Below, one piece after another: positions 1 through 64,000 of a stretch of 64,000 nt of DNA; position 1 is the first letter of the stretch, and each line of letters opens with the position of its first letter. The stretch is from Aquiflexum balticum DSM 16537 (GTDB lineage: Bacteria > Bacteroidota > Bacteroidia > Cytophagales > Cyclobacteriaceae). The stretch is from positions 992,001-1,056,000 of the forward strand of contig NZ_LT838813.1 of NCBI RefSeq assembly GCF_900176595.1. Direction: 5' to 3'. The notes under the pieces are model-generated. The model was not told the DNA's origin. It searched no databases and saw only the letters and a program-made list of their open reading frames with translations. A program made the translations under genes and the position numbers.

Positions 1-2
1 AC

Positions 3-332
3 ATTGGTGGAAATATTTCTGCGCTACCGTACTCTTGTGCTTTACGTGCTGGCGGTAGTTATAATTATTTAGTAGTAAACGGTGTTAGGCGTTTAACGGA
101 CAGAGAAATGTTGCGTTTGCAAGGTTTTCCAGACACTTTTAAAATTAATCTTCCTTATTCACAAGCACGAAAAGTTGCGGGAAATTCTGTTTCTGTTCCT
201 GTAATAAAAGCAATTGCAGGAGAAATAATGAATGCTTTACAAGCAAAAAAGAACGCAGTAAAAGAAACAATTCAATTAACTTTATTAGAACCAAAAAATG
301 AATATACAAGAAGCAAAGCAAGCGTTAGATAA
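3..332 (+). CDS. DNA (cytosine-5) methyltransferase, C-terminal part (cut by window edge)
   Basis: The frame is open from base 3, so this is the end of a longer gene. The translated tail contains LTDREMLRLQGFPD followed by ARKVAGNSVSVPV. These correspond to the C-terminal conserved motifs IX and X of C5-cytosine methyltransferases, including the GNSV/P motif that helps build the AdoMet pocket. The catalytic PCQ motif lies outside the window. The last 35 bases overlap the start of the HaeII-type endonuclease in another frame, as is typical of a coupled restriction-modification pair. By its partner, the enzyme probably methylates RGCGCY-type sites to protect host DNA; that specificity is inferred, not read from this fragment. 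It belongs to the first visible cassette of the array. Confidence 0.85.
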   Translation: MGGNISALPYSCALRAGGSYNYLVVNGVRRLTDREMLRLQGFPDTFKINLPYSQARKVAGNSVSVPVIKAIAGEIMNALQAKKNAVKETIQLTLLEPKNEYTRSKASVR

Positions 333-1353
333 AGTAATTGACAAAGCAAGGGTACATCTTTATAAACCAATTCAAGTAGCAGAAATTTTACATAGAGATA
401 GAATCGAAAAAGATATTACACTATCTGACCTTACCACGTATCGAACAACTTCAAAAAAATGGCGTGATATTGTTTGCATTCAGTTTTTAGGAAGAACAAG
501 TACTTCATCTGCCCGTTATCAAGAAGATGTTTTCAATGACAACGCAGTTCCTCCGACCGTTCTCGATATACTTGGAAAAGAAAATAGAACAAAAAATGGA
601 ATTGTAGAAGCGTATGTTTATCGCAAATTCCTTGAACGCTTTAGTCAAATGTCGACAGGGTTAGATTACACAATCACACACGACAAAAGTAATTTTAAAC
701 TCGATGAGTTTCTTGCAATGTTTTGGAATGAGCCAGGTCTCCGCAGAAGCATTGATAAGATTTATGAAATAATTGTTTATTCACTTTTTTCTGCATTAGT
801 TGAAGCACTTGAAGTTTCAGTAGAAGTAAGTATGAATCCAAATAAAACCGACATCCTAAAAGAATTTGAAGATTTTGCTAAAAGTGTAATTCAGTTAACG
901 CCTGCACAAACAACTATTAAATTAAAAGCAAGAATAAATCGAGTTGGTGTAACGAATGCGGCTGACAGAGGACTTGATATGTGGGCTAACTTTGGACTTG
1001 CAATTCAGATTAAACATTTGTCCCTCACAGAAGAACTTGCAGAAAATATTGTTTCCTCTGTATCGGCTGACCGTATCGTTATTGTATGTAAGGACACAGA
1101 AGAAAAAATTATCGTTTCTATCCTTAATCAAATGGGGTGGAAATCTAAAATACAAAGCATAGTAACCGAAAGTCATTTATTAGCTTGGTATGAAAAGGCA
1201 CTAAGAGGGAAATATGCAAAAACTATTGGCGACAAAGTTCTTAAAAATCTAACGGACGAAATACAAGTTGAATTTCCAGCGACAGACAATAAAGAATTTT
1301 TGAAATTTATAAAGCAAAGAGGTTACGACAAGTTGACCGACAAGAATTGGTAG
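298..1353 (+). CDS. HaeII-family type II restriction endonuclease
   Basis: This 351-residue protein begins MNIQEAKQALDKVIDKAR and has the run KPIQVAEILHRDR, then WRDIV, GRTSTSSARYQED and NAVPP. I recognise this pattern from the HaeII restriction endonuclease family, which cleaves RGCGCY. The recognition site is taken from the family and was not tested. The ATG overlaps the methyltransferase gene by 35 bases in a different frame, so the two are translationally coupled. The stop codon is followed 15 bases later by the R'' box of the first attC-like site (1368-1376), which places the restriction-modification pair in one cassette. The gene is AT-rich compared with the core genes further right, consistent with transfer. 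Confidence 0.8.
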   Translation: MNIQEAKQALDKVIDKARVHLYKPIQVAEILHRDRIEKDITLSDLTTYRTTSKKWRDIVCIQFLGRTSTSSARYQEDVFNDNAVPPTVLDILGKENRTKNGIVEAYVYRKFLERFSQMSTGLDYTITHDKSNFKLDEFLAMFWNEPGLRRSIDKIYEIIVYSLFSALVEALEVSVEVSMNPNKTDILKEFEDFAKSVIQLTPAQTTIKLKARINRVGVTNAADRGLDMWANFGLAIQIKHLSLTEELAENIVSSVSADRIVIVCKDTEEKIIVSILNQMGWKSKIQSIVTESHLLAWYEKALRGKYAKTIGDKVLKNLTDEIQVEFPATDNKEFLKFIKQRGYDKLTDKNW

Positions 1354-1367
1354 ACGAACAAAGGGCA

Positions 1368-1504
1368 GCGCCTAACAGCACCTACAAGAAATTGGCGGTT
1401 CAGTGCTTCGTATGACAGTTTTGTGGTTAATCAAACATTCGTTCTTCGTATGAACATTTGTGGTAAAAATCGCCAACTTCTTGTAGCTGCAAACCGTTAT
1501 GGGC
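1368..1504 (+). other. attC-like recombination site 1 (137 bp)
   Basis: The left box GCGCCTAAC (1368-1376) matches the R'' consensus RYYYAAC. The right box GTTATGGGC (1496-1504) is the R'-like end. Between them the arms at 1382-1400 and 1468-1486 are complementary over 19 positions with two mismatches (CTACAAG...TTGGCG against CGCCAA...CTTGTAG). The middle carries two related segments containing TTCGTATGA. The first bases of the R' box match the reverse complement of the R'' box at 3759-3767, the far end of the next cassette. Confidence 0.75.
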
Positions 1505-1545
1505 AACCGTTTGGCGACCCTGCAACATCAAACAAACAGGACAAT

Positions 1546-3729
1546 ATGAAACAACTTTTACTTATTTCAACCGCGACACTGATTACAGTGACAGCATTTG
1601 GACAAACAACAACCGACACAACTAAAACTCACGAACTTTCTCCTGTGACGGTTCAAGGCAGTCACATACCACAGGACATTCAACGACTTGAGCCAATACA
1701 AGGCACTTACATTTATTCAGGTAAGAAGAGCGAAGTAATTGATATGACCCAAAAGAATGTTGCTATGACAGAGAAATACGGCAGACAGATTTTTGCAAAA
1801 ATACCGGGGGTGTTTGTCTACGATATGGATGGCACAGGCAATCAAGTAAACATTTCTACTCGTGGACTTGACCCGCACCGAGGTTGGGAATTTAATATCC
1901 GTAAAGACGGCATTCTCACCAACTCTGATATGTATGGTTATCCCGCCAGCCATTACAATATTCCAATGGAAGCAGTAGAACGTATTGAATTAGTGAGAGG
2001 TACTGGCTCATTGCAATATGGCGGGCAATTTGGCGGTATGCTCAATTATATTAGCAAACAACCAGATAGTACTCAGAAAATTTCATTTGAAAGTATAAAT
2101 ACAATTGGCTCCTACGGTTTGTTGAGTACATACAATAGCCTTTCTGGTAAAGTTGGTAAAATTCGATATTCCGCTTGGATGAATAAAAAAGCTTTAACTG
2201 GTTATAGAGCAAATAGTGAATCACAGTTTAACGCAGAGGGGATTTCTATTTATTATGATGCCACCAAAAATCTTCAATTTAAATTTGATTGGACACATTC
2301 CAATTATTTGACTTCTCTTGCTGGTGCATTGGATGATAGTTTATTTCGATTAAATCCAAGAATGGCTACACGTTCACGTAATTATTATAATCCAAACATT
2401 CACGTGCCATCTATAAAAATGGATTGGAAAATTTCTGCTTCCACACAATTAAGCCTTACCACCTCTGCTGTTCTTGGGACAAGGAATAGTGTAATGTTTG
2501 ATAAACCAGCTACGGTAAATGACACCATCAATCCTGCAACACTTCAATATAGCAATAGGCAAGTAGATATTGATAATTACAATAGTTATACAACTGAGCT
2601 ACGAGTGCTTCATTCCTATAAATTTCTAAAAAGGAAAAACTCGATTTCCGCAGGAATACAATATATGAATAATGATATGCGTAGAAGACAGCAAGGTGTG
2701 GGAACAACAGGAAGTGATTTTGATTTGACATTAGTAACTCCGGCCTGGGGAAGAGATCTTAATTTCAGAACCAATAATATAGCCATTTTCGCTGAAAACC
2801 TTTGGGTACTTTCGGATAAGTTTTCCATAAACACAGGAGCGAGAATCGAAATAGGGAAAAGCGATTTGACAGGTACTACCGCTTATTATCTTGATAGCGA
2901 GCTTCCCAATCAAATAAAACATAGTTTCCCGCTTTTTGGCGTAAATGCTCAATACAATATTAACCAAAGAATAAATCTATATGCGGGTTGGTCACAGGCT
3001 TACCGCCCTGTAATTTTAAAAGACATTGTCCCTCAATCTGTATTTGAAATAACCGACAATAATTTAAAAGATGCTTTTGGCTACAATGCCGAATTGGGCT
3101 TTAGAGGTAATTGGAAATTCTTAAAATGGGATGCAACGGCTTTTTATGTGCAGTATAATAATCGTTTAGGAACTGTTGCACAAACTGATACAGCTGGAAA
3201 TCTTACTATTTTCAGAACCAATATAGGTAATTCAAACACCAAAGGACTTGAGCTATTTTTACAGTCCGACTTCACCTTTGGAAATAAAGTTTTATTATCC
3301 TTGTTTACATCAACTTCCTTAATGGATGCACGTTATCAAGACGCAAGCATAAGAAGTGTTAATGAAAATGTAAATGTGAGTGGCAATAAGGTGGAAAGCG
3401 TGCCTGCACTCATCACACGAATTGGCGCAAATTTACAGTACAAGAAAATCCGCATTTCTATATTGTATAGTTATACGACAGAAAGTTTTGCGGATGCATT
3501 CAACACGACCATTCCTCCTGCAAGTGGTGCAACTGGTTTAGTTCCATCATATCAATTACTTGACCTAAACGTAGCTTTCAAAATTACTAATGAAGTAAAT
3601 TTACAATTCAATTTAAATAATGTATTGAACGAGTCCTATTTCACAAAGCGACCCCAATTTTATCCAGGTCCTGGCATATGGCCATCAGACGGACGGACTT
3701 TTTCAGCAACAGTTTTGGTAAAAATATGA
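1546..3729 (+). CDS. TonB-dependent outer-membrane receptor (FecA-like), carried as a cassette
   Basis: Translation from the ATG at 1546 gives 727 residues with a clean signal peptide (MKQLLLISTATLITVTAFGQ); an in-frame codon at 1423 would put attC sequence into the protein, so I reject it. A plug domain follows, with IPGVFVYDMDGTGNQVNISTRGLDP and a VERIELVRGTGSLQYG stretch. The rest is a 22-strand-type barrel ending in a terminal aromatic/hydrophobic strand (FSATVLVKI). There is no carboxypeptidase-like N-terminal extension and no SusD partner, which fits the siderophore/ferric-citrate class better than the glycan class. The substrate is unknown. The gene is bracketed by GTTATGGGC (1496) and GCCCATAAC (3759), so it forms a single 2.3-kb cassette, large for this kind of element. 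Confidence 0.87.
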   Translation: MKQLLLISTATLITVTAFGQTTTDTTKTHELSPVTVQGSHIPQDIQRLEPIQGTYIYSGKKSEVIDMTQKNVAMTEKYGRQIFAKIPGVFVYDMDGTGNQVNISTRGLDPHRGWEFNIRKDGILTNSDMYGYPASHYNIPMEAVERIELVRGTGSLQYGGQFGGMLNYISKQPDSTQKISFESINTIGSYGLLSTYNSLSGKVGKIRYSAWMNKKALTGYRANSESQFNAEGISIYYDATKNLQFKFDWTHSNYLTSLAGALDDSLFRLNPRMATRSRNYYNPNIHVPSIKMDWKISASTQLSLTTSAVLGTRNSVMFDKPATVNDTINPATLQYSNRQVDIDNYNSYTTELRVLHSYKFLKRKNSISAGIQYMNNDMRRRQQGVGTTGSDFDLTLVTPAWGRDLNFRTNNIAIFAENLWVLSDKFSINTGARIEIGKSDLTGTTAYYLDSELPNQIKHSFPLFGVNAQYNINQRINLYAGWSQAYRPVILKDIVPQSVFEITDNNLKDAFGYNAELGFRGNWKFLKWDATAFYVQYNNRLGTVAQTDTAGNLTIFRTNIGNSNTKGLELFLQSDFTFGNKVLLSLFTSTSLMDARYQDASIRSVNENVNVSGNKVESVPALITRIGANLQYKKIRISILYSYTTESFADAFNTTIPPASGATGLVPSYQLLDLNVAFKITNEVNLQFNLNNVLNESYFTKRPQFYPGPGIWPSDGRTFSATVLVKI

Positions 3730-3758
3730 TGACAGAATTTCGAGGAAAGAATACGGCA

Positions 3759-3894
3759 GCCCATAACATCACCTATACGCAAGCAGGGGTTTCGTGCTTC
3801 GTAGGACAGGAAAGTAGTAAATTTAAGGTTCAGTTCTTCGTAGGATGTTCAGTGGTAAAAATCCCTGCCTGCGTATAGCTGAAAAGCGTTGAAC
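3759..3894 (+). other. attC-like recombination site 2 (136 bp)
   Basis: The R'' box GCCCATAAC (3759-3767) is the exact reverse complement of the R' box that starts this cassette at 1496. The arms at 3773-3792 and 3857-3878 pair (CTATACGC...GCAGGG against CCCTGC...GCGTATAG) with few mismatches. The R' box GTTGAAC (3888-3894) fits GTTRRRY exactly. The middle has GTGCTTCGTAGGACAG and TTCTTCGTAGGATG, closely related to the middle of site 1. Confidence 0.75.
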
Positions 3895-4012
3895 TAAACC
3901 TCCTTCGTCGGTAGTTTTTCTGTATTCCATCATAAAGGCCTGATTTTTAACAATATGTATTAAATTTATTCCATGTTCAATCTTTAACTAATTTAATCAT
4001 GGAAAAAAAAGT

Positions 4013-4834
4013 TTGCGCCAGAGGATGTATGAGGAGATGTCCTACAGACATTATTCTCCCAGAAGCATCAAGACCTATCTTAGCCTGGTATCTGTAGTAT
4101 CAGCTCATTTTGGAAAAAGTCCGGATCTGATCAGTATCCCCGAATTAAAGGACTACCTTTTTAAAAGGATCAGTTTGGACGGACTTTCGGTATCAAGCAT
4201 CAACCAGACAATCAGTGCCTTTAAAATACTTTTCAAAGACGTGCTTGAAAGAGATTGGGATACTATCAGGATCAAACGGCCAAGACGTCCCAAGCTGCTT
4301 CCGGTTGTATTCTCAAAGGAAGAAGTGTCGCTTATCCTTAAGAGTATCAGGAACAGAAAGCACTATTGCCTGATAGCCCTTACCTACGCCTCGGGGCTCA
4401 GGCTTGGTGAGGTGATCAGTCTCAAGCCCGGCGATATAGACAGTGACAGGATGCAGCTTAAAGTGAGGGGAGGCAAGGGATACAAGGACAGGTATACCCT
4501 TCTGCCCCATAAGTTACTGGTACAGCTTCGGGATTACTTCAAAAGCTACCGTCCGGTTACTTATCTCTTTGAAGGGCAGGTGCCGGGAAAGCCATACAGC
4601 GAAAAAAGCGCACAGTCTGTTCTGAAAAAGGCCATGGAATGTGCCGGAATAACAAAGCATGCCTCTTTCCATACCCTGCGGCATTCCTTCGCCACGCACC
4701 TGCTCGAGCAGGGGACCAATGTCAGGATAATCCAGGAACTCCTGGGACACAGATCCCTTAAGACCACTACGGTCTACCTGCATATCTGCAATCTGGATCC
4801 GGCCCTGATCAAAAGTCCCCTGGATGAGCTTTGA
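4013..4834 (+). CDS. Tyrosine recombinase associated with IS91-like transposase
   Basis: The protein has about 270 residues: an N-terminal SAM-like core-binding domain (YSPRSIKTYLSLV) and a C-terminal catalytic domain. The catalytic residues are visible as an Arg in ASGLRLGEV, a Lys in GGKGYKDR, H-x-x-R in HTLRHSFATHLLEQG, H in LLGHRSLKTT and the nucleophile in TVYLHI. It ends SPLDEL, like integron integrases, but it lacks their extra segment between patches II and III, so I call it XerD-like. The start is uncertain. Position 4013 is TTG, the next in-frame ATG is 4025, and an ATG at 3999 is in another frame separated by a run of eight A residues, where slippage could join the frames. The stop codon shares a base with the transposase ATG. 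Confidence 0.85.
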   Translation: MRQRMYEEMSYRHYSPRSIKTYLSLVSVVSAHFGKSPDLISIPELKDYLFKRISLDGLSVSSINQTISAFKILFKDVLERDWDTIRIKRPRRPKLLPVVFSKEEVSLILKSIRNRKHYCLIALTYASGLRLGEVISLKPGDIDSDRMQLKVRGGKGYKDRYTLLPHKLLVQLRDYFKSYRPVTYLFEGQVPGKPYSEKSAQSVLKKAMECAGITKHASFHTLRHSFATHLLEQGTNVRIIQELLGHRSLKTTTVYLHICNLDPALIKSPLDEL

Positions 4835-6006
4835 TGGATGCTGTCAACAAGAGGAATGGTGGGGCCGAACTCTCAACAGTCCTGGATTCCCAAAAGGAGG
4901 TCTTCCTGTCGCAGAAGCATCTGTGCCCTGATCAGAGAAAGGCCTTTAACGACATCCTCCATTGCCGGACATCACAAATGGGCTCACACAGTCTCTGTTG
5001 TGACTCCTGCGGTACGGTCAAAGTCTGCTATAACAGCTGCAGGAACCGTCACTGTCCGAAGTGCCAGTACATCAAGCAGCAGTTGTGGGTGGAAAAGCTA
5101 AAGTGCAGGCTTCTGCCTGTCAGGTACTTTCACGCCGTGTTTACGGTTCCTGAGTTTCTCAATCCATTGTTCTACATCAACCAGAGGTTCTGTTACAACC
5201 TGCTCTTTGAATGTTCCGCAAAAGCAGTAAAGAAGACTGCCCTGAACCCTGCCTTTCTGGGAGTCGAAAGCGGCTGTCTGTCGGTACTCCACACCTGGGG
5301 ACAGTCCCTGAACTACCACCCCCACATCCATATGCTGGTTCCTGCAGGAGGCCTTGACAGTGACGGGATGCAGTGGCTGTATGCCGGCAAAAAGTTCTTC
5401 GTTCCGGTAAAGGCCCTTTCGGCTGTGTTCCGGGGACTGTTCATGGAAAGGCTTCTGGGAGCACTGGAGGATAACCTTCTCAGGATACCCGGAGGTCAAA
5501 AAGAGCTGTTTGCCGATATCAATAGTCTGAAAAGGGAATCTTACGCAAAGATGTGGAATGTCTATATCAAGAAGACCTTCAGGGGGGCGGGCCAGGTGGT
5601 CAGCTACCTTGGCAGGTACACCCACAGGGTAGCGATCAGCAACAGCCGTATTCTGGATACAGATGGTGAAACCGTAAAATTCAGGTGGAAGGATTACAGG
5701 GACAACAAAACCAAAACCATGTTGCTTGCCTGTTCCGAGTTTGTCAGAAGATTTATGCAACATGTACTGCCAACAGGCTTCTACAAAATCCGCTATTACG
5801 GCATCTTGGCCTCGGCCAACAGCAACACCAAAATGAATGAATGTTTCAGGCTGTTGAACATAACAAGGGAGGTGTCATTTTACCATGGGCTGAGCACCTA
5901 CGAGGTGATGGAGGAGATTTTCGGAGAAGAGATGTTCAGGTGTAGCTGCTGCAAGAACGGAAGGATGGTCTTTGCCACGCCCGAAGGAAAAGCAAATGGT
6001 CCCTGA
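4834..6006 (+). CDS. IS91-family transposase (HUH/Y2 rolling-circle type)
   Basis: The 390-residue protein starts at the ATG overlapping the stop of the recombinase (TGATG junction), so both are translated from one message. An N-terminal zinc-binding region (CDSCG...CYNSCRNRHCPKCQ) is followed by the HUH motif in HPHIHMLVPAGG. Then comes the region YLGRYTHRVAISNSRI characteristic of IS91 transposases, and a short C-terminal CSCCKNG. These proteins nick one DNA strand and move by rolling-circle replication. The length is normal and I see no frameshift. Base composition is richer in G+C than the neighbouring cassettes, as expected for an element of separate origin. Confidence 0.92.
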   Translation: MDAVNKRNGGAELSTVLDSQKEVFLSQKHLCPDQRKAFNDILHCRTSQMGSHSLCCDSCGTVKVCYNSCRNRHCPKCQYIKQQLWVEKLKCRLLPVRYFHAVFTVPEFLNPLFYINQRFCYNLLFECSAKAVKKTALNPAFLGVESGCLSVLHTWGQSLNYHPHIHMLVPAGGLDSDGMQWLYAGKKFFVPVKALSAVFRGLFMERLLGALEDNLLRIPGGQKELFADINSLKRESYAKMWNVYIKKTFRGAGQVVSYLGRYTHRVAISNSRILDTDGETVKFRWKDYRDNKTKTMLLACSEFVRRFMQHVLPTGFYKIRYYGILASANSNTKMNECFRLLNITREVSFYHGLSTYEVMEEIFGEEMFRCSCCKNGRMVFATPEGKANGP

Positions 6007-6209
6007 ATGAAAAAGCAGGGATGAAGTTCTTTGAAAAGCTGAAAGAAAAACAAAACAGAGGTTCTGTTACAGGGAAAGGTATGCCCGGTCCCAAACAAAA
6101 TTTCCGGGTAAAAAAGCGGAATCCGTCCAAAACTTCAGGACAATGGTCCAAAACCAGACAAAACCTTCAAAGCAAAGCAGATAAATACCCATAGGTGTAG
6201 CACGGCTTA

Positions 6210-6301
6210 GTCCAACTATGTTTTAAACGCAATCTTGAAACGCCAATTTATTTTGGCTATTTTTTTGGCTAGATTGCGTCTAAAACACTTTACGTTAGTG
6301 G
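6210..6301 (+). other. attC-like recombination site 3 (92 bp)
   Basis: The R'' box GTCCAAC (6210-6216) fits RYYYAAC. The extended TTAGTCCAAC matches the reverse complement of the start of this cassette (3888-3897) at 9 of 10 positions. The arms 6220-6237 and 6269-6286 pair over 18 positions (GTTTTAAACGCAATC against GATTGCGTCTAAAAC). The R' box is GTTAGTGG (6294-6301). It is shorter than the other sites because the variable middle is only about 30 bases. Confidence 0.7.
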
Positions 6302-6323
6302 CAAGGCTATGACGACAAACACA

Positions 6324-7232
6324 ATGAAAAACATATTGACAATATTAATCGCACTTTTTACTGTTTTGACCTCATTTGGGCAACAGAAAAATTGTTGTGA
6401 CACATACGTTTACGAAGGTTACATTCTGACAGACCAGAACAAACGACTCGAAATAAATCTGAATTTTTTAGTTCTCCTTGACTCGACAACGGTAGGTTCA
6501 TATTACTACAATCCGAATTGGGGTTCACTAAAATTGGTCGGAAAATTAAATGCGGACAATTCATTTTACTTAATTGAACGCGATAAATCAGACAGCATTA
6601 CAGGTTACTTCAATGGACAACTTGAACCTGAATTCAAAAAAGCAACGGGTAAATGGACAGATGGACAAAAAAGTAGAACTTATACTTTTGAAATCAATCA
6701 AGTAATTGGAAAGTCATATTGGGACTTCATTAAAAAAAATCGAGCTCTATTTGAATACACCGACATTAAAACAGCTATTAAGGAAAAGGAAAAAGTGCTT
6801 AGTATTGACGTTGCAAGTCAAGGACTGAAAAAACTTCCCAAAAAACTTTCTCGGCTTGACAAAATTGTTTCAATAAATCTTTTAGGAAACGAATTTGAAT
6901 CCTTTCCAACTGTTTTGAGCAAGTTGACAACCTTAGACGAAATATCTTTAAGTTCAAACAACTTAAAATACGTAGGGTCAGAAATTGGTAATCTAAAGAA
7001 TTTACGAATTTTAATAATGAACAACAACCAATTGACAGAATTACCGAAAGAAATTGGCGAGTTGACAAACCTACTATATCTAGAAATCGGGAATAATCAA
7101 TTAACAACATTACCAGAAGAAATTAAGTATTTGACAAGCCTCCAGGAATTGCATATTGAGAGAAATAAACTAAGCGACAAGGAGAAAGAAAGAATTAAAA
7201 AATTATTGCCCAAATGCGTAATACACTTTTGA
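6324..7232 (+). CDS. Secreted leucine-rich-repeat protein, carried as a cassette
   Basis: The ATG at 6324 starts a signal peptide (MKNILTILIALFTVLTSFGQ); an upstream ATG at 6309 would add five residues before it. Residues from about 20 to 150 form a domain I do not recognise. The C-terminal half carries about five leucine-rich repeats, for example LKNLRILIMNNNQLTELPKEI and LTNLLYLEIGNNQLTTLPEEI, ending in a short cap. Such repeats bind proteins. The export signal puts the protein in the periplasm or on the surface; the ligand is unknown. The cassette starts with GTTAGTGGC (6294) and ends with GCCACTAAC (7247), an exact nine-base complement. Confidence 0.8.
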   Translation: MKNILTILIALFTVLTSFGQQKNCCDTYVYEGYILTDQNKRLEINLNFLVLLDSTTVGSYYYNPNWGSLKLVGKLNADNSFYLIERDKSDSITGYFNGQLEPEFKKATGKWTDGQKSRTYTFEINQVIGKSYWDFIKKNRALFEYTDIKTAIKEKEKVLSIDVASQGLKKLPKKLSRLDKIVSINLLGNEFESFPTVLSKLTTLDEISLSSNNLKYVGSEIGNLKNLRILIMNNNQLTELPKEIGELTNLLYLEIGNNQLTTLPEEIKYLTSLQELHIERNKLSDKEKERIKKLLPKCVIHF

Positions 7233-7261
7233 CAGAAGAAAGCCCAGCCACTAACAGGCGT

Positions 7262-9058
7262 AACCGTTGCACAACCTCCCTGTGAATCGAGTAATTAGAC
7301 GTCTTTTTTTCGGGAAGTGGTGGATTTTTGAGATTTGGGATTTTCGAGAGAAAAGATGGGTCGTTTTTCGGTCATGCGGGGCCAGGAGTCGGAATATGGC
7401 GGATATCGGCCCAAAAAAGCTCCAAAAAAGCATATTTTAGGTCCCTGAGGGCCTTTTTCATTGCCATCGCCTGCCCTGTGGCTGACCGCCGTTCAAATGC
7501 CAGGTACTTTTTAAGGTTGTATGAAAGAGCGGCCATCAAAACGTGCTTGTTGGCTTGGGCCATTCCCCGGCTGTTGATCCTGCGCATGTTCAGGAAGTTG
7601 ACCAAAGTGCCTAGGACCGGCTCTACGGTCCGACTCCGGATTTTGCTGATCCGTTTGGCATAGGTGCGGTTATGGTTGAGCTTTTGGTGCATCCGGTCGT
7701 AGTAGGGCTTGTCGATGCTTTCCTCCAGTTTCTTGAACCTGGTTGCCTTGCCGCAACACTGCTCCCGGAGCGGGCAGCTCCTGCAGACCGTCTCCGAACT
7801 CCTGTAGCTCTTTTTGTCGTAACCCTTGCTGTCGGTCTTGATGCCTTTGAAGGTCAGCACGGCACCTTTGCCACCAGCTTTTTCACAGAGGTATTCGTCT
7901 TTGTCCGCATGGTAGCTGAAGCCTTCCCTCTCGGGCTTGTACTGCCCAAAGTTTGGAATGTAGGCGTCAATGCCCCGTTCCTCGCAGTACCTGAGTGCCT
8001 TGCCGCTGCTGTAGCCTGCATCCGCCGTGACCTGGTCGATTCCCATACCCACTCCTTCGAGGTTATCCAAGGTCTGGTCCAGGATCTCGGGCAGGTTTTC
8101 GCTGTCCCTGCTTCCTGCCATACTTGCACAGGCCCCCGTGATGACGTGGTGTGCATCGTCGACCGCCACCTGTCCGCAGTAGTTCAGCTGACGGGCCTTC
8201 CCGGGCTTGGTGCTGATCCTGGCATCGGGATCCGTGGGACTGTAATGCGTATGGTTGCTCAGGTACTTGGGCCGTATCGTGTTGCCCAGGTCATCCACCT
8301 GCTTGGGATCGTCCACATGGCCGGGCATTCCTTTGTACTCCTCCTCTTTCCATTTATGGTGCCTTTCCACCAGTTTCTTTCTGGCCGAGGTCACCTTGAA
8401 TTCCGATCCCTCGTCCAGCTCGTCGACATACGCCGAGGCGTCCTCGACCACTTCCTTTTCCAACAGGCTGTCCATGGAGGCGTTTGCCTTGACAAAAGCC
8501 GAATCCACTGCTTGGCGCTTGCCCCTGACCATCCCTTTTCCGACGCAGAGCCTCAGGACCTCCCTGAACAGCTGGAGGAACACTTCCTCGCCGTACAGCT
8601 GCCTGGTCCGGCTGACCGTGGAGTGCCAGGGCAGGGCCTCGTCCAAATCGTAGTTGAGAAACAGCCGTACGTCCAGGCAATTGGAACAGAAAGCGATCAG
8701 TTTCCGGTCCGAGTTGATGTTGTTCAGATAGCCCACCAACAGCATCTTGAAAAACACGGTGGGGTCGATGCTCTCCTGGCCCTCGGTGCCGTAGAAGTGT
8801 GCCGTGGCCTTGTAAAGGAAGGCGAGGTCGAGGCATGACGAAAGTCTACGGTAGTAGTTGTCGTTGGGGACCAGGTCTTCCAGGCTGACCTGGTAAAAGA
8901 GTTTGGGTTGGATTTGCTGTCGTCCTTGCATGTCTTAAAATAGTCAGAAACAAGGATATAAACAACTGTATATCAATATTTTAAACCAATTTTTAGGTCC
9001 TTTACTACCCAAAACCCATATTAATTTGTATCTTCCGTCTACGAGTTGTGCAACAGGC
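7262..9058 (-). mobile_element. IS1182-family insertion sequence A
   Basis: This element carries one transposase gene on the minus strand. A perfect 10-bp inverted repeat lies near its ends: GTTGCACAAC at 7266-7275 and GTTGTGCAAC at 9045-9054. The eight bases ACAGGCGT immediately outside both ends look like a target duplication; with that reading the element includes four extra bases beyond each inverted repeat. The position is between the R'' box and the first arm of attC-like site 4. The exact boundaries would change by a few bases if the repeat is fortuitous. Confidence 0.65.
7372..8931 (-). CDS. IS1182-family transposase
   Basis: The 519-residue protein begins with the family's N-terminal region (LFYQVSLEDLVPNDNYYRRLS) and the segment DPTVFFKMLLVGYLNNINSDR. 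It has a DDE-type catalytic core: the first Asp is in QAVDSAFVKANAS, the second in TADAGYSSGKALRYCEERG, and a Glu lies in the C-terminal half near RSRTVEPVLGTL. A cysteine cluster (CRSCPLREQCC) precedes the end, which is usual for the family. The gene is intact and lies antisense to the cassette genes. A long antisense frame over it (7672-8838, + strand) is a compositional shadow, not a gene. Confidence 0.93.
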   Translation of the reverse strand: MQGRQQIQPKLFYQVSLEDLVPNDNYYRRLSSCLDLAFLYKATAHFYGTEGQESIDPTVFFKMLLVGYLNNINSDRKLIAFCSNCLDVRLFLNYDLDEALPWHSTVSRTRQLYGEEVFLQLFREVLRLCVGKGMVRGKRQAVDSAFVKANASMDSLLEKEVVEDASAYVDELDEGSEFKVTSARKKLVERHHKWKEEEYKGMPGHVDDPKQVDDLGNTIRPKYLSNHTHYSPTDPDARISTKPGKARQLNYCGQVAVDDAHHVITGACASMAGSRDSENLPEILDQTLDNLEGVGMGIDQVTADAGYSSGKALRYCEERGIDAYIPNFGQYKPEREGFSYHADKDEYLCEKAGGKGAVLTFKGIKTDSKGYDKKSYRSSETVCRSCPLREQCCGKATRFKKLEESIDKPYYDRMHQKLNHNRTYAKRISKIRSRTVEPVLGTLVNFLNMRRINSRGMAQANKHVLMAALSYNLKKYLAFERRSATGQAMAMKKALRDLKYAFLELFWADIRHIPTPGPA

Positions 9059-9180
9059 ACAGGCGTTTGGCTCAATGGCGGGTGAAGTGGTTAATTGAAC
9101 ATTCTACCTCGCATCAGCTTTTGTGGTGTATTGACAGTTTTGTGCTCCGAAATCCACCACTGCGCCAAGCGCCAAAACGT

Positions 9181-10903
9181 CAGACTGTCTAAAAACCCCG
9201 CCTTGTGGTGAGAAGTAATTTCACACTTTTTCTATGGGATATATAGGGTAATTTTTGTAAATTCTAGCATGAAATTCATACAAGGCACTGACCGCACCCA
9301 GCTTGCGCTTTTCCCCACCTGCCTGGACGATTCCCTTGATTCTGACAACGAAACCCGCCTTATCGATCTGTTTGTGAACTCCATTGAGTTAAAGTCTTTT
9401 GGTTTTGAGATGGACTTTGTCGACAATGGCAGGCCTGCCTATCATCCCGGGGACCTGCTAAGGCTTTTTATCTACGGATATCTCAACAGGATCAGAAGTT
9501 CCAGGGCATTGGAAAGGGAATGCAAACGCAACATCGAGCTCATCTGGCTCATGAAGGGACTCGTTCCCGACCACAATACCATCTCCAATTTCCGCAGGGA
9601 TAACCCTTCCGCTATCAAAAAAGTATTCAGGGCCACCGTGCAGATGGCCAGACATTTTGAGCTGATCGGTGGAACTCTCATTGCCGGCGACAGTACCAAG
9701 CTCCGCGCCCAGAACAGCAAGAAAAACAACTTCAACGCCAAAAAGATCGAAAGGCACCTTGCCTACATCGAAGAAAAGCTTTCCAGGTACCAGTCTGAAC
9801 TTGCCCAAGAGGACGGGGACAGTACACAAAAGGAAACCATCGCCACGGAGATCGAAAAGCAGTCCGGGCGCCGGGCAAAATACGAATCCCTCTTGGAAAA
9901 GCTTGACAGCAGCGACCAGGAGCAGATTTCCACGTCTGATCCCGACAGCAGACAGATGGTCATCCGCAACAACATCACCGAAGTGGCATACAATATCCAG
10001 TCCACCACGGATGCAAAGCACAACATCCCGATCGACTTCAAGGTGACCAATAACAATGATTCCAAGGCCATGGGGAACATGGTCAGAAGGGCCAAAAGCA
10101 TACTTGGGACAAACAGTTTCACAGTTCTGTTCGACAAAGGCTACCATACAGGCAGCGAAATCAGGACAGCCATAGAACTTGGGGCCGAAGCCATAGTTGC
10201 CATACCCGCTGTCAGCGGTTCCAGTATGGCCCCGGATCCGGCCTACAATGTTTCGGAATTCAGATATGATCCAAAAAACCGCACCTATACCTGCCCACAG
10301 GGAAACACCCTGTCCACCAACGGATCATGGTACAATAAGGAAAGGGGCGGTCCCTCCCGGAAATCAGCAAGCAGCGTAAGGGTGCAGCACTTCAAGACCA
10401 AGGCCTGTCAGGCCTGTCCCGCCCTTGCCAGCTGCACCAAAAACACCCGTGGAAGGGGTAGGGTCATCGAAAGGACGGAGCATCAGGACTTCATCGATGC
10501 CAACAGAAGAAACGTGGAGCAGAAGGAACACCTTTACAAACGGAGGCAGGCAATCATCGAACACAACTACGGAACCATCAAAAGACAGTGGAACTTCCAC
10601 TACATCATCACCAAAAAAGGCAAGGACAGGGCCTCCTCGGATGTTGGGTTCATGTTTGTGGCCTATAATCTTCGAAGGATATTCAATCTTGTCGATCAGG
10701 AAGCATTGAAAAAGTATCTGAAGATGCTTTGGCTTTGTTTTTTGGCCATACTGGACTTTTTAAGAGTCCGAAAGAAGCTTATACAGCGATGTGAAATTTA
10801 CAGATTCCATAACTACCAATTTCTACAGCCCCACCCAAATTCAAGGAAATGGGCTTATATTTAGACTATACAAAAAGATAACGGAGGTTTTTGGACAAAC
10901 TGC
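9181..10903 (+). mobile_element. IS1182-family insertion sequence B
   Basis: The terminal inverted repeats are CAGACTGTCTAAAAACC (9181-9197) and GGTTTTTGGACAAACTG (10886-10902), complementary at 14 of 17 positions. CGT is present on both sides (9178-9180 and 10904-10906). The element sits directly beside the R' box of attC-like site 4 and so splits the recombination point of that site. It is unrelated at its ends to element A, so the two insertions are independent events in the same site. Confidence 0.7.
9269..10864 (+). CDS. IS1182-family transposase
   Basis: The 531-residue protein has the N-terminal run HPGDLLRLFIYGYLNRIRSSRALE and LVPDHNTISNFRRDN. The DDE core includes LIAGDSTKLRAQNSKKNN and VLFDKGYHTGSEIRTA. 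A cysteine motif CQACPALASCTKNTRGRGRVIER and a final EHNYGTIKRQWNFHYI helix follow. A coiled-coil stretch lies between the first catalytic Asp and the second. This matches the IS1182 branch with a long insertion after the first Asp. The frame is intact, so the element may be active. Confidence 0.93.
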   Translation: MKFIQGTDRTQLALFPTCLDDSLDSDNETRLIDLFVNSIELKSFGFEMDFVDNGRPAYHPGDLLRLFIYGYLNRIRSSRALERECKRNIELIWLMKGLVPDHNTISNFRRDNPSAIKKVFRATVQMARHFELIGGTLIAGDSTKLRAQNSKKNNFNAKKIERHLAYIEEKLSRYQSELAQEDGDSTQKETIATEIEKQSGRRAKYESLLEKLDSSDQEQISTSDPDSRQMVIRNNITEVAYNIQSTTDAKHNIPIDFKVTNNNDSKAMGNMVRRAKSILGTNSFTVLFDKGYHTGSEIRTAIELGAEAIVAIPAVSGSSMAPDPAYNVSEFRYDPKNRTYTCPQGNTLSTNGSWYNKERGGPSRKSASSVRVQHFKTKACQACPALASCTKNTRGRGRVIERTEHQDFIDANRRNVEQKEHLYKRRQAIIEHNYGTIKRQWNFHYIITKKGKDRASSDVGFMFVAYNLRRIFNLVDQEALKKYLKMLWLCFLAILDFLRVRKKLIQRCEIYRFHNYQFLQPHPNSRKWAYI

Positions 10904-10989
10904 CGTTATGCACTATTCTAAAAAAGAGGTACCTAAGAATAAAATGACGGAAATTTTGTAAATTCGTCGAAGGATTAAAACCAAAACAT

Positions 10990-11211
10990 ATGTTTGCTAC
11001 AATCGAAATTGATAGGAATAACCTGACGATAATGGGAGTGAAATTTTCAGATTTAAAGACATTAGAAAGCACAGCAAATGCTTTAGGAAGTAATATGTAT
11101 GAAGGTTTTATACCTACACCCAAAGGGGTTGAAATAATCAGGGATTATGTAAAAGGGAAAATTTCATTGAGTGAATTGGTGAAGTTTGCGGAAGAAAAGG
11201 CTTATGTCTGA
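10990..11211 (+). CDS. VbhA-like antitoxin of a Fic module
   Basis: This is a 73-residue protein immediately before a Fic protein. It contains S34-N-M-Y-E38-G39, which matches the class I Fic-inhibition motif (S/T)xxxE(G/N). In known structures the Glu of this motif blocks ATP binding in the Fic active site. The C-terminal half (IIRDYVKGKISLSELVKFAEEKAYV) resembles the VbhA fold. The last eight bases overlap the Fic gene, so the two are translationally coupled with the antitoxin first. Function is inferred from motif and context. Confidence 0.8.
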   Translation: MFATIEIDRNNLTIMGVKFSDLKTLESTANALGSNMYEGFIPTPKGVEIIRDYVKGKISLSELVKFAEEKAYV

Positions 11212-11809
11212 TTCCTATAAGTACATAGACTTTGATTATACTTATGTAGACCCAAAAACAGGAATTTTAAAAAACATTCCGGGAATTACAGATCCGGAAG
11301 TATTGCTTTTTGTTGAAAGTGGAGCAGTAACAAAACGACTTCAGGAACTTTACAATAGTCCCATTAAGATTAAAGGAGTTGAAAACCTTTTTGATATTCA
11401 CAAGCATTTGTTTCAAGATATATATATCTGGGCTGGCAAAAAACGGGTTGTGGAAATAAGTAAGGATGGAAAACAATTTTTTCCTACCACCCATTTTGAT
11501 AATGCCAGTAGCTACATTAATTCTTTAATAGCTGACTACAAGAAAATTCGAAAAAACAGAAGAAAAGAATTAGCAGAGAAGTTAGCCGAAATTTTAGATA
11601 ATGTAAATTATTTTCATCCCTTTAGAGAAGGTAACGGACGTGCACAAAGAGAGTTTTTAAGGTTATTGGCCTTGGAAAAAGGGTTGATTCTGAACCTAAA
11701 CCCTCCGGACAATAAAAGTGTGTTTGAAAGATATATGAAAGGAACAATAGAGAGTGATTTAGAAATATTGAAAGAATTGATTTTTGAACTAATTGCCTCA
11801 AAAAAATGA
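11204..11809 (+). CDS. Fic-domain AMP-transferase toxin
   Basis: From the ATG at 11204, which overlaps the antitoxin stop, the protein has 201 residues. A frame starting at 11186 would reach further into the antitoxin gene and is less likely. The complete active-site motif HPFREGNGRAQR is at residues 138-149, so the His and the phosphate-binding GNGR are intact. Ahead of it are the Fic-typical FDIHKHLFQDIYIWAGKKR and the flap region near FFPTTHF. Active Fic enzymes of this layout attach AMP to target proteins; VbhT and relatives target DNA gyrase and topoisomerase IV. The target here is unknown. Antitoxin and toxin fill one cassette (10905-11827). Confidence 0.9.
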   Translation: MSDSYKYIDFDYTYVDPKTGILKNIPGITDPEVLLFVESGAVTKRLQELYNSPIKIKGVENLFDIHKHLFQDIYIWAGKKRVVEISKDGKQFFPTTHFDNASSYINSLIADYKKIRKNRRKELAEKLAEILDNVNYFHPFREGNGRAQREFLRLLALEKGLILNLNPPDNKSVFERYMKGTIESDLEILKELIFELIASKK

Positions 11810-11817
11810 ATAAGAAC

Positions 11818-11971
11818 AGTGCATAACATCACCTTGGATACAGCGGGCGGTTCAGAGTAAATTGAAAGTTTAGAACCTTTAAGAAGTTAGGAGTAGGTTG
11901 GAAGAGAACGGCTCCGAATGCTTGCCTACCGCAGGCAGGCCCGCCGTCTCCAAGCTGAATCACGTTGCAAC
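11818..11971 (+). other. attC-like recombination site 5 (154 bp)
   Basis: The R'' box lies in AGTGCATAAC (11818-11827), the exact complement of GTTATGCACT at 10905-10914. Extending outwards, 14 of 15 bases match. The arms 11833-11850 and 11940-11954 pair (CTTGGATACAGCGGG against CCCGCCGTCTCCAAG). The R' box is GTTGCAAC (11964-11971). The site is almost a copy of site 7 but carries about 20 extra bases forming the small palindrome TGCCTACCGCAGGCAGGC near 11923-11940. Confidence 0.75.
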
Positions 11972-12112
11972 CTTTTGAAACACACAGGCGGCTTGGCGCA
12001 GAAACAATTACACTTTTTAGCTTAGTTAAATGTTTTAACAATCTCAAGACAACAACTTACATTTCTGAGAACAGAATTTTTAAATAAATTTGATAATTAA
12101 CAGCAAGGTAAA
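11972..12112. other. Cassette leader with possible remnant of another attC-like site
   Basis: This 141-bp stretch before the DUF6557-type gene contains ACACAGGCGGCTTGGCGCAG, which resembles the left arm of site 4. I find no partner arm. The cassette starting here (GTTGCAAC) does not match the end of the gene's cassette (GCAGCTAAC), unlike the other cassettes. A deletion that fused two cassettes would explain both observations. Confidence 0.3.
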
Positions 12113-12652
12113 ATGAAACTATATGACCTAATAAAATCAAATAATTGGTTTAGCATTGAGCTGACCTTGCTAAAACTGTATCCCGACCAAGACAAAATGC
12201 TTGATGAATACAGAAACGTTTATGAGAAACTAAAAATAACCGATCCGGCTGACTATGACGAGTTAGAAATTATTTTGACAGAGTATGACTGCGACCCAAA
12301 CTTTGAGAGTGAAAAAGAAACATACGTTGACGTTTCAGGACAGAAAAAAATACCAGACCCAACTGCAATTACTAACAGTTACGCAATAGAGTTTTTAGAG
12401 TGGGACAAATGGCTCGGTATGGACTTGGCAGTAGAGACAATTAAAAACTTTTCAGACTTAGAAATAATAGCTCATAGCCTTTACGAAATGACTTATATCG
12501 ACTATGACGAAGAAACATTTCAAGAACAACTTAAATCTCTGAATGACACCGTAGAAGAATATAAAAAACTAACACAAGAAGAGAAGAAACAAAAAACTAT
12601 ATCTCTTGACGAACTAAAAAGACGACTTGATGAAAAGAAAGGCAGCAGCTAA
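12113..12652 (+). CDS. DUF6557-type cassette protein of unknown function
   Basis: This is a 179-residue soluble acidic protein with no signal peptide. The pattern WFSIELTLLKLYPDQ, then YVDVSG, then AIEFLEWDKWLGM and FSDLEIIAHSLYEMTYIDYDE agrees with what I remember of the DUF6557 family. That family has no known activity and is often found in accessory DNA. The C-terminus is a charged helix (EEYKKLTQEEKKQK). Its stop codon TAA lies inside the R'' box of attC-like site 6, an arrangement common in compact cassettes. No partner gene shares the cassette. Confidence 0.7.
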   Translation: MKLYDLIKSNNWFSIELTLLKLYPDQDKMLDEYRNVYEKLKITDPADYDELEIILTEYDCDPNFESEKETYVDVSGQKKIPDPTAITNSYAIEFLEWDKWLGMDLAVETIKNFSDLEIIAHSLYEMTYIDYDEETFQEQLKSLNDTVEEYKKLTQEEKKQKTISLDELKRRLDEKKGSS

Positions 12653-12779
12653 CAGCAGCTACCCAAAAGTGGAGGTGACGTGCTCCGTAGGATATTTTTT
12701 TTATATATAAACAGCAATTCTTCGAGGAATGAAAGGTGTGGAAAAGCACCACCTTTGGGTAGCTTCGAACCGTTGGCGA
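12645..12779 (+). other. attC-like recombination site 6 (135 bp)
   Basis: The R'' box is GCAGCTAAC (12645-12653) and the R' box GTTGGCGA (12772-12779). The arms 12659-12677 and 12747-12762 pair (CTACCCAAA...GTGG against CCACCTTTGGGTAG). The middle carries GTGCTCCGTAGGAT and ATTCTTCGAGGAATG, again related to sites 1 and 2. Confidence 0.72.
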
Positions 12780-12794
12780 AAATTGAAAAAACCC

Positions 12795-13265
12795 ATGCAA
12801 AGTAATAAAACATATCAAACAATTTTTAAATTCGGATTATTAGGAATCGGAATTCTTTTTTTGGTTATTTCCGTTTTTTCATGGTTTTTGCCTCAATTGA
12901 TTGTAATGAACGGAGAGTCAATTGAAAGAGATTTTGTCATAACTATGGTTTTCATTATAATCGGGGTTTTTCAAATTATAATCTTCTTTTTGATCAAGAA
13001 TAAATTTGTTTTGGCAAACATGGGGAATCAATCAATAGTAGTTAAGAATGGGGAATGGGAAGAAATTGTAAACTGGCTAGATGTTGAATCTTTATATTTA
13101 ATACAGTTTGTTTACCCACCCCTTTACAGGATTAAGATAAAAGGAATTGAGAAAACGTTTTGGTTTAACACTGAAAATCACTTTGTCAATGCAGGTGGAT
13201 TTACTACTGATTTAAGTAAGAGGGGAGACCTGATTCAGAAAAAGAAAAGAGAATTAGGAATTTAA
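12795..13265 (+). CDS. Small membrane protein with two transmembrane helices
   Basis: The ATG at 12795 is preferred; an in-frame codon at 12729 lies inside attC-like site 6. The 156-residue product has hydrophobic segments at about residues 11-33 (FGLLGIGILFLVISVFSWFL) and 48-69 (VITMVFIIIGVFQIIIFFLI). A soluble C-terminal domain of about 85 residues follows, with a PH-like beta pattern (SIVVKNGEWEEIVNWLDVESLYLI). I do not recognise a family. It is the first gene of a cassette that also holds the VapB/VapC pair, separated by about 55 bases. Confidence 0.65.
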   Translation: MQSNKTYQTIFKFGLLGIGILFLVISVFSWFLPQLIVMNGESIERDFVITMVFIIIGVFQIIIFFLIKNKFVLANMGNQSIVVKNGEWEEIVNWLDVESLYLIQFVYPPLYRIKIKGIEKTFWFNTENHFVNAGGFTTDLSKRGDLIQKKKRELGI

Positions 13266-13321
13266 TTCACTAAATCTTTTGACCATCAAACCATTAATTT
13301 CGTAAATTGGATAAAAAAAAT

Positions 13322-13564
13322 ATGGCAAACCTCACTTTAAACAACAAGACATTAGAAAAGTACTTCGGTCTCTTGAAAGGTTTGGATAATCTTTCCAAGA
13401 AAAAGCTGATCATAAAATTGACTGAATCTCTTGATATAAAAGAAGAGAAGGTGGAAATTCGGACGCTTTTTGGCGCATGGGAAGATGATAAAGATTCGGA
13501 CGAAATCATTAAAGAAATTAGAGAATCCAGAATAGAAAAAACAGAAAATCCTGGTTTCGAATGA
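13322..13564 (+). CDS. VapB-like antitoxin
   Basis: The 80-residue protein starts at ATG 13322; an in-frame TTG 15 bases upstream is less likely. The C-terminal WEDDKDSDEIIKEIRESR is the toxin-binding tail usual for antitoxins of PIN-domain toxins. The N-terminal half is helical with basic residues and may bind DNA. Its stop overlaps the toxin start (ATGA), which couples the two. By analogy with VapBC modules, it would neutralise the toxin and repress the shared promoter. Confidence 0.75.
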   Translation: MANLTLNNKTLEKYFGLLKGLDNLSKKKLIIKLTESLDIKEEKVEIRTLFGAWEDDKDSDEIIKEIRESRIEKTENPGFE

Positions 13565-13959
13565 ATTATCTTTTAGACACTAATATCTGCGTCCATTTTT
13601 TAAGAGGGAAGTATGGATTGATAGAAAAGTTTCAGGAATTAGGAACTGAAAACTTTGCTATTTCTGAAGTTACGTTTGCTGAACTAGTATTTGGAGCTGA
13701 AAACAGCACTAATCCCAAAAAGAATCTTGAATTAATAGAAGTTTTTACCAATCAAGTTCTGATCCTTCCGATTTTCAGTGCCATTTACCTTTATGGAAAA
13801 GAGAAAGCCCGATTAAGGTCAATAGGACTGATGATAAGCGATTTTGATCTATTAATCGGTTGTACTGCTGTGGATAAAGATCTGATCATGGTGACCGAAA
13901 ATCGAAAGGAATTTGAAAGAATTTCTGGAATTCAATTGGAAAATTGGGTAAAGAGATAG
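13561..13959 (+). CDS. VapC-family PIN-domain toxin ribonuclease
   Basis: The 132-residue PIN-domain protein starts MNYLLDTNICVHFLRG. Acidic metal-binding residues are D6, E41 in FAEL and D94/D96 in SDFDLLIGCTAV, and the final VTENRKEFERI strand is the usual VapC end. Such toxins cut tRNA or rRNA when the antitoxin is degraded. The length and motifs are complete. Together with the membrane-protein gene it lies between R' at 12772 and R'' at 13969, so a toxin-antitoxin pair is again part of a cassette. Confidence 0.9.
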   Translation: MNYLLDTNICVHFLRGKYGLIEKFQELGTENFAISEVTFAELVFGAENSTNPKKNLELIEVFTNQVLILPIFSAIYLYGKEKARLRSIGLMISDFDLLIGCTAVDKDLIMVTENRKEFERISGIQLENWVKR

Positions 13960-13968
13960 GATAAACTT

Positions 13969-14107
13969 TCGCTAACATCACCATGGATACAGTGGGCGGT
14001 ACCGAGTAAATTGAAAAATCAGGATCTTTAAGAAGCTAGGAATAAGCTTGAATAGAACGGCTCCGAAAGCCCGCCGTCTCCAATCTGAATCACGTACCGT
14101 TATAGCC
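13969..14107 (+). other. attC-like recombination site 7 (139 bp)
   Basis: The R'' box TCGCTAAC (13969-13976) extends as TTTCGCTAAC, which matches the complement of the start of this cassette (GTTGGCGAAA at 12772) at 9 of 10 positions. The arms 13982-13999 and 14070-14084 pair (TGGATACAGTGGGCGG against CCCGCCGTCTCCAAT). The R' box is GTTATAGCC (14099-14107). The body is nearly identical to site 5. Confidence 0.74.
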
Positions 14108-14119
14108 AATTAAACTAAT

Positions 14120-15685
14120 ATGAAAACTTATAAAATAATTTTTGTCTGCACCTTCATAATTAATGGAATCCTTGGGTGTCAGACCAGTGAGGAACCATCT
14201 CCGATAAATCTTCAAGAACTTACAATCCAGAATATTCATAAGGCTTTCAAAGATGGTGATTACAATAGTCAAAAATTGGTTTCAGCTTATTTGGAAAGGA
14301 TTAAAAACCTTGACCCATCCATAAACGCTATTAACTCAATCAATCCAAATGCACTAAACATTGCTAAAGAACTTGATGAGGAATTTGAGCACACCAAGGT
14401 GCTCCGCCCACTTCATGGGATACCTGTGATCGTTAAAAACAACATACAATCCAAAGGGCTTGAAACTACTGCCGGGTCACTGGCATTACAAAATTTCAAA
14501 CCTGAGAGTGACGCATTCATTATTTGTAAGTTGGTAGAAGCTGGTGCCATAATCCTGGGCAAATCAAATATGGCTGAATGGGCATTTACTCCGTGGGGAT
14601 CGTATAGCTCAACAAATGGTGCAACTTTAAATGCCTATAATCAAGAATATACTTCTGCGGGCTCAAGTGGTGGAACGGGGGCTGCCATCGCTGCCAATTT
14701 TGGTGTAATTGGATTAGGAACAGATACGGGCGGTTCAATACGTTTACCCTCATCTCATGGATCGTTAGTGGGTTTTAGGCCAACGATGGGTTTGGTGAGT
14801 CGATCCGGAATTATTCCATGCCAGCTTCGACAAGACATGGCCGGCCCTATGTGTCGGACCGTTGAAGATGCAGCAAGAGTTCTAGAAGTCATTAGCGGTT
14901 ATGATGAAGAAGATGATTTGACTTCATATTCTAATGGGAGAATACCTGATAATTATATTCAGTTCCTTGACAATGAAGGCTTAAAAGGATCAAGAATTGG
15001 GGTTCTGTGGGAAATAGCTGAAGTCGATATTGACCCTGAAATATTGGCACTTTTTGAAGAAGCCATTGAGGATATGAAGAAGCTCGGTGCAGAGATCATT
15101 GATCCTGTAGTCATTCCAAATTTTGCATTGCTTCGTAAGAACCATTGGTGTGAAAGTTTCAGATCTGATATTGAAAACTACCTGATTAAAAATGTTAAAA
15201 ATGACACGATTCGAAAACTTGAGGATTTAATTCGGATTGGTTCAAAATCAAAGTTCACAACAGAGACTTTAAACTTTTCTGCAACTCATAATGGCCGCCC
15301 TGAGAATATAGAAATTTCATGTTTGGATGCGTATTCTGATCTAAATAGAATTGCATTTCGAGAAGCCATTGAAAACTATATGGATTCAATGCGATTAGAT
15401 GCTCTCATTTATCCAACCTGGAATATAAAACCTTACAGGATGGATTCAATAGTTGAGGAATACACTGGCGAAAATACCGGGGCTGTTGCACCTCACACAG
15501 GTCAACCAGCATTTACAGTTCCCATGGGTTTTATGCAAGATAACTTGCCGACAGGAGTGGAATTCCTTGGACGTATGTATTCAGAACCGATATTAATCAA
15601 ACTTGCTTACTCTTATGAACAAGGAACAAAGCATAGAAGAAACCCAAATTTAGAAAAGGCTATGACAAAAGATAAAATGCATTAA
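14120..15685 (+). CDS. Amidase-signature family lipoprotein
   Basis: The 521-residue protein starts with a lipoprotein signal (IINGILGC, Cys20), so it is anchored to a membrane. The amidase-signature domain has its Lys in PVIVKNNIQ. The Gly/Ser-rich motif SAGSSGGTGAAIAANFG and the GTDTGGSIRLP strand supply the cis-Ser and the nucleophile Ser. The Ser-Ser-Lys triad is therefore complete. It hydrolyses an amide bond, but the substrate cannot be read from sequence. The cassette begins at GTTATAGCC (14099), and the last codons run into GGCTATGAC (15658-15666), which complements that start at 8 of 9 bases. Confidence 0.92.
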   Translation: MKTYKIIFVCTFIINGILGCQTSEEPSPINLQELTIQNIHKAFKDGDYNSQKLVSAYLERIKNLDPSINAINSINPNALNIAKELDEEFEHTKVLRPLHGIPVIVKNNIQSKGLETTAGSLALQNFKPESDAFIICKLVEAGAIILGKSNMAEWAFTPWGSYSSTNGATLNAYNQEYTSAGSSGGTGAAIAANFGVIGLGTDTGGSIRLPSSHGSLVGFRPTMGLVSRSGIIPCQLRQDMAGPMCRTVEDAARVLEVISGYDEEDDLTSYSNGRIPDNYIQFLDNEGLKGSRIGVLWEIAEVDIDPEILALFEEAIEDMKKLGAEIIDPVVIPNFALLRKNHWCESFRSDIENYLIKNVKNDTIRKLEDLIRIGSKSKFTTETLNFSATHNGRPENIEISCLDAYSDLNRIAFREAIENYMDSMRLDALIYPTWNIKPYRMDSIVEEYTGENTGAVAPHTGQPAFTVPMGFMQDNLPTGVEFLGRMYSEPILIKLAYSYEQGTKHRRNPNLEKAMTKDKMH

Positions 15686-15710
15686 AACACATTTTATCAA
15701 ATCGTTAAAT
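15658..15710 (+). other. Candidate short, diverged attC-like site 8
   Basis: GGCTATGAC (15658-15666) matches the complement of the amidase cassette's start with one change in the otherwise constant AAC. A perfect nine-base stem GATAAAATG/CATTTTATC (15671-15679, 15690-15698) follows, then ATCGTTAAAT, whose GTTAAAT fits GTTRRRY. The topology fits an attC, but the site is only 53 bp. The hairpin could instead be a weak terminator. Confidence 0.35.
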
Positions 15711-16096
15711 TGCTAAATCCAAATCGTTTTTAACGGTACCTGACCCCTTCCCCCCATAAAAACTCTTCATAATCTCAAAACTACCAGAAAATCCATGCCT
15801 CTCCCTGAGGTAAATTTTTGTGGTTTGGACGGTTGAATGGGCTAAGATCAGGCGGATTTCTTCTTCTGAATAGCCGAAGTAAGCCATATGATTGGCCAAG
15901 GTATGTCTTGGAACATGACTAGTCAACCCTTCTATTCCAAGGTTTTCACCGATTCGTTTTTACGAACCATTATGACGGGTTATGGCTCTTTGGATAAGGT
16001 ATTCCTGTTCTTTGGTGAAGTTTGATTGGTTTTCTAGCGCATCCCTGAAATCACCGAAATCTAATTGGGGAAAATAAATCTTACAGGTAAGCATTG
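15705..16096 (-). pseudogene. Decayed tyrosine recombinase, C-terminal remnant
   Basis: On the minus strand, 15705-15926 encodes a tyrosine recombinase C-terminus. It has the HxxRH box in TSHVPRHTLANHM, the second His in ILAHSTVQTT and the nucleophile Tyr in KIYLRERHGF. Upstream in the same frame there is a stop codon (about residue 11 before this segment) and then about 45 residues with no recombinase features. The core-binding domain and the first catalytic Arg are missing, so the gene is dead. It lies where the cassette array gives way to ordinary chromosome. Confidence 0.7.
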
Positions 16097-16170
16097 CTCA
16101 ACTATACAGGATATAGCAGGTGGGATATGATTTGAAATTCCATTAATTTAATGCGTTGATTTGATTTCAA

Positions 16171-19100
16171 ATGGTTTTAAGAATACTGAGTTACTGCTTT
16201 ATTTTCTTTTTGATTTCCTGTAGCCCTGAACTCCCGGAGGATGTGCGGGCAGCCTATGAGGAATTACCGGAAGCACTGGATTTCAATATCCATGTCAAGC
16301 CAATTCTGTCCGATAAATGCTTCGCCTGCCATGGCCCTGACCTGGCAGCCCAAAAGGCAGGACTGAGTTTGCACGATCCTGAAATGGCTTTTGCATCTCT
16401 GAAAGACTCTCCCGGTAAGGTTGCCATCAAATCAGGAAGCCTCCGCAAAAGCGAACTTTTTCACCGGATCATTTCAGAAGATCCGGAGTACCGGATGCCT
16501 TCCCAAGAATCAAATTTGATTTTGACCCCAAAAGAAAAGGCAATCCTGATCAAATGGATTGAAGATGGGGCCGAATACAAAAAGCATTGGGCCTTTATTC
16601 CTCCCCAAAAACATGACATTCCGAAAATAAAAGATAAAGCTTGGATCAAAAATCCAATTGACCACTTTGTTCTAAACAAACTTGAGCAGGAAGGAATCCA
16701 ACCTTCAGCGGAGGCCGATAAGGAAACGCTCCTGAGAAGATTGAGCTTGGATTTGATAGGTTTGCCTCCAAGCCTGGCTGAAATAGATGCCTTTCTTGCT
16801 GATCCCTCTGACAACGCTTATGAAAAGCAGGTTGACAGATTGCTCAATTCTCCACATTACGGGGAGAAAATGGCCATGCATTGGATGGACATAGCAAGGT
16901 TTGCCGACACCCATGGCTATACCGTAGACAGGTATAGGGACGCATCGCCCTATCGGGATTGGGTGATCAGGGCATTCAACCAAAACCTTCCCTACGATCA
17001 GTTTATCACCCATCAGTTGGCGGGGGATCTCCTTCCCAATCCTAGCAAAGAGCAGCTGATTGCGACGGCATTCAATCGGATTCATCCCCAAAATATGGAA
17101 GGGGGAATTGTGGAGGAGGAGTTTCGGGTGGAATATGTGGTAGACCGGACGAGTACCATGGGTCAGGCTTTTATGGCTTTGACATTGGGTTGTGCGCGGT
17201 GTCATGACCATAAATACGACCCGATTTCCCAAAAGAATTTCTTTGAACTCAGTAGTTTTTTCAATCAGGTGGATGAGGCCGGTCAGATCTCTTGGGATGA
17301 TTCCATGCCCGTTCCGACGATGCTTTTGACCGATACGGAGAAAGACAATATGCTTTCCTACCTGCTTTCCCAAAAAAACAAGGAGGAAGAGGAACTGGCA
17401 AAAATGGCTGAAAAGGAGGAAGATGCCTTTCAGGCCTGGTTGGCATCGGAGTCTTTTCAAAAAGTTTCCAAAATGGATTTTCCGGCAAGCCGGAATGCCT
17501 TTTACACTTTTGACCAAAACTCCATTCAGAATCTTCTGAATCCTTCCCAAAAAGGAACCATGGAAAGCAGCGAGGTGAAAAACCAGAAACCCGCCTATGT
17601 AGAGGGATTCAGGGGAAAATCGGTCAAACTCAATGGGGATTCCTGGCTGGATTTGGGCGGTTCGGGTGTTTTTTCACGCAGCGAACCTTTTTCTGTAAGT
17701 GTTTGGATTTCTGTCCCCAAGTCTTTGACTGATGGGGCGATCTTCCACAAGGGTTCAGGCGCAGTGCTCTATAATTGGCGGGGATACCACCTCAGTCTCA
17801 AAAACAACCGCCTGGAATTACTGATGGCACATACCGCTCCCTACAATGCCATCACCAAAGTCACGGAACAGGATATTCCCCGTGACCAATGGATCAATTT
17901 GGTCATGACGTATGACGGTTCTTCCAAAGCAAATGGACTCAAAGTATTCCTAAACGGACTTGAAATGGCTACCCAAACTACCCATGACAACCTGTACAAA
18001 GACATCCTTTTTCAGGGGGGACAGCCGGGTTTGCAGGTAGGGGCTGTGTGGAGAGGCAAGGGACTCAAAGACGCTTTGGTGGATGAAGTCAGTGTGTATG
18101 ACAAAGAACTTTCGTCTCTTGAGGTCTTGCAGATTGCCAAGCTTGACAAATATAAATCAATCCTTGCCCAAACCTGGGACAAATTCGATGCTCAGGAAAA
18201 ACAGGCCCTGAAAAAACTCTATCTCAACAACCATTCTGTGGCTTACAGAGAAAAGCTGAAAGATGTGGTTGACCAGAGAAAAGCCTATGCAGATTCTGTT
18301 GAGCGGATACCTGAAATGATGATCATGCAGGACAAAACCGCAAAGCGGAGCACTTATGTTTTGACACGTGGAGAATATAACCTGCATGGAGAGGAAGTTT
18401 TTCCCAATACCCCCGAAAGCGTATTGCCTATGCGTGAAAACCTTCCCAAAAACCGTCTTGGACTGGCCCAATGGCTGACGGATCCAGAAAATCCACTTAC
18501 GGCAAGGGTGGCAGTCAACCGATTTTGGCAAAATTACTTTGGCCGCGGGTTGGTCGCCTCTTCTGAGGATTTTGGAAATCAGGGCCAATTGCCTTCGCAT
18601 CCGGAATTACTGGACTGGTTGGCATTGGAATTTCAAAATTCGGGTTGGGATGTGAAAGCCATGCAACGTCTGATTGTCACTTCTGCTACCTACCGTCAAG
18701 CCTCGAAAAGTAGGCCTGAATTGGCCGAGAAAGATCCTGACAATTACCTGCTAGCCCGTGGGCCGTCGGTTCGTCTGCCTGCAGAATTGATCCGGGACAA
18801 TGCCCTATTTGCCGCAGGTTTACTGAACCCTACAATTGGAGGGAAAAGTGTGTTTCCTTATCAGCCTGAGGGTCTTTGGAAGGTAAACGGGGCCAACTAC
18901 GTGCAGGATACAGGGGAAAATCTTTACCGAAGGAGTATGTATACGATTTGGAAACGCTCCGTTCACCATCCTACATTATCCATCTTCGATGCACCTGACC
19001 ACAGTTTTTCGGTAAGCAAAAGGCAGGAGACCAATACGCCGCTTCAAGCTTTGGTACTGATGAATGATCCGACTTTTGTGGAGGCTTCCAAGGTTTTGGG

Positions 19101-19377
19101 TGAAAAGATGCTGGCTTATCCGGAAATCTCCAAGTCTATAGAAGATACTTTCCGCAGACTGACAGGAAGAAAACCCAATCCTAAGGAGCTTCAAATCCTT
19201 CTGAAATTAAGGGAAAATGAATACCGTAAATTCAAGGCAGATCAAAATAAAACAAAAGGCTGGTTGACTTCCGGGGAATATCAGATTCCTATAGAATTAG
19301 ATCCTTTCCACCTTGCGGCCAATGCCGTCACCGCCAGTGCCATTATCAATTCAGATGCTTTTCTAACCAAAAGATAA
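16171..19377 (+). CDS. Planctomycete-type cytochrome with DUF1549, LamG-like and DUF1553 domains
   Basis: This is a 1068-residue lipoprotein (LISC, Cys17). A heme c site C50-F-A-C53-H54 sits in a PSCyt1-type domain. It is followed by the DUF1549 region (NPIDHFVLNKLEQEGI, DLIGLPPS, RFADTHGYTVDRYR), a concanavalin/LamG-like beta domain around residues 450-640 and the DUF1553 region (NRLGLAQWLTDPENPLTARVAVNRFWQNYFGRGLV). The biochemical role of this family is not established; the heme suggests periplasmic electron transfer. One base separates it from the next gene, so it heads a three-gene operon. Confidence 0.9.
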   Translation: MVLRILSYCFIFFLISCSPELPEDVRAAYEELPEALDFNIHVKPILSDKCFACHGPDLAAQKAGLSLHDPEMAFASLKDSPGKVAIKSGSLRKSELFHRIISEDPEYRMPSQESNLILTPKEKAILIKWIEDGAEYKKHWAFIPPQKHDIPKIKDKAWIKNPIDHFVLNKLEQEGIQPSAEADKETLLRRLSLDLIGLPPSLAEIDAFLADPSDNAYEKQVDRLLNSPHYGEKMAMHWMDIARFADTHGYTVDRYRDASPYRDWVIRAFNQNLPYDQFITHQLAGDLLPNPSKEQLIATAFNRIHPQNMEGGIVEEEFRVEYVVDRTSTMGQAFMALTLGCARCHDHKYDPISQKNFFELSSFFNQVDEAGQISWDDSMPVPTMLLTDTEKDNMLSYLLSQKNKEEEELAKMAEKEEDAFQAWLASESFQKVSKMDFPASRNAFYTFDQNSIQNLLNPSQKGTMESSEVKNQKPAYVEGFRGKSVKLNGDSWLDLGGSGVFSRSEPFSVSVWISVPKSLTDGAIFHKGSGAVLYNWRGYHLSLKNNRLELLMAHTAPYNAITKVTEQDIPRDQWINLVMTYDGSSKANGLKVFLNGLEMATQTTHDNLYKDILFQGGQPGLQVGAVWRGKGLKDALVDEVSVYDKELSSLEVLQIAKLDKYKSILAQTWDKFDAQEKQALKKLYLNNHSVAYREKLKDVVDQRKAYADSVERIPEMMIMQDKTAKRSTYVLTRGEYNLHGEEVFPNTPESVLPMRENLPKNRLGLAQWLTDPENPLTARVAVNRFWQNYFGRGLVASSEDFGNQGQLPSHPELLDWLALEFQNSGWDVKAMQRLIVTSATYRQASKSRPELAEKDPDNYLLARGPSVRLPAELIRDNALFAAGLLNPTIGGKSVFPYQPEGLWKVNGANYVQDTGENLYRRSMYTIWKRSVHHPTLSIFDAPDHSFSVSKRQETNTPLQALVLMNDPTFVEASKVLGEKMLAYPEISKSIEDTFRRLTGRKPNPKELQILLKLRENEYRKFKADQNKTKGWLTSGEYQIPIELDPFHLAANAVTASAIINSDAFLTKR

Positions 19378-19378
19378 T

Positions 19379-20887
19379 ATGAGTAACCATCACGATGCCC
19401 CGCTCAGGTCTTCCAACAGAGATCTTCAGGAGATTGAAAAGAATATGGACAGAAGGAGGTTTTTGACAAAAACTTCTTTGGGACTTGGTTCCCTGGCCTT
19501 GGGCTCGCTGATGGGAATGGAGAAGATTTTTGCAGAAAACCCAAAGGTTCCGCCGCCGCTTTCTGAGTCACCCAATGGATTGGCAGAATTGCCGCATTTT
19601 ATGCCAAAGGCCAAGCGGGTGATTTACCTATTTCAGAGCGGGGGGCCTTCCCAGTTGGAATTGTATGATTACAAACCAAAGCTGGTGGACCTTCATGGTC
19701 AGGAGCTCCCTGATTCGGTGAGAGACGGGCAACGTCTTACCGGGATGAGTGCTGATCAAAGTTCGTTTCCTATGACTGCTTCAGCTTTTAAATTTAGCCA
19801 ATATGGACAAAGCAGGGCTTGGGTCAGTGAACTGATGCCCCATACTGCTGAGATCGTGGATGAACTTTGTTTTATCAAAAGCATGCAGACGGGACAGATC
19901 AACCATGATCCGGCCATTACTTTTTTCCAGACAGGCCATCAGCTTCCGGGCCGTCCCTCCATGGGCGCTTGGTTGAGTTATGGATTGGGTTCGGATAATC
20001 AAAACCTACCTGCTTTTATCGTCTTGGTTTCCAAAAATGCGGTGCAGGACCAACCGCTTTATGCCAGACTTTGGGGAAATGGATTTCTCCCTTCCCAATA
20101 CCAGGGCATCCAATTCCGGTCCGGCAAAGACCCTGTGCTTTATCTCGGCAATCCTGAAAATTACGATGGAAAAGACAGGCGTGAAATGCTCGATTACCTC
20201 AAATCACTGAATGATGTGCAGTTGGATACTTATGGCGATCCTGAGATCAGCGCCCGCATTGCCCAGTATGAAATGGCCTTCCGGATGCAGACCTCAGTAC
20301 CGGAAATTACGGATATGTCCAAGGAACCTGACTCGGTTTATGAGATGTATGGTGAAGACAGCCGCGATCCCGGTACTTATGCTGCCAATTGCCTTTTGGC
20401 GAGAAAGCTTATTGAAAAAGATGTCAAATTTGTCCAGCTCTACCATCAGGGATGGGATCAGCACGGGAATTTACCCGGAGGGATAAAAAACCAATGCCAG
20501 AAAACGGACCGGGCAACCGCGGCATTGATCAAAGACCTCAAGCAAAGGGGCTTGTTGGAAGATACGCTTGTTGTTTGGGGCGGGGAATTTGGTAGGACAG
20601 TGTACAGTCAGGGCACACTTTCACCGGATAATTATGGCCGTGACCATCATCCACGCTGCTTTACCAAATGGATGTGCGGGGCAGGGGTAAAGCCGGGTTT
20701 CACCTATGGAGAAACAGACGATTTTGGATATAATGTGGTCAAAGATCCGGTTCATGTCCATGACCTGCAGGCAACGATTCTACATCTTTTTGGAATAGAC
20801 CATGAAAAACTCACTTACAAGCATCAGGGCCGGAGATTTAGGCTTACCGATGTAGAGGGTCATGTGGTAAAGGGGATTTTAACCTAG
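19379..20887 (+). CDS. DUF1501 family protein with Tat signal
   Basis: The 502-residue protein has a twin-arginine signal (MDRRRFLTKTSLGLGSLALG; R25-R26-R27), so it is exported folded. An internal ATG at codon 23 (M23) could be the true start, since signal peptides rarely sit so far in. The body has RVIYLFQSGGPSQLELYDYKP, FVQLYHQGWDQHGNL and VWGGEFGRT...NYGRDHHPRCF. The Asp/His residues there are the metal-site pattern of this alkaline-phosphatase/sulfatase-like superfamily. DUF1501 proteins regularly pair with DUF1553 proteins, as here. The substrate is unknown. Confidence 0.9.
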   Translation: MSNHHDAPLRSSNRDLQEIEKNMDRRRFLTKTSLGLGSLALGSLMGMEKIFAENPKVPPPLSESPNGLAELPHFMPKAKRVIYLFQSGGPSQLELYDYKPKLVDLHGQELPDSVRDGQRLTGMSADQSSFPMTASAFKFSQYGQSRAWVSELMPHTAEIVDELCFIKSMQTGQINHDPAITFFQTGHQLPGRPSMGAWLSYGLGSDNQNLPAFIVLVSKNAVQDQPLYARLWGNGFLPSQYQGIQFRSGKDPVLYLGNPENYDGKDRREMLDYLKSLNDVQLDTYGDPEISARIAQYEMAFRMQTSVPEITDMSKEPDSVYEMYGEDSRDPGTYAANCLLARKLIEKDVKFVQLYHQGWDQHGNLPGGIKNQCQKTDRATAALIKDLKQRGLLEDTLVVWGGEFGRTVYSQGTLSPDNYGRDHHPRCFTKWMCGAGVKPGFTYGETDDFGYNVVKDPVHVHDLQATILHLFGIDHEKLTYKHQGRRFRLTDVEGHVVKGILT

Positions 20888-20899
20888 GGTTGTCAAAAT

Positions 20900-22240
20900 A
20901 TGATACAAGACCTGATCACTTTCATCGGACGATTTCACCCACTTTGGGTTCATTTGCCTATTGGTTTTTTGATCATTGCGGTCTTTTTTAAAGCCTATAT
21001 GACATTGGGGAAAAAACCCGCGATGCAGGAAGCTGTGAACTTTTCTTTGCTTTTGGGAACCATCAGTGCCTTAATTGCAGCAGTATTGGGTTTTTTGCTT
21101 TCGCAATCCGGGGGATATGAGGACGACCTTTTGGATGTTCATGTGGTGGCAGGATGGATGACGGTGATAATCTCAGCCATTGCCTGGTGGATCAATAAGC
21201 ATGAGGACAGGTTCAGCAAAAAACTGAATTATATTGTATTAGGCTTTATGATCCTGGCACTTTCTGTCACCGGACATTTTGGGGGAAGCCTTACTCATGG
21301 GGAAGATTATCTAACTGCTTATGCACCTTTTGGTGAAAAGCAAAAAGAGACCCAAGGGCGGGTTTTGGATAAATTGGAGGATGCGGAGGTTTTTACAGAT
21401 GTGATTCAGCCTGTGCTTCGAAGCAAATGTCAAAGCTGTCACCGACCTGGAAAAACCAAAGGTGAACTGAATTTGGTTTCCTATGAGACTATGCTCCAAG
21501 GAGGAGAAAACGGTCCGGTATTTATTGCGGCAGATGCTGAAAAAAGTGAGCTGATCCGGAGAGTAACGCTGCCGTCTGATCACGATGATTTTATGCCTGC
21601 AGAAGGGAAAAAGCCACTGACTGAAGAAGAAATCCAAGTACTCATTTGGTGGATAGCAAAAGGAAAAGCAGATCCTAAAATCTCCTTGATGGATGCGGAT
21701 GAAGCTATTATTGCATGGGCAAAGCCTAGACTGAATATACTCGGAACAGAAAAATTACAGGTAGTAAGAATCGATACTGTTCATCTCAAAGCTTTGGAGA
21801 AAATGGGATTTCGGGTTAGAATTCTCTCCCACGAATCCGGCGCTTTGGATGTTGTCTTGCCATCGGATGCCGCCAAGGATCGAGCTTCGGAACTATTGAA
21901 AGCGCTTTTGCCTGTCAAAGATCAGATTTATTGGCTCAGTTTGGCCGAAACGGGACTCCAAGATTATGACCTGAATCAGATAGCGCAGTTTTCAAATTTG
22001 CACAGACTACGGATCGAAAATAATCCCATCACGGATTCAGGAATTTCAGCTTTGAGCAGTCTTTCCAAACTGGAAAGTTTGAACCTGAACGGGACCAAGG
22101 TCAGCGAAGCAGGTTTGGAAACATTGGCTGAAATCCAAACTCTCAAATCACTTTACCTTTGGAATACAGCTATTGATCCTAAGGACGAAAAGGTGGGAAA
22201 AATACAATCTATCGGGGTGAGGGTAGTTTTTGGAAGTTGA
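20900..22240 (+). CDS. DUF2231 membrane domain, heme c domain and leucine-rich repeats
   Basis: This 446-residue protein is third in the operon. Residues 1-140 hold about four transmembrane helices with the DUF2231 pattern FHPLWVHLPIGFLIIAV and VHVVAGWMTVIISAIAWW. A cytochrome region has CQSCH (LRSKCQSCHRPGKTKGELNL) and a distal Met in DDFMPAEGKKPL. The C-terminus has leucine-rich repeats (LHRLRIENNPITDSGISALSSL). It may carry electrons from the DUF1553 cytochrome into the membrane; that is inference from co-location. Confidence 0.85.
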   Translation: MIQDLITFIGRFHPLWVHLPIGFLIIAVFFKAYMTLGKKPAMQEAVNFSLLLGTISALIAAVLGFLLSQSGGYEDDLLDVHVVAGWMTVIISAIAWWINKHEDRFSKKLNYIVLGFMILALSVTGHFGGSLTHGEDYLTAYAPFGEKQKETQGRVLDKLEDAEVFTDVIQPVLRSKCQSCHRPGKTKGELNLVSYETMLQGGENGPVFIAADAEKSELIRRVTLPSDHDDFMPAEGKKPLTEEEIQVLIWWIAKGKADPKISLMDADEAIIAWAKPRLNILGTEKLQVVRIDTVHLKALEKMGFRVRILSHESGALDVVLPSDAAKDRASELLKALLPVKDQIYWLSLAETGLQDYDLNQIAQFSNLHRLRIENNPITDSGISALSSLSKLESLNLNGTKVSEAGLETLAEIQTLKSLYLWNTAIDPKDEKVGKIQSIGVRVVFGS

Positions 22241-22430
22241 ATTTGATCTGAATGGGAAAGGATAGATTGGCATTGGATCAAAAGTGAGCATAGGAAAAGA
22301 AAAATCCATTTCGAAATGATTTTTAAAATACCTTTAAATTATGGCGTCTCTAAGTTTGAAGCTAAGCAGACTCTTTGCTATAAATAAGCTGTTTTCTTCA
22401 AATTGGTGATACCTTAAAAAAATAACAGAC

Positions 22431-23570
22431 ATGAAAATTACCATCATTGGTGGGGGAATTGCAGGGTTAACAACCGCTTTAGCATTGAACAAACTTGGAT
22501 TTCAGTTTGAAGTGTATGAACGGGCAAAACAGCTAAATGAAGTTGGGGCAGGTATTTGGATGCAACCCAACGCATTGAAAGTTTTAGACTGGTTAGGGCT
22601 GGGCACACTCGTCAGAGAGAGTGGTACGCTGTTGGACCAGGTAGATATAACAAACTCCCAATTAGTACCCTTTAAAAAAACCGGACAGCAAGTTGTTCAG
22701 GACGAAAAAGGCAATAAAATTGTGGCAATACACAGATCAACCTTACAGATGATATTGTTTGAAGCCTTACCTAAAGACAAGGTAAAACTAGGGTATGAAT
22801 TCAATTCAATCGATTACAGTAACAATCAGCTGAAGATTTATATAGGCGATAAGGAAACAGTTACGGATTTGCTCATTGGAGCTGATGGAATAAACTCAAA
22901 GGTGAGAGATAGTATATTTAGTAATACTTCAAAAAGATTTTCAGGTCAAACGTGTTGGAGGGGTATTTCTGAAATTGGTCTTCCAAAAGAGTTTCAAAAC
23001 TCAGGCATTGAAAGTTGGGGTAGAAAGATAAGATTTGGCTTTTCTCAAATTTCAGAGAATCAGGTTTATTGGTTTGCTGTAGTCAAGGCCAAACAGAACG
23101 GAACTGACAACATAGATAGCATTAAATCTGAATTAAGGCAGTTGTATAGCAGTTTCCACCCTTTAGTTTTAAAAATCATTGACCAAACCAAAGCGGAGAA
23201 AATCATCAGGAATGACATTTCAGACCTTAAACGGCTAGATAAATGGCATAAAGACAAAGTGGTTTTGGTAGGAGATGCTGCACACGCCACTACCCCGAAT
23301 ATGGGACAAGGGGCAGGCCAAGGAATCGAAGACGCCTATTACCTTGCGAATATTTTAGCAGGAAACAATCAGATTGAGCAGACCTTGGATTTATTTGAAT
23401 CAGCCAGACGGGAAAAAGTCGATTATGTGGTAAATAACTCCTGGAGGTTGGGACAGTTGGCCCATAGTGATTTTGGACAATTCATAATGAAATCCATTAT
23501 GAAATTAACACCCGAGAAAGTAATGAAACAGCAAATGAAAAAACTTTACTTAATTCATGATACATTTTAA
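22431..23570 (+). CDS. FAD-dependent monooxygenase (PHBH/UbiH-like)
   Basis: The 379-residue protein has the three group A flavoprotein monooxygenase fingerprints: GGGIAGLTTALALNKLG for the FAD ADP moiety, a DG motif in LIGADGINSKVRDSI, and the GD motif in VVLVGDAAHATTPNMGQGAG. These enzymes use NAD(P)H and O2 to hydroxylate aromatic or related substrates, including antibiotics in the TetX branch. The substrate cannot be assigned. It is a single-gene unit; 190 bp upstream has no recognisable regulatory motif. The 234 bp after it hold no gene I can support. Confidence 0.88.
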   Translation: MKITIIGGGIAGLTTALALNKLGFQFEVYERAKQLNEVGAGIWMQPNALKVLDWLGLGTLVRESGTLLDQVDITNSQLVPFKKTGQQVVQDEKGNKIVAIHRSTLQMILFEALPKDKVKLGYEFNSIDYSNNQLKIYIGDKETVTDLLIGADGINSKVRDSIFSNTSKRFSGQTCWRGISEIGLPKEFQNSGIESWGRKIRFGFSQISENQVYWFAVVKAKQNGTDNIDSIKSELRQLYSSFHPLVLKIIDQTKAEKIIRNDISDLKRLDKWHKDKVVLVGDAAHATTPNMGQGAGQGIEDAYYLANILAGNNQIEQTLDLFESARREKVDYVVNNSWRLGQLAHSDFGQFIMKSIMKLTPEKVMKQQMKKLYLIHDTF

Positions 23571-23804
23571 TGATGAGCTATTGTCAACGAGGGAAGTCAT
23601 TGCACAACTTTAATCTGAATCAAAGAAAACCGATTTTTGCTAGTTGAAAGCTTTTTAAACCACCGCTAACAGCTCTAAAAAAACTGCTTTTATCCCAGTT
23701 TCTGTTCGATTTCTTTAGCCGTCTTGGTGATGGAAAATCCACTCAAATTATTACATCTCAGTGTATTGGGAATTCTGGTTTTCTGTTTTTAGGCCTAACT
23801 TCCC

Positions 23805-24449
23805 TCAATCATTCAACTCTTTCTCTTTTTCAAGGCTTTTTTCAAATTCCTCTTTTAACCTTTTTTCAACTTTGAGATCTGTAAATACTGCCTGAACATA
23901 TTGTTCATCTTGGACAAAAAGATTGATCCTTCTTTTTCCATCTATTTTATAGTAAACCTTACCTTGAGTTGGATGATTGAGTAATTTAAAGTCATCACCA
24001 TACCACTCCTTGTATTTTACCAACACTTTTTCTAAAAGGCTATCCGACCAATAATGTTTGTTCCATGGGGCCCAGGCAATATAAGAATAAGTGACAGGCA
24101 TTTCATACACCTTATTGTCAATAAAAGTCGGAAAGAAACGCATGCTGACTTCATTGTCAAACTCATTCTTAATTCTGTATTCTACATTGGTATTGCCCCC
24201 CGGTCCTTGTGTAATGATTTGTTGCTTATTGAGCTCGGTACAATGGTCAAAGAAATCTTTTTGGGCCATACCCAAATGAATCCCTAGAAACAAGCTGTCG
24301 GTTTGGCTGATTTTGTCTTCTCCGAACCTAAAGCTTGAGGAATCACAAGACTGCAGACTGATAAACCATCCCAAAATAAAAACCAATGGGAGATTGTTTT
24401 TCAACAGTCGGGGTAAAGAAAGTTGTGGGGTTTTAAACTTATAATTCAT
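23805..24449 (-). CDS. Lipoprotein of unknown function
   Basis: The 214-residue protein has a long N-terminus followed by a hydrophobic stretch and lipobox (FISLQSC, Cys35). The mature part is mixed alpha/beta with FGEDKISQTDSLFLGIHLGMAQKDFFDHC and ends in a charged helix rich in Glu and Lys. I do not recognise a family. The signal starts about 17 residues in, so a later start is possible but no internal Met is well placed. It is convergent with the monooxygenase and separated from susD by the terminator at 24537. Confidence 0.6.
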   Translation of the reverse strand: MNYKFKTPQLSLPRLLKNNLPLVFILGWFISLQSCDSSSFRFGEDKISQTDSLFLGIHLGMAQKDFFDHCTELNKQQIITQGPGGNTNVEYRIKNEFDNEVSMRFFPTFIDNKVYEMPVTYSYIAWAPWNKHYWSDSLLEKVLVKYKEWYGDDFKLLNHPTQGKVYYKIDGKRRINLFVQDEQYVQAVFTDLKVEKRLKEEFEKSLEKEKELND

Positions 24450-24536
24450 TTTAATCTGGGTATTTTATGGGGTTCAAGTAAAAGATTATGTATGAATATA
24501 TCAATCTCTACAAGAATAATACATTTGAAGAGAGGT

Positions 24537-24575
24537 AAAAAAAAAGCAAGCTGAAATCAAAAATTTCAGCTTGCT
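24537..24575 (-). terminator. Intrinsic terminator of the susCD operon
   Basis: A perfect 13-bp inverted repeat (24545-24557 and 24563-24575) has a five-base loop. On the minus strand it is followed by nine T residues (A run at 24537-24545). It lies 23 bases after the susD stop codon. Confidence 0.9.
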
Positions 24576-24597
24576 CGATGATTTGAGAAATTATATT

Positions 24598-26211
24598 TTA
24601 GTTGTAACCTGGGTTTTGGGTTAACTTAGGATTGGCCAATATTTGCGGTTCTGGGATAGGGAATAATTCCCAATGACTTCCAGGTGCATGTACTCTTTTG
24701 GGACGGTTCATTCCCTGGAAAGGCCACCAGGCCTCGCCATATTTTTTGAATCTGATCAGATCCTGCCTTCTTGTCATTTCCACATACATCTCTCTTCCTC
24801 TTTCGTCAAATAGATTTTGCTCTGTGAGTGTAGTGAATGGATCAAGATTACCGGCTCTTTCCCTGATTTGATTTACCAACGCAAGGGCTTCAGCAGTTTC
24901 TCCAAGTCTGAATTTAGCTTCTGCCAAAGAAAGGATGACATCAGACAATCTGAAGATCACAAAGTCATTGCTCATATTATCGGTACCGCCTCTTTCAAAT
25001 TCATATTTAGCGATTCTGGCACCTGCCTGCCTTAAACCTCCTGGGGAGATTTCATTTAAGAAAGGCATGAAAGTAAGAGGCTGTCCATCAGGATCATTGC
25101 CTTCAACTCCCGGATCTGTCAATCTTGAACCATCAGATCTAAATTGAGGTCCGACCAAGAAATTGGATAACCTACCATCTAAAGTACCTGGGCTTTGTTC
25201 CAAAGCAAGGCCTTTCCAAACCGGACCCTGAACACCTGGATTTCTAACAGGATCCACATAGGAATTATAAAATTCCTCCACTGTTTGATATCCGTTCCAA
25301 GGCTGTTGGGTCAGGTTAAAGGTTGCCTGACTGGCAATATGCAAGGTCATCATCACCCAGTTAAATCCTCTTGCAAATACCTTATCGTAAGGATATACCA
25401 AGATATTTTCGGAAGAAATAGCATTGTTGATTACGAAATTATCTTTGTAAATAGGCATTAGGCTATATGGGCCGGAATTGATAATTTCCTCTGCATCAGC
25501 CGCAGCCAAAGCCCATTGTGGAGTACCCGTATAAACCTCTGCATTGAGATACAACTTCATTCTGATCATCAAAGCCGACCATCTGGTCATTCTTCCATAA
25601 GTCGATGCATCTTTTGCAGTAGGTAACAAAGGAATGACTTCATTCAATTCTGTAAGAATGAAATTATAAATTTCCTGTCTTGATCTTGTTGAAGGGGCTT
25701 CCAAATCAGCAAAATCTGTAACCAAAGGCACATTTCCAAACGCATCCAATGCCCAATAATAGTACAATGCCCGAAGCGCCCTCAATTCTCCAATAAATGA
25801 GGGAGCAATAGGATTATCTGACCCTTCAAAAGTGAATATCAACCTATTGCATGTATTGATCCCACCAAAAAGGAAATTCCAGGAATTTTGGAAAAAGGGG
25901 TTGTCAGGAAGAAAATCATGTTGATGCAACTGTAATAGAACACCTCCATCAAACCAGTCTCCACCCTTATGAGATACAACTATCTCATCAGAAGCAATTT
26001 CATTGATGGACCAAAGGCCCGAATGATTCCCCAAACCTCCCAAAGATCTATAAGCAGCTCCTAGAGCAGAGATAAACTCTTCCTCATTTTGAAAGAATTC
26101 ATCTGCTAATACATCACTGTAAACCTGTTCTTCTAAATCGACACAAGATAATGCGAAGAAACTCATCGCCAGGCCAATTAGGAAGTATCGTATGTTTAGT
26201 AAATTTTTCAT
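24598..26211 (-). CDS. SusD/RagB family outer-membrane nutrient-binding lipoprotein
   Basis: The start chosen is the ATG at 26211, which gives a proper lipoprotein signal (MKNLLNIRYFLIGLAMSFFALSC). A longer frame from 26253 would run back into susC. The 537-residue protein has the SusD pattern: an EEFISALGAAYRSLGG helix, LRALYYYWALDAFGNVPLVTDF and a C-terminal QNLFDERGREMYVEMTRRQDLIRF helix with GYN at the end. It caps the SusC barrel and binds the nutrient. It follows susC with a 19-base gap. Confidence 0.95.
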   Translation of the reverse strand: MKNLLNIRYFLIGLAMSFFALSCVDLEEQVYSDVLADEFFQNEEEFISALGAAYRSLGGLGNHSGLWSINEIASDEIVVSHKGGDWFDGGVLLQLHQHDFLPDNPFFQNSWNFLFGGINTCNRLIFTFEGSDNPIAPSFIGELRALRALYYYWALDAFGNVPLVTDFADLEAPSTRSRQEIYNFILTELNEVIPLLPTAKDASTYGRMTRWSALMIRMKLYLNAEVYTGTPQWALAAADAEEIINSGPYSLMPIYKDNFVINNAISSENILVYPYDKVFARGFNWVMMTLHIASQATFNLTQQPWNGYQTVEEFYNSYVDPVRNPGVQGPVWKGLALEQSPGTLDGRLSNFLVGPQFRSDGSRLTDPGVEGNDPDGQPLTFMPFLNEISPGGLRQAGARIAKYEFERGGTDNMSNDFVIFRLSDVILSLAEAKFRLGETAEALALVNQIRERAGNLDPFTTLTEQNLFDERGREMYVEMTRRQDLIRFKKYGEAWWPFQGMNRPKRVHAPGSHWELFPIPEPQILANPKLTQNPGYN

Positions 26212-26230
26212 AAGATCTTTATTTTTTTGC

Positions 26231-29197
26231 TTAGAAACTGACATTGATTCCAAGTGTGGTGATAGTAGTAGTGAAATAGGTTGCTCTACGCTCTATACCG
26301 GGAGCCAATGGATCATTGTTGCTTTCGGGATCAGTATATCTAACTTCCGGATCAACACCAGTATAGCCAGTAAAGATGAAAGGGTTCTGCACTGATATGA
26401 AGGTCCTTAATCTCGTAACATTTCTTCCTTGTCCTAGATTGAAATTATAGCCTAAGGTTGCGTTATCCAGAACCACAAAATCAGCCTTTTCCACGTGACT
26501 GCTATTATACTGTGCTACTTTGATTGAAGGATCATAATATTTGGTATTTACAATATTATAATTCTGAACCGTAGTACTTTCTGTATTTTCGTAGAAGCCT
26601 CTATAACTGTTGATGAGGTAATGTCCAATGGATCCTCTAAAGAAGAAATTCAAATCCCAGTTTTTGTAATTGATGGTATTGTTGAATCCAAAGTTGAATG
26701 TTGGATAAGCAGTTCCCAATTGGGTTCTGTCATCATTACAATTACAATAAACCGGATTGCCATTATCATCTACAGCAGTACCGTTTATGACTTTCAATCT
26801 AGGGCTACCATTTTCATTGACCCCGTCAAATATGGGACCCCAAATCTGGCCTAATGGACCGTTTTCCTGAACCCTGATCAATTGGGTTAAGTTTTGTCCT
26901 GGTGAACCAAAGTTGGAACGGTAATTCACATCACCAAACGAGAAGTCCCCGGAAGACAAGCTACGGAGGTTGGTTCTCAAAGTAGAGAAGTTAAATCCTG
27001 TTGTCCAACGGAACTGACTTTTTTGGATAGCTTGGTAATTGACCATAAATTCTATACCTGAATTCACCATTTCTCCTATGTTCAAAATTGTGGTTGGGAA
27101 AAGATTTGGTGGAACAGGGACATTGATGGGTAGAAGCATTCCGGTAGTCACTCTGGTATAATAATCAAAGGAACCATCCAATCTATTGTTTAGCATTACA
27201 AAGTCCACTCCGAAATTATATTCATCTTTCTTTTCCCAAGCCAAATCTGGGTTTGGATTGGAAACTGGACCAAAGGAGGGAACAAATCTATCATTGTAAA
27301 AGAAATTTCCTGTTCTTCCAAATCTGAACAGTGAAATATAAGATTGATTTGGCTGCGTACCTGTTCTGCCATAACTCGCTCTTACTTTCATGGCACTTAC
27401 CGTTGGAATATCAATTATATTGGCTAAGTTGACCCCGGCACTAACTGCTGGAAACAGACCCCATTTGTTGTTCTCACCGAATCTTGATGAACCTTCATAT
27501 CTTGCAGAAATAGACAATAAGTAGGTGTCTTCCCAGTTAAAGTTGGCACGGCCAAAGAATGCCACCAATCGGTTCTCGTTTGCATAAGACGAAATTGATG
27601 CCAAACCATTTTCAAGATCCAGCGCTTGTCCGATATTATTATAAGTATTTACATCTGTTAGGAAGTCTCCAGCCTGCATTCTGTTTCCTTGGTTGAAAAA
27701 TTCCTGGAAAGAATAACCACCCAAGAATGCCATACCTACTCTCCCTGCTTGCGTATCATAATGTAATGTTGTTTCAAAAAGGTCATTCAATCTTTCGTCA
27801 TTCCTGATTTCAGCTAAACCATTTCTTCCAAAACCTCCACCGAATTTCGCGGTTTTGGGTGAGTAATTTCCTCTCCAATCAGTTTCTCTTTGAGTAGCAT
27901 AAAACACCGCTGCCCGAAATTTGCTGGTAAAGTTATATTCGCCCCTGATACTGGCCAATAACCTGCTCTCTCTGCCGTCAGCTATATTTTGCTCAGCAAT
28001 AGATACCGGGTTGAACCAGTCAAAAATGTCCCGCTCATAATAACCTCCGAAATTGGGGGTTTGTGGATTGGGATCAAAAACAGGAACTGTAGGATTACTT
28101 ACTATAGCATAACGGAATGAATTTTCGTTTCCGAATCTTCTATCAATTGAAGTATTGGAAATATTAACAGTGAAAATCGCTTTGTCTTTTAGTGCTCTTT
28201 GGGTAAGATTAAGTCTTGCATTGAGTGCATTGAAGCCAGAATTGATTCCTACACCTTCTGCATTTCTGGAGTTGATAGATACTCTATAGGCGGTACTGGC
28301 AGAACCTCCTCCAAGAGAAAGGTTATGAACATGGGTAAATCCGGTCCTGGTTACTTCATCCAACCAATTGGTATTTCCACCCAAATCAACCATACCTGGA
28401 ACCTGACGGTATTCATCTGCACTCATAACCGAGATGGTTCTTGCTACATTTTCTATGGCCATGCTACCATTGTATTCAACAATTGTCCTGCCTGTTTTTC
28501 CTGTTTTGGTAGTTACCAAAATCACCCCCGCAGATCCCCTTGTACCATAAATAGCCGCAGCTGATCCATCTTTCAATACATCCATAGATTCGATGTCATT
28601 TGGATCCACAGTGGCTAAAGAACCGCCAATAACTCCATCGATAACGATCAAAGGTTCAGAATTTTCACCTATAGATGATATCCCTCTCAAACGCATGGCA
28701 AAGCCACCATTGGGATTTCCACCAGGTCTTGCTATTTGAAGTCCGGCTACTTTACCTTGAAGCAATTGCCTTGGATCATTTACCGTACCTTGGTTGAAGT
28801 CTTCAGCTTTGACACTCGTAACCGCACTTGTAATTTCCTTTCTTTCCTGGGTACCATACCCTACGACAATTACTTCGTTAAGTGCTTGAATTGAAGCTGA
28901 TAAGGCCACATTGATAACAGACCTGTTTCCTATTGCTTCTTCAATAGTAGTGAATCCTATAAAAGAAAATACTAAGACATCATTGCTACCTGCTGAAATG
29001 GTATAATTTCCGTCCAAATCTGTAATGGCACCTCTAGTGGTACCCTTAACTAAAACACTGACCCCAGGAATTCCCTCTCCGGAATCCGAATCAGCCACTT
29101 TACCTGTTATTTGTCCCTGCTGGGCGTAGGTAAAATTAATTACCGTACATCCCATGAGAAACAACAACAAGCAATACCTTGTAAATTGTTTTTTCAT
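26231..29197 (-). CDS. SusC/RagA family TonB-linked outer-membrane protein
   Basis: The 988-residue protein has a signal peptide, then a carboxypeptidase-like regulatory domain (GQITGKVADSDSGEGIPGVSVLVKGT), the VVVGYGTQ-type box (VIVVGYGTQERKEIT), a plug and a long barrel ending FTTTITTLGINVSF. It forms a TonB-powered import channel with the SusD protein downstream. The neighbouring dipeptidase, RidA and GntP genes on the same strand suggest peptide or amino-acid material rather than polysaccharide; no glycoside hydrolase is nearby. That substrate idea is inference. Confidence 0.95.
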   Translation of the reverse strand: MKKQFTRYCLLLFLMGCTVINFTYAQQGQITGKVADSDSGEGIPGVSVLVKGTTRGAITDLDGNYTISAGSNDVLVFSFIGFTTIEEAIGNRSVINVALSASIQALNEVIVVGYGTQERKEITSAVTSVKAEDFNQGTVNDPRQLLQGKVAGLQIARPGGNPNGGFAMRLRGISSIGENSEPLIVIDGVIGGSLATVDPNDIESMDVLKDGSAAAIYGTRGSAGVILVTTKTGKTGRTIVEYNGSMAIENVARTISVMSADEYRQVPGMVDLGGNTNWLDEVTRTGFTHVHNLSLGGGSASTAYRVSINSRNAEGVGINSGFNALNARLNLTQRALKDKAIFTVNISNTSIDRRFGNENSFRYAIVSNPTVPVFDPNPQTPNFGGYYERDIFDWFNPVSIAEQNIADGRESRLLASIRGEYNFTSKFRAAVFYATQRETDWRGNYSPKTAKFGGGFGRNGLAEIRNDERLNDLFETTLHYDTQAGRVGMAFLGGYSFQEFFNQGNRMQAGDFLTDVNTYNNIGQALDLENGLASISSYANENRLVAFFGRANFNWEDTYLLSISARYEGSSRFGENNKWGLFPAVSAGVNLANIIDIPTVSAMKVRASYGRTGTQPNQSYISLFRFGRTGNFFYNDRFVPSFGPVSNPNPDLAWEKKDEYNFGVDFVMLNNRLDGSFDYYTRVTTGMLLPINVPVPPNLFPTTILNIGEMVNSGIEFMVNYQAIQKSQFRWTTGFNFSTLRTNLRSLSSGDFSFGDVNYRSNFGSPGQNLTQLIRVQENGPLGQIWGPIFDGVNENGSPRLKVINGTAVDDNGNPVYCNCNDDRTQLGTAYPTFNFGFNNTINYKNWDLNFFFRGSIGHYLINSYRGFYENTESTTVQNYNIVNTKYYDPSIKVAQYNSSHVEKADFVVLDNATLGYNFNLGQGRNVTRLRTFISVQNPFIFTGYTGVDPEVRYTDPESNNDPLAPGIERRATYFTTTITTLGINVSF

Positions 29198-29574
29198 TGG
29201 TTAATGGGTTTAATTGATTGGTTTGATTTAACTTATCAATTCTCTTTTCAAAGAAATCAATCTGCCAAGATCTTTTCTTGTCAAAAAGACAATTAATCGG
29301 GAAAAGATATTGAGTTTTTTTTAAATAAGGTAACTAAACGCTGTTTAATTTTGTATTAAGCAAAAAAAACTTGATTTTATGCTTTTGACATTCGATTGCA
29401 TCCAAATATTATTTTGATCTTGAAATATTTAATTATTGTCAATTTGGAATAAAATTTAATTAAAAATGTTAAATTTTGTTAAATTAAAATTTTATTGATA
29501 AAAAATATAATTAAACATATATTCTATAAAAATTACCTGTTTTTGAGTAAAAAAGTTTTCACAAACTACTCTTT
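29198..29574. other. AT-rich intergenic region upstream of susC
   Basis: This 377-bp non-coding stretch is very AT-rich, with several A and T runs around 29330-29530. It must hold the susC promoter on the minus strand. I find no clear CAAAnnTA (minus-strand TAnnTTTG) box and no gene. Confidence 0.6.
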
Positions 29575-30645
29575 TTAAGACCAAGCTTTTCTTAAAAATC
29601 TTACCCAATTTCCGAACATAACTCCTTCAATATCCTTGGAACTGTATCCTCTTTTATACAACAGAGAAGGAATGCTTTGTAAATCTGCAATAGTTTCCAA
29701 ATCATAAGGACATTGTTCTTTGCCAAAGGCACCATCCAAATCTGAACCTATACCTATATGGTTGGCGTTGCCTGCAAGCTGACAGATATGGTCCATATGG
29801 TCAATCATTTTCTCCAGATTACAGTCCATTTCCATTGGCTTTGATTTTCCCCGAACCCAGCCAGGCACCATCATCCAAGCATCCAACGCTCCACCAATTA
29901 CTGCTCCTCTTTCAATCAATACTTTGATCTGATCGTCGGAAAACTGACGGTTATGATTGACCAATGCCCTACAATTGTTGTGACTCGCCCAAACGTGTCC
30001 ATTGAAATGGTCCAAAGCCTCCCAAAAACTGTCATCGCAGAGGTGGGTAGCATCGAGGATAATATTCATCCGCTCCATTTCTTTGAGCAATTCTCTGCCG
30101 TTTTTTTCCAACCCACCAGTTGCATCCGTGCCATTGGCATATCTTCCGGGACCATAATGTGCGGGTCCTAATGCTCTCAGTCCATTTTGGTATGCTTTTT
30201 CAAGATATTTTAAATTCACAATAGAATCTGCCCCTTCCAATGAAAGGATATAACCAATCGGCTTGGTACTCCAAGGCAATTCATGCAGCCAAAGCTGAAG
30301 ATGCTTTTCAAGGCTTTCGAGGTCAGTTATCTGTACCATCTCTCCGGCATCTTCCATTGCCCGGTACCAGGCCAATTGACCTTGTGTCTGTGCCCAAGCC
30401 TGTTCAGGTGAATGCCAACCGGGTAAGGGATTGCCCTCCTTCACATACCTTGCTATCTGGGTAGCGACTACCAATCCTATATTTCCTTTTCTCAATTCAG
30501 GCAAGGATACAACAGCTTTTCCCCTGTCAGGTTTGTCGCTTAATCCTGATTCCCGTCTATTTATTTCAGCTACAGGCTTCCTCAGATCCCGGTTCCATTC
30601 AAGGGCATTCATACTGAGGTCGAGGTGGGCGTCTATTGTGAACAT
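29575..30645 (-). CDS. M19 family (membrane/renal-type) dipeptidase
   Basis: The 356-residue protein has metal ligands in IDAHLDL (H7, D9), the bridging Glu in LSLEGADS, a His in LDATHLCDDSFWE and in WASHNNCRAL, and the final IGIGSDLDGAFG. These match peptidase M19, zinc enzymes that cut dipeptides, often those with a D-residue. No signal peptide is seen, so it is likely cytoplasmic. It lies downstream of no other gene within 190 bp but on the same strand as RidA, GntP and the SusCD pair, suggesting one nutrient pathway. Confidence 0.93.
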   Translation of the reverse strand: MFTIDAHLDLSMNALEWNRDLRKPVAEINRRESGLSDKPDRGKAVVSLPELRKGNIGLVVATQIARYVKEGNPLPGWHSPEQAWAQTQGQLAWYRAMEDAGEMVQITDLESLEKHLQLWLHELPWSTKPIGYILSLEGADSIVNLKYLEKAYQNGLRALGPAHYGPGRYANGTDATGGLEKNGRELLKEMERMNIILDATHLCDDSFWEALDHFNGHVWASHNNCRALVNHNRQFSDDQIKVLIERGAVIGGALDAWMMVPGWVRGKSKPMEMDCNLEKMIDHMDHICQLAGNANHIGIGSDLDGAFGKEQCPYDLETIADLQSIPSLLYKRGYSSKDIEGVMFGNWVRFLRKAWS

Positions 30646-30836
30646 TCGGAGGGTAGATTTTAGATTGTAGATTTAAGATTTGAGTTTTTGTAAAAGCGTA
30701 AGAGTAGGTAGAGGAAATAAAGGTTTTTGTTTCATAGAGGGAAATCTAGTAATTGCCAAAACCCATTTAAAAGGACCTATAAACCCAAATTTCTCGCAAC
30801 TTCCGTCTTCCGTCTTCGCGCTTCCGTCTCATTAAT

Positions 30837-31301
30837 CTAATTCAACTCAAACAACGCCTCAATCTCCACAGGTATATTATCAGGTAGTGATCCAAAGCCA
30901 ACTGCGCTTCTCACACCGATTCCATTTTCCTGACCCCAAACCGATGCGAAAAGCTCACTGCAGCCATTGATTACATAGGGATGTTTTTCAAAATCCGGGG
31001 TGCAATTGACCATTCCAAGGACTTTGATGACCCTTTTCACTTTATCGAGCGAGCCAATATTGGCTTTGATGGTGGCTAACATTGCCAAACCAACTTGTCT
31101 GGCAGCCAATTTTCCAGCATCCATATCCATATCTTCTCCGATTCTTCCGATAATCAGAGTTCCATCTTCCTTTACTGTACCGTGTCCGGAGAGGTAAAGG
31201 TATTTACCATCAACCAAGCAGGGTCGGTAAACACCCAAAGGTTTTGGTGGTGGAGGCAATGTTAAGCCTAATTCGGCAAGGTTTTCTTCTGGTGTTTTCA
31301 T
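30837..31301 (-). CDS. RidA family (YjgF/YER057c/UK114) protein
   Basis: The 154-residue protein ends RSAVGFGSLPDNIPVEIEALFEL, the RidA signature. The usual RidA Arg of R(S/T)xVG is present in GVRSAVG. RidA proteins hydrolyse reactive enamine/imine intermediates released by PLP enzymes such as threonine dehydratase. This longer form, with LPPPPKPLGVYRPCLVDGKYLYLSGHG, belongs to a subgroup often found beside amino-acid catabolic genes. Its neighbours (M19 dipeptidase, GntP permease) fit that. Confidence 0.9.
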   Translation of the reverse strand: MKTPEENLAELGLTLPPPPKPLGVYRPCLVDGKYLYLSGHGTVKEDGTLIIGRIGEDMDMDAGKLAARQVGLAMLATIKANIGSLDKVKRVIKVLGMVNCTPDFEKHPYVINGCSELFASVWGQENGIGVRSAVGFGSLPDNIPVEIEALFELN

Positions 31302-31623
31302 TTTCTTAAGACGGGAGACGTGAGATTTGAGATTTGAGATTTAAGAACCAAGAGTCAAAGCCTGTCCCGATGCATATCGGGGAACCAAGAACATAGTCTT
31401 GCTAACCTGTAGGCAGGTGCGAGACAATAGATGGCTTTCCTGTCGGTGATAAGATTAGTATTTAGATTTTAGAATTCGTTTTTGGTTTTGATAGATCATA
31501 TATAAAGATTATCATAAATGCTTACAATGATACAAGTAATTGTCAAATTCTGGATTTCAGCATCGGCCTGCCCGTGGTGGGTCATCCGACATCGGTCACC
31601 TGTCATAATTCTTATATAATTCA
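31302..31623. other. Intergenic region with short dispersed repeats
   Basis: These 322 bp contain no gene. They hold GAGATTTGAGATTTGAGATTT-like short tandem repeats, the palindrome CCCGATGCATATCGGG near 31366, a CCTGTAGGCAGG palindrome near 31410, and a TCATCCGACATC element (about 31582) repeated near 52956. Confidence 0.5.
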
Positions 31624-32937
31624 TCAAATAAAGGCGTCGAGTAGCATCACTCCACCTAATCCCACTACTGCCACTATTGTCTCCATCAGTGACCAAGATT
31701 TTAGCGTGTCTTTGACACTTACATTGAAATATTCTTTATAAAGCCAAAAGCCTGCATCATTGAAATGGGAGAACATCAGACTGCCTGCACCAATGGACAA
31801 AACCAACAAATTAGGATCAACCACCCCTCCGGAAACCATTGGTGCAATGATCCCTGCAGTAGTTAACCCTGCTACTGTAGCTGATCCTACACAAACCCTA
31901 ATGATCGCGGTAATGGTCCATGCCAATATCAATGGATCCACATCCCAGCCCTGAAGTGAATCGGCAATGGTCTGACTGACACCCGAATCCAGTAAAACCT
32001 GCTTCAGTGCTCCGGCTCCTGCAATGATCAATAAAATCATCGCGACATCTTTGGAAGCTACTACATAAATATCCATTAAAGCAGGAATTTTGAATTTCAT
32101 CCTCAATCCAATGGTATAAGTTGCGATCAATAGGGAGATGAGCATTACCATTCCCGGATCTCCCACAAATTTCAAATAAGGAAAAAGCCAATGATCAGCT
32201 GACATATTCAACATCAAAGTGGTAGTACCAATCAACAAAAAGACAGGAAATAATGCAGAGAAAAAGCTGTTGAAAGTACCAGGAAGGTCTTCTTCTTTCT
32301 TAGGTTTGGCCAGAAATGTATCCAGGGGCCGGGCATCAATATTTTTGAGAAATTTCGCAAATATCGGTCCTGCAATGATGATAGTTGGGACTACAATTAT
32401 TAATCCATACACTAGTGTAAGGCCCATATTGGCTCCAAACTGAGCAACCAATGCTGCAGGAGATGGGTGTGGCGGCAAGAAACCATGTGTCACGGACAAG
32501 GCCGCCAACAGAGGAATGCCTACATAAACTGCCGGCAATTTATATCTGTAAGAAATGGTGAAAACCAATGGTACAAGGAGCACAAATCCAACATTGTAAA
32601 AAAGTGGAATACCGACCACCAAGCCAGTCACCATCATGGCCCATGTGACATTTTTTATTCCAAAAATTGACATCAAGGTATCGGATATTTTTTGGGCGGC
32701 ACCGCTTTCTGCCACTAATTTGCCTAACATCGCTCCCATGACTATGACAATCACCAAGTCCCCCAACAGTCCTCCAATGCCTTTTTGGATTGAACCGGCG
32801 ATTTGTTCCGGGGGAATTCCCAGAAGAAATCCTGCAAGAATGGATGAAATAAGAAAAGCTAAAAATGGGTTGAATTTGAGCCAGGTAATCAAAAGGATGA
32901 GTACCAAAATACTGATGAATACAAAGACGAGAGACAT
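31624..32937 (-). CDS. GntP family permease
   Basis: The 437-residue protein is hydrophobic throughout, with about 12 predicted transmembrane segments. It has the GntP family features FLISSILAGFLLGIPPEQI, GAMLGKLVAESGAAQKIS and GFLPPHPSPAALVAQFGAN. GntP proteins are proton symporters for gluconate and related hydroxy acids; some members carry D-serine. Given the dipeptidase and RidA on the same strand, an amino-acid or hydroxy-acid substrate is plausible but unproven. Confidence 0.93.
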   Translation of the reverse strand: MSLVFVFISILVLILLITWLKFNPFLAFLISSILAGFLLGIPPEQIAGSIQKGIGGLLGDLVIVIVMGAMLGKLVAESGAAQKISDTLMSIFGIKNVTWAMMVTGLVVGIPLFYNVGFVLLVPLVFTISYRYKLPAVYVGIPLLAALSVTHGFLPPHPSPAALVAQFGANMGLTLVYGLIIVVPTIIIAGPIFAKFLKNIDARPLDTFLAKPKKEEDLPGTFNSFFSALFPVFLLIGTTTLMLNMSADHWLFPYLKFVGDPGMVMLISLLIATYTIGLRMKFKIPALMDIYVVASKDVAMILLIIAGAGALKQVLLDSGVSQTIADSLQGWDVDPLILAWTITAIIRVCVGSATVAGLTTAGIIAPMVSGGVVDPNLLVLSIGAGSLMFSHFNDAGFWLYKEYFNVSVKDTLKSWSLMETIVAVVGLGGVMLLDAFI

Positions 32938-33031
32938 AGGTTGGGTTTGGGTTAAAGAAACAAGTTAAAAAATTTATTGGGTTTGACTTATCGAAGCTCC
33001 CCCAATATTTTTTGGGCGGTCAAACTCTTGT

Positions 33032-35371
33032 TTATTTTTTAACAAATCTCAGAAGATGCCTTTCCTTATTATCGCTTAATTCCAATAGGTAAAGACCCGG
33101 ATGTAAACTCTCCAAAATCTGCTCCAATTGACCTTCAGCAAAACTTCCTGAATAATGAATATGGCCCATGGAGTCAAAAATCTTTAACTCAACCAGTCTT
33201 TTATTCAAATTATCTGGGACTGAAATATGGATTGGTCCTGAGGTGTAGGGATTGGGCCAAAGACGTAAATTGGATTCCAAAACAGGGTTTTTGAAACCTT
33301 CCAAGCGAAACACTTTTCCATAACTGCCTTCGCCATTTTGATCCACTTGTTTTATCCTGAAATAGACATTCGCTGAAGTCAATTTCTCAACATAAGAAAA
33401 ACTATACTGTTGAACAGTCTCACTATTGCCTTTTGACAGGACTTCACCCACCAAATGGTAATTGTCCAGACCATTTAATGATCTGTAGATCAAAAATCTT
33501 TTATTATCGGATTCCTTTGCCGTGGACCAGGAAATTTGGGTTTCACCATTTTTCCAAAGGGCTTGGAAATCAAGCCATGTTACGGGAAGAATTGAAAGCG
33601 TACGATAACTTCCCACTGTAAATGTCACTCCATTTAACGCGCCAAATTGCAAATCCCTCCTTGCCCAAAGGGTATCAGGTTCTGTTCCGGGCAAGTGGCT
33701 TCCTGGTGCGGCTATCCCGTTGCTGACAATTCTGATATCATCCACATCATCTACAATCAAATTCTCCGCAGAAATCCTCATTTCAATATCTTCGGTACTT
33801 GGAGACAAATCCGAAAATTCAAAGTAACTTTTCAATTGGTATAAAATGGGGGTCCCATCAGAATCGTCAAACATCGGGTCCCAATTTGCCCCCGGAATTT
33901 CTATGAACCTTATGGATAGATTTCCACCCGGGGAATTACCCCTCAACTGGATTTTGCGGATTCCGCCCTGATAGGTATCCTCAAACGGGAATGTAGCATT
34001 GGTCGAATTTAAAACAACCGGAATATTTTGGTAATGGAGCCGATGAAGGTTAAGCCATCTTCCGCCCATAAACTCGAGGATTCCACTTCCCGAAGTATTG
34101 ACAAAAAGGTCAAAACCGTTGAAAACAACCTGACCTTGTTTCATGAAAAAATTGGATTTGGCACGCAGGTCAGAAGAAAGCACCACCCTTCCCGATGGTT
34201 TGTTTACCTCAATCTGCTGAAGATCCATTTGCCAGTTGACAACTTGTTGAATACCAGAACCTTCAAATTTTAAATAGGTAGGGCCTTCCAAAATATCACC
34301 TCCTGACAATCGGGCAAAATCTCCTCTCAAAAAGACTGAATCAGGTAAGAGTTTGTTGGAGGCATTTTCAAACAGCAGGTTGTTATAGGTTTTGGGATTT
34401 CCTGAACCGGCCAATGAGGTTCTGACCAAGCGTTGATTCCCAGAATTGGACCTGTAATAGACGTTGCCTTCAAAAAGGAAATTGGCCGCATCCATAACCG
34501 GTTCATTTCCCAAAAGCACCAAATTGCCTCCGGGCTTTAGGTGGAATAGGTTGGCTGGAATTGCATTTGTTCTTCTAATGATTTGAGGATTTGGTGAACC
34601 ATGGCATTCTGAAATCAAAGTAGCTCCGGGCTCAATAATGAAATCACCAAAAGGCCCTGTTCCGTTAAATAATGGCTGATCATTAAAGGAAAAAGTTGAA
34701 CAAGCTGGAATCCCGTCTGAATTTAAGGTTTGAAAAACAGTACCTGATTGAATTATAAATCCGGTAGATTTAAGTGCTGCATTTACAGTTAAAGTTTCCC
34801 CTGGATCCGGGTCGAAAATTACGGTAAATTTACTTCTGGTGTTTTGAGCGCTCCAAGATGACCTATCTACAACATTCCTTGAACTTCCCTTGAAAATTAC
34901 TTCGCCTGTAACCGGATAAATCCAATCATTCAGTGTCATTGCTGCACTATTCCCTACTGTTACATAATCACTCCCGGACCTTACCATCAATCGAAAGGAG
35001 CCAAAGACTTCCATAGCATAAATCTGTAAATTTATTTTATTGCCAGTTGATCCCTCAGCGTTAAAATAAACTGTATTGACAGATTCGTTTCCTGTCAGTC
35101 TGATTTCATTCTGAAAATCAATAAATATATTGTTCCCCATGCTTGGCTTACCACCTGCAGGTTGCCAATCAGTCCCATTCCAAACTTCCCAAATAGATAT
35201 ATTATCAAAATCCCCAGAGGCCACTGTACGGAAATCCCCAACTTCCAAAGGAATTTGTGCATGAAGTCCTTGGCCTATTAAAAAGGCCATTAAAGTAAAA
35301 ACAATATAATTCCAATAAATTCGTCCTGAATTTGGAGCAATCCTGAAATAATTGTCTTTAAAAAAATCCAT
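33032..35371 (-). CDS. Large secreted protein with type IX sorting domain
   Basis: The start at 35371 gives a 779-residue protein with a signal region (YIVFTLMAFLIGQGLHAQ); an upstream codon at 35395 adds eight residues. Most of the protein is a beta-rich repeat structure with many Gly, Asn and Ser, resembling G8/beta-helix-type surface proteins. The last 75 residues form the Por/type IX secretion C-terminal domain, starting LRLWPNPYTSGPIHISV and ending LLRFVKK. The protein would cross the outer membrane by T9SS and be fixed to the surface or released. Confidence 0.88.
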   Translation of the reverse strand: MDFFKDNYFRIAPNSGRIYWNYIVFTLMAFLIGQGLHAQIPLEVGDFRTVASGDFDNISIWEVWNGTDWQPAGGKPSMGNNIFIDFQNEIRLTGNESVNTVYFNAEGSTGNKINLQIYAMEVFGSFRLMVRSGSDYVTVGNSAAMTLNDWIYPVTGEVIFKGSSRNVVDRSSWSAQNTRSKFTVIFDPDPGETLTVNAALKSTGFIIQSGTVFQTLNSDGIPACSTFSFNDQPLFNGTGPFGDFIIEPGATLISECHGSPNPQIIRRTNAIPANLFHLKPGGNLVLLGNEPVMDAANFLFEGNVYYRSNSGNQRLVRTSLAGSGNPKTYNNLLFENASNKLLPDSVFLRGDFARLSGGDILEGPTYLKFEGSGIQQVVNWQMDLQQIEVNKPSGRVVLSSDLRAKSNFFMKQGQVVFNGFDLFVNTSGSGILEFMGGRWLNLHRLHYQNIPVVLNSTNATFPFEDTYQGGIRKIQLRGNSPGGNLSIRFIEIPGANWDPMFDDSDGTPILYQLKSYFEFSDLSPSTEDIEMRISAENLIVDDVDDIRIVSNGIAAPGSHLPGTEPDTLWARRDLQFGALNGVTFTVGSYRTLSILPVTWLDFQALWKNGETQISWSTAKESDNKRFLIYRSLNGLDNYHLVGEVLSKGNSETVQQYSFSYVEKLTSANVYFRIKQVDQNGEGSYGKVFRLEGFKNPVLESNLRLWPNPYTSGPIHISVPDNLNKRLVELKIFDSMGHIHYSGSFAEGQLEQILESLHPGLYLLELSDNKERHLLRFVKK

Positions 35372-35409
35372 CTTTGAAAAAGTTTTGGAAACCACATTAA
35401 TTTAAATTT

Positions 35410-36600
35410 ATGACGGCTCTTTTTAAAAAAATCATAATCACTTATACGTTTATTTATCCGTTTAATTTTTTAGTGGCTGCACAGGATTTTCAGGTCAGTT
35501 TATTGACCTGTGATCCTGGAGATGAATTGTATTCTGCATTTGGACATAATGCCATTAGGGTTCTTGACAAAAACAGCGGACAGGATTTCGTTTTTAATTA
35601 TGGAACCTTTGATTTCAATGTGCCTTTTTTTTATGTCAAATTCACCCAAAGGACTTTGGACTATATGCTCAGTGTGACCACCTTCGATCGGTTTTTGATG
35701 GAATATAATTACAATCGAAGAAGTGTGAGAGAGCAGATCTTGGACCTTAGCCCGGAACAAACAATGGAAATGTATAAATTCCTTCAGATCAATTATTTGC
35801 CACAAAACCGTTTCTATCGATACGATTTCTTTTATGACAATTGTGCGACCCGAATCAGGGATGCAATGGAAGAAATTTTGGGAGATCAGTTGGATTGGAA
35901 TGAAGACCTATTGGCAGAAGAAAAAACTTTCCGAAACCTTATTGATGAATATGTATATAGACTTCCTTGGGCAGATTTCGGAATTGATCTGGCTTTGGGA
36001 TCGGTCATCGATGTGAAGGCGGAAGAAAGAGAAAAACAGTTTTTACCCGATTACATGGAAACTGCTTTCGGTAGGGCTATGATAGTAGGAGATGGACCGA
36101 CCCGACCCTTGGTAAAAGAAAATAGGATTATCCTGGATTTTCCCGAAAGAACAGCCGTATTGGATTTATGGAATCCACATATCATATGGTGGGCTTTCGC
36201 TATGGCAGTGTTTATCCTGACCTATATTGGATTTAGAAGAAAAAGGCTTTTCAAAGGTTTTGATATTGCCTTTTTCAGTGTTTTGGGATTGTTGGGATTA
36301 TTGGTGGTTTTGCTTTGGTTTTTTACTTTTCATTCTCAGACCAAATACAATTGGAACATTCTGTGGGCTTTCCCAGGACACCTTTTTCTGGCAATTGCAC
36401 TCCTCAGAAAGAATACCAAACCCTGGGTGAATAGATATTTGATGGCTGCTATGATTTTAGCCAATATGACACTTGTCTTCTGGATATTCGGTTGGCAGTC
36501 TTTTCATTCCAGTATTATACCCATTCTTCTTGTGATCCTGCTCCGTACCAATTTTCTCTATTATAACCTGAAAAAGTTCAGTGTGGAACAAATTGCATAA
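35410..36600 (+). CDS. lnb: Lnb-type lipoprotein N-acyltransferase (DUF4105)
   Basis: This 396-residue protein has an N-terminal signal/anchor, then a periplasmic domain with LLTCDPGDELYSAFGHNAIRV and FFYDNCATRIRDAM. The conserved Cys/His residues there are the features of the DUF4105/Lnb_N family. About five transmembrane helices follow (residues 255-385). Lnb of Bacteroidota was reported to N-acylate lipoproteins in place of Lnt. Family assignment is from motif memory; activity of this copy is inferred. It is divergent from the T9SS protein, 38 bp apart. Confidence 0.75.
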   Translation: MTALFKKIIITYTFIYPFNFLVAAQDFQVSLLTCDPGDELYSAFGHNAIRVLDKNSGQDFVFNYGTFDFNVPFFYVKFTQRTLDYMLSVTTFDRFLMEYNYNRRSVREQILDLSPEQTMEMYKFLQINYLPQNRFYRYDFFYDNCATRIRDAMEEILGDQLDWNEDLLAEEKTFRNLIDEYVYRLPWADFGIDLALGSVIDVKAEEREKQFLPDYMETAFGRAMIVGDGPTRPLVKENRIILDFPERTAVLDLWNPHIIWWAFAMAVFILTYIGFRRKRLFKGFDIAFFSVLGLLGLLVVLLWFFTFHSQTKYNWNILWAFPGHLFLAIALLRKNTKPWVNRYLMAAMILANMTLVFWIFGWQSFHSSIIPILLVILLRTNFLYYNLKKFSVEQIA

Positions 36601-36665
36601 TCTTTCCATTTCTTAAACTATTTACCGGTCGACCGTTGTTATAAACTTCTTACAAGCCGACTAAC

Positions 36666-38702
36666 ATGGACTTCAAATTAGTATCAGAATTCAAACCCAC
36701 AGGGGATCAGCCAAATGCCATCAAAGAGCTGGTAAAAGGCATCCATGATGGGGAGCCTGCACAAGTTCTTTTGGGTGTTACAGGTTCAGGTAAAACCTTT
36801 ACCGTCGCTAATGTGATCCAACAGGTCCAAAAACCGACTTTGATTTTGAGCCACAACAAGACTTTGGCAGCACAGCTTTATGGAGAATTCAAACAATTTT
36901 TCCCTGAAAATGCCGTAGAATATTTTATTTCCTATTACGATTATTATCAACCGGAGGCGTTTATCCCCACAAGTGGGACCTATATAGAAAAAGATCTTTC
37001 CATCAACGAAGAAATTGAAAAACTGAGACTCAGTGCATCATCAGCCCTTTTGTCCGGGAGAAGAGATGTGATCGTAGTCGCTTCTGTTTCCTGCATTTAT
37101 GGTATCGGAAACCCTGAGGAATTTGGTAAAAATGTCATCCGTCTTCAGGAAGGAGACCGGATTCCAAGAAATCAGCTGCTCTTCAAACTGGTAGATATCC
37201 TGTACAGCCGGACCAACAATGAGATGACCCATGGAACCTTCAGGGTAAAAGGGGATACTGTTGACATTTTTGTTGCCTATGCGGATTTTGCTTTCCGTAT
37301 TTTCTTCTGGGGTGATGAAATCGAAGCCATCCAAAGAATAGATCCTGCAACCGGAAAAAAACTTTCCGATGAAAAAATCATTTCCATTTTCCCAGCAAAT
37401 CTTTTTGTAACAGGCAGGGACGTCATCGATACCGCCATCCATGAAATTCAGGATGACCTGATGGCACAGGTTTCCTTTTTTGAAAAGGACATGAAACTCA
37501 TTGAGGCCAAAAGATTAAAAGAGCGGACAGAATTTGATCTGGAAATGATCCGCGAATTGGGCTATTGTTCGGGAGTGGAAAATTATTCCAGGTATTTCGA
37601 TAGAAGACTACCGGGGACAAGGCCCTTCTGTCTGATCGATTATTTTCCTGATGATTTCCTTTTGGTGGTGGATGAAAGTCATGTGACTCTTCCACAGGTG
37701 CGGGGAATGTGGGGTGGAGACCGGTCAAGAAAGGTGAATTTGGTAGAATATGGCTTCCGTCTTCCCTCAGCTATGGATAACCGTCCACTGAATTTTGACG
37801 AATTCGAAAGTCTGATCAATCAGGCCATATATGTTAGTGCCACCCCTGCTGATTTTGAACTTGCGAAAACCGGGGGAGTTGTAGTGGAACAGATTATCAG
37901 GCCAACCGGGCTTTTGGATCCCATCATTGATGTCCGGCCAAGTGCTAACCAAATCGATGATTTGTTAGAGGAAATCGACGAGAGAATCAAATCAGGAGAT
38001 AGGGTATTGGTCACTACCTTAACCAAAAGAATGGCTGAAGAACTTCAAAAATACCTCGAAAAAACAGGTGTCAAAAGCAGGTATATCCATTCTGAGGTCA
38101 AGCCTTTGGACAGGGTTGAAATTCTCCGGGAACTCCGGTTGGGGATTTTTGATGTACTTGTAGGGGTAAATTTATTGAGGGAAGGGCTTGATTTACCTGA
38201 GGTTTCTTTGGTTGCGATTTTGGATGCTGATAAAGAAGGCTTTCTAAGAAACGAGAGAAGTTTGGTTCAGACAATCGGAAGAGCTGCAAGAAATGAAAAC
38301 GGGAAAGTAATCATGTATGCGGATAAAGTCACTGAATCGATGCGGATGGCGATAGATGAAACCAAGAGGCGGAGAAGTCATCAGATAGCCTATAATGAAG
38401 CGCATGGAATTACTCCTACGACAATCATCAGGTCAAAAGATAAAATCATGGGTCAGACAAAAGTGGCTGACAACAAGAGAAATGCAAAAACCTATGAAGA
38501 AACGATAAATGCAGAGTCTTTGGTAGCAGCTGACCCAATAGTTCAATACCTCAGTAAAGACAAACTTGAAAAGCTGATCGTGCAGACCCAAAAAATGATG
38601 GAAAAGGCAGCCAAAGAATTGAACTTTATGGAAGCAGCCCGGTTGAGGGATGAATGGCAGGGTATGAAAAACAGATTGGAGCAGATGAAACGAGGGGTTT
38701 AA
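36666..38702 (+). CDS. uvrB: Excinuclease ABC subunit B
   Basis: The 678-residue protein is complete. Walker A is GVTGSGKTFT, followed by the DNA-wedging hairpin region (YYDYYQPEAFIPTSGTYIEKD), the DE box in VVDESH, and helicase motifs V/VI in LREGLDLPEVSLVAILDADKEGFLR and QTIGRAARN. A C-terminal UVR domain (ELNFMEAARLRDEWQGMK) binds UvrC. The protein works with UvrA and UvrC in nucleotide-excision repair. It is a single gene with no visible LexA box. Confidence 0.98.
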   Translation: MDFKLVSEFKPTGDQPNAIKELVKGIHDGEPAQVLLGVTGSGKTFTVANVIQQVQKPTLILSHNKTLAAQLYGEFKQFFPENAVEYFISYYDYYQPEAFIPTSGTYIEKDLSINEEIEKLRLSASSALLSGRRDVIVVASVSCIYGIGNPEEFGKNVIRLQEGDRIPRNQLLFKLVDILYSRTNNEMTHGTFRVKGDTVDIFVAYADFAFRIFFWGDEIEAIQRIDPATGKKLSDEKIISIFPANLFVTGRDVIDTAIHEIQDDLMAQVSFFEKDMKLIEAKRLKERTEFDLEMIRELGYCSGVENYSRYFDRRLPGTRPFCLIDYFPDDFLLVVDESHVTLPQVRGMWGGDRSRKVNLVEYGFRLPSAMDNRPLNFDEFESLINQAIYVSATPADFELAKTGGVVVEQIIRPTGLLDPIIDVRPSANQIDDLLEEIDERIKSGDRVLVTTLTKRMAEELQKYLEKTGVKSRYIHSEVKPLDRVEILRELRLGIFDVLVGVNLLREGLDLPEVSLVAILDADKEGFLRNERSLVQTIGRAARNENGKVIMYADKVTESMRMAIDETKRRRSHQIAYNEAHGITPTTIIRSKDKIMGQTKVADNKRNAKTYEETINAESLVAADPIVQYLSKDKLEKLIVQTQKMMEKAAKELNFMEAARLRDEWQGMKNRLEQMKRGV

Positions 38703-38979
38703 ACAGAGGTTGGAAAGGGAGAAGCGAGAAGCGAGAAAAGATAGCCTTTAATGGGAAGATTTGACAATTATACAAAGTATAAAGTACCACGTACCAATAC
38801 CAGTTTCCCCGAAATGATTACGATGTGAATTTGAATTGGCCCATTTTGTAACTAATTATTGCTATTCACCAAAACCTGCTAATTCTATCACAAGTGAAGG
38901 CAGGAAACTGACAAAAAAGAGGACAATTCAGTTATTATCCAACGCAACCACTCAAATCATTACTTACCCTATTTCCAAA

Positions 38980-39618
38980 ATGACTTTACAAGAAATACAT
39001 AAAATTGCAAAGCAGGGAGAAGGCCTGAAAGTGGAATTCAAAAAGAAAGCGGCATTTCCGGAAAAAATCGTTAGGGAACTGATTGCACTGGCAAATACTG
39101 AAGGTGGATATTTATTGATCGGAGTGGATGATGACGGCACGGTCAGTGGTCAGCGATTTATAGAAGAAGAGGTGTTTGTCATGGAAAAAGCCATTTCAGA
39201 ACATATCCATCCTCCACTGCACTATGAGATAAATGTCATTAAGTTAAATCCAAAAAAAGGAGTCGCGGTATTTGTTATCAATAAATCGACAAACAGACCA
39301 CATTTTCTGGTAGAAGAGAAGAGAAAAAAAGCTTTTGTACGAGTGAAGGATAGGAGTATTCAGGCCAGTCGGGAAATGTGGGAGATCCTGAGACGGAGTA
39401 AAACCCCAAAGGATATGGTTTTTACCTATGGCGAAAAAGAAAACATTCTTCTTAAAACCCTGCACGAAAAAGGAAAGATTACCTTAAAGGAATTCCAACA
39501 AGTGGCTAAGTTGCCTGTATTTTTAGCTTCCAAAACGCTAGTCCGTCTTGTTTTGGCCAATGTAATCAATATTGTACCTCAGGAAAACGAGGATTTTTTT
39601 ACCCTAAAGGAATCATAA
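38980..39618 (+). CDS. AlbA_2 (Schlafen-type) putative DNA-binding protein
   Basis: The best start is the ATG at 38980, giving 212 residues; an open TTG frame from 38836 adds a poorly conserved, low-complexity leader. The AlbA_2 domain shows EGLKVEFKKKAAFPEKIVRELIALANTEGGYLLIGVDDDGTVSG, and RVKDRSIQASREMWEILR follows. The C-terminal 70 residues look like a winged helix (LLKTLHEKGKITLKEFQQVAKL). Members are thought to bind DNA or act in regulation, and some sit in defence islands. No partner is adjacent. The last six bases overlap the convergent deaminase gene. Confidence 0.82.
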   Translation: MTLQEIHKIAKQGEGLKVEFKKKAAFPEKIVRELIALANTEGGYLLIGVDDDGTVSGQRFIEEEVFVMEKAISEHIHPPLHYEINVIKLNPKKGVAVFVINKSTNRPHFLVEEKRKKAFVRVKDRSIQASREMWEILRRSKTPKDMVFTYGEKENILLKTLHEKGKITLKEFQQVAKLPVFLASKTLVRLVLANVINIVPQENEDFFTLKES

Positions 39619-40527
39619 AGGGAGCTCGGTTCCATATTTTTGGTTGAATCCTGCTATACCCTGCAACCCGCCTGTATGGATAGCCAATATATGCGAGTCT
39701 TCAGGAAAAAAATCCCGCTCGATAAGATCAAAAATTCCAAACATCAATTTACCTGTATATACCTGGTCTAAGGGTATTTGGAATTGGTTATAAAATTGGC
39801 GGATGAAGGCGATCAGTTCCGGTTTGGTCTTGCCATAGCCTCCAAAATGGTATCCGTTGATTATTTGATACTTACCTGAAACTAAGATTTTGTATTTTTT
39901 GATCAAATCCTCCATTTCTTTGAAAATAAAATCTCCCTTCAAAGCAGAAAAACCCAGTAGATGTTGATCTTTTCCTATACTGCCGGCCAATCCACCAAAA
40001 GTTCCTCCTGTTCCGATTGAAGTGGCAATATGGGAAAACTCCAAATCAGCATCTGTCAGAATCTCTTTTGTCCCTTTTATAGCCAATTCGTTGGTTCCTC
40101 CTTCGGGGATAAGATAAAAGTCCCCGAATTTTTCTTTCAGATTTTGAAGGATTTCCTCTTCGTTTTTCCTCCGGTATTCGCTCCTGTTTAAATAATGTAA
40201 ATGCATACCGGTATATTCTGCAAATGCCAAAGTAGGATTCAAAGGCAAAGTTCTTTCGCCGCGGATTACTCCAATTGATTCAAATCCCAGTCTTTGAGAA
40301 GCAGCGGCCAAGGCATAAATATGATTGGAAAATGCACCTCCAAAAGTGAGAAGCAGTGATTTATGCTGCCTTTTTGCTTCCTCCAAATTATACTTTAGTT
40401 TAAAAAACTTATTTCCAGAAGCCAAATCATGAACCTGGTCCAGCCTTTTGATGGAAAGCCTGATCCCTTTTTCCTTTAATAGAGGAAAAAAAAGTTCTTG
40501 GGTCGGTATTTCATTGGGGTTTAACAG
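39613..40527 (-). CDS. ACC deaminase / D-cysteine desulfhydrase family PLP enzyme with non-standard start
   Basis: The PLP fold is clear: the Lys is in SGNKFFKLKYNL, then FGGAFSNHIYALAAASQRLG and the C-terminal IHTGGLQGIAG. The ATG-like start at 40425 is a TTG inside the conserved region and would remove the first residues of the fold. Upstream, NEIPTQELFFPLLKEKGIRL and RLDQVHDLASGNK read on in frame and look like the family N-terminus. Yet no ATG, GTG or TTG exists before the in-frame stop (about 40566). The best-placed codon is CTG at 40527. Either the start is CTG or the start has mutated. Activity is otherwise expected. Confidence 0.8.
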   Translation of the reverse strand: MLNPNEIPTQELFFPLLKEKGIRLSIKRLDQVHDLASGNKFFKLKYNLEEAKRQHKSLLLTFGGAFSNHIYALAAASQRLGFESIGVIRGERTLPLNPTLAFAEYTGMHLHYLNRSEYRRKNEEEILQNLKEKFGDFYLIPEGGTNELAIKGTKEILTDADLEFSHIATSIGTGGTFGGLAGSIGKDQHLLGFSALKGDFIFKEMEDLIKKYKILVSGKYQIINGYHFGGYGKTKPELIAFIRQFYNQFQIPLDQVYTGKLMFGIFDLIERDFFPEDSHILAIHTGGLQGIAGFNQKYGTELPL

Positions 40528-40589
40528 CTCTTTTTGGTAATAATACCCAAAATAACCAAAACTTGCTTAAATGCCCTTATTTTTGTGAC

Positions 40590-41630
40590 ATGGAAGAGCG
40601 AATCGGTCCCGAAAATTTTGAAGAGGAAGAAGTAGAATTGTTTGAACACCACAGCTTTGTTGTGGATAAAGGACAAAGTTTGATCAGGATTGATAGATTC
40701 CTGACAGATAAGGTGGCCAATTCCACTCGAAATAAAGTTCAGAATGCCATTGATGCAGGAAATGTATTGGTCAACGGTAAGCGAATCAAATCCAATTACA
40801 GGATAAAACCATTGGATGAAATCAAGGTTTTCATGGAAAAACCGGTTTTACACACCGAAGTGCTTGCTGAACCCCTTCCTCTTGATATCATCTTCGAAGA
40901 TGACTATCTTTTAATTGTGAATAAACCCGCAGGCATGGTGGTCCATCCTGCCCATGGAAACTGGACAGGAACACTTGTCAATGGGTTGGTTTATTATTTC
41001 AATCAGTTACCCACCCTTCCCGGAAATACGGGAAGACCGGGATTAGTTCACCGAATTGACAAGGATACTTCAGGACTCTTGGTGATAGCCAAATCTGAGA
41101 TTGCTATGACAGACTTGGCGCATCAATTTTTTCATCACCTTATTGAACGGACCTATCTGGCTTTGATCTGGGGAGAACCCAAAGAAGACAAGGGGACTAT
41201 TGTAGCCCATGTAGGAAGGAGTCCCAAAGATAGAAAAGTAATGGAATCCTATCCCGACGGTTCCCAAGGCAAACACGCAGTGACACACTGGAAAGTGATA
41301 AAAAGGTTACGGTATGTCACTTTGATCCAATGTAATCTGGAAACAGGCAGAACACATCAAATCAGGACCCACATGAAATTTCTTGGGCATCCATTGTTCA
41401 ATGACGCCATGTACGGAGGTGATAAAATCAGAAAAGGAACTCAATTCGCAAAATATAAGACTTTCATTCAGAATTGTTTTGATTTGATGCCCCGCCAGGC
41501 TTTACATGCTATGTCTCTCGGATTTATCCATCCTATCACCAAGGAAAAAATGTTTTTTGAAACACCCTTAGCTCCTGATTTTGCAGCTGTTATGGAAAAA
41601 TGGGAGAACTACGTGCAATTTGAAAACTGA
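40590..41630 (+). CDS. rluD: RluA/RluD family 23S rRNA pseudouridine synthase
   Basis: The ATG at 40590 gives 346 residues; a TTG frame nine codons upstream is less likely. An N-terminal S4 RNA-binding domain (IRIDRFLTDKVANSTRNKVQNAIDAGNVLVNG) is followed by the synthase domain with PAGMVVHPAHGN and HRIDKDTSGLLV, which holds the catalytic Asp. CNLETGRTHQIRTHMKFLGHPLFND follows. It modifies uridines in the large ribosomal RNA. RluD-specific assignment is by length and similarity; a close paralogue such as RluA/RluC is possible. Confidence 0.88.
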   Translation: MEERIGPENFEEEEVELFEHHSFVVDKGQSLIRIDRFLTDKVANSTRNKVQNAIDAGNVLVNGKRIKSNYRIKPLDEIKVFMEKPVLHTEVLAEPLPLDIIFEDDYLLIVNKPAGMVVHPAHGNWTGTLVNGLVYYFNQLPTLPGNTGRPGLVHRIDKDTSGLLVIAKSEIAMTDLAHQFFHHLIERTYLALIWGEPKEDKGTIVAHVGRSPKDRKVMESYPDGSQGKHAVTHWKVIKRLRYVTLIQCNLETGRTHQIRTHMKFLGHPLFNDAMYGGDKIRKGTQFAKYKTFIQNCFDLMPRQALHAMSLGFIHPITKEKMFFETPLAPDFAAVMEKWENYVQFEN

Positions 41631-41835
41631 TTATTGCCAAGGTTTTTATCCGGATTTTTTCAATTATGGCAAAAAATTCCTTTTGGAAACTGAAAATCAG
41701 TTGCTAAGTTTTTAAAATTCAAACTTCCGCAATCGATTTAATTTTTTTTATTCGAAATAAAATTCGATTATTTTACAAAAACTGTAATTTTTCATTATAA
41801 AATTTATAATTATATTAATTTATTGGATTTCTGTT

Positions 41836-41843
41836 TAACTTTG
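41836..41843 (+). promoter_or_regulatory. TAnnTTTG promoter box of the first tRNA-like RNA
   Basis: TAACTTTG matches the Bacteroidota -7 box TAnnTTTG. It would start transcription at about 41848, some 35 bases before the tRNA-like element. No well-spaced TTTG -33 box is visible. Confidence 0.5.
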
Positions 41844-41882
41844 TAGGGTTAATTTAAATAAGTTACTTCTTGTAATTTATCA

Positions 41883-41945
41883 TGTGGGATCAAAAAAATG
41901 GCGGGAATCCTAAAAAATCCCGAAGGTTCGAATCCTTCTCCTACA
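41883..41945 (+). ncRNA. Short tRNA-like element (no D-arm)
   Basis: A seven-base end stem (TGTGGGA at 41883-41889 with TCCTACA at 41939-41945, one G-T pair) encloses a GGGA/TCCC hairpin (41902 region to 41920) and a perfect T-arm GAAGG-TTCGAAT-CCTTC (41922-41938). There is room for neither a D-arm nor a normal anticodon arm, so it cannot be an ordinary tRNA. It is flanked by a TAnnTTTG box and a strong terminator, so it is probably transcribed. It shares its last 24 bases, with one difference, with the second element at 42238. Confidence 0.5.
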
Positions 41946-41979
41946 TCCGGTTATTTTGGGTTTATTGTTAATTGACTAA

Positions 41980-42010
41980 AGCTGTGAAATATTTTCACAG
42001 CTTTTTTTTT
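41980..42010 (+). terminator. Intrinsic terminator after the first tRNA-like RNA
   Basis: AGCTGTGAAA (41980-41989) and TTTCACAGCT (41993-42002) form a perfect stem with a three-base loop, followed by nine T residues. It ends the short transcription unit that contains the tRNA-like element. Confidence 0.9.
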
Positions 42011-42174
42011 GATACTGTTCAAAAAACAATCCTAAGTCAATAGTTTTGAAATTTCTGCAAAACTGCTTTGAAAAAAATTTAATTTAGTTGTGATATTCAA
42101 CACGAAATTACATTTATGGAAATTATTTAGTATTAAAATTAAAAATATTGTAAATAAATATTCTTTTGTTTAAA

Positions 42175-42209
42175 TTAATTTTAATAAATGACTCGCTTTG
42201 TTAATTTTG
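42175..42209 (+). promoter_or_regulatory. Promoter of the second tRNA-like RNA
   Basis: TTTG (42175-42178) and TAATTTTG (42202-42209) fit the Bacteroidota -33/-7 pattern with 23 bases between them, at the long end of the usual range. The start would be near 42215, about 23 bases before the acceptor-like stem. Confidence 0.5.
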
Positions 42210-42237
42210 ACCCGTCTTCAAGATAAACACAGCATAT

Positions 42238-42370
42238 TGTAGGATGTTGAAACTGGCAGACAAGCCCTCCTGTCTCGGGGGTGGGGATCCCTAAAAGGAT
42301 TGAATAAAGTTTATCAAGAGCTCTGATATTACCTAACTACCCCGTGGAGGTTCGAATCCTTCTCCTACAG
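42238..42370 (+). ncRNA. Atypical tRNA-like RNA with 5-arm layout and very long variable region
   Basis: A seven-base acceptor-type stem (TGTAGGA at 42238, TCCTACA at 42363-42369) is followed by a three-pair D-arm with AAACTGGCAGA loop. The anticodon-type arm CCCTC-CTGTCTC-GGGGG (42265-42281) would read GTC (Asp) at 42272-42274. A variable region of about 64 bases comes next, then a T-arm GGAGG-TTCGAAT-CCTTC. The D-arm looks leucine-like and the anticodon aspartate-like, while position 37 is T and the variable arm is far too long for Asp. CCA is not encoded. It may be a tRNA-derived regulatory RNA or a degenerate tRNA. Confidence 0.5.
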
Positions 42371-42393
42371 CAATTTTGGATTATATTTCTCTG

Positions 42394-42440
42394 AGAGGAA
42401 TTCTGGCCTGTTCATAACAGATTCAGGATTCCTCTTTGTT
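42394..42440 (+). terminator. Hairpin after the second tRNA-like RNA
   Basis: AGAGGAATTCTG (42394-42405) pairs with CAGGATTCCTCT (42424-42435) at 11 of 12 positions. A nested CTGTT/AACAG stem lies inside. The T-rich tail is weak (TTTGTTATT), so termination may be partial. Confidence 0.6.
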
Positions 42441-42515
42441 ATTCTAAGAAAATGGGAATATTCCATTCTTTCTTTCCGAAGGTTTTGTATTACTTTTACT
42501 AGAGTAGTGGACCTA

Positions 42516-45500
42516 ATGGAAAATAAAAACGAACAAAGCATAGTTGGTAAAGCCAAAAAGAAAAAGTACCTCAAGATAACAGGAGGTATAGTTTTATTTT
42601 TGTTGGTGCTCCAGGTTACATTTTATTTCGGGGCTGATTTTTTTCTGCGAAACTATTTGAAAGAAAAAGTCACAAAAGCTTCAAACAATAAATATGAGAT
42701 TGATTTTGAAACGTTTCATATACTATTGTTCCAAAGAGGGATAACTTTCGAAGGGTTTACTATAAATCCTGTCGAGGACAAATTTGATGAATTTTCTACG
42801 ACACCATATTATAAGGTAGCAATTCCTGAACTTTCCATTACAAAATTAAATTACCTTTTCCGTAAGAAAGAAATCGTAATTGGAAATATAGACCTGACAA
42901 GTCCGGTAATTGATTCCAGAATGGATAAAATGGATTCTCTTGAAGTTTCCAATGGGCCCTCTCCCCTCAGCACTTTACAAAATGAGATTAAAAAATCTTT
43001 TTTGAGCTCCAGGTTAAATGAGATAAGAATAAGGAATATCAATATTAAGGATGCAGATGTTCTGCTTAAAAATTTCATTGCCCAAAAAGAGATCAAGGCG
43101 GAAAACACCAGTATTTACCTCAAAGACATACAGCTTTTGCAGATGAGATTCCCTGAGACTCCATTCAATGCAGAAGGATTTTCTTTTGACCTGGATAATT
43201 TTGAGGTATTGCTTTCTGACAGTATCCATACAGTGAAAGCGACAGAAATAAATGTGTCTTCTATTGAAAATTATATCAAAGCAAAAAAAGTAAATATCAT
43301 ACCTGATTTTGGTGGGTATTCTTCTACTTATTTTCAGATTGATCTGGAAAATTTGTTGTTGAGTGATGCAGATATCAATAAGGTGTTTTATACTTCTGAA
43401 GTTGAAATAGGTGAACTTAAGCTCCAAAAACCCATTTTCAATCTTTATGAAGGAGCGGAGGAGAAAAAAGATACCGAATCAAAAGCCTTTGATTTTTATA
43501 ATCTGATAGAAGGGATCCTTGCTTCCATCAATATCAAACAATTTACAATTGATGAGGGTAAATTTACCCAAAGAGCGATCTCTGAATTTGATAAACACAA
43601 AATTAATGCTGAGAGGATTGATTTTAAAATGGAGGATTTTTATGTGGGTCCCGATGAGTCAAAAAAGCAGGATCAGTTTTTTTATGCAGACAATGCCTCG
43701 GTAGAGTTATATAAGGTGGATTTGGCCCTCGGGGACAGCATTCATTGGATTACAGGTGATTTTGTAAAATTATCCTCTTTTTCGGACGAGATAACCATTG
43801 ACGGTTTTCATCTATTTCCGATCAATGTTAAAGATGGTGATGATGAAACCAGCCTTTTCAATATTGAAGTCCCCGGCCTGATGATCAAAAATGCGAATCT
43901 CAAAAAAACCTATAACGAAAGAATTGTCGATGTAAGTGAAATAGAGATCAATAACCCTGATATCCTTTTAAAAGACTTAAAGTCACGCAATAAAAAAAGA
44001 GAACCCTTTGATCTCAAAAAATTATCGAATGATTATTTGGAAGCAATTTATGTTGAAAAGTTAGTCATCAAGGATGGATCCTTGATTGTGGACAACAATA
44101 TCAGAATCAGGCAGGACAGTCTTTCTTTTGGCAAAATAAGTATTGTTTTGGAAAACTTTGCATTGGATCAAGCTACCAAAGAGTCCAGTGCCAAAGGAAT
44201 TTTTTGGGCTGATCACTTGCAGTTGGAGCTGGAAGATTATGCATTAAAATTGGCCGACAATTTACATGTGTTCAAAGCAGACAAGATTTTTTTGGATACC
44301 AAAAGCAGGATGATTAAAATCAATGGTTTTGCGCTGCAGCCTTTGTATAAGGGCTTTATTGACAACGTTTTGGACAGGTATGGCGTCACAACTTCAGTGG
44401 ATATATTTGTTCCCCAATTTGAAGCTTTGGGAGTGGATATTCCCAGAGCCTATTTTGAGGGAGAACTGCTCGTTGAGGAAATCAGGATCCCTTCTCCGGC
44501 AATCAATATATACCGGCATCGGGCTAAAATAAAAGATGATGACACCGATAAAATTGAAAAAAGAGAATTGTTGGGTCTGTTGAACAACTACTTTTCAGAA
44601 GTCAAGGTTGACGCAGTTGTAATCAACAAGGCTAAAGTCAATTATGAAAACTATGCTGATGAACGAACAAAGAGATTTTCGGAAGATGAAGTCTCTTTAT
44701 CAGTCAAAAACTTCCACATCTACGAAGGGATAAACACCAATGCAATTAATTCTCTTTTTTCAGAAGAGGTTGATTTAAGCTTGAACAATTATGTGTTCAG
44801 TTTTGGAGATGGGAAATACAATATCGTGGCCGATAGAATTAGCTTCAACAGTTCAACTGAAGAAATCATCACCAGTAATGTAAAGATCACTCCGAGTGAG
44901 ACTTTTTCGGACAAAACAAAAATTATAGCTGAAATCCCATCACTTTCTTTTACGGGAGTGGGGCTTGAAGCATTCTTGTTTGAGAATACACTCAATCTTG
45001 AAAAAGTCAAACTAACCGGTTCCTCGGTAGACCTTCTTATCAACAATGATTGGGAAGAAACTGCTTCTCAAACTGCAAGGCGAAAAAAAAGAACCTCAGA
45101 AAGAGGATTGCCAAAGAATATTGAAATTTTCATGATTGATACTATTGAGGCCAATAACGCCCAATTCAGTGTTTCATTCAAGGACCAGGGAACCCAAAGG
45201 GAATTGGTCAATACCGGTATTAACCTCTCCGTCTTTAATTTCTTTTTGGATTCTGCTAAAATCTCGAAAGGAGAAATTGCCGGATTTTTTGAGGGATTAT
45301 CTTTGGGTATTGACGAATTTTGGTTGACACTGAATGACAGTATCCATCAGGTTACCTTTTCAAAGGTAGAATTGGATACCAGATACGAGGGCATTTTATT
45401 GAATAACTTTAGGGTCATACCAAAAAATCTATTCGGTAAACCTGGTTCCCCTGTTTTTTCAGGCCATATTCCTACCGTCCTGATCAAAACCAATTCACTA

Positions 45501-46898
45501 ACTGAACTGCAGACCAGTAAGGACCTATGGATCAAAGAATTGAGACTATTCAGACCGGACCTTGAAATTTTCATTGATGGGGAAAAACTCCAAAAAGGCA
45601 GCAAAACGAAGAAATCCTCTGAGAAAAATTTTCTGGAAAGCCTGAGAATAGATGATTTTGAAATGATGGAAGGAAATCTGGCCATTTTTGATAAAAAAGC
45701 TGTAAGAGAACCTTTCGAATTCAATTCGTTGAATTTTGGGATTCAGGAACTGGAATTTGATCTGTCGGATATGGAGTCCATCGATAAGAATATATTTCTT
45801 AAAAAAGACTTTGGAATTTCATTTCCAAATTATGAAATCCTCTTGGCAGACAGTCTCAATAAACTGAAAATAGGATTGGTTTCTTTAACAAAAGATGAGA
45901 TAAAATTGACAGATGTGGAATTCCTTCCCAGGTATGGCAGATATCAGTATAACCGGATTGTAAACTCCCAAGTAGATGTGGCAAGTGTCCATATTCCCTC
46001 CATTATAATCCAAAAACCTGATTTGATTGAATTTGTGGATAACAGGAAAGTGATAGCCAAATCTGTAAGGCTGACGGATTTGGTAGCGGATATTTTCAGA
46101 GATAAAAGATATGAAAGAGAACCGGGTATCCATAGGTACATGCCACAGGAATTAATGCAAAAGGCAGGCATGGATGTTTCGGTTGATTCCCTCTTTATTG
46201 AAAATGCTGCCATTAATTATTTTGAGTTTCCGGAAGTTGGAATGATCCCGGGACAGTTATCATTTAACAAACTGAATGCAGCACTATATCCTTTCAATTT
46301 GGTAAAAGAAGATGCAGTCTATCCAAATGAAAAAATGTTTTTGTTAGCAAATGCCAAATTAAATGGCCGGGCCGATTTGAATTTGCAAGCTCATTTCTTT
46401 TTTGACGACCCTTACCCTATAAATGTCAATGCGCAGTTAGGGGAATTTGATCTGGATCAGCTAAATTCCATTTTAGAACCAAATGCTTTTGTCCGGGTTA
46501 CCCGTGGAAAAATCAATGGTGCTGATTGGTCTTTTATAGCAGATGAAAAAGAAGCCATTGGCCGAATGGTCATTCTCTATTCTGATCTAAAGCTCGAATT
46601 ACTTGACGAAAGAACTCTGGAAAAAGGAACAGGAAGAAAAGGGATTTTGACTTTTGTATTGAATACTTTTGCTGTAAGAAGTAACAATCCAAGGCGATAC
46701 CTAAGGAAGCCAATCAGTTCCAGCATTTACGAGCCCAGAAACACAGAACGCTTTGTTTTTAATTATTGGTGGAAGGCCACTTTCAGCGGTCTCAAGGGTA
46801 GTCTTGGTCTGGGTCAGGACAAGGTCCCCAAAAAGAAAAGGAAAGAAGCCGAAAAAAGAAAAAAGCAACTGGAGATGAGCCTGAAAGAAGAAAATTAA
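42516..46898 (+). CDS. Very large AsmA/TamB-like membrane-anchored protein
   Basis: This 1460-residue protein starts at ATG 42516; GTG 42507 is an alternative. A basic N-terminus and one transmembrane helix (LKITGGIVLFLLVLQVTFYFGADFF) are followed by an AsmA-like first repeat: KYEIDFETFHILLFQRGITFEGFTINP. Long repeating beta segments follow, each built like VEKLVIKDGSLIVDNN or VDAVVINKAKVNYEN. The C-terminus is Lys-rich. Such repeating beta-groove proteins are thought to carry lipids between membranes. No partner is adjacent, and the family assignment rests on architecture, not on a recognised signature. Confidence 0.7.
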   Translation: MENKNEQSIVGKAKKKKYLKITGGIVLFLLVLQVTFYFGADFFLRNYLKEKVTKASNNKYEIDFETFHILLFQRGITFEGFTINPVEDKFDEFSTTPYYKVAIPELSITKLNYLFRKKEIVIGNIDLTSPVIDSRMDKMDSLEVSNGPSPLSTLQNEIKKSFLSSRLNEIRIRNINIKDADVLLKNFIAQKEIKAENTSIYLKDIQLLQMRFPETPFNAEGFSFDLDNFEVLLSDSIHTVKATEINVSSIENYIKAKKVNIIPDFGGYSSTYFQIDLENLLLSDADINKVFYTSEVEIGELKLQKPIFNLYEGAEEKKDTESKAFDFYNLIEGILASINIKQFTIDEGKFTQRAISEFDKHKINAERIDFKMEDFYVGPDESKKQDQFFYADNASVELYKVDLALGDSIHWITGDFVKLSSFSDEITIDGFHLFPINVKDGDDETSLFNIEVPGLMIKNANLKKTYNERIVDVSEIEINNPDILLKDLKSRNKKREPFDLKKLSNDYLEAIYVEKLVIKDGSLIVDNNIRIRQDSLSFGKISIVLENFALDQATKESSAKGIFWADHLQLELEDYALKLADNLHVFKADKIFLDTKSRMIKINGFALQPLYKGFIDNVLDRYGVTTSVDIFVPQFEALGVDIPRAYFEGELLVEEIRIPSPAINIYRHRAKIKDDDTDKIEKRELLGLLNNYFSEVKVDAVVINKAKVNYENYADERTKRFSEDEVSLSVKNFHIYEGINTNAINSLFSEEVDLSLNNYVFSFGDGKYNIVADRISFNSSTEEIITSNVKITPSETFSDKTKIIAEIPSLSFTGVGLEAFLFENTLNLEKVKLTGSSVDLLINNDWEETASQTARRKKRTSERGLPKNIEIFMIDTIEANNAQFSVSFKDQGTQRELVNTGINLSVFNFFLDSAKISKGEIAGFFEGLSLGIDEFWLTLNDSIHQVTFSKVELDTRYEGILLNNFRVIPKNLFGKPGSPVFSGHIPTVLIKTNSLTELQTSKDLWIKELRLFRPDLEIFIDGEKLQKGSKTKKSSEKNFLESLRIDDFEMMEGNLAIFDKKAVREPFEFNSLNFGIQELEFDLSDMESIDKNIFLKKDFGISFPNYEILLADSLNKLKIGLVSLTKDEIKLTDVEFLPRYGRYQYNRIVNSQVDVASVHIPSIIIQKPDLIEFVDNRKVIAKSVRLTDLVADIFRDKRYEREPGIHRYMPQELMQKAGMDVSVDSLFIENAAINYFEFPEVGMIPGQLSFNKLNAALYPFNLVKEDAVYPNEKMFLLANAKLNGRADLNLQAHFFFDDPYPINVNAQLGEFDLDQLNSILEPNAFVRVTRGKINGADWSFIADEKEAIGRMVILYSDLKLELLDERTLEKGTGRKGILTFVLNTFAVRSNNPRRYLRKPISSSIYEPRNTERFVFNYWWKATFSGLKGSLGLGQDKVPKKKRKEAEKRKKQLEMSLKEEN

Positions 46899-46990
46899 AC
46901 CACTCTTAGGCAGGCGCAAAAGGAAATCCATTTGGCAATAAAGGAAGATTGAACAAACGGACTTCAAACATTGATAAATAAGTGAGTAGC

Positions 46991-47014
46991 AAAAAAGCGG
47001 CCTGTGAGCCGCTT
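46991..47014 (-). terminator. Terminator of metK
   Basis: AAGCGGC (46995-47001) and GCCGCTT (47008-47014) form a perfect stem with a six-base loop. On the minus strand it is followed by six T residues. It lies just after the metK stop codon and may also act on the large + strand gene. Confidence 0.85.
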
Positions 47015-47017
47015 CTT

Positions 47018-48271
47018 TTATAAATCAAATGCTTTTTTGATCCTTTCGACAAAGTCAAGCTTTTCCCAAGTGAACAGTTCCACATCAAAGGTCAGGGTCT
47101 TGCCATCAGGTGTTCTGAATGTTTTGCTTACCACTTCATTTTCTCTGCCCATATGGCCATAGGCCGCAGTCTCCTCATAGATTGGATTGCGGAGTTTGAG
47201 CCTTTGCTCAATCGCATAGGGTCTCATATCAAATATCGCCTCAATTTTTTTGGCAATTTCTCCATCTCCCATGCCTACTTTCGAAGTGCCATAGGTATTG
47301 ACATAAATCCCCATAGGTTTGGCAACACCAATCGCATAGGAAACCTGTACCAGAACTTCATCTGCCACTCCTGCCGCCACCATATTCTTAGCAATATGCC
47401 TGGTGGCATAAGCCGCAGACCTGTCAACCTTGGAAGGATCTTTGCCTGAAAATGCCCCGCCGCCATGGGCCCCTTTACCGCCATAGGTATCCACAATGAT
47501 TTTTCTTCCCGTCAGACCGGTATCACCATGAGGGCCTCCGATGACAAACTTCCCGGTGGGATTGATATGGTAAGTGATCTCATCGGTAAACAAGGCCTGA
47601 ATATTGGGTTTCAGTTTGGATATTACTCTTGGAATGAGAACCTGTATCAGATCCTCTTTGATTTTGGCCAACATCTTGGGTTCATCATCAAAATCATCAT
47701 GCTGGGTGGAAATGACAATGGTGTCAATCCTTTGGGGGACATTATCATCCGAATATTCTATGGTGACCTGTGATTTGGCATCAGGCCTCAGGTACGGAAT
47801 ATCCTTTTTTTCCCTTCTCAGCATGGCCAGTTCTTTCAGGATTCTATGTGAAAGTTCCAGGGCCAAAGGCATATAATTATCTGTTTCCTTGGTAGCATAC
47901 CCAAACATCATTCCCTGGTCTCCTGCTCCCTGTTCTTCGGGATTGGACCTGTCGACTCCCTGATTGATATCGGGAGACTGTTCATGAATGGCGGAAAGCA
48001 CCCCGCAGGAATTACCGTCAAACATGTATTCGCCTTTGGTATAGCCGATCCGGTTGATCACATCCCTTGCGATTTTTTGAACGTCGAGATAGGTTTCTGA
48101 TTTTACCTCACCGGCAAGCACTACCTGACCGGTGGTGACCAATGTTTCACAGGCTACTTTGGAACGAGGATCGAAAGCCAAAAAATTGTCAATCAATGCA
48201 TCTGAGATCTGGTCCGCAACTTTGTCAGGATGACCCTCAGATACTGATTCTGAAGTAAATAGGTAAGGCAT
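47018..48271 (-). CDS. metK: S-adenosylmethionine synthetase
   Basis: The ATG at 48271 gives a 417-residue protein starting [25 protein letters not shown], the conserved MetK N-terminus. An ORF reaching 48325 adds an unrelated 18-residue leader. [16 protein letters not shown] and the [29 protein letters not shown] loop are intact. The enzyme makes S-adenosylmethionine from methionine and ATP and is essential in most bacteria. It also supplies the methyl donor used by the methyltransferase at the start of the window. No SAM riboswitch is visible upstream. Confidence 0.98.
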
Positions 48272-48460
48272 ATAAATAATTAATTTAACGCGTTTCTTTA
48301 ATGGTGCGTAAAAATAAGGTTTCACTGTGAAATAAAAATCCTATTTTGAAATTATTATGGGCAATCATTTTAATATTTGTCAATCCTGTTGGCTATCTTA
48401 TTTTAATAATTGCCAAGGAGAAATAAATAAAATCAAAAAAAACTTTAACCCTCGGAAACA

Positions 48461-48634
48461 ATGTTTGGACTAGGAATCGTCGGCTTGGCCATTTATGCAT
48501 ATACCATCTATGATGTCGTCTCCAGTAATTTTGGTGGACAAAATGATAAAATCGTATGGGTTTTGGTTGTAATATTCTTGCCGTTTTTAGGGACTATACT
48601 TTGGTTTCTGATCGGGAAAAAGGCAACTTTATGA
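48461..48634 (+). CDS. Small PLDc_N-type membrane protein
   Basis: A 57-residue protein can be read from ATG 48461 to TGA 48634: two hydrophobic helices (LGIVGLAIYAYTIYDVV and IVWVLVVIFLPFLGTILWFLIG) separated by SSNFGGQNDK. This is the PLD-nuclease N-terminal two-helix module, found alone in many Bacteroidota. The last six bases overlap the convergent epimerase gene. The function of stand-alone copies is unknown. Confidence 0.75.
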   Translation: MFGLGIVGLAIYAYTIYDVVSSNFGGQNDKIVWVLVVIFLPFLGTILWFLIGKKATL

Positions 48635-49528
48635 GTTGTAAATTTTTTCTAAGGCCTCATCCAATTCAGGATATTTGAACTCAAAACCCGCCTTTAGGAT
48701 TTTATTGGCCGAAACCCTATTTCCACCCAAAACCATTTGGGCCATTTCACCCAATACAATTTTCAAAGCAAATCCCGGCACACCTATTCCCACAAAAATT
48801 TTACCGACCTTCTTGGCAGCAGCTTTTGTGAGTTCCGCGTTGGTGGCAGGATTTGGACCTACTGCATTGTAGATGCCTTTCATTTCTCCATTTTCAATGG
48901 CAAAAAGAAACATCCTTGCCAGGTCGTCAATGGCTATCCAACTCATCCATTGCTGCCCATCTCCAAGCGGGGCTGCAATAGGCGGTTTGAGCATTTCTAC
49001 CAAAGCACCCCCTTTACTGTCCAGGACAATCCCAATCCGCAGCAACACCGTGCGGATTCCGACTTCAGCGATTTTTTCAACTTCGTCCTCCCAAGCGTTT
49101 ACTACCTGAGCTAAAAAATCATTTCCGGTTTTCCCATTTTCATCAATTAATCCATCGCCTGTATTAAAACCGTAATAGCCAACGGCAGATGCCGATACAA
49201 ATACTTCAGGCTTCTTATTCGATTTTTCTATTGCGTGTTTGAGCAGTAATGTGGATTGTGTCCGACTTTGAAGAATAGCTTTTTTTCTCTCTGCGGTCCA
49301 TCTTTTGTCCGCTACACCCTCCCCCGCCAAATGAATGATTCCGTCTGCCCATAATAAAGCCTCAGGATCAATTGTTTGCTCATTTACATCCCATGCGAAA
49401 GACTTTTGCTTATACTTTTCAGGATTTCGGCTCAGCCAGGCGACTTCGTAGCCATTTTTTCCCAACAGTCCTGTGATTTGCTTGCCCACCAACCCGGATC
49501 CTCCTGTAATCAATATTTTTTTCATCAT
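48629..49528 (-). CDS. TIGR01777 family SDR/epimerase-like protein
   Basis: The 299-residue protein has an NAD(P)-binding GGSGLVGKQITGLLG at the N-terminus and the family pattern IIHLAGEGVADKRWTAERKKAILQSR, VSASAVGYYG and NAVGPNPATNAELTKA. This is the extended-SDR family called TIGR01777, related to the yeast/human SDR39U1 protein. Its substrate is not known. It is divergent from the PLDc_N gene at its end and is followed upstream by crcB on the same strand with a 51-base gap. Confidence 0.9.
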   Translation of the reverse strand: MMKKILITGGSGLVGKQITGLLGKNGYEVAWLSRNPEKYKQKSFAWDVNEQTIDPEALLWADGIIHLAGEGVADKRWTAERKKAILQSRTQSTLLLKHAIEKSNKKPEVFVSASAVGYYGFNTGDGLIDENGKTGNDFLAQVVNAWEDEVEKIAEVGIRTVLLRIGIVLDSKGGALVEMLKPPIAAPLGDGQQWMSWIAIDDLARMFLFAIENGEMKGIYNAVGPNPATNAELTKAAAKKVGKIFVGIGVPGFALKIVLGEMAQMVLGGNRVSANKILKAGFEFKYPELDEALEKIYNS

Positions 49529-49579
49529 TATATCTTTATGTAATTAACCAAGAGTTCTCAAATTGGTTAAAAATCATTT

Positions 49580-49948
49580 TCATTTAACCAACCCAAAACC
49601 CACAAAAACTGCCAAAACACCCAGTATCAAACTTCCCAAAATATATGCCATGGCTGTAAAATAATTACCTGATTGAATGAGATTTAGATTTTCTGATGAA
49701 AAGGTAGAAAAAGTGGTAAACCCTCCACAAAATCCTGTGATCAAAAGCAGGGACCAATCAGCGGGTATATTTTGATTTTTTGTGAAATAACCAAGCAAAA
49801 GACCTATTAGCAGGCAGCCCAACATATTTGCCGTGAACGTGGCCAATGGGAAGCTATTTCCGTATATCTTTTCTGCCGCTACTTTGACAAGATATCTCAA
49901 TATACTGCCAACTCCGCCGCCAATGCCTACCAAGATGATTTGTTTCAT
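49580..49948 (-). CDS. crcB: Fluoride exporter CrcB (Fluc)
   Basis: The 122-residue protein has four transmembrane helices and the family motifs GGGVGSILRYLV, FPLATFTANMLGCLLIGLL and LITGFCGGFTTFSTFSSE. CrcB forms a dual-topology dimer that lets fluoride out of the cell. I looked for a fluoride riboswitch in the 114 bp upstream on the minus strand and did not find one. It may be co-transcribed with the downstream TIGR01777 gene. Confidence 0.95.
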   Translation of the reverse strand: MKQIILVGIGGGVGSILRYLVKVAAEKIYGNSFPLATFTANMLGCLLIGLLLGYFTKNQNIPADWSLLLITGFCGGFTTFSTFSSENLNLIQSGNYFTAMAYILGSLILGVLAVFVGFGLVK

Positions 49949-50092
49949 TTTTAAATGGATTGGTGAAAACTTTATTTGTCAATAATGCCAATTGACATAG
50001 GCTAATATTTATATAAATTCTCAGATTACAGAAACAAATTACTTAAAATTGATTCCAAGTTAATGAACACCATAGAATTCAACCCAGCAAAA

Positions 50093-51535
50093 ATGAAGCG
50101 AACCAAGTTTTTTATCCATTTTATATTTTTTATTGGGTTTATTGTTACAGGCCTTTCCCAAACTGATTTAGACCAAAAAGTGCCGCTTGACCCACGCGTG
50201 AGGATGGGTAAATTGGAAAATGGGCTCACCTACTATATACAGCAAAACCCAAAACCCGAAAACAAAGTGGAATTGAGGTTGGCGGTAAATGCCGGGTCCA
50301 TATTGGAAGATGAGGACCAACAGGGATTGGCACACTTTACGGAACATATGGCCTTCAACGGCACCAAAAATTTTGAGAAAAATGAACTGATCTCTTACCT
50401 GCAATCTATTGGGGTGTCATTTGGCAGAGATCTGAATGCTTACACGGGTTTTGATGAGACAGTATATATCCTGCCAATTCCATCTGATGATGAGGAAAAA
50501 CTCCGAAGCGGGTTTTTGGTCATGAGTGATTGGGCAGGGGGAATTCTGATGGAAGAAGCAGATATTGATGGGGAGAGGGGAATTATAGTAGAAGAATGGC
50601 GGACAGGACAGGGTTATAGCCAAAGGATGCAGGACAAATATCTTCCCTTGATGCTTTATAATAGCAAATATGCCGAGCGGCTTCCCATTGGAAAAATGGA
50701 AATAATTGAAAATTTTGAATACGAAACCATTCGAAGATTCTATAGAGATTGGTACAGACCCAACAATATGGCGGTAATTGCTGTGGGAGATGTAGATCCT
50801 GGTAAACTTGAATCTCTGATACGAGAATATTTTGGGGGACTGGAAAATCCGGAAAAATATACCGAAAGAAAGCAATTCGAAGTACCGGAACATTCGGAGA
50901 CTTTTGTGGGCATTTTTACCGACGAAGAAGCACCCGGGATTCAGATTCAGCTGTTCTATAAACACAAAGCGCTTCCAAGTCAAACAAAAGGGGATTACCG
51001 AAATTTGATCTTGCGAACCTTATATGGGGGAATGCTAACGCAAAGGCTGGATGAAATCAGGCAAAAACCTGACGCTCCCTTTATTTTTGCAGGCACAGGT
51101 TATGGCAATTTTGTCAGAGACCTGGATTATTTTTCAGCCTCAGGGGTTGTAGCCCCAGGAAAGGTTGAGGCAGGCATTCAATCCTTGATCGTAGAAAATG
51201 AAAGAGTGGCCCAATTTGGATTTACTGCTCAGGAATTGGAACGGGTAAAACGAGCAGTACTGAATAGTGCCGAAAGGGCTTTCAAAGAAATGGACAAAGC
51301 GGAATCCCGGGCAATCGTCGGCAGGTATATCAACCATTTTCTGGAAGGTAATTTTGCTGAAGGAGAAGCTTGGAAATATGAATTCTATAAAGAAATCCTG
51401 CCAACAATAAGCTTGCAGGAAATAAATGATCTGGCAAAACTGCTTGTGAGAAATGAAAATAGAGTCATCATAGTAACCGCACCGGATGCTGAAAAAGGGA
51501 ATTTACCTTCTGAGAAAAAAAAAAAAATATGCTAG
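50093..51535 (+). CDS. M16 peptidase, N-terminal half (frame broken at A run)
   Basis: From ATG 50093 the protein has a signal peptide (FFIHFIFFIGFIVTGLS) and the pitrilysin zinc motif HFTEH (inverted HxxEH) in GLAHFTEHMAFNGTKNF, with the third ligand Glu in DGERGIIVEEWR. It then stops at TAG directly after a 13-base A run (51515-51527). The next frame carries the second half of a normal M16 protein of about 940 residues. So this half alone would be a truncated protease. See also the feature starting at 51529; together they are one gene. Confidence 0.88.
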   Translation: MKRTKFFIHFIFFIGFIVTGLSQTDLDQKVPLDPRVRMGKLENGLTYYIQQNPKPENKVELRLAVNAGSILEDEDQQGLAHFTEHMAFNGTKNFEKNELISYLQSIGVSFGRDLNAYTGFDETVYILPIPSDDEEKLRSGFLVMSDWAGGILMEEADIDGERGIIVEEWRTGQGYSQRMQDKYLPLMLYNSKYAERLPIGKMEIIENFEYETIRRFYRDWYRPNNMAVIAVGDVDPGKLESLIREYFGGLENPEKYTERKQFEVPEHSETFVGIFTDEEAPGIQIQLFYKHKALPSQTKGDYRNLILRTLYGGMLTQRLDEIRQKPDAPFIFAGTGYGNFVRDLDYFSASGVVAPGKVEAGIQSLIVENERVAQFGFTAQELERVKRAVLNSAERAFKEMDKAESRAIVGRYINHFLEGNFAEGEAWKYEFYKEILPTISLQEINDLAKLLVRNENRVIIVTAPDAEKGNLPSEKKKKIC

Positions 51536-52905
51536 CCCTATTTGAAGAGGTGGATAATATGATTCTTAGTCCTTATGAGGAAAAATTATTGGCAGAGAAT
51601 CTCATTGAAATTTTACCCCAACCAGGCAAGATCGAGGAAATTTCAACGATTGAGTCTATTGAGGTTTCAGAGATTACTCTTTCCAATGGGGTCAAGGTAT
51701 TTGTTAAATCCACTGATTTCAAAAATGATGAGATCGTTTTTTCAGCTATTGGTAAAGGCGGTGTTTCAGTATATGGGGATGTGGACCACTATTCAGCAAG
51801 CTATGCGGGGGTTTTGGTGAATATCATGGGAATAGGAGATTTTTCCCCTTCTGATCTCAGAAAAATTTTAGCGGGAAAAAGTGTGTCTGTAACGCCAAAT
51901 ATTGGCACCTATTCTCAAAATATAGCCGGATTTACTTCTCCCAAAGATCTGCAAACAACAATGCAGCTGATTCACCTCTATTTCACCCAACCCAGAAAAG
52001 ACAGGGAGCTTTTTGAAGTGTATATGAACAACCAAAAAACCCAATTGGCATCAGCACAGGTAAACCCCGATTACCAATTCTCAAAACAGCTGAACAGGAT
52101 TATTGCCAATGGTAATTTGAGAGCGATGAGTATCTATGATCCTGAGGATTTGGACAAAGTGGATATGGAAAGGGGATTGGAGATTTACGCAGACAGAGTT
52201 GGCAATGCCGCCAATTTTGAATTCTTCTTTACAGGCAATATCAATCTCGTAACATTTAAACCACTATTGGAACAATACATTGGAAGCTTACCTTCTGACA
52301 AATCAAATACCGATCAATTTGTGGATATGGGAATCCGGGCACCAAGAGGTAAAACAGAAACCATAGAAGTAGGTATTGATGAGAAAAGTCAGGTAATCCT
52401 ATATTTTTCAGGGGAGACGGAATACGATAGAAAGAAAGCTTCCAGTATTTCTTATTTGGGAGAAATTCTGACCATCAAACTGATTGAGACCCTTAGAGAA
52501 GAAATTGGCGGTGTCTATGGTGTCGGTGCAAATGGCAGTTTGGGCATACAGCCTGTCGGAAATTTTTCATTTTCAATCGGTTTTCCATGCAGTCCTGATA
52601 TGGTGGATAAACTGATAGATGCAGCATGGGCTGAAGTAAGAAAAATCCAGGAAAACGGACCCACTGAAGAAGACCTCAATAAGGTAAAGGAAACAAGAAG
52701 GATAGCGTTGGAAGAAAACCTCAAAAGGAACAACTATTGGAATGGGCAGCTTTCAGCTATCAGGACTTTTGGAATACCATGGGAGGTATTGTTGGAAGGC
52801 AGGAAATCAATCGATGAAATGAGTGTAGAAAGGATTCAAAATGTTGCAAAGGAATTTTTGACCAAAGAAAATCTTTTGGAAATCAGGAAGTATCCAAAAA
52901 GATGA
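51529..52905 (+). CDS. M16 peptidase, C-terminal half (frame broken at A run)
   Basis: The second half (458 residues from ATG 51529) begins close to FEEVDNMILSPYEEKLLAENLI and carries the inactive M16_C domains (VDHYSASYAGVLVNIMGIGDFS, REEIGGVYGVGANGSLGIQ). Its frame is shifted relative to the first half by the 13-A run. Adding one A or removing two would make one continuous protein. The ATG at 51529 follows the run closely and may not be a natural start. Slippage, a sequencing error or a true loss of function are all possible. Confidence 0.85.
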   Translation: MLALFEEVDNMILSPYEEKLLAENLIEILPQPGKIEEISTIESIEVSEITLSNGVKVFVKSTDFKNDEIVFSAIGKGGVSVYGDVDHYSASYAGVLVNIMGIGDFSPSDLRKILAGKSVSVTPNIGTYSQNIAGFTSPKDLQTTMQLIHLYFTQPRKDRELFEVYMNNQKTQLASAQVNPDYQFSKQLNRIIANGNLRAMSIYDPEDLDKVDMERGLEIYADRVGNAANFEFFFTGNINLVTFKPLLEQYIGSLPSDKSNTDQFVDMGIRAPRGKTETIEVGIDEKSQVILYFSGETEYDRKKASSISYLGEILTIKLIETLREEIGGVYGVGANGSLGIQPVGNFSFSIGFPCSPDMVDKLIDAAWAEVRKIQENGPTEEDLNKVKETRRIALEENLKRNNYWNGQLSAIRTFGIPWEVLLEGRKSIDEMSVERIQNVAKEFLTKENLLEIRKYPKR

Positions 52906-53023
52906 TCTGTCAAATTCGGAACTAAAGATTTAAATTTTAGTATCCTTTATTTCGGTCATCCGACATCCGACATCTATCAATACAAAATTTCCCATTTCTG
53001 ATTTTTCTCTTTTAATTCGCCAT

Positions 53024-53650
53024 ATGGATGTACAATGGATCTGGGAAGGAATCAAAGAGGGAGTAGCAGCAATGACCTGGCTAGAAGCTGTGGCTGTATT
53101 TTTTGGCATTGCAAGCGTGTTTTATTCTATTAAGAAAAACATCCTGGTTTTCCCAACCGGAATGATCAGTACCATCATATACGTGTATATCTGTCTGAAG
53201 TATAAGCTTTATGCAGACATGGGGATCAATGCCTATTACTTTGCCATGTCCATTTATGGCTGGTACTTATGGAGCCGGCCTACCAATGGCAATCCTGAAC
53301 TGCCTGTTACCTGGCTGAGCCATAAAGGCCTTATTCAGTCAGTTTTGCTCTTCTTAGCTTCATATGGTACCCTTTATTTTGTTTTGGCAAATTTCACAGA
53401 CAGCGACGTTCCCTATTGGGATTCTTTTACCACTGCTTCAGCTTTTGTGGGAATGTGGCTGATGGCCAAAAAGAAAGTAGAAAACTGGATAGCTTGGATT
53501 ATCACAGATATAGTTTCTGTGCCACTCTATTTTTACAAAGGGTTGATGCTCACTTCATTCCAATTTCTGTTCTTTACCGTATTGGCAACTATTGGATTGA
53601 TGGAGTGGATAAAAGCCTCAAAGGTCAAAAAGGAGGAATATGCCACATAA
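53024..53650 (+). CDS. pnuC: PnuC-family transporter (nicotinamide riboside or thiamine)
   Basis: The 208-residue protein has about seven hydrophobic helices with WLEAVAVFFGIASVFYSIKKNILVFPTG and NAYYFAMSIYGWYLW, the PnuC/PnuT signature. These facilitators carry nicotinamide riboside, or thiamine in the PnuT branch, and a kinase traps the substrate inside. The following gene encodes exactly such a kinase and overlaps by 11 bases. No TPP or NAD riboswitch is visible upstream, so the vitamin is uncertain. Confidence 0.9.
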   Translation: MDVQWIWEGIKEGVAAMTWLEAVAVFFGIASVFYSIKKNILVFPTGMISTIIYVYICLKYKLYADMGINAYYFAMSIYGWYLWSRPTNGNPELPVTWLSHKGLIQSVLLFLASYGTLYFVLANFTDSDVPYWDSFTTASAFVGMWLMAKKKVENWIAWIITDIVSVPLYFYKGLMLTSFQFLFFTVLATIGLMEWIKASKVKKEEYAT

Positions 53651-54170
53651 AATCGTAGTGATCGGTCCTGAATCCACAGGTAAAAGTACGCTTTCAAAAA
53701 GCCTGGCAGAATATTTCAATTGTCCTTGGGTACCTGAATATGCTCGCAATTATCTTGAAAAATTGGAGGGCCAATACACCTTTGATGATTTGCTTGAAAT
53801 TGCCAAAGGGCAAATCAGGGAAGAAGAAACGGCAATAAAAAAAACCGAAAACCTCTTAATCTGTGATACAGACCTTCATGTCATCAAGGTATGGAGCCAA
53901 CACAAATTCGGAAAAGTACATTCTTGGGTAGAACAGCAAATAACCGATAGGAAATATGACCTGTATTTATTGACAGACATTGATATTCCCTGGGAAAATG
54001 ATCCGCAAAGAGAACATCCGGAACCGAAGCAAAGAGAATACTTTTTGGAAATTTATAGAAACCTAGTTATAGATTCCGGAATACCTTATCAAGTAATTTC
54101 AGGATCGCTTGAAGAGCGAAGGAAAAAATCAATTGAATTTATAGAAGAAAAAATCCCCTTATTCAATTAA
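53640..54170 (+). CDS. NadR-like AAA kinase (ribosylnicotinamide kinase domain)
   Basis: The 176-residue protein starts with a Walker A GPESTGKSTLSKSLAEYF and has the NadR-type PEYARNYLEKL, LLICDTDLHVIKVWSQHKFG and LTDIDIPWENDPQREHPE. In NadR this domain phosphorylates nicotinamide riboside to trap it after PnuC uptake. The protein lacks the adenylyltransferase and regulator domains of full-length NadR. A thiamine-kinase role cannot be ruled out, because the PnuC partner could be a PnuT. It overlaps the transporter gene by 11 bases. Confidence 0.88.
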   Translation: MPHKIVVIGPESTGKSTLSKSLAEYFNCPWVPEYARNYLEKLEGQYTFDDLLEIAKGQIREEETAIKKTENLLICDTDLHVIKVWSQHKFGKVHSWVEQQITDRKYDLYLLTDIDIPWENDPQREHPEPKQREYFLEIYRNLVIDSGIPYQVISGSLEERRKKSIEFIEEKIPLFN

Positions 54171-54379
54171 TCATTATTGGTTCGGGCTATGTTGCTACAA
54201 ACCTTAGAAAGTTTGGCCAATTGTCCATCCTCTTCCAACGAATATCTGCTTCTCAATAACCCATTAAAGCCCTACTGTAAAAGTACCGTGAGATCTATTT
54301 TCTTACCTATTTTGAAATAAGGCATTCTTTATTTAAATTTTTAAGAATTTTCTGATTTACTCTTCAACTCCAGCACATC

Positions 54380-54898
54380 ATGAAAAAATTTTGGGCCTCA
54401 TGTTTCTTTTTCTTTCTGTTCTCAATCTCGATTTCCATAGCGCAGGACAAACCCAATGAAAATGAACCCGCAAAAATCATAGGCTATTTCAGCTATCTCA
54501 ATCCCCTTGTGAAATTCAGTGGAGGCGAGACTACCAACAATTTCAGTAACGGCTATGCCATGGGTTTTCCCACAGGGCTGGTATACAGAACCAACAGCAA
54601 CAGATATGGGTTTATATTTGAATTGGTCCCCATCATAGTTTTCAAAGAAGGTAGCAGCAGGATGGACAATTTGGTGCTTAATCCGGGGATTCAGTTTCAC
54701 TTCCCCAATGGATGGAATTTCAACCAATTATTGTCCTTTGAAACTTCAGGGAGATACGGTTTGACTCCAGTTATCAGCAAGACTTTAAAAGTTGGTCAAT
54801 TCACCTCTTGGTTTATGACTATACCAATGCCCATACGTTTTGGAAATGATGATCCAACCTCCCTTGAATTGGCACTTCAATTGGGCATTGCATTTTAA
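54380..54898 (+). CDS. Small outer-membrane beta-barrel-like protein
   Basis: The 172-residue protein has a signal peptide (MKKFWASCFFFFLFSISISIAQ) and then alternating beta segments (IIGYFSYLNPLVKFSG, GYAMGFPTGLVYRTNSNRYGFIFELV) ending LELALQLGIAF. This length and pattern suggest an eight-strand outer-membrane barrel. No family is recognised. About 210 bp separates it from the kinase gene, in which I see nothing. Confidence 0.65.
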   Translation: MKKFWASCFFFFLFSISISIAQDKPNENEPAKIIGYFSYLNPLVKFSGGETTNNFSNGYAMGFPTGLVYRTNSNRYGFIFELVPIIVFKEGSSRMDNLVLNPGIQFHFPNGWNFNQLLSFETSGRYGLTPVISKTLKVGQFTSWFMTIPMPIRFGNDDPTSLELALQLGIAF

Positions 54899-54966
54899 AA
54901 AATGTTAATTCTCTATATAATTATACCATACTTCACATATTTCAATAAATTAAACTTATTTTAAGC

Positions 54967-54974
54967 TACATTTG
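54967..54974 (+). promoter_or_regulatory. TAnnTTTG box before the desaturase gene
   Basis: TACATTTG matches the Bacteroidota -7 box and lies 73 bases before the desaturase ATG. No clear TTTG -33 element is seen at the right distance. Confidence 0.45.
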
Positions 54975-55047
54975 TAGTAAGACTGTAGAAAAATCACCCA
55001 GTTTACTATGCAATCTTTAGAAATACAATCATCTCAATATCATAATC

Positions 55048-56112
55048 ATGCGTGCCCCAAGATTCAACAATGCCTCTACCTTTCATTCAGATCTGAAGGA
55101 AAGGATTAAAAACTACTTTACTGAAAAAAATGTAAAAGAAACAGGAAATTCATCCCTGTATTTTAAAGCGATCCTATTTGTGATTGCTTTCATAGCTGTC
55201 TATATCCATTTGATTTTCTTCACGCCTTTTTGGGCGATTGGAGTTCTGGAGGCTATCCTTCTCGGGGGACTTGCTTCAGCCATTGGATTCAATGTAATGC
55301 ATGACGGTGCACATGGGAGTTTCAGCAGAAAAAGCTGGGTCAACGAAATTGCAGGTTCTTCTATCAATTTCCTTGGAGCCAATGTATTTATGTGGAAGAC
55401 CAAGCACAATGTTGCCCACCATTCCTTCACCAATGTGGCTGACCATGATGATGACATGAATGCCAGGCCTTTCTTAAGATTGAACCCAACACAAAAGCAC
55501 TTTAAAATTCATAAATACCAGCATCGTTATTTTCTTTTTGTTTATGGTTTATTATATCTGTACTGGGTATTTGTCACAGATTATAAGAAATATGTACAAA
55601 AAAGAGTAGGTTCTGTGCCTATTCAAAAAATGGGCTGGAAAGAGCATACTTCTTTTTGGATGTTTAAAGTAGTTCATCTGATTTTGTTTGTGGCCCTGCC
55701 GATCTATATGGTAGGATTCACACCATGGTTGGTTGGTTTCTTGGTTTTTGGGGTTTCAACAGGAGTTTTCCTCAGTGTAGTTTTCCAACTTGCCCATTCC
55801 TTGGAGGAAACAGCATTTCCTTTGCCGGATGAAAAAAACAAATTGGAAAACGATTGGGCAATACATCAGTTGAAAACAACTTCCAATTTTGCTACGGATA
55901 ATAAAGTGCTTTCTTGGCTGGTAGGGGGATTGAATTTTCAGGTGGAACACCATCTTTTCCCGAATATTTCCCATATCCACTATCCGGCTATCAGTAAAAT
56001 AATTAAGGAAACGTGTAATGAGTATGGTATTCCTTATTTGGAACATCCAAAGATGAGATTGGCCTTCGCATCACATGTGAACCATCTCAGGGAACTTGGA
56101 AGAAATTATTGA
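55048..56112 (+). CDS. Membrane fatty-acid desaturase
   Basis: The 354-residue protein has the three His boxes of acyl-lipid/acyl-CoA desaturases: HDGAH (in NVMHDGAHGSF), HNVAHH (in KTKHNVAHHSFTN) and QVEHHLFP. Four hydrophobic segments lie between them. The di-iron enzyme introduces a cis double bond into membrane fatty acids, probably at delta-9 or delta-5; position cannot be told from the sequence. It is a single-gene unit with its own promoter box and terminator. Confidence 0.95.
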   Translation: MRAPRFNNASTFHSDLKERIKNYFTEKNVKETGNSSLYFKAILFVIAFIAVYIHLIFFTPFWAIGVLEAILLGGLASAIGFNVMHDGAHGSFSRKSWVNEIAGSSINFLGANVFMWKTKHNVAHHSFTNVADHDDDMNARPFLRLNPTQKHFKIHKYQHRYFLFVYGLLYLYWVFVTDYKKYVQKRVGSVPIQKMGWKEHTSFWMFKVVHLILFVALPIYMVGFTPWLVGFLVFGVSTGVFLSVVFQLAHSLEETAFPLPDEKNKLENDWAIHQLKTTSNFATDNKVLSWLVGGLNFQVEHHLFPNISHIHYPAISKIIKETCNEYGIPYLEHPKMRLAFASHVNHLRELGRNY

Positions 56113-56137
56113 TTTTAGAAATTATTAATGAAATGAA

Positions 56138-56168
56138 ATAGCTACAGTTTTTACTGTGGCTATTTTTT
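56138..56168 (+). terminator. Intrinsic terminator of the desaturase gene
   Basis: ATAGCTACAGT (56138-56148) and ACTGTGGCTAT (56153-56163) pair with one G-T wobble, followed by eight T residues. Confidence 0.9.
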
Positions 56169-56289
56169 TTGGTTTAGTCCTTAATTGCTTAGAAATTAAC
56201 TTTGTACCAAAATGACATTTGACCATTTTTACTTTTCATCCATTTAAAATTTGGATAACGAGCATTTCAGACTAGATTTGCATCAAGAT

Positions 56290-56372
56290 CATTAGGGGTG
56301 CCTTAACAAAACGGGCTGAGATCATACCCACAATACCTGATCCGGGTAGTGCCGGCGAAGGGAAATGAGTAA
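56290..56372 (+). promoter_or_regulatory. TPP (thiamine pyrophosphate) riboswitch
   Basis: The THI-box sequence is plain: GGGGTGCC (56296), the core GGGCTGAGATCATACCC, then ACCTGATCCGGGTAGTGCCG and GCGAAGGGAAATG (to 56367). The conserved CUGAGA and ACCUGAUC elements are intact. It lies 180 bp before the TonB-dependent receptor gene and on the same strand, so that receptor should be repressed when thiamine pyrophosphate is plentiful. Confidence 0.95.
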
Positions 56373-56552
56373 CCAATACGAATTTAACCATACAAAGAGG
56401 ACACGAAGTCCACAGAGTAAGTTCTCTGTTTCATGCATGCAATAATCTTTGTTTGAAAAAAGTATTGGTAAAGGGTAAACAAAAAGCAGAAAATCTCCCC
56501 TGGTTTTCTGATGTTTAACCAAAGGCCATTTAATGGCAGCATAATTATCATC

Positions 56553-58949
56553 ATGAAAAAATTAGTATTTATACTGGCTTTTTGGCTGGTAGGAGAAATG
56601 GCTTATGGCCAAAACAGTATCCGTGGTAGTATCAAAAATTCAGACACCATGGAAGAATTGATCGGTGCAAACATCATCTTGGTAGGTACGGGCAGAGGTT
56701 CGACCTCAGATTTGGATGGCAAGTTTGAAATCAAAAATATTCCTCCGGGAAAATATACCCTCCGGGCAAGTTTTTTGGGATTTGAAAGCTTTACGATGGA
56801 CTTAAGTGTTCCTTTGACCGAGGAATTGGCCATCAACCTGGATCCCAGCAGTTTGTTGACCGAAGAGTTTATGGTTTATGCCACAAGGGCTTCTGACCGC
56901 ACACCAACCACATTCAAGATGGTGGACAAATCAGATATAGCCAAATTGAATCTGGGACAGGATTTACCTATTCTGCTTAATTTCACCCCATCAGTAGTCA
57001 GTTTTTCTGATGCAGGAGCAGGTGTAGGCTATACGGGCTTAAGAATACGGGGATCAGACCAAACAAGAATCAATGTCACCGTTAATGGCATCCCATTAAA
57101 TGATGCTGAATCACACGGGGTTTTTTGGGTAAACATGCCTGATTTCGCTTCTTCAGTGGATAATATTCAAATCCAAAGGGGGGTGGGTACCTCCACCAAC
57201 GGCGCAGCTACTTTTGGGGCAAGTTTGAATATACAAACGGATTCCTATCAGGAAGAAGCTTTTGGAGAGGTGGATAATTCTTTTGGTTCTTTCAATACAA
57301 GAAGGCATATGGTGAAACTGGGTTCCGGGTTAATCAATAATAGATGGGCTTTTGATGCAAGACTTTCCCAGATCAGTACCGATGGTTTTATAGATAGGGC
57401 ATTTTCAGATTTAAGATCTTATTTTGTCTCCGGCGGGTACTTCGGTGATAATCATGTGATCAAACTGAATGTATTTTCCGGAAAAGAACAGACTTATCAA
57501 GCTTGGGAAGGTGTACCGGAAGCCTTGTTGGAAACAAACCGGACTTTCAATCCATATACTTATGACAATCAAACAGATAATTACCAACAAGATCATTATC
57601 AGTTAATTTATACAGGAAATTTAAATAGCAATTGGAAAGCGAATGCCGGTCTGCATTACACCTATGGAAGAGGGTATTTTGAACAGTTCAGACCCAATGA
57701 CCGGTTATCCAATTATGGACTGGAACCCATTCAGATCGGCGGAGAGACCATAAGCCGCACAGATATCATCAGAAGGAGATGGCTAGACAACGATTTCTTT
57801 GGTGGGGTTTTTTCTTTTAATTATTTAACGGATGATGAAAAATGGAATTTGATTTTCGGAGGTGGGGTCAACCGTTATGACGGAGATCATTTCGGCGAGA
57901 TAATCTGGATGGGTACTGCAGGCAACACCCAGATTCGGGACAGATACTATGACAATACGGCTATCAAAGACGATGTCAATCTTTATGCAAAAGCTACTGT
58001 GGAAGCCTCCAAAGGTTTGTTTCTTTTTGCAGATATGCAGTTTAGGGGAATAGATTATTCCTTTATCGGGGTCAATGATGACAGAAGAGACATTGAAGGA
58101 GATTATCGGTTCAGGTTCTTTAATCCGAAACTTGGCTTTTCCTATGAAACCGGAAATGGTGAAACCTGGTATGCATCCTATGCTGTTGCCAACCGAGAAC
58201 CTGTCAGAAATGACTTTACAGACAGTCAGGTAGATAGAATTCCGAAACATGAAAACCTTCAGAATATTGAGGCCGGAATTCGGACACAGAAAGGCAACCT
58301 AAGCTACAATGCAAATTTCTTTTACATGAAATACAGGGATCAATTGGTATTGACCGGGCAGCTAAATGATGTAGGCGCATATATCAGGGAAAATGTTCCA
58401 AATTCATTTAGGGCTGGTATTGAACTGGACGGGGCCTATCGCGTCAGTCAAAAATTTACCTTTGGGGCAAATTTGACAGTCAGCCGAAACAAGATCAGCG
58501 AATTTACGGAGTATATTGATGACTATGCTGCACCGGAATTCAGACAGGAGGTAATTGTTCATACGAATACGGATATAGCTTTCTCCCCTAATGTAATTGC
58601 GGCAGCAATAATCGATTACAGGCCAATCAAAAATCTGGAAATCAGTCTTTTGAACAAATATGTAGGGGATCAGTTTATGGATAACACCCAAAATGATGGC
58701 AGGAAGTTGAATTCATTCTTCACCAATGATATCAGATTGAATTATTCATTAAGGCCAAGATTTGTAAAGAATCTTGAATTCACCCTTTTGATTAATAATA
58801 TCCTGAACCAAATGTATGAGCCAAATGGCTATACCTTCAGCTATTTTCTTCCTGGGGAAGGAGCAACAGGAAGAGAACTTGTTACCGAAAACTTTTTCTA
58901 CCCCCAAGCAGGAACCAATTTCCTGGCAGGTGTAAAGGTCAGATTTTAA
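56553..58949 (+). CDS. TonB-dependent receptor under TPP riboswitch control (probable thiamine uptake)
   Basis: From ATG 56553 the protein has 798 residues, with a signal peptide (MKKLVFILAFWLVGEMAYG), a carboxypeptidase-like domain (SIRGSIKNSDTMEELIGANIILVGTG), a plug (LGQDLPILLNFTPSVVSFSDAG) and a full barrel. An upstream ATG at 56511 adds 14 residues before the signal. There is no SusD partner. The riboswitch suggests it imports thiamine or a precursor across the outer membrane. The PnuC-family transporter 3 kb upstream could take over at the inner membrane, but it lacks a visible riboswitch. It ends four bases inside the convergent gene. Confidence 0.92.
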   Translation: MKKLVFILAFWLVGEMAYGQNSIRGSIKNSDTMEELIGANIILVGTGRGSTSDLDGKFEIKNIPPGKYTLRASFLGFESFTMDLSVPLTEELAINLDPSSLLTEEFMVYATRASDRTPTTFKMVDKSDIAKLNLGQDLPILLNFTPSVVSFSDAGAGVGYTGLRIRGSDQTRINVTVNGIPLNDAESHGVFWVNMPDFASSVDNIQIQRGVGTSTNGAATFGASLNIQTDSYQEEAFGEVDNSFGSFNTRRHMVKLGSGLINNRWAFDARLSQISTDGFIDRAFSDLRSYFVSGGYFGDNHVIKLNVFSGKEQTYQAWEGVPEALLETNRTFNPYTYDNQTDNYQQDHYQLIYTGNLNSNWKANAGLHYTYGRGYFEQFRPNDRLSNYGLEPIQIGGETISRTDIIRRRWLDNDFFGGVFSFNYLTDDEKWNLIFGGGVNRYDGDHFGEIIWMGTAGNTQIRDRYYDNTAIKDDVNLYAKATVEASKGLFLFADMQFRGIDYSFIGVNDDRRDIEGDYRFRFFNPKLGFSYETGNGETWYASYAVANREPVRNDFTDSQVDRIPKHENLQNIEAGIRTQKGNLSYNANFFYMKYRDQLVLTGQLNDVGAYIRENVPNSFRAGIELDGAYRVSQKFTFGANLTVSRNKISEFTEYIDDYAAPEFRQEVIVHTNTDIAFSPNVIAAAIIDYRPIKNLEISLLNKYVGDQFMDNTQNDGRKLNSFFTNDIRLNYSLRPRFVKNLEFTLLINNILNQMYEPNGYTFSYFLPGEGATGRELVTENFFYPQAGTNFLAGVKVRF

Positions 58950-59779
58950 AAATTTGAATCCATATCGATTTGGTATTCCGGCATCAGCGCGGCAAAAGTT
59001 GATCCTATGACAAAATCAGTCATAGGATCATTTTTTTTGGACAACCAAACAACAAACATTTTTTTCATTGGACCTACCTGAACAGCTCCTAGTGATCTGC
59101 CGTTTTCTACAAATTCAAACCCCTTCAACCATATTTCTGAACCCATCATCATATCCACCATACTTTTTTTACCGGGATTCTGATATTCAAATACAGGAAG
59201 GATGTCAATCATTCTATCACCATTTGATAACCAGCCGACAAAAACGGGTTTTTCTCCAACTCTGCTTCCGTATTTTTCGCTTACAATAAAACTCCAAGCC
59301 GGTTCCTCTGCATTGGTCTCAATCACACCTAACAGATTATCGAAATTCTCCAATACTTCTTGGTAACCACCAAAATTAATCGATGCATTTCCGCCGAAAA
59401 AAGTTATTCCTTCCTTATTGATTCCCTCATAATTCATGTTCCGGTTCAAATTGACCCAAGCGGTATCCCCTCTGTCAGAAACAAATTCAAATGATAGTTT
59501 CCTTTCTGATGATGCAGTCTCCAATGGGCTGAACAATTTTGAATTGTACTTACTCTTTGTCCAGCCTGTTTTCGTTTTAGTCACTTTATAGGAACCAAAA
59601 TAATATTTGAGTATCCCTACTCCGCCTTTCATCCCGACTTCAAATTTATCTGCATTTTCGTGAAGTTCATCTGAAATAAACATCAGCTTTTGGGCTTCGG
59701 CTTTTGTTAAATCAAAAACAAAAAATCCTATCACAAAGATTACAATCAATAATATTTTTAATGGTTTCATAATCATCAT
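58946..59779 (-). CDS. Exported protein of unknown function
   Basis: The 277-residue protein has a signal peptide (LLIVIFVIGFFVFDLTKAEAQ) and a beta-rich body with no family I know. The region VGMKGGVGILKYYFGSYKVTKTKTGWTKSK suggests a surface or periplasmic binding fold, but that is only an impression. Its 3' coding end contains the perfect hairpin at 59000-59030, which serves as the terminator of the convergent receptor gene. It is a single-gene unit. Confidence 0.6.
   Translation of the reverse strand: MMIMKPLKILLIVIFVIGFFVFDLTKAEAQKLMFISDELHENADKFEVGMKGGVGILKYYFGSYKVTKTKTGWTKSKYNSKLFSPLETASSERKLSFEFVSDRGDTAWVNLNRNMNYEGINKEGITFFGGNASINFGGYQEVLENFDNLLGVIETNAEEPAWSFIVSEKYGSRVGEKPVFVGWLSNGDRMIDILPVFEYQNPGKKSMVDMMMGSEIWLKGFEFVENGRSLGAVQVGPMKKMFVVWLSKKNDPMTDFVIGSTFAALMPEYQIDMDSNF
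59000..59038 (+). terminator. Intrinsic terminator of the thiamine receptor, inside the convergent gene
   Basis: TGATCCTATGAC (59000-59011) and GTCATAGGATCA (59019-59030) form a perfect 12-bp stem with a seven-base loop, followed by eight T residues. It is 50 bases past the receptor stop codon and lies within the coding sequence of the minus-strand gene. Confidence 0.85.
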
Positions 59780-60155
59780 GGCTTTAGGGTTAGGATTGAT
59801 TTCAAGTGTTATTCTGCTTGGATAAATTTAGACATTAGTGCAAGTTATTTCTATCGACTAATACCACATGGTTTCGCATTTAATGCCATTCCTGAAATTA
59901 ATTTTTTCAGATAATACTAAAATCGGTTTCTTGGTCGCTCTAAATAAGATTCCTGTCCTACAGAGTAATATTTTTAAGATTTATCGTCTCAAATAGTTCA
60001 TTAATGGGCTTGGTATTATTAAATAGGATTGAAAACTCGGAACACCAATTTTTTTTCAGAATCAAAATCATTTTGATATTTAGGAGATAAGGGTTTTATT
60101 GAAAAAAATATAGTCAGAAAAGTTCTTATAAAAGATTTACGGTTTCTTTTAGGGT
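59780..60155. other. Intergenic region without a recognised feature
   Basis: These 376 bp are AT-rich and contain no ORF of note, no clear hairpin terminator and no RNA motif that I can support. Confidence 0.5.
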
Positions 60156-60755
60156 TTATTTTGAACTGTTGATAAGCTTAAAATAGTCTTTAACCGTAAT
60201 CAGTAAGGCTTCTTTCTCATTGTCATCCACCAATATGGGAGTAAATTTTCCGTCATTCCATAACTCAAAAGAAGTATTTTCAAGAAGCAAAGGATAAAGC
60301 TTTTCAACAAATCCCAAATGTTGGAATTTATCGCCGCCTTCAAAAACCAATTCACCTTTTCTATCTTTCTGTTCAAGGTTGGACCACCTGATTTTGATAG
60401 GAAATTCTCCGGAGCTGGATTCAACAAATATATATGCTTCGTCTTTGACTTTATTCAAAAGAATGGACAACTCAATAGATAGGACCTCTTCAATTTTAGC
60501 TCTTTTCCCGTAGCGGTAAATAGTCATCTTTGCATCCTTTCTATCCTCTATGTCGTAATATGCTGCCCTGACATTTTTGAAATACAACCTTTCTGCATCC
60601 CCAATACTCATAGGACTTTCCTCCTTACCTGAATTATTGGCTCTTCTTTCGTTGAAAAATGACATGACAAAGACAAACAATAAAGACCCTATCCCAAAAA
60701 TTTTCAGGATTTTCAACATTTCAGGTGAAAAGGTATCGTGTTGATTTTTTGCCAT
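60156..60755 (-). CDS. Membrane-anchored protein of unknown function
   Basis: The 199-residue protein has one N-terminal transmembrane helix (ILKIFGIGSLLFVFVMSFF) and a soluble domain with YFKNVRAAYYDIEDRKDAKMTIYRYGKRAK. I do not recognise a family. Eleven bases separate its start from the end of the SDR gene on the same strand, so the two are probably one operon. The membrane anchor would put the domain in the periplasm or cytoplasm; topology cannot be fixed. Confidence 0.6.
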   Translation of the reverse strand: MAKNQHDTFSPEMLKILKIFGIGSLLFVFVMSFFNERRANNSGKEESPMSIGDAERLYFKNVRAAYYDIEDRKDAKMTIYRYGKRAKIEEVLSIELSILLNKVKDEAYIFVESSSGEFPIKIRWSNLEQKDRKGELVFEGGDKFQHLGFVEKLYPLLLENTSFELWNDGKFTPILVDDNEKEALLITVKDYFKLINSSK

Positions 60756-60765
60756 TAAATTTCAT

Positions 60766-61524
60766 TCAATGCACATAAGAACCCGCATTGATATCTATTG
60801 TACAGCCTGTGGCATGGTCTGCCAACCCAGAACAAAGCAAAGTAACCATTGGTGCAATATCTTGTGGCTTGGTCAACTGATTGAGTGCAATATCATTTAA
60901 GGCATACTCTTCCCCATACTGATCCATAAAATCCTGCGCCATGTCAGTCCTGGTAAATCCCGGTGCAATGATAAATGCCTTGATTCCCTCTTTTCCATAA
61001 TACCTGGCAATAGACCGGGTATAACTAACTATAGCAGCTTTTGAAGCAGCATAAGCCAAATAATCCGGTGTATCTCCCCTAAAGGCAGCACGGGATGAAA
61101 TATTGACCAATCTGCCATTTTTGTTTTTGCGGGCATGTTCGATAAATTCCTTGGAGATGATGGCCAATGCATTGATGTTGACATCCATGGTTTTTTTCCA
61201 CACTTCCAGCCAATCAGATGTCGGGGCATTATCTGCTACACCGATTGCAATACCGGCATTGTTCACCACTGCATCGATTTTCCCATAGGTATTCACTAAT
61301 TCGGGAATCCATCCTGAAACCAATTCCAGATTGGATAAATCACAAGGAGCAAGATGAGAAGGGTTTGGTAAACTCAGCTGTAAACTTTTGGCCTGTTCAA
61401 GGTTTTTGTTGAAATGGATCAGCACTTCAGCCCCTGAATTGGATAGTTGTTCAGAAATGGCCCTTCCGATTCCTCTTGATGCACCTGTGACAAGAATTCT
61501 TTGGTTTTTTAGATCGATGTTCAT
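60766..61524 (-). CDS. SDR family oxidoreductase (FabG-like)
   Basis: The 252-residue protein has TGASRGIGRAI for NAD(P) binding, NNAGIAIG, an active Ser in VNISSRAAFRG and Y-x-x-x-K in YAASKAAIV. These mark a classical short-chain dehydrogenase. A substrate cannot be assigned. No fab genes lie nearby, so a dedicated role in fatty-acid elongation is unlikely. Confidence 0.92.
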   Translation of the reverse strand: MNIDLKNQRILVTGASRGIGRAISEQLSNSGAEVLIHFNKNLEQAKSLQLSLPNPSHLAPCDLSNLELVSGWIPELVNTYGKIDAVVNNAGIAIGVADNAPTSDWLEVWKKTMDVNINALAIISKEFIEHARKNKNGRLVNISSRAAFRGDTPDYLAYAASKAAIVSYTRSIARYYGKEGIKAFIIAPGFTRTDMAQDFMDQYGEEYALNDIALNQLTKPQDIAPMVTLLCSGLADHATGCTIDINAGSYVH

Positions 61525-61533
61525 GAAAGCTTT

Positions 61534-61992
61534 TTAGTAATTCACTTCAAAACCAACTTCCTCAGCGCTGATTAGTTTTACAACCTGATGAAATTCGGGA
61601 TGAAGTGGGTTGATCAATATATTGAATTCATTTTCAAAACTACTGACAGGAATCCTGCAGGAAGGAATTTTTAATACAGGAGAAACCATCTGTTTGGCCC
61701 AAGCTGTACCAATTTGCTGGGTGCTGATCGGGTAGGGCCTCGTTTTCCAATCAGGTGGTAATTCATCTATTTCTATATAGGATAACTCTGTGATGAGCTC
61801 CAAAGTAACCAAAATCCAAGAGGCATTACTTACTACCGGGCCTTTTATACTCAGCAGTTCCAAGAAATTAAGCGAAGAAACACTACAGCAGTAAATCACA
61901 GGTGTACCATAAAGATTCCATCTTCCACCTCCCAAACCATAACCCAAAGGACTTCTCCCTTTTATATTTTCTATCAGCCTATAAACTTTCAA
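61534..61992 (-). CDS. RES-domain toxin (NAD-degrading)
   Basis: The 152-residue protein has the RES pattern: an Arg near the N-terminus (YRLIENIKG), GGRWNLYGTPVIYC, a Glu in LNFLELLS, and the C-terminal PSCRIPVSSFENEFNILINPLHP. RES toxins of this type degrade NAD+ by phosphorolysis. The Xre/MbcA-type antitoxin lies 15 bases upstream on the same strand, forming the standard pair. The order (antitoxin, then toxin) is usual for the family. Confidence 0.9.
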   Translation of the reverse strand: MKVYRLIENIKGRSPLGYGLGGGRWNLYGTPVIYCCSVSSLNFLELLSIKGPVVSNASWILVTLELITELSYIEIDELPPDWKTRPYPISTQQIGTAWAKQMVSPVLKIPSCRIPVSSFENEFNILINPLHPEFHQVVKLISAEEVGFEVNY

Positions 61993-62007
61993 ATCGGAAA
62001 AATTATT

Positions 62008-62478
62008 TTAGAGAAATGAGCCCCAAGACATGGCCTCCAAAGCCTGATCTACTAATTCCAATCCATAAGGATCCCTCATCAGATCTGCAGGCTTTTTGTG
62101 GTCCAAAGCGTGATTCTGGGTATGAAGCCACGCTGAAAATAATGCCTCTGTACCAAATATCCTGACACCTTTTGCAATCACTTTATCCATATCCTTGATA
62201 GTTTTGGTCAATAATCTTGTCAATGTTTTGTCTTCCTTTTTCCAACGGAAAAGCGTACTTGGATCCACCTCCATTACCTCAGCCACATCATGCTGACTAT
62301 AGTCCAAAAAATCAAACAAAACCTTGGTCTCCGAAAACGACATGGTGTCATCCAAATAAGGATGTGGCTCTGAAACCATGTCAGTCCGGGTCTTAAAGAA
62401 ATATTGAAGCTCCTGAATATCAAGAATCGCCGGGTGATATTCGGAACTCAGTTTTTTGATGGAATACTTATCGGCCAT
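62008..62478 (-). CDS. Xre/MbcA/ParS-type antitoxin of a RES module
   Basis: The 156-residue protein has an Xre-like helix-turn-helix in the middle (FLDYSQHDVAEVMEVDPSTLFRWKKED) and a C-terminal DUF2384/MbcA region (IFGTEALFSAWLHTQNHALDHKKPADLMRDPYGLELVDQALEAM), which binds the RES toxin. It should also repress its own promoter. It is followed 15 bases later by the toxin gene. Unlike the toxin-antitoxin pairs in the cassettes, this module has no attC-like flanks. Confidence 0.92.
   Translation of the reverse strand: MADKYSIKKLSSEYHPAILDIQELQYFFKTRTDMVSEPHPYLDDTMSFSETKVLFDFLDYSQHDVAEVMEVDPSTLFRWKKEDKTLTRLLTKTIKDMDKVIAKGVRIFGTEALFSAWLHTQNHALDHKKPADLMRDPYGLELVDQALEAMSWGSFL

Positions 62479-64000: not shown

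Follow-up and report, generated by a model that had tools for sequence, protein, structure and literature searches.

Is the array of genes and attC-like sites at the left end of the window (the whole stretch of 64,000 nucleotides analysed here) an integron, and if so, which recombinase would have built it? We conclude with high confidence that the region is a chromosomal integron of an overlooked lineage, with an integrase that acts on folded attC in the absence of an I2 helix; recombination itself is inferred. As read in the DNA, the locus combines an integrase gene, an attI-like site, one-way cassettes of one or more genes and a 3' hairpin each, complementary cassette ends and boundaries at G^TT. 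The integron-type array is 31 kb long (genome 974,892 to about 1,006,100), and the window holds its right-hand 14 kb.

Seven attC-like sites on the + strand were located in the window where a sequence-only reading of this DNA had placed them, with the crossover G at positions 1496, 3888, 6294, 10905 (after two insertion sequences), 11964, 12772 and 14099. Six of the seven were recovered by a hairpin scan or a covariance model. The hairpin scan, which requires YAAC and CGTTR by design, covered 204 kb (the window and 140 kb to its left) and returned 12 + strand sites at a score of at least 28. Ten of these, all at 30 or above, are array sites (977.2-1004.8 kb), including five of the seven in the window. 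Two hairpins scoring 28.0 (crossovers at genome 967681 and 993078, the latter within a restriction gene) fall outside the array set and look like false positives. No site reached 28 on the - strand of the 204 kb, and 20 shuffled copies gave in total 11 sites of at least 28 and 4 of at least 30, or about 0.2 per copy at the higher score. Covariance model R1, trained on 23 sites from other genera, produced four window matches at E<=1, all on the + strand at array sites (1367-1505, 3758-3897, 9052-9188 and 12644-12781; best E 4.9e-10); the sites at 6294, 11964 and 14099 were not reported by it. Two outcomes that would have refuted an array were not seen: the covariance model gave structure-aware matches, and elsewhere in the 204 kb hairpins of this type are scarce rather than random among core genes.

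A HaeII-type restriction-modification cassette straddles the left edge of the window: it begins at genome 991212, and its right part (1..1353, +) comprises a methyltransferase tail (1-332) and a restriction enzyme (298-1353; Pfam RE_HaeII 2.4e-158; PADLOC type II methyltransferase 2.2e-126 and REase_II 3.8e-163). After the first attC (1367..1505, +; R1 E=4.9e-10, hairpin score 43.5), cassette 1496-3887 holds a TonB-dependent receptor gene (1546..3729, +; Pfam TonB barrel 3.2e-31, Plug 8.9e-11) and ends at the second (3758..3897, +; R1 E=1.4e-9, hairpin score 46.5). A mobile element built as a cassette follows (3888..6293, +), with a tyrosine recombinase (4013-4834) and an IS91-type transposase (4831-6006; Pfam Y2_Tnp 1.5e-64, Zn_Tnp_IS91 2.3e-28). 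Its 3' site is attC 3 (6205..6303, +; hairpin score 34, no R1 match), whose R'' pairs with the 5' end of its own element. The gene for a leucine-rich-repeat (LRR) protein (6309..7232, +; Pfam LRR_14 3.1e-15) lies in cassette 6294-10904, which is broken by two insertion sequences. They split attC 4 (7247..10913, +) into R'' with the first bases (7247-7261), a body (9061-9180, R1 match 9052-9188 with E=6.6e-9) and an R' box (10905-10913), the insertion junctions being read in the sequence. The DDE transposase of the one within attC 4 is on the - strand (7372..8931; Pfam DUF772 1e-16, DDE_Tnp_1_6 2e-15); the other (transposase 9269..10864, +; Pfam DUF772 5.2e-20, DDE_Tnp_1_6 7.7e-15) entered at the CGT of the R' box, judging from its junctions.

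Cassette 10905-11963 contains a small ORF (10990-11211) and a Fic gene (11195-11809; together 10990..11809, +; PADLOC candidate family PDC-S04 3.7e-49) and is closed by attC 5 (11818..11973, +; hairpin score 36, no R1 match). Cassette 11964-12771 carries a DUF6557 gene (12113..12652, +; Pfam DUF6557 6.7e-50) and attC 6 (12644..12781, +; R1 E=3.7e-7, hairpin score 35). The next genes (12795..13959, +) are an ORF of about 156 aa, a VapB-like ORF (13307-13564) and a VapC-like ORF (13561-13959). Pfam had no match for the first two and PADLOC none for the third; the Fic and VapBC labels were taken over from the sequence-only reading. The seventh attC (13964..14108, +) was read in the sequence: it has no R1 match, a hairpin score of merely 20.5 and four extra bases ahead of the R' box, and its putative status rests on closure and on resemblance to the site at 11964. 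An amidase gene (14120..15685, +; Pfam Amidase 2.4e-98) is the last cassette-like unit. The eighth candidate proposed to close the array (15658..15712, +) has the described sequence, GGCTATGAC, a 9-bp stem, CGTT and CGTTAAATTGC. It has GAC in place of AAC, overlaps the stop codon of the amidase gene and was reported by neither the hairpin scan nor R1, and its status as an attC site remains undecided.

A cassette that inserts as a circle should have a 5' end complementary to its own R''. This closure had been claimed for the receptor, IS91-element, LRR (GTTAGTGGC/GCCACTAAC), Fic (GTTATGCACT/AGTGCATAAC, read by eye) and VapBC-containing (GTTGGCGAAAATT/AACTTTCGCTAAC) cassettes and holds for all of them; the HaeII-type cassette closes too (GTTAGGCGC/GCGCCTAAC). 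The one exception named, the DUF6557 cassette, is confirmed as having non-complementary ends, and we infer a possible fusion in which an attC has decayed. Beyond this window, the ends of 80 adjacent site pairs from 27 arrays match at a mean of 6.09 of 8 positions, against 2.58 after shuffling (highest of 1000 shuffles, 3.05); the set includes one false site, the 993078 hairpin. In 20 further integrase regions, 22/23 pairs agree at no fewer than 6 of 8 positions. Closure exceeds 1000 shuffles in both data sets, as insertion of circles demands.

The polarity of the sites had predicted an attI and an integrase left of base 1, and a tyrosine recombinase gene is indeed found there, about 18 kb to the left and directly before the array (370 aa; genome 973676-974788, window about -18,324 to -17,212). 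The first cassette begins 103 bp past its stop codon, and an attI-like palindromic site stands between the gene and the cassettes. The expectation of an IntI with patch III was not met: the recombinase falls below the IntI cut-off and lacks the patch III/I2 insertion. The three recombinases of this genome score 199.8, 212.7 and 204.8 bits with TIGR02249 (cut-off 265), and no IntI above the cut-off was found in the genome. R-to-H spacing is 91-96 in 86/87 measured rows of the family and 133 in 11/11 measured IntI rows, and IntI4 residues about 180-242 are left unaligned against the recombinase. With the NCBI model NF040815 ('site-specific tyrosine recombinase/integron integrase', cut-off 220), the 370-aa protein scores 226.5 and a 465-aa protein 216.5; automatic annotation may therefore already apply that name. 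A strict pattern for the IntI-like SPLD ending gave mixed results and carries no weight here.

Phylogenetic analysis separated the integrase family together with IntI from Xer with 100/100 support. XerA was left out of the tree, one other recombinase falls on the same side, and branching between the family and IntI is unresolved. The three best Foldseek matches to the predicted recombinase structure are IntI4 chains; Foldseek and VIA-align matches cover the recombinase part and not the N-terminal module. The structure predictions have confidences of 82.8 and 85.2 and pTM values of 0.46 and 0.59, so the domain arrangement cannot be trusted. The N-terminal module weakly resembles HARP: 16 of 40 members match, none at the Pfam cut-off (best E 0.0015), and a literature search on HARP found no paper. 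Some family matches start after this module, which is thus not universal.

Comparison of strains had been suggested as a further check, with conserved genes between unrelated spacers as the refuting outcome. The opposite was observed in a same-genus genome, presumably that of Aquiflexum lacus, which keeps the locus, with neighbours 97.7-98.9% identical and an integrase 74.6% identical, and holds an unrelated array with five attC sites there. None of the relative's cassette ORFs matched the proteins of our array at 1e-15, and attI similarity ends at GTT, as it does in 20/21 named relatives. Array content thus varies while the locus persists, as required of an integron.

Such arrays might be CALINs, attC clusters filled earlier by a canonical IntI from elsewhere, with the neighbouring recombinase incidental. 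CALINs are common in bacteria (PMC9024848), and arrays A (707 kb), F (3208 kb) and G (2974 kb) of this genome have no adjoining integrase in the stretches read. We nevertheless consider this improbable: besides the absence of an IntI at the cut-off from this genome, a canonical IntI occurs in only 1/295 genomes sampled from the class, presumably Bacteroidia, and in arrays B and C, as in relatives with other cassettes, attI is immediately preceded by a family member. The integrase family itself occurs in 151/295 of these genomes, with arrays beside many members; the set-up is no local rarity. Family members adjoin arrays in two samples. Where 3 kb or more of sequence is available on a side (74 named loci), co-directional sites were found in 37 loci and divergent sites in 4; where it is available downstream (42 loci), 28 show co-directional sites (38/80 named loci have less than 3 kb there). 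Sites in the 80 named loci number 96 downstream on the + strand, 14 downstream on the -, 7 upstream on the + and 13 upstream on the -. Twelve of the 20 further integrase regions, which were picked from the sampled genomes of the class, have at least one coherent site and nine at least two. Many members of the integrase family border attC arrays, though not all.

The mobile element offers another builder: its HUH transposase would copy hairpin-ended segments beside GTTR, the hairpins being end signals. It is present in at least 16 copies in the genome, several within arrays, and the 16 left and 16 right ends mapped are fixed, with GTTR on the right flank in 16/16. The IS91 family targets GTTC or CTTG, which are similar to GTTR, and a related element in another family of the order resembles it at the 5' end and has a hairpin at the 3' end. 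However, 23/24 named-locus arrays with a site pair lack an IS91-type gene (1e-10, in the stretch read) and yet close, and the element's own recombinase groups inside the integrase clade. We regard this origin of the arrays as very improbable.

The sites themselves, imperfect palindromes with RYYYAAC and GTTRRRY boxes lying in a single direction, are as an integron requires. In 23 sites, which had been selected for pairing in that same register, 19/20 stem pairs vary on both sides (score 0.613 versus 0.151 shuffled). Of 115 sites, 81 are predicted to fold more stably on the bottom strand and 31 on the top strand. R1 covers only part of attC variety: 43/115 distinct sites fit its register, and 34 loci outside its training set yielded just 5 matches (E<=0.5), from which we infer that attC sequences diverge. 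A whole-genome RNA-model search scored 150 of 1654 first-look candidates, and its four weak matches are no genome count; Rfam RF01683, tried as an attC model, was a wrong accession. A reading of the hairpins as terminators of transcription or repeat-type palindromes that close by coincidence, as their position between co-directional genes might suggest, is already contradicted by the closure statistics, the attI breakpoints at GTT, the site orientation tied to the integrase and the strand bias, and retains next to no credibility.

In the integron reading, the adjacent tyrosine recombinase, a member of an IntI-related family with one or two N-terminal modules instead of patch III/I2, would insert cassette circles at attI via folded single-stranded attC, as in known integrons. 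Less surely, the N-terminal module or other surfaces may take over the role of I2 and read the conserved positions that stay unpaired in the attC stem. The related recombinase and the IS91-type nuclease gene together would form a self-mobile cassette, spreading into attI, attC and other GTTR sites. More broadly, we lean slightly towards a second integron lineage in Bacteroidota, above all Bacteroidia, in which I2-less integrases read single-stranded or branched DNA with the N-terminal module and use stem mismatches as landmarks. Such a lineage could preserve a pre-I2 state or have solved the same problem independently, neither of which is excluded, and it would have been overlooked because integron searches depend on IntI profiles.

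The lack of I2 conflicts with the published view of its necessity. In the accepted account (PMC7790495), gain of the I2 helix, said to be found in no other protein, let integrases use single-stranded attC, and its authors name missing intermediates as a limit. A widespread I2-less relative beside attC arrays makes this account directly testable. With such a relative, integron-type gene capture would also be common in a phylum where it is reported as scarce. Reports of integrons in Bacteroidota exist (PMC8618304, PMC9668308 and PMC2426708); according to the paper on IntegronFinder 2.0 (PMC9024848), an earlier survey had only integrases without arrays, followed by one complete integron, in Salinibacter. 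Our literature search, which did not cover subscription journals or preprints, found no paper on such integrases. Several cassettes hold phage-defence or restriction genes. SIR2-HerA, type III and HaeII-type restriction genes are found in the arrays, which may therefore transfer defence genes from one member of the Bacteroidota to another.

Compared with IntI integrons (class 1, the Vibrio superintegron), the system shares an integrase gene, an adjoining attI, a one-way array of varied cassettes, attC R boxes that end in AAC and start with G^TTR, complementary cassette ends and a usually stabler bottom strand. It differs in an integrase that lacks patch III/I2, scores below the IntI cut-off, carries N-terminal modules and points toward the array in many loci, in complementarity of up to 9-10 bases, and in fixed mismatches in the in-register stems. 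Three arrays of this genome are like CALINs, whereas both an integrase and attI accompany arrays B and C. Catalytic and SAM-like domains and an R-to-H spacing without insertion are shared with XerC, XerD and XerA, but XerC/XerD form a separate clade in the tree, and we know of no link of Xer recombinases to attC arrays. IS91-family elements with an extra tyrosine recombinase exist, and these combine it with a Y2 transposase and a zinc-binding domain as the element here does. The element here differs from those in that an attC forms its 3' end, with the R'' box pairing to the 5' end of the same element, and in having copies within cassette arrays. Group II introns also sit at attC sites here, as group IIC-attC introns do. 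Typical group IIC-attC introns use R'' of the bottom strand, and one top-strand case is mentioned as well (PMC7923331); in contrast, all four introns found here (4/4) sit in the attC R' box, on the top strand and in the same direction as the cassettes.

The window (genome 992001-1056000) lies in a single contig of 5,987,095 bases. We examined it with the 140 kb to its left and other places that carry copies of the recombinase+IS91 element, a mobile element with a tyrosine recombinase and an IS91-type transposase. A hairpin scan of 204 kb (pattern YAAC, stem, then CGTTR) returned 12 sites scoring at least 28 on the + strand and none at that score on the - strand. Ten of the 12, all scoring at least 30, lie at 977.2-1004.8 kb and are sites of array C, an integron-type array; the two + strand hairpins at 28.0 do not belong to its sites. 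Twenty shuffled copies together gave 11 sites at or above 28 and four at or above 30. Array C spans 974,892 to about 1,006,100, its right-hand 14 kb being the part inside the window. To the left of the window are an 8-kb cassette with SIR2, HerA and a type III restriction pair, and a cassette with a hydrolase-like gene (likeness by eye only); a cassette with a HaeII-type restriction pair starts left of the window and enters it. The recombinase+IS91 element is present four times within the array. Just past the right end, a short ORF on the - strand (window 15705-15926) resembles by eye the C-terminal part of a tyrosine recombinase and is perhaps a remnant of one. Elsewhere, the window holds a TPP riboswitch (56284-56380; 68.3 bits vs gathering score 54.3).

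The sequence-only reading had placed an integrase to the left. A 370-aa tyrosine recombinase (genome 973676-974788) lies directly left of array C and points toward it, with 103 bp between its stop codon and the first cassette. A 465-aa recombinase (1192708-1194105) is placed and oriented likewise at array B of the same genome, at 93 bp. Catalytic and SAM-like domains are clear in both. A profile search found no IntI above the TIGR02249 cut-off in this genome; the two recombinases score 199.8 bits (370-aa) and 212.7 bits (465-aa) vs the cut-off of 265. Aligned to IntI4 (2a3v), they lack a counterpart of its residues about 180-242, the patch III (I2) region. Between the catalytic R and the H.LRH motif, 86 of 87 family rows have a spacing of 91-96, the motif being misplaced in the remaining row (spacing 205); four rows had no motif, and six of the 80 named loci (stretches of other organisms carrying a family recombinase) were dropped because their ORFs were under 250 aa. 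The same spacing is 133 in 11/11 measured IntI rows, a twelfth having no motif, and 94-98 in four Xer rows. A 48-row tree gives 95/92 support to the family, including the recombinase of the recombinase+IS91 element, and 100/98 to IntI. Xer is split from both at 100/100; one other recombinase falls on the family/IntI side, where branching is unresolved. IntI4 ranked top in a Foldseek search, and VIA-align placed archaeal Xer, XerA and IntI4 within about 2 Z of one another.

On the N-terminal side of the SAM-like domain there is at least one module containing conserved tryptophans (W39 and W46 in the 370-aa recombinase). Sixteen of 40 family members match Pfam HARP, all below cut-off (best 0.0015). 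SMARCAL1-type proteins bind structured DNA through their HARP domains; the resemblance is a lead only. That the N-terminal module substitutes for I2 is speculative.

One register of a 20-pair stem fits 43 of 115 distinct attC sites. Among these 43, 42 have T-A at position 7, 38 have an A.C mismatch at position 15, and 12 are paired at position 12. For a covariance model we used 23 of the 37 sites in this register that come from outside this genome, after removing near-duplicates by eye. Both sides had changed in 19 of its 20 stem pairs, and the covariation score was 0.613 vs 0.151 after shuffling and 0.035-0.076 when the pairing was slid, a value inflated because the sites had been selected for pairing. 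The model matched four times in the window, always on the + strand and in array C, and 14 times in 380 kb of sequence from this genome, all on the + strand in or beside arrays A, B, C, F and G. In 34 loci outside its input there were five matches at E<=0.5. With DNA parameters, the bottom strand folds more stably in 81/115 sites and the top in 31/115.

A circular cassette should have, just past GTT at its 5' end, bases complementary to those before AAC at its own 3' end. We scored this closure in 80 adjacent site pairs from 27 arrays, drawn from 45 arrays and 125 sites in the named loci and arrays A, B and C; the A. balticum genome supplied 15 pairs, six of them copies of one element. On average 6.09 of 8 positions past GTT matched, vs 2.58 in shuffled pairings (highest of 1000 shuffles, 3.05) and 2.66 for R'' and R' of the same site, which belong to different cassettes. 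Some failed A. balticum pairs have visible causes: two insertion sequences split the LRR attC, array B has introns within R' boxes, and one pair is disrupted by a false site. The DUF6557 cassette, which the sequence-only reading had singled out, remained a genuine failure in the 80-pair test. Of the 115 cassette 5' ends in the scanned arrays, 92% have A at the tenth position after the crossover G, where only 14% of the 80 pairs agree with the complement of the cassette's own 3' end; at its edge the R box has a base that is fixed and unpaired. The array of a Pollutibacter soli locus is highly regular, with 13 sites within 10 kb and each of its 12 closures at 7-8 of 8, and is a good candidate for experiments. 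Sequence alone establishes the array, the attC structure, closure, the attI breakpoints, the adjacency of the recombinase, turnover, and the lack of I2 and of any IntI above cut-off. That the recombinase beside the array would carry out the reaction on folded single strands is an inference: exchange between double strands would hardly account for the long R''/R' complementarity and the paired stems.

By eye, a mostly palindromic stretch follows the integrase stop and ends at GTT in 20 of 21 named relatives and two A. balticum loci; attI similarity between relatives also stops at GTT (20/21, by eye). Arundinibacter, the remaining relative, has no such stretch. Comparison of loci shows array turnover. 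A closely similar attI is common to arrays B and G and Aquiflexum lacus, followed by the recombinase+IS91 element in B and G and by a different cassette in A. lacus; two Cognataquiflexum species have one attI in common and different cassettes. At the array C locus of a same-genus genome, identity is 97.7 and 98.9% for the neighbours, 91.5% for the next neighbour outward and 74.6% for the integrase, and no ORF of its five-site array matches proteins of the A. balticum arrays at 1e-15. At genome 707019 and 2974227, attI-like sequences precede the element or cassettes with no integrase gene seen adjoining; these may be platforms that have lost their integrase.

Other elements also use these sites. 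A search of five loci turned up four group II introns; all begin inside the R' box after an attC, and the remainder of the next cassette's R' box lies behind each. Another array, which carries a group II intron and a SIR2 gene (PADLOC 1.3e-62), lies within genome 3202001-3216000. In this genome we mapped at least 16 copies of the recombinase+IS91 element whose ends are exact (GTTGAACTAA on the left, a hairpin before GTTR on the right), which by reading lie at attC (six), at attI-like sites (four) and elsewhere (six). Within genome 4870001-4886000, two copies stand head to head at about 4877702/4877703 with no base between. In another family of the same order, seven of nine listed related-element copies were examined; all seven begin GTTGCACTAAACC and end in GTGCAAC, a hairpin and GTTR. 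The element type thus itself has the build of a cassette.

The 465-aa recombinase has matches at E<=1e-40 in 31/59 related genomes and gave 112 confirmed named stretches, mostly Bacteroidota by title, of which 80 were kept. A 25-row family profile (E<=1e-60) matched 151/295 genomes of the class and 94/296 in a phylum sample; in both lists some matches begin only past the N-terminal module. Canonical IntI exceeded the cut-off in 1/295 genomes of the class vs 84/296 of the phylum sample, so IntI in the latter comes mainly from other classes. Across the 80 loci, hairpin sites downstream of the integrase (421 kb) number 96 on the + strand and 14 on the -, and upstream (635 kb) seven and 13. We hand-picked 20 further regions down the class profile list (151 genomes), preferring contigs with room. 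These held 21 + and three - sites downstream and two + and 18 - upstream, with at least one coherent site in 12/20 and at least two in 9/20; closure reached at least 6 of 8 positions in 22 of their 23 adjacent pairs, against a mean of 3.03 and a maximum of 4.0 for shuffles. Of the 80 loci, 74 had 3 kb or more on a side; co-directional sites occur in 37 of these and a divergent array, the layout of classical integrons, in four.
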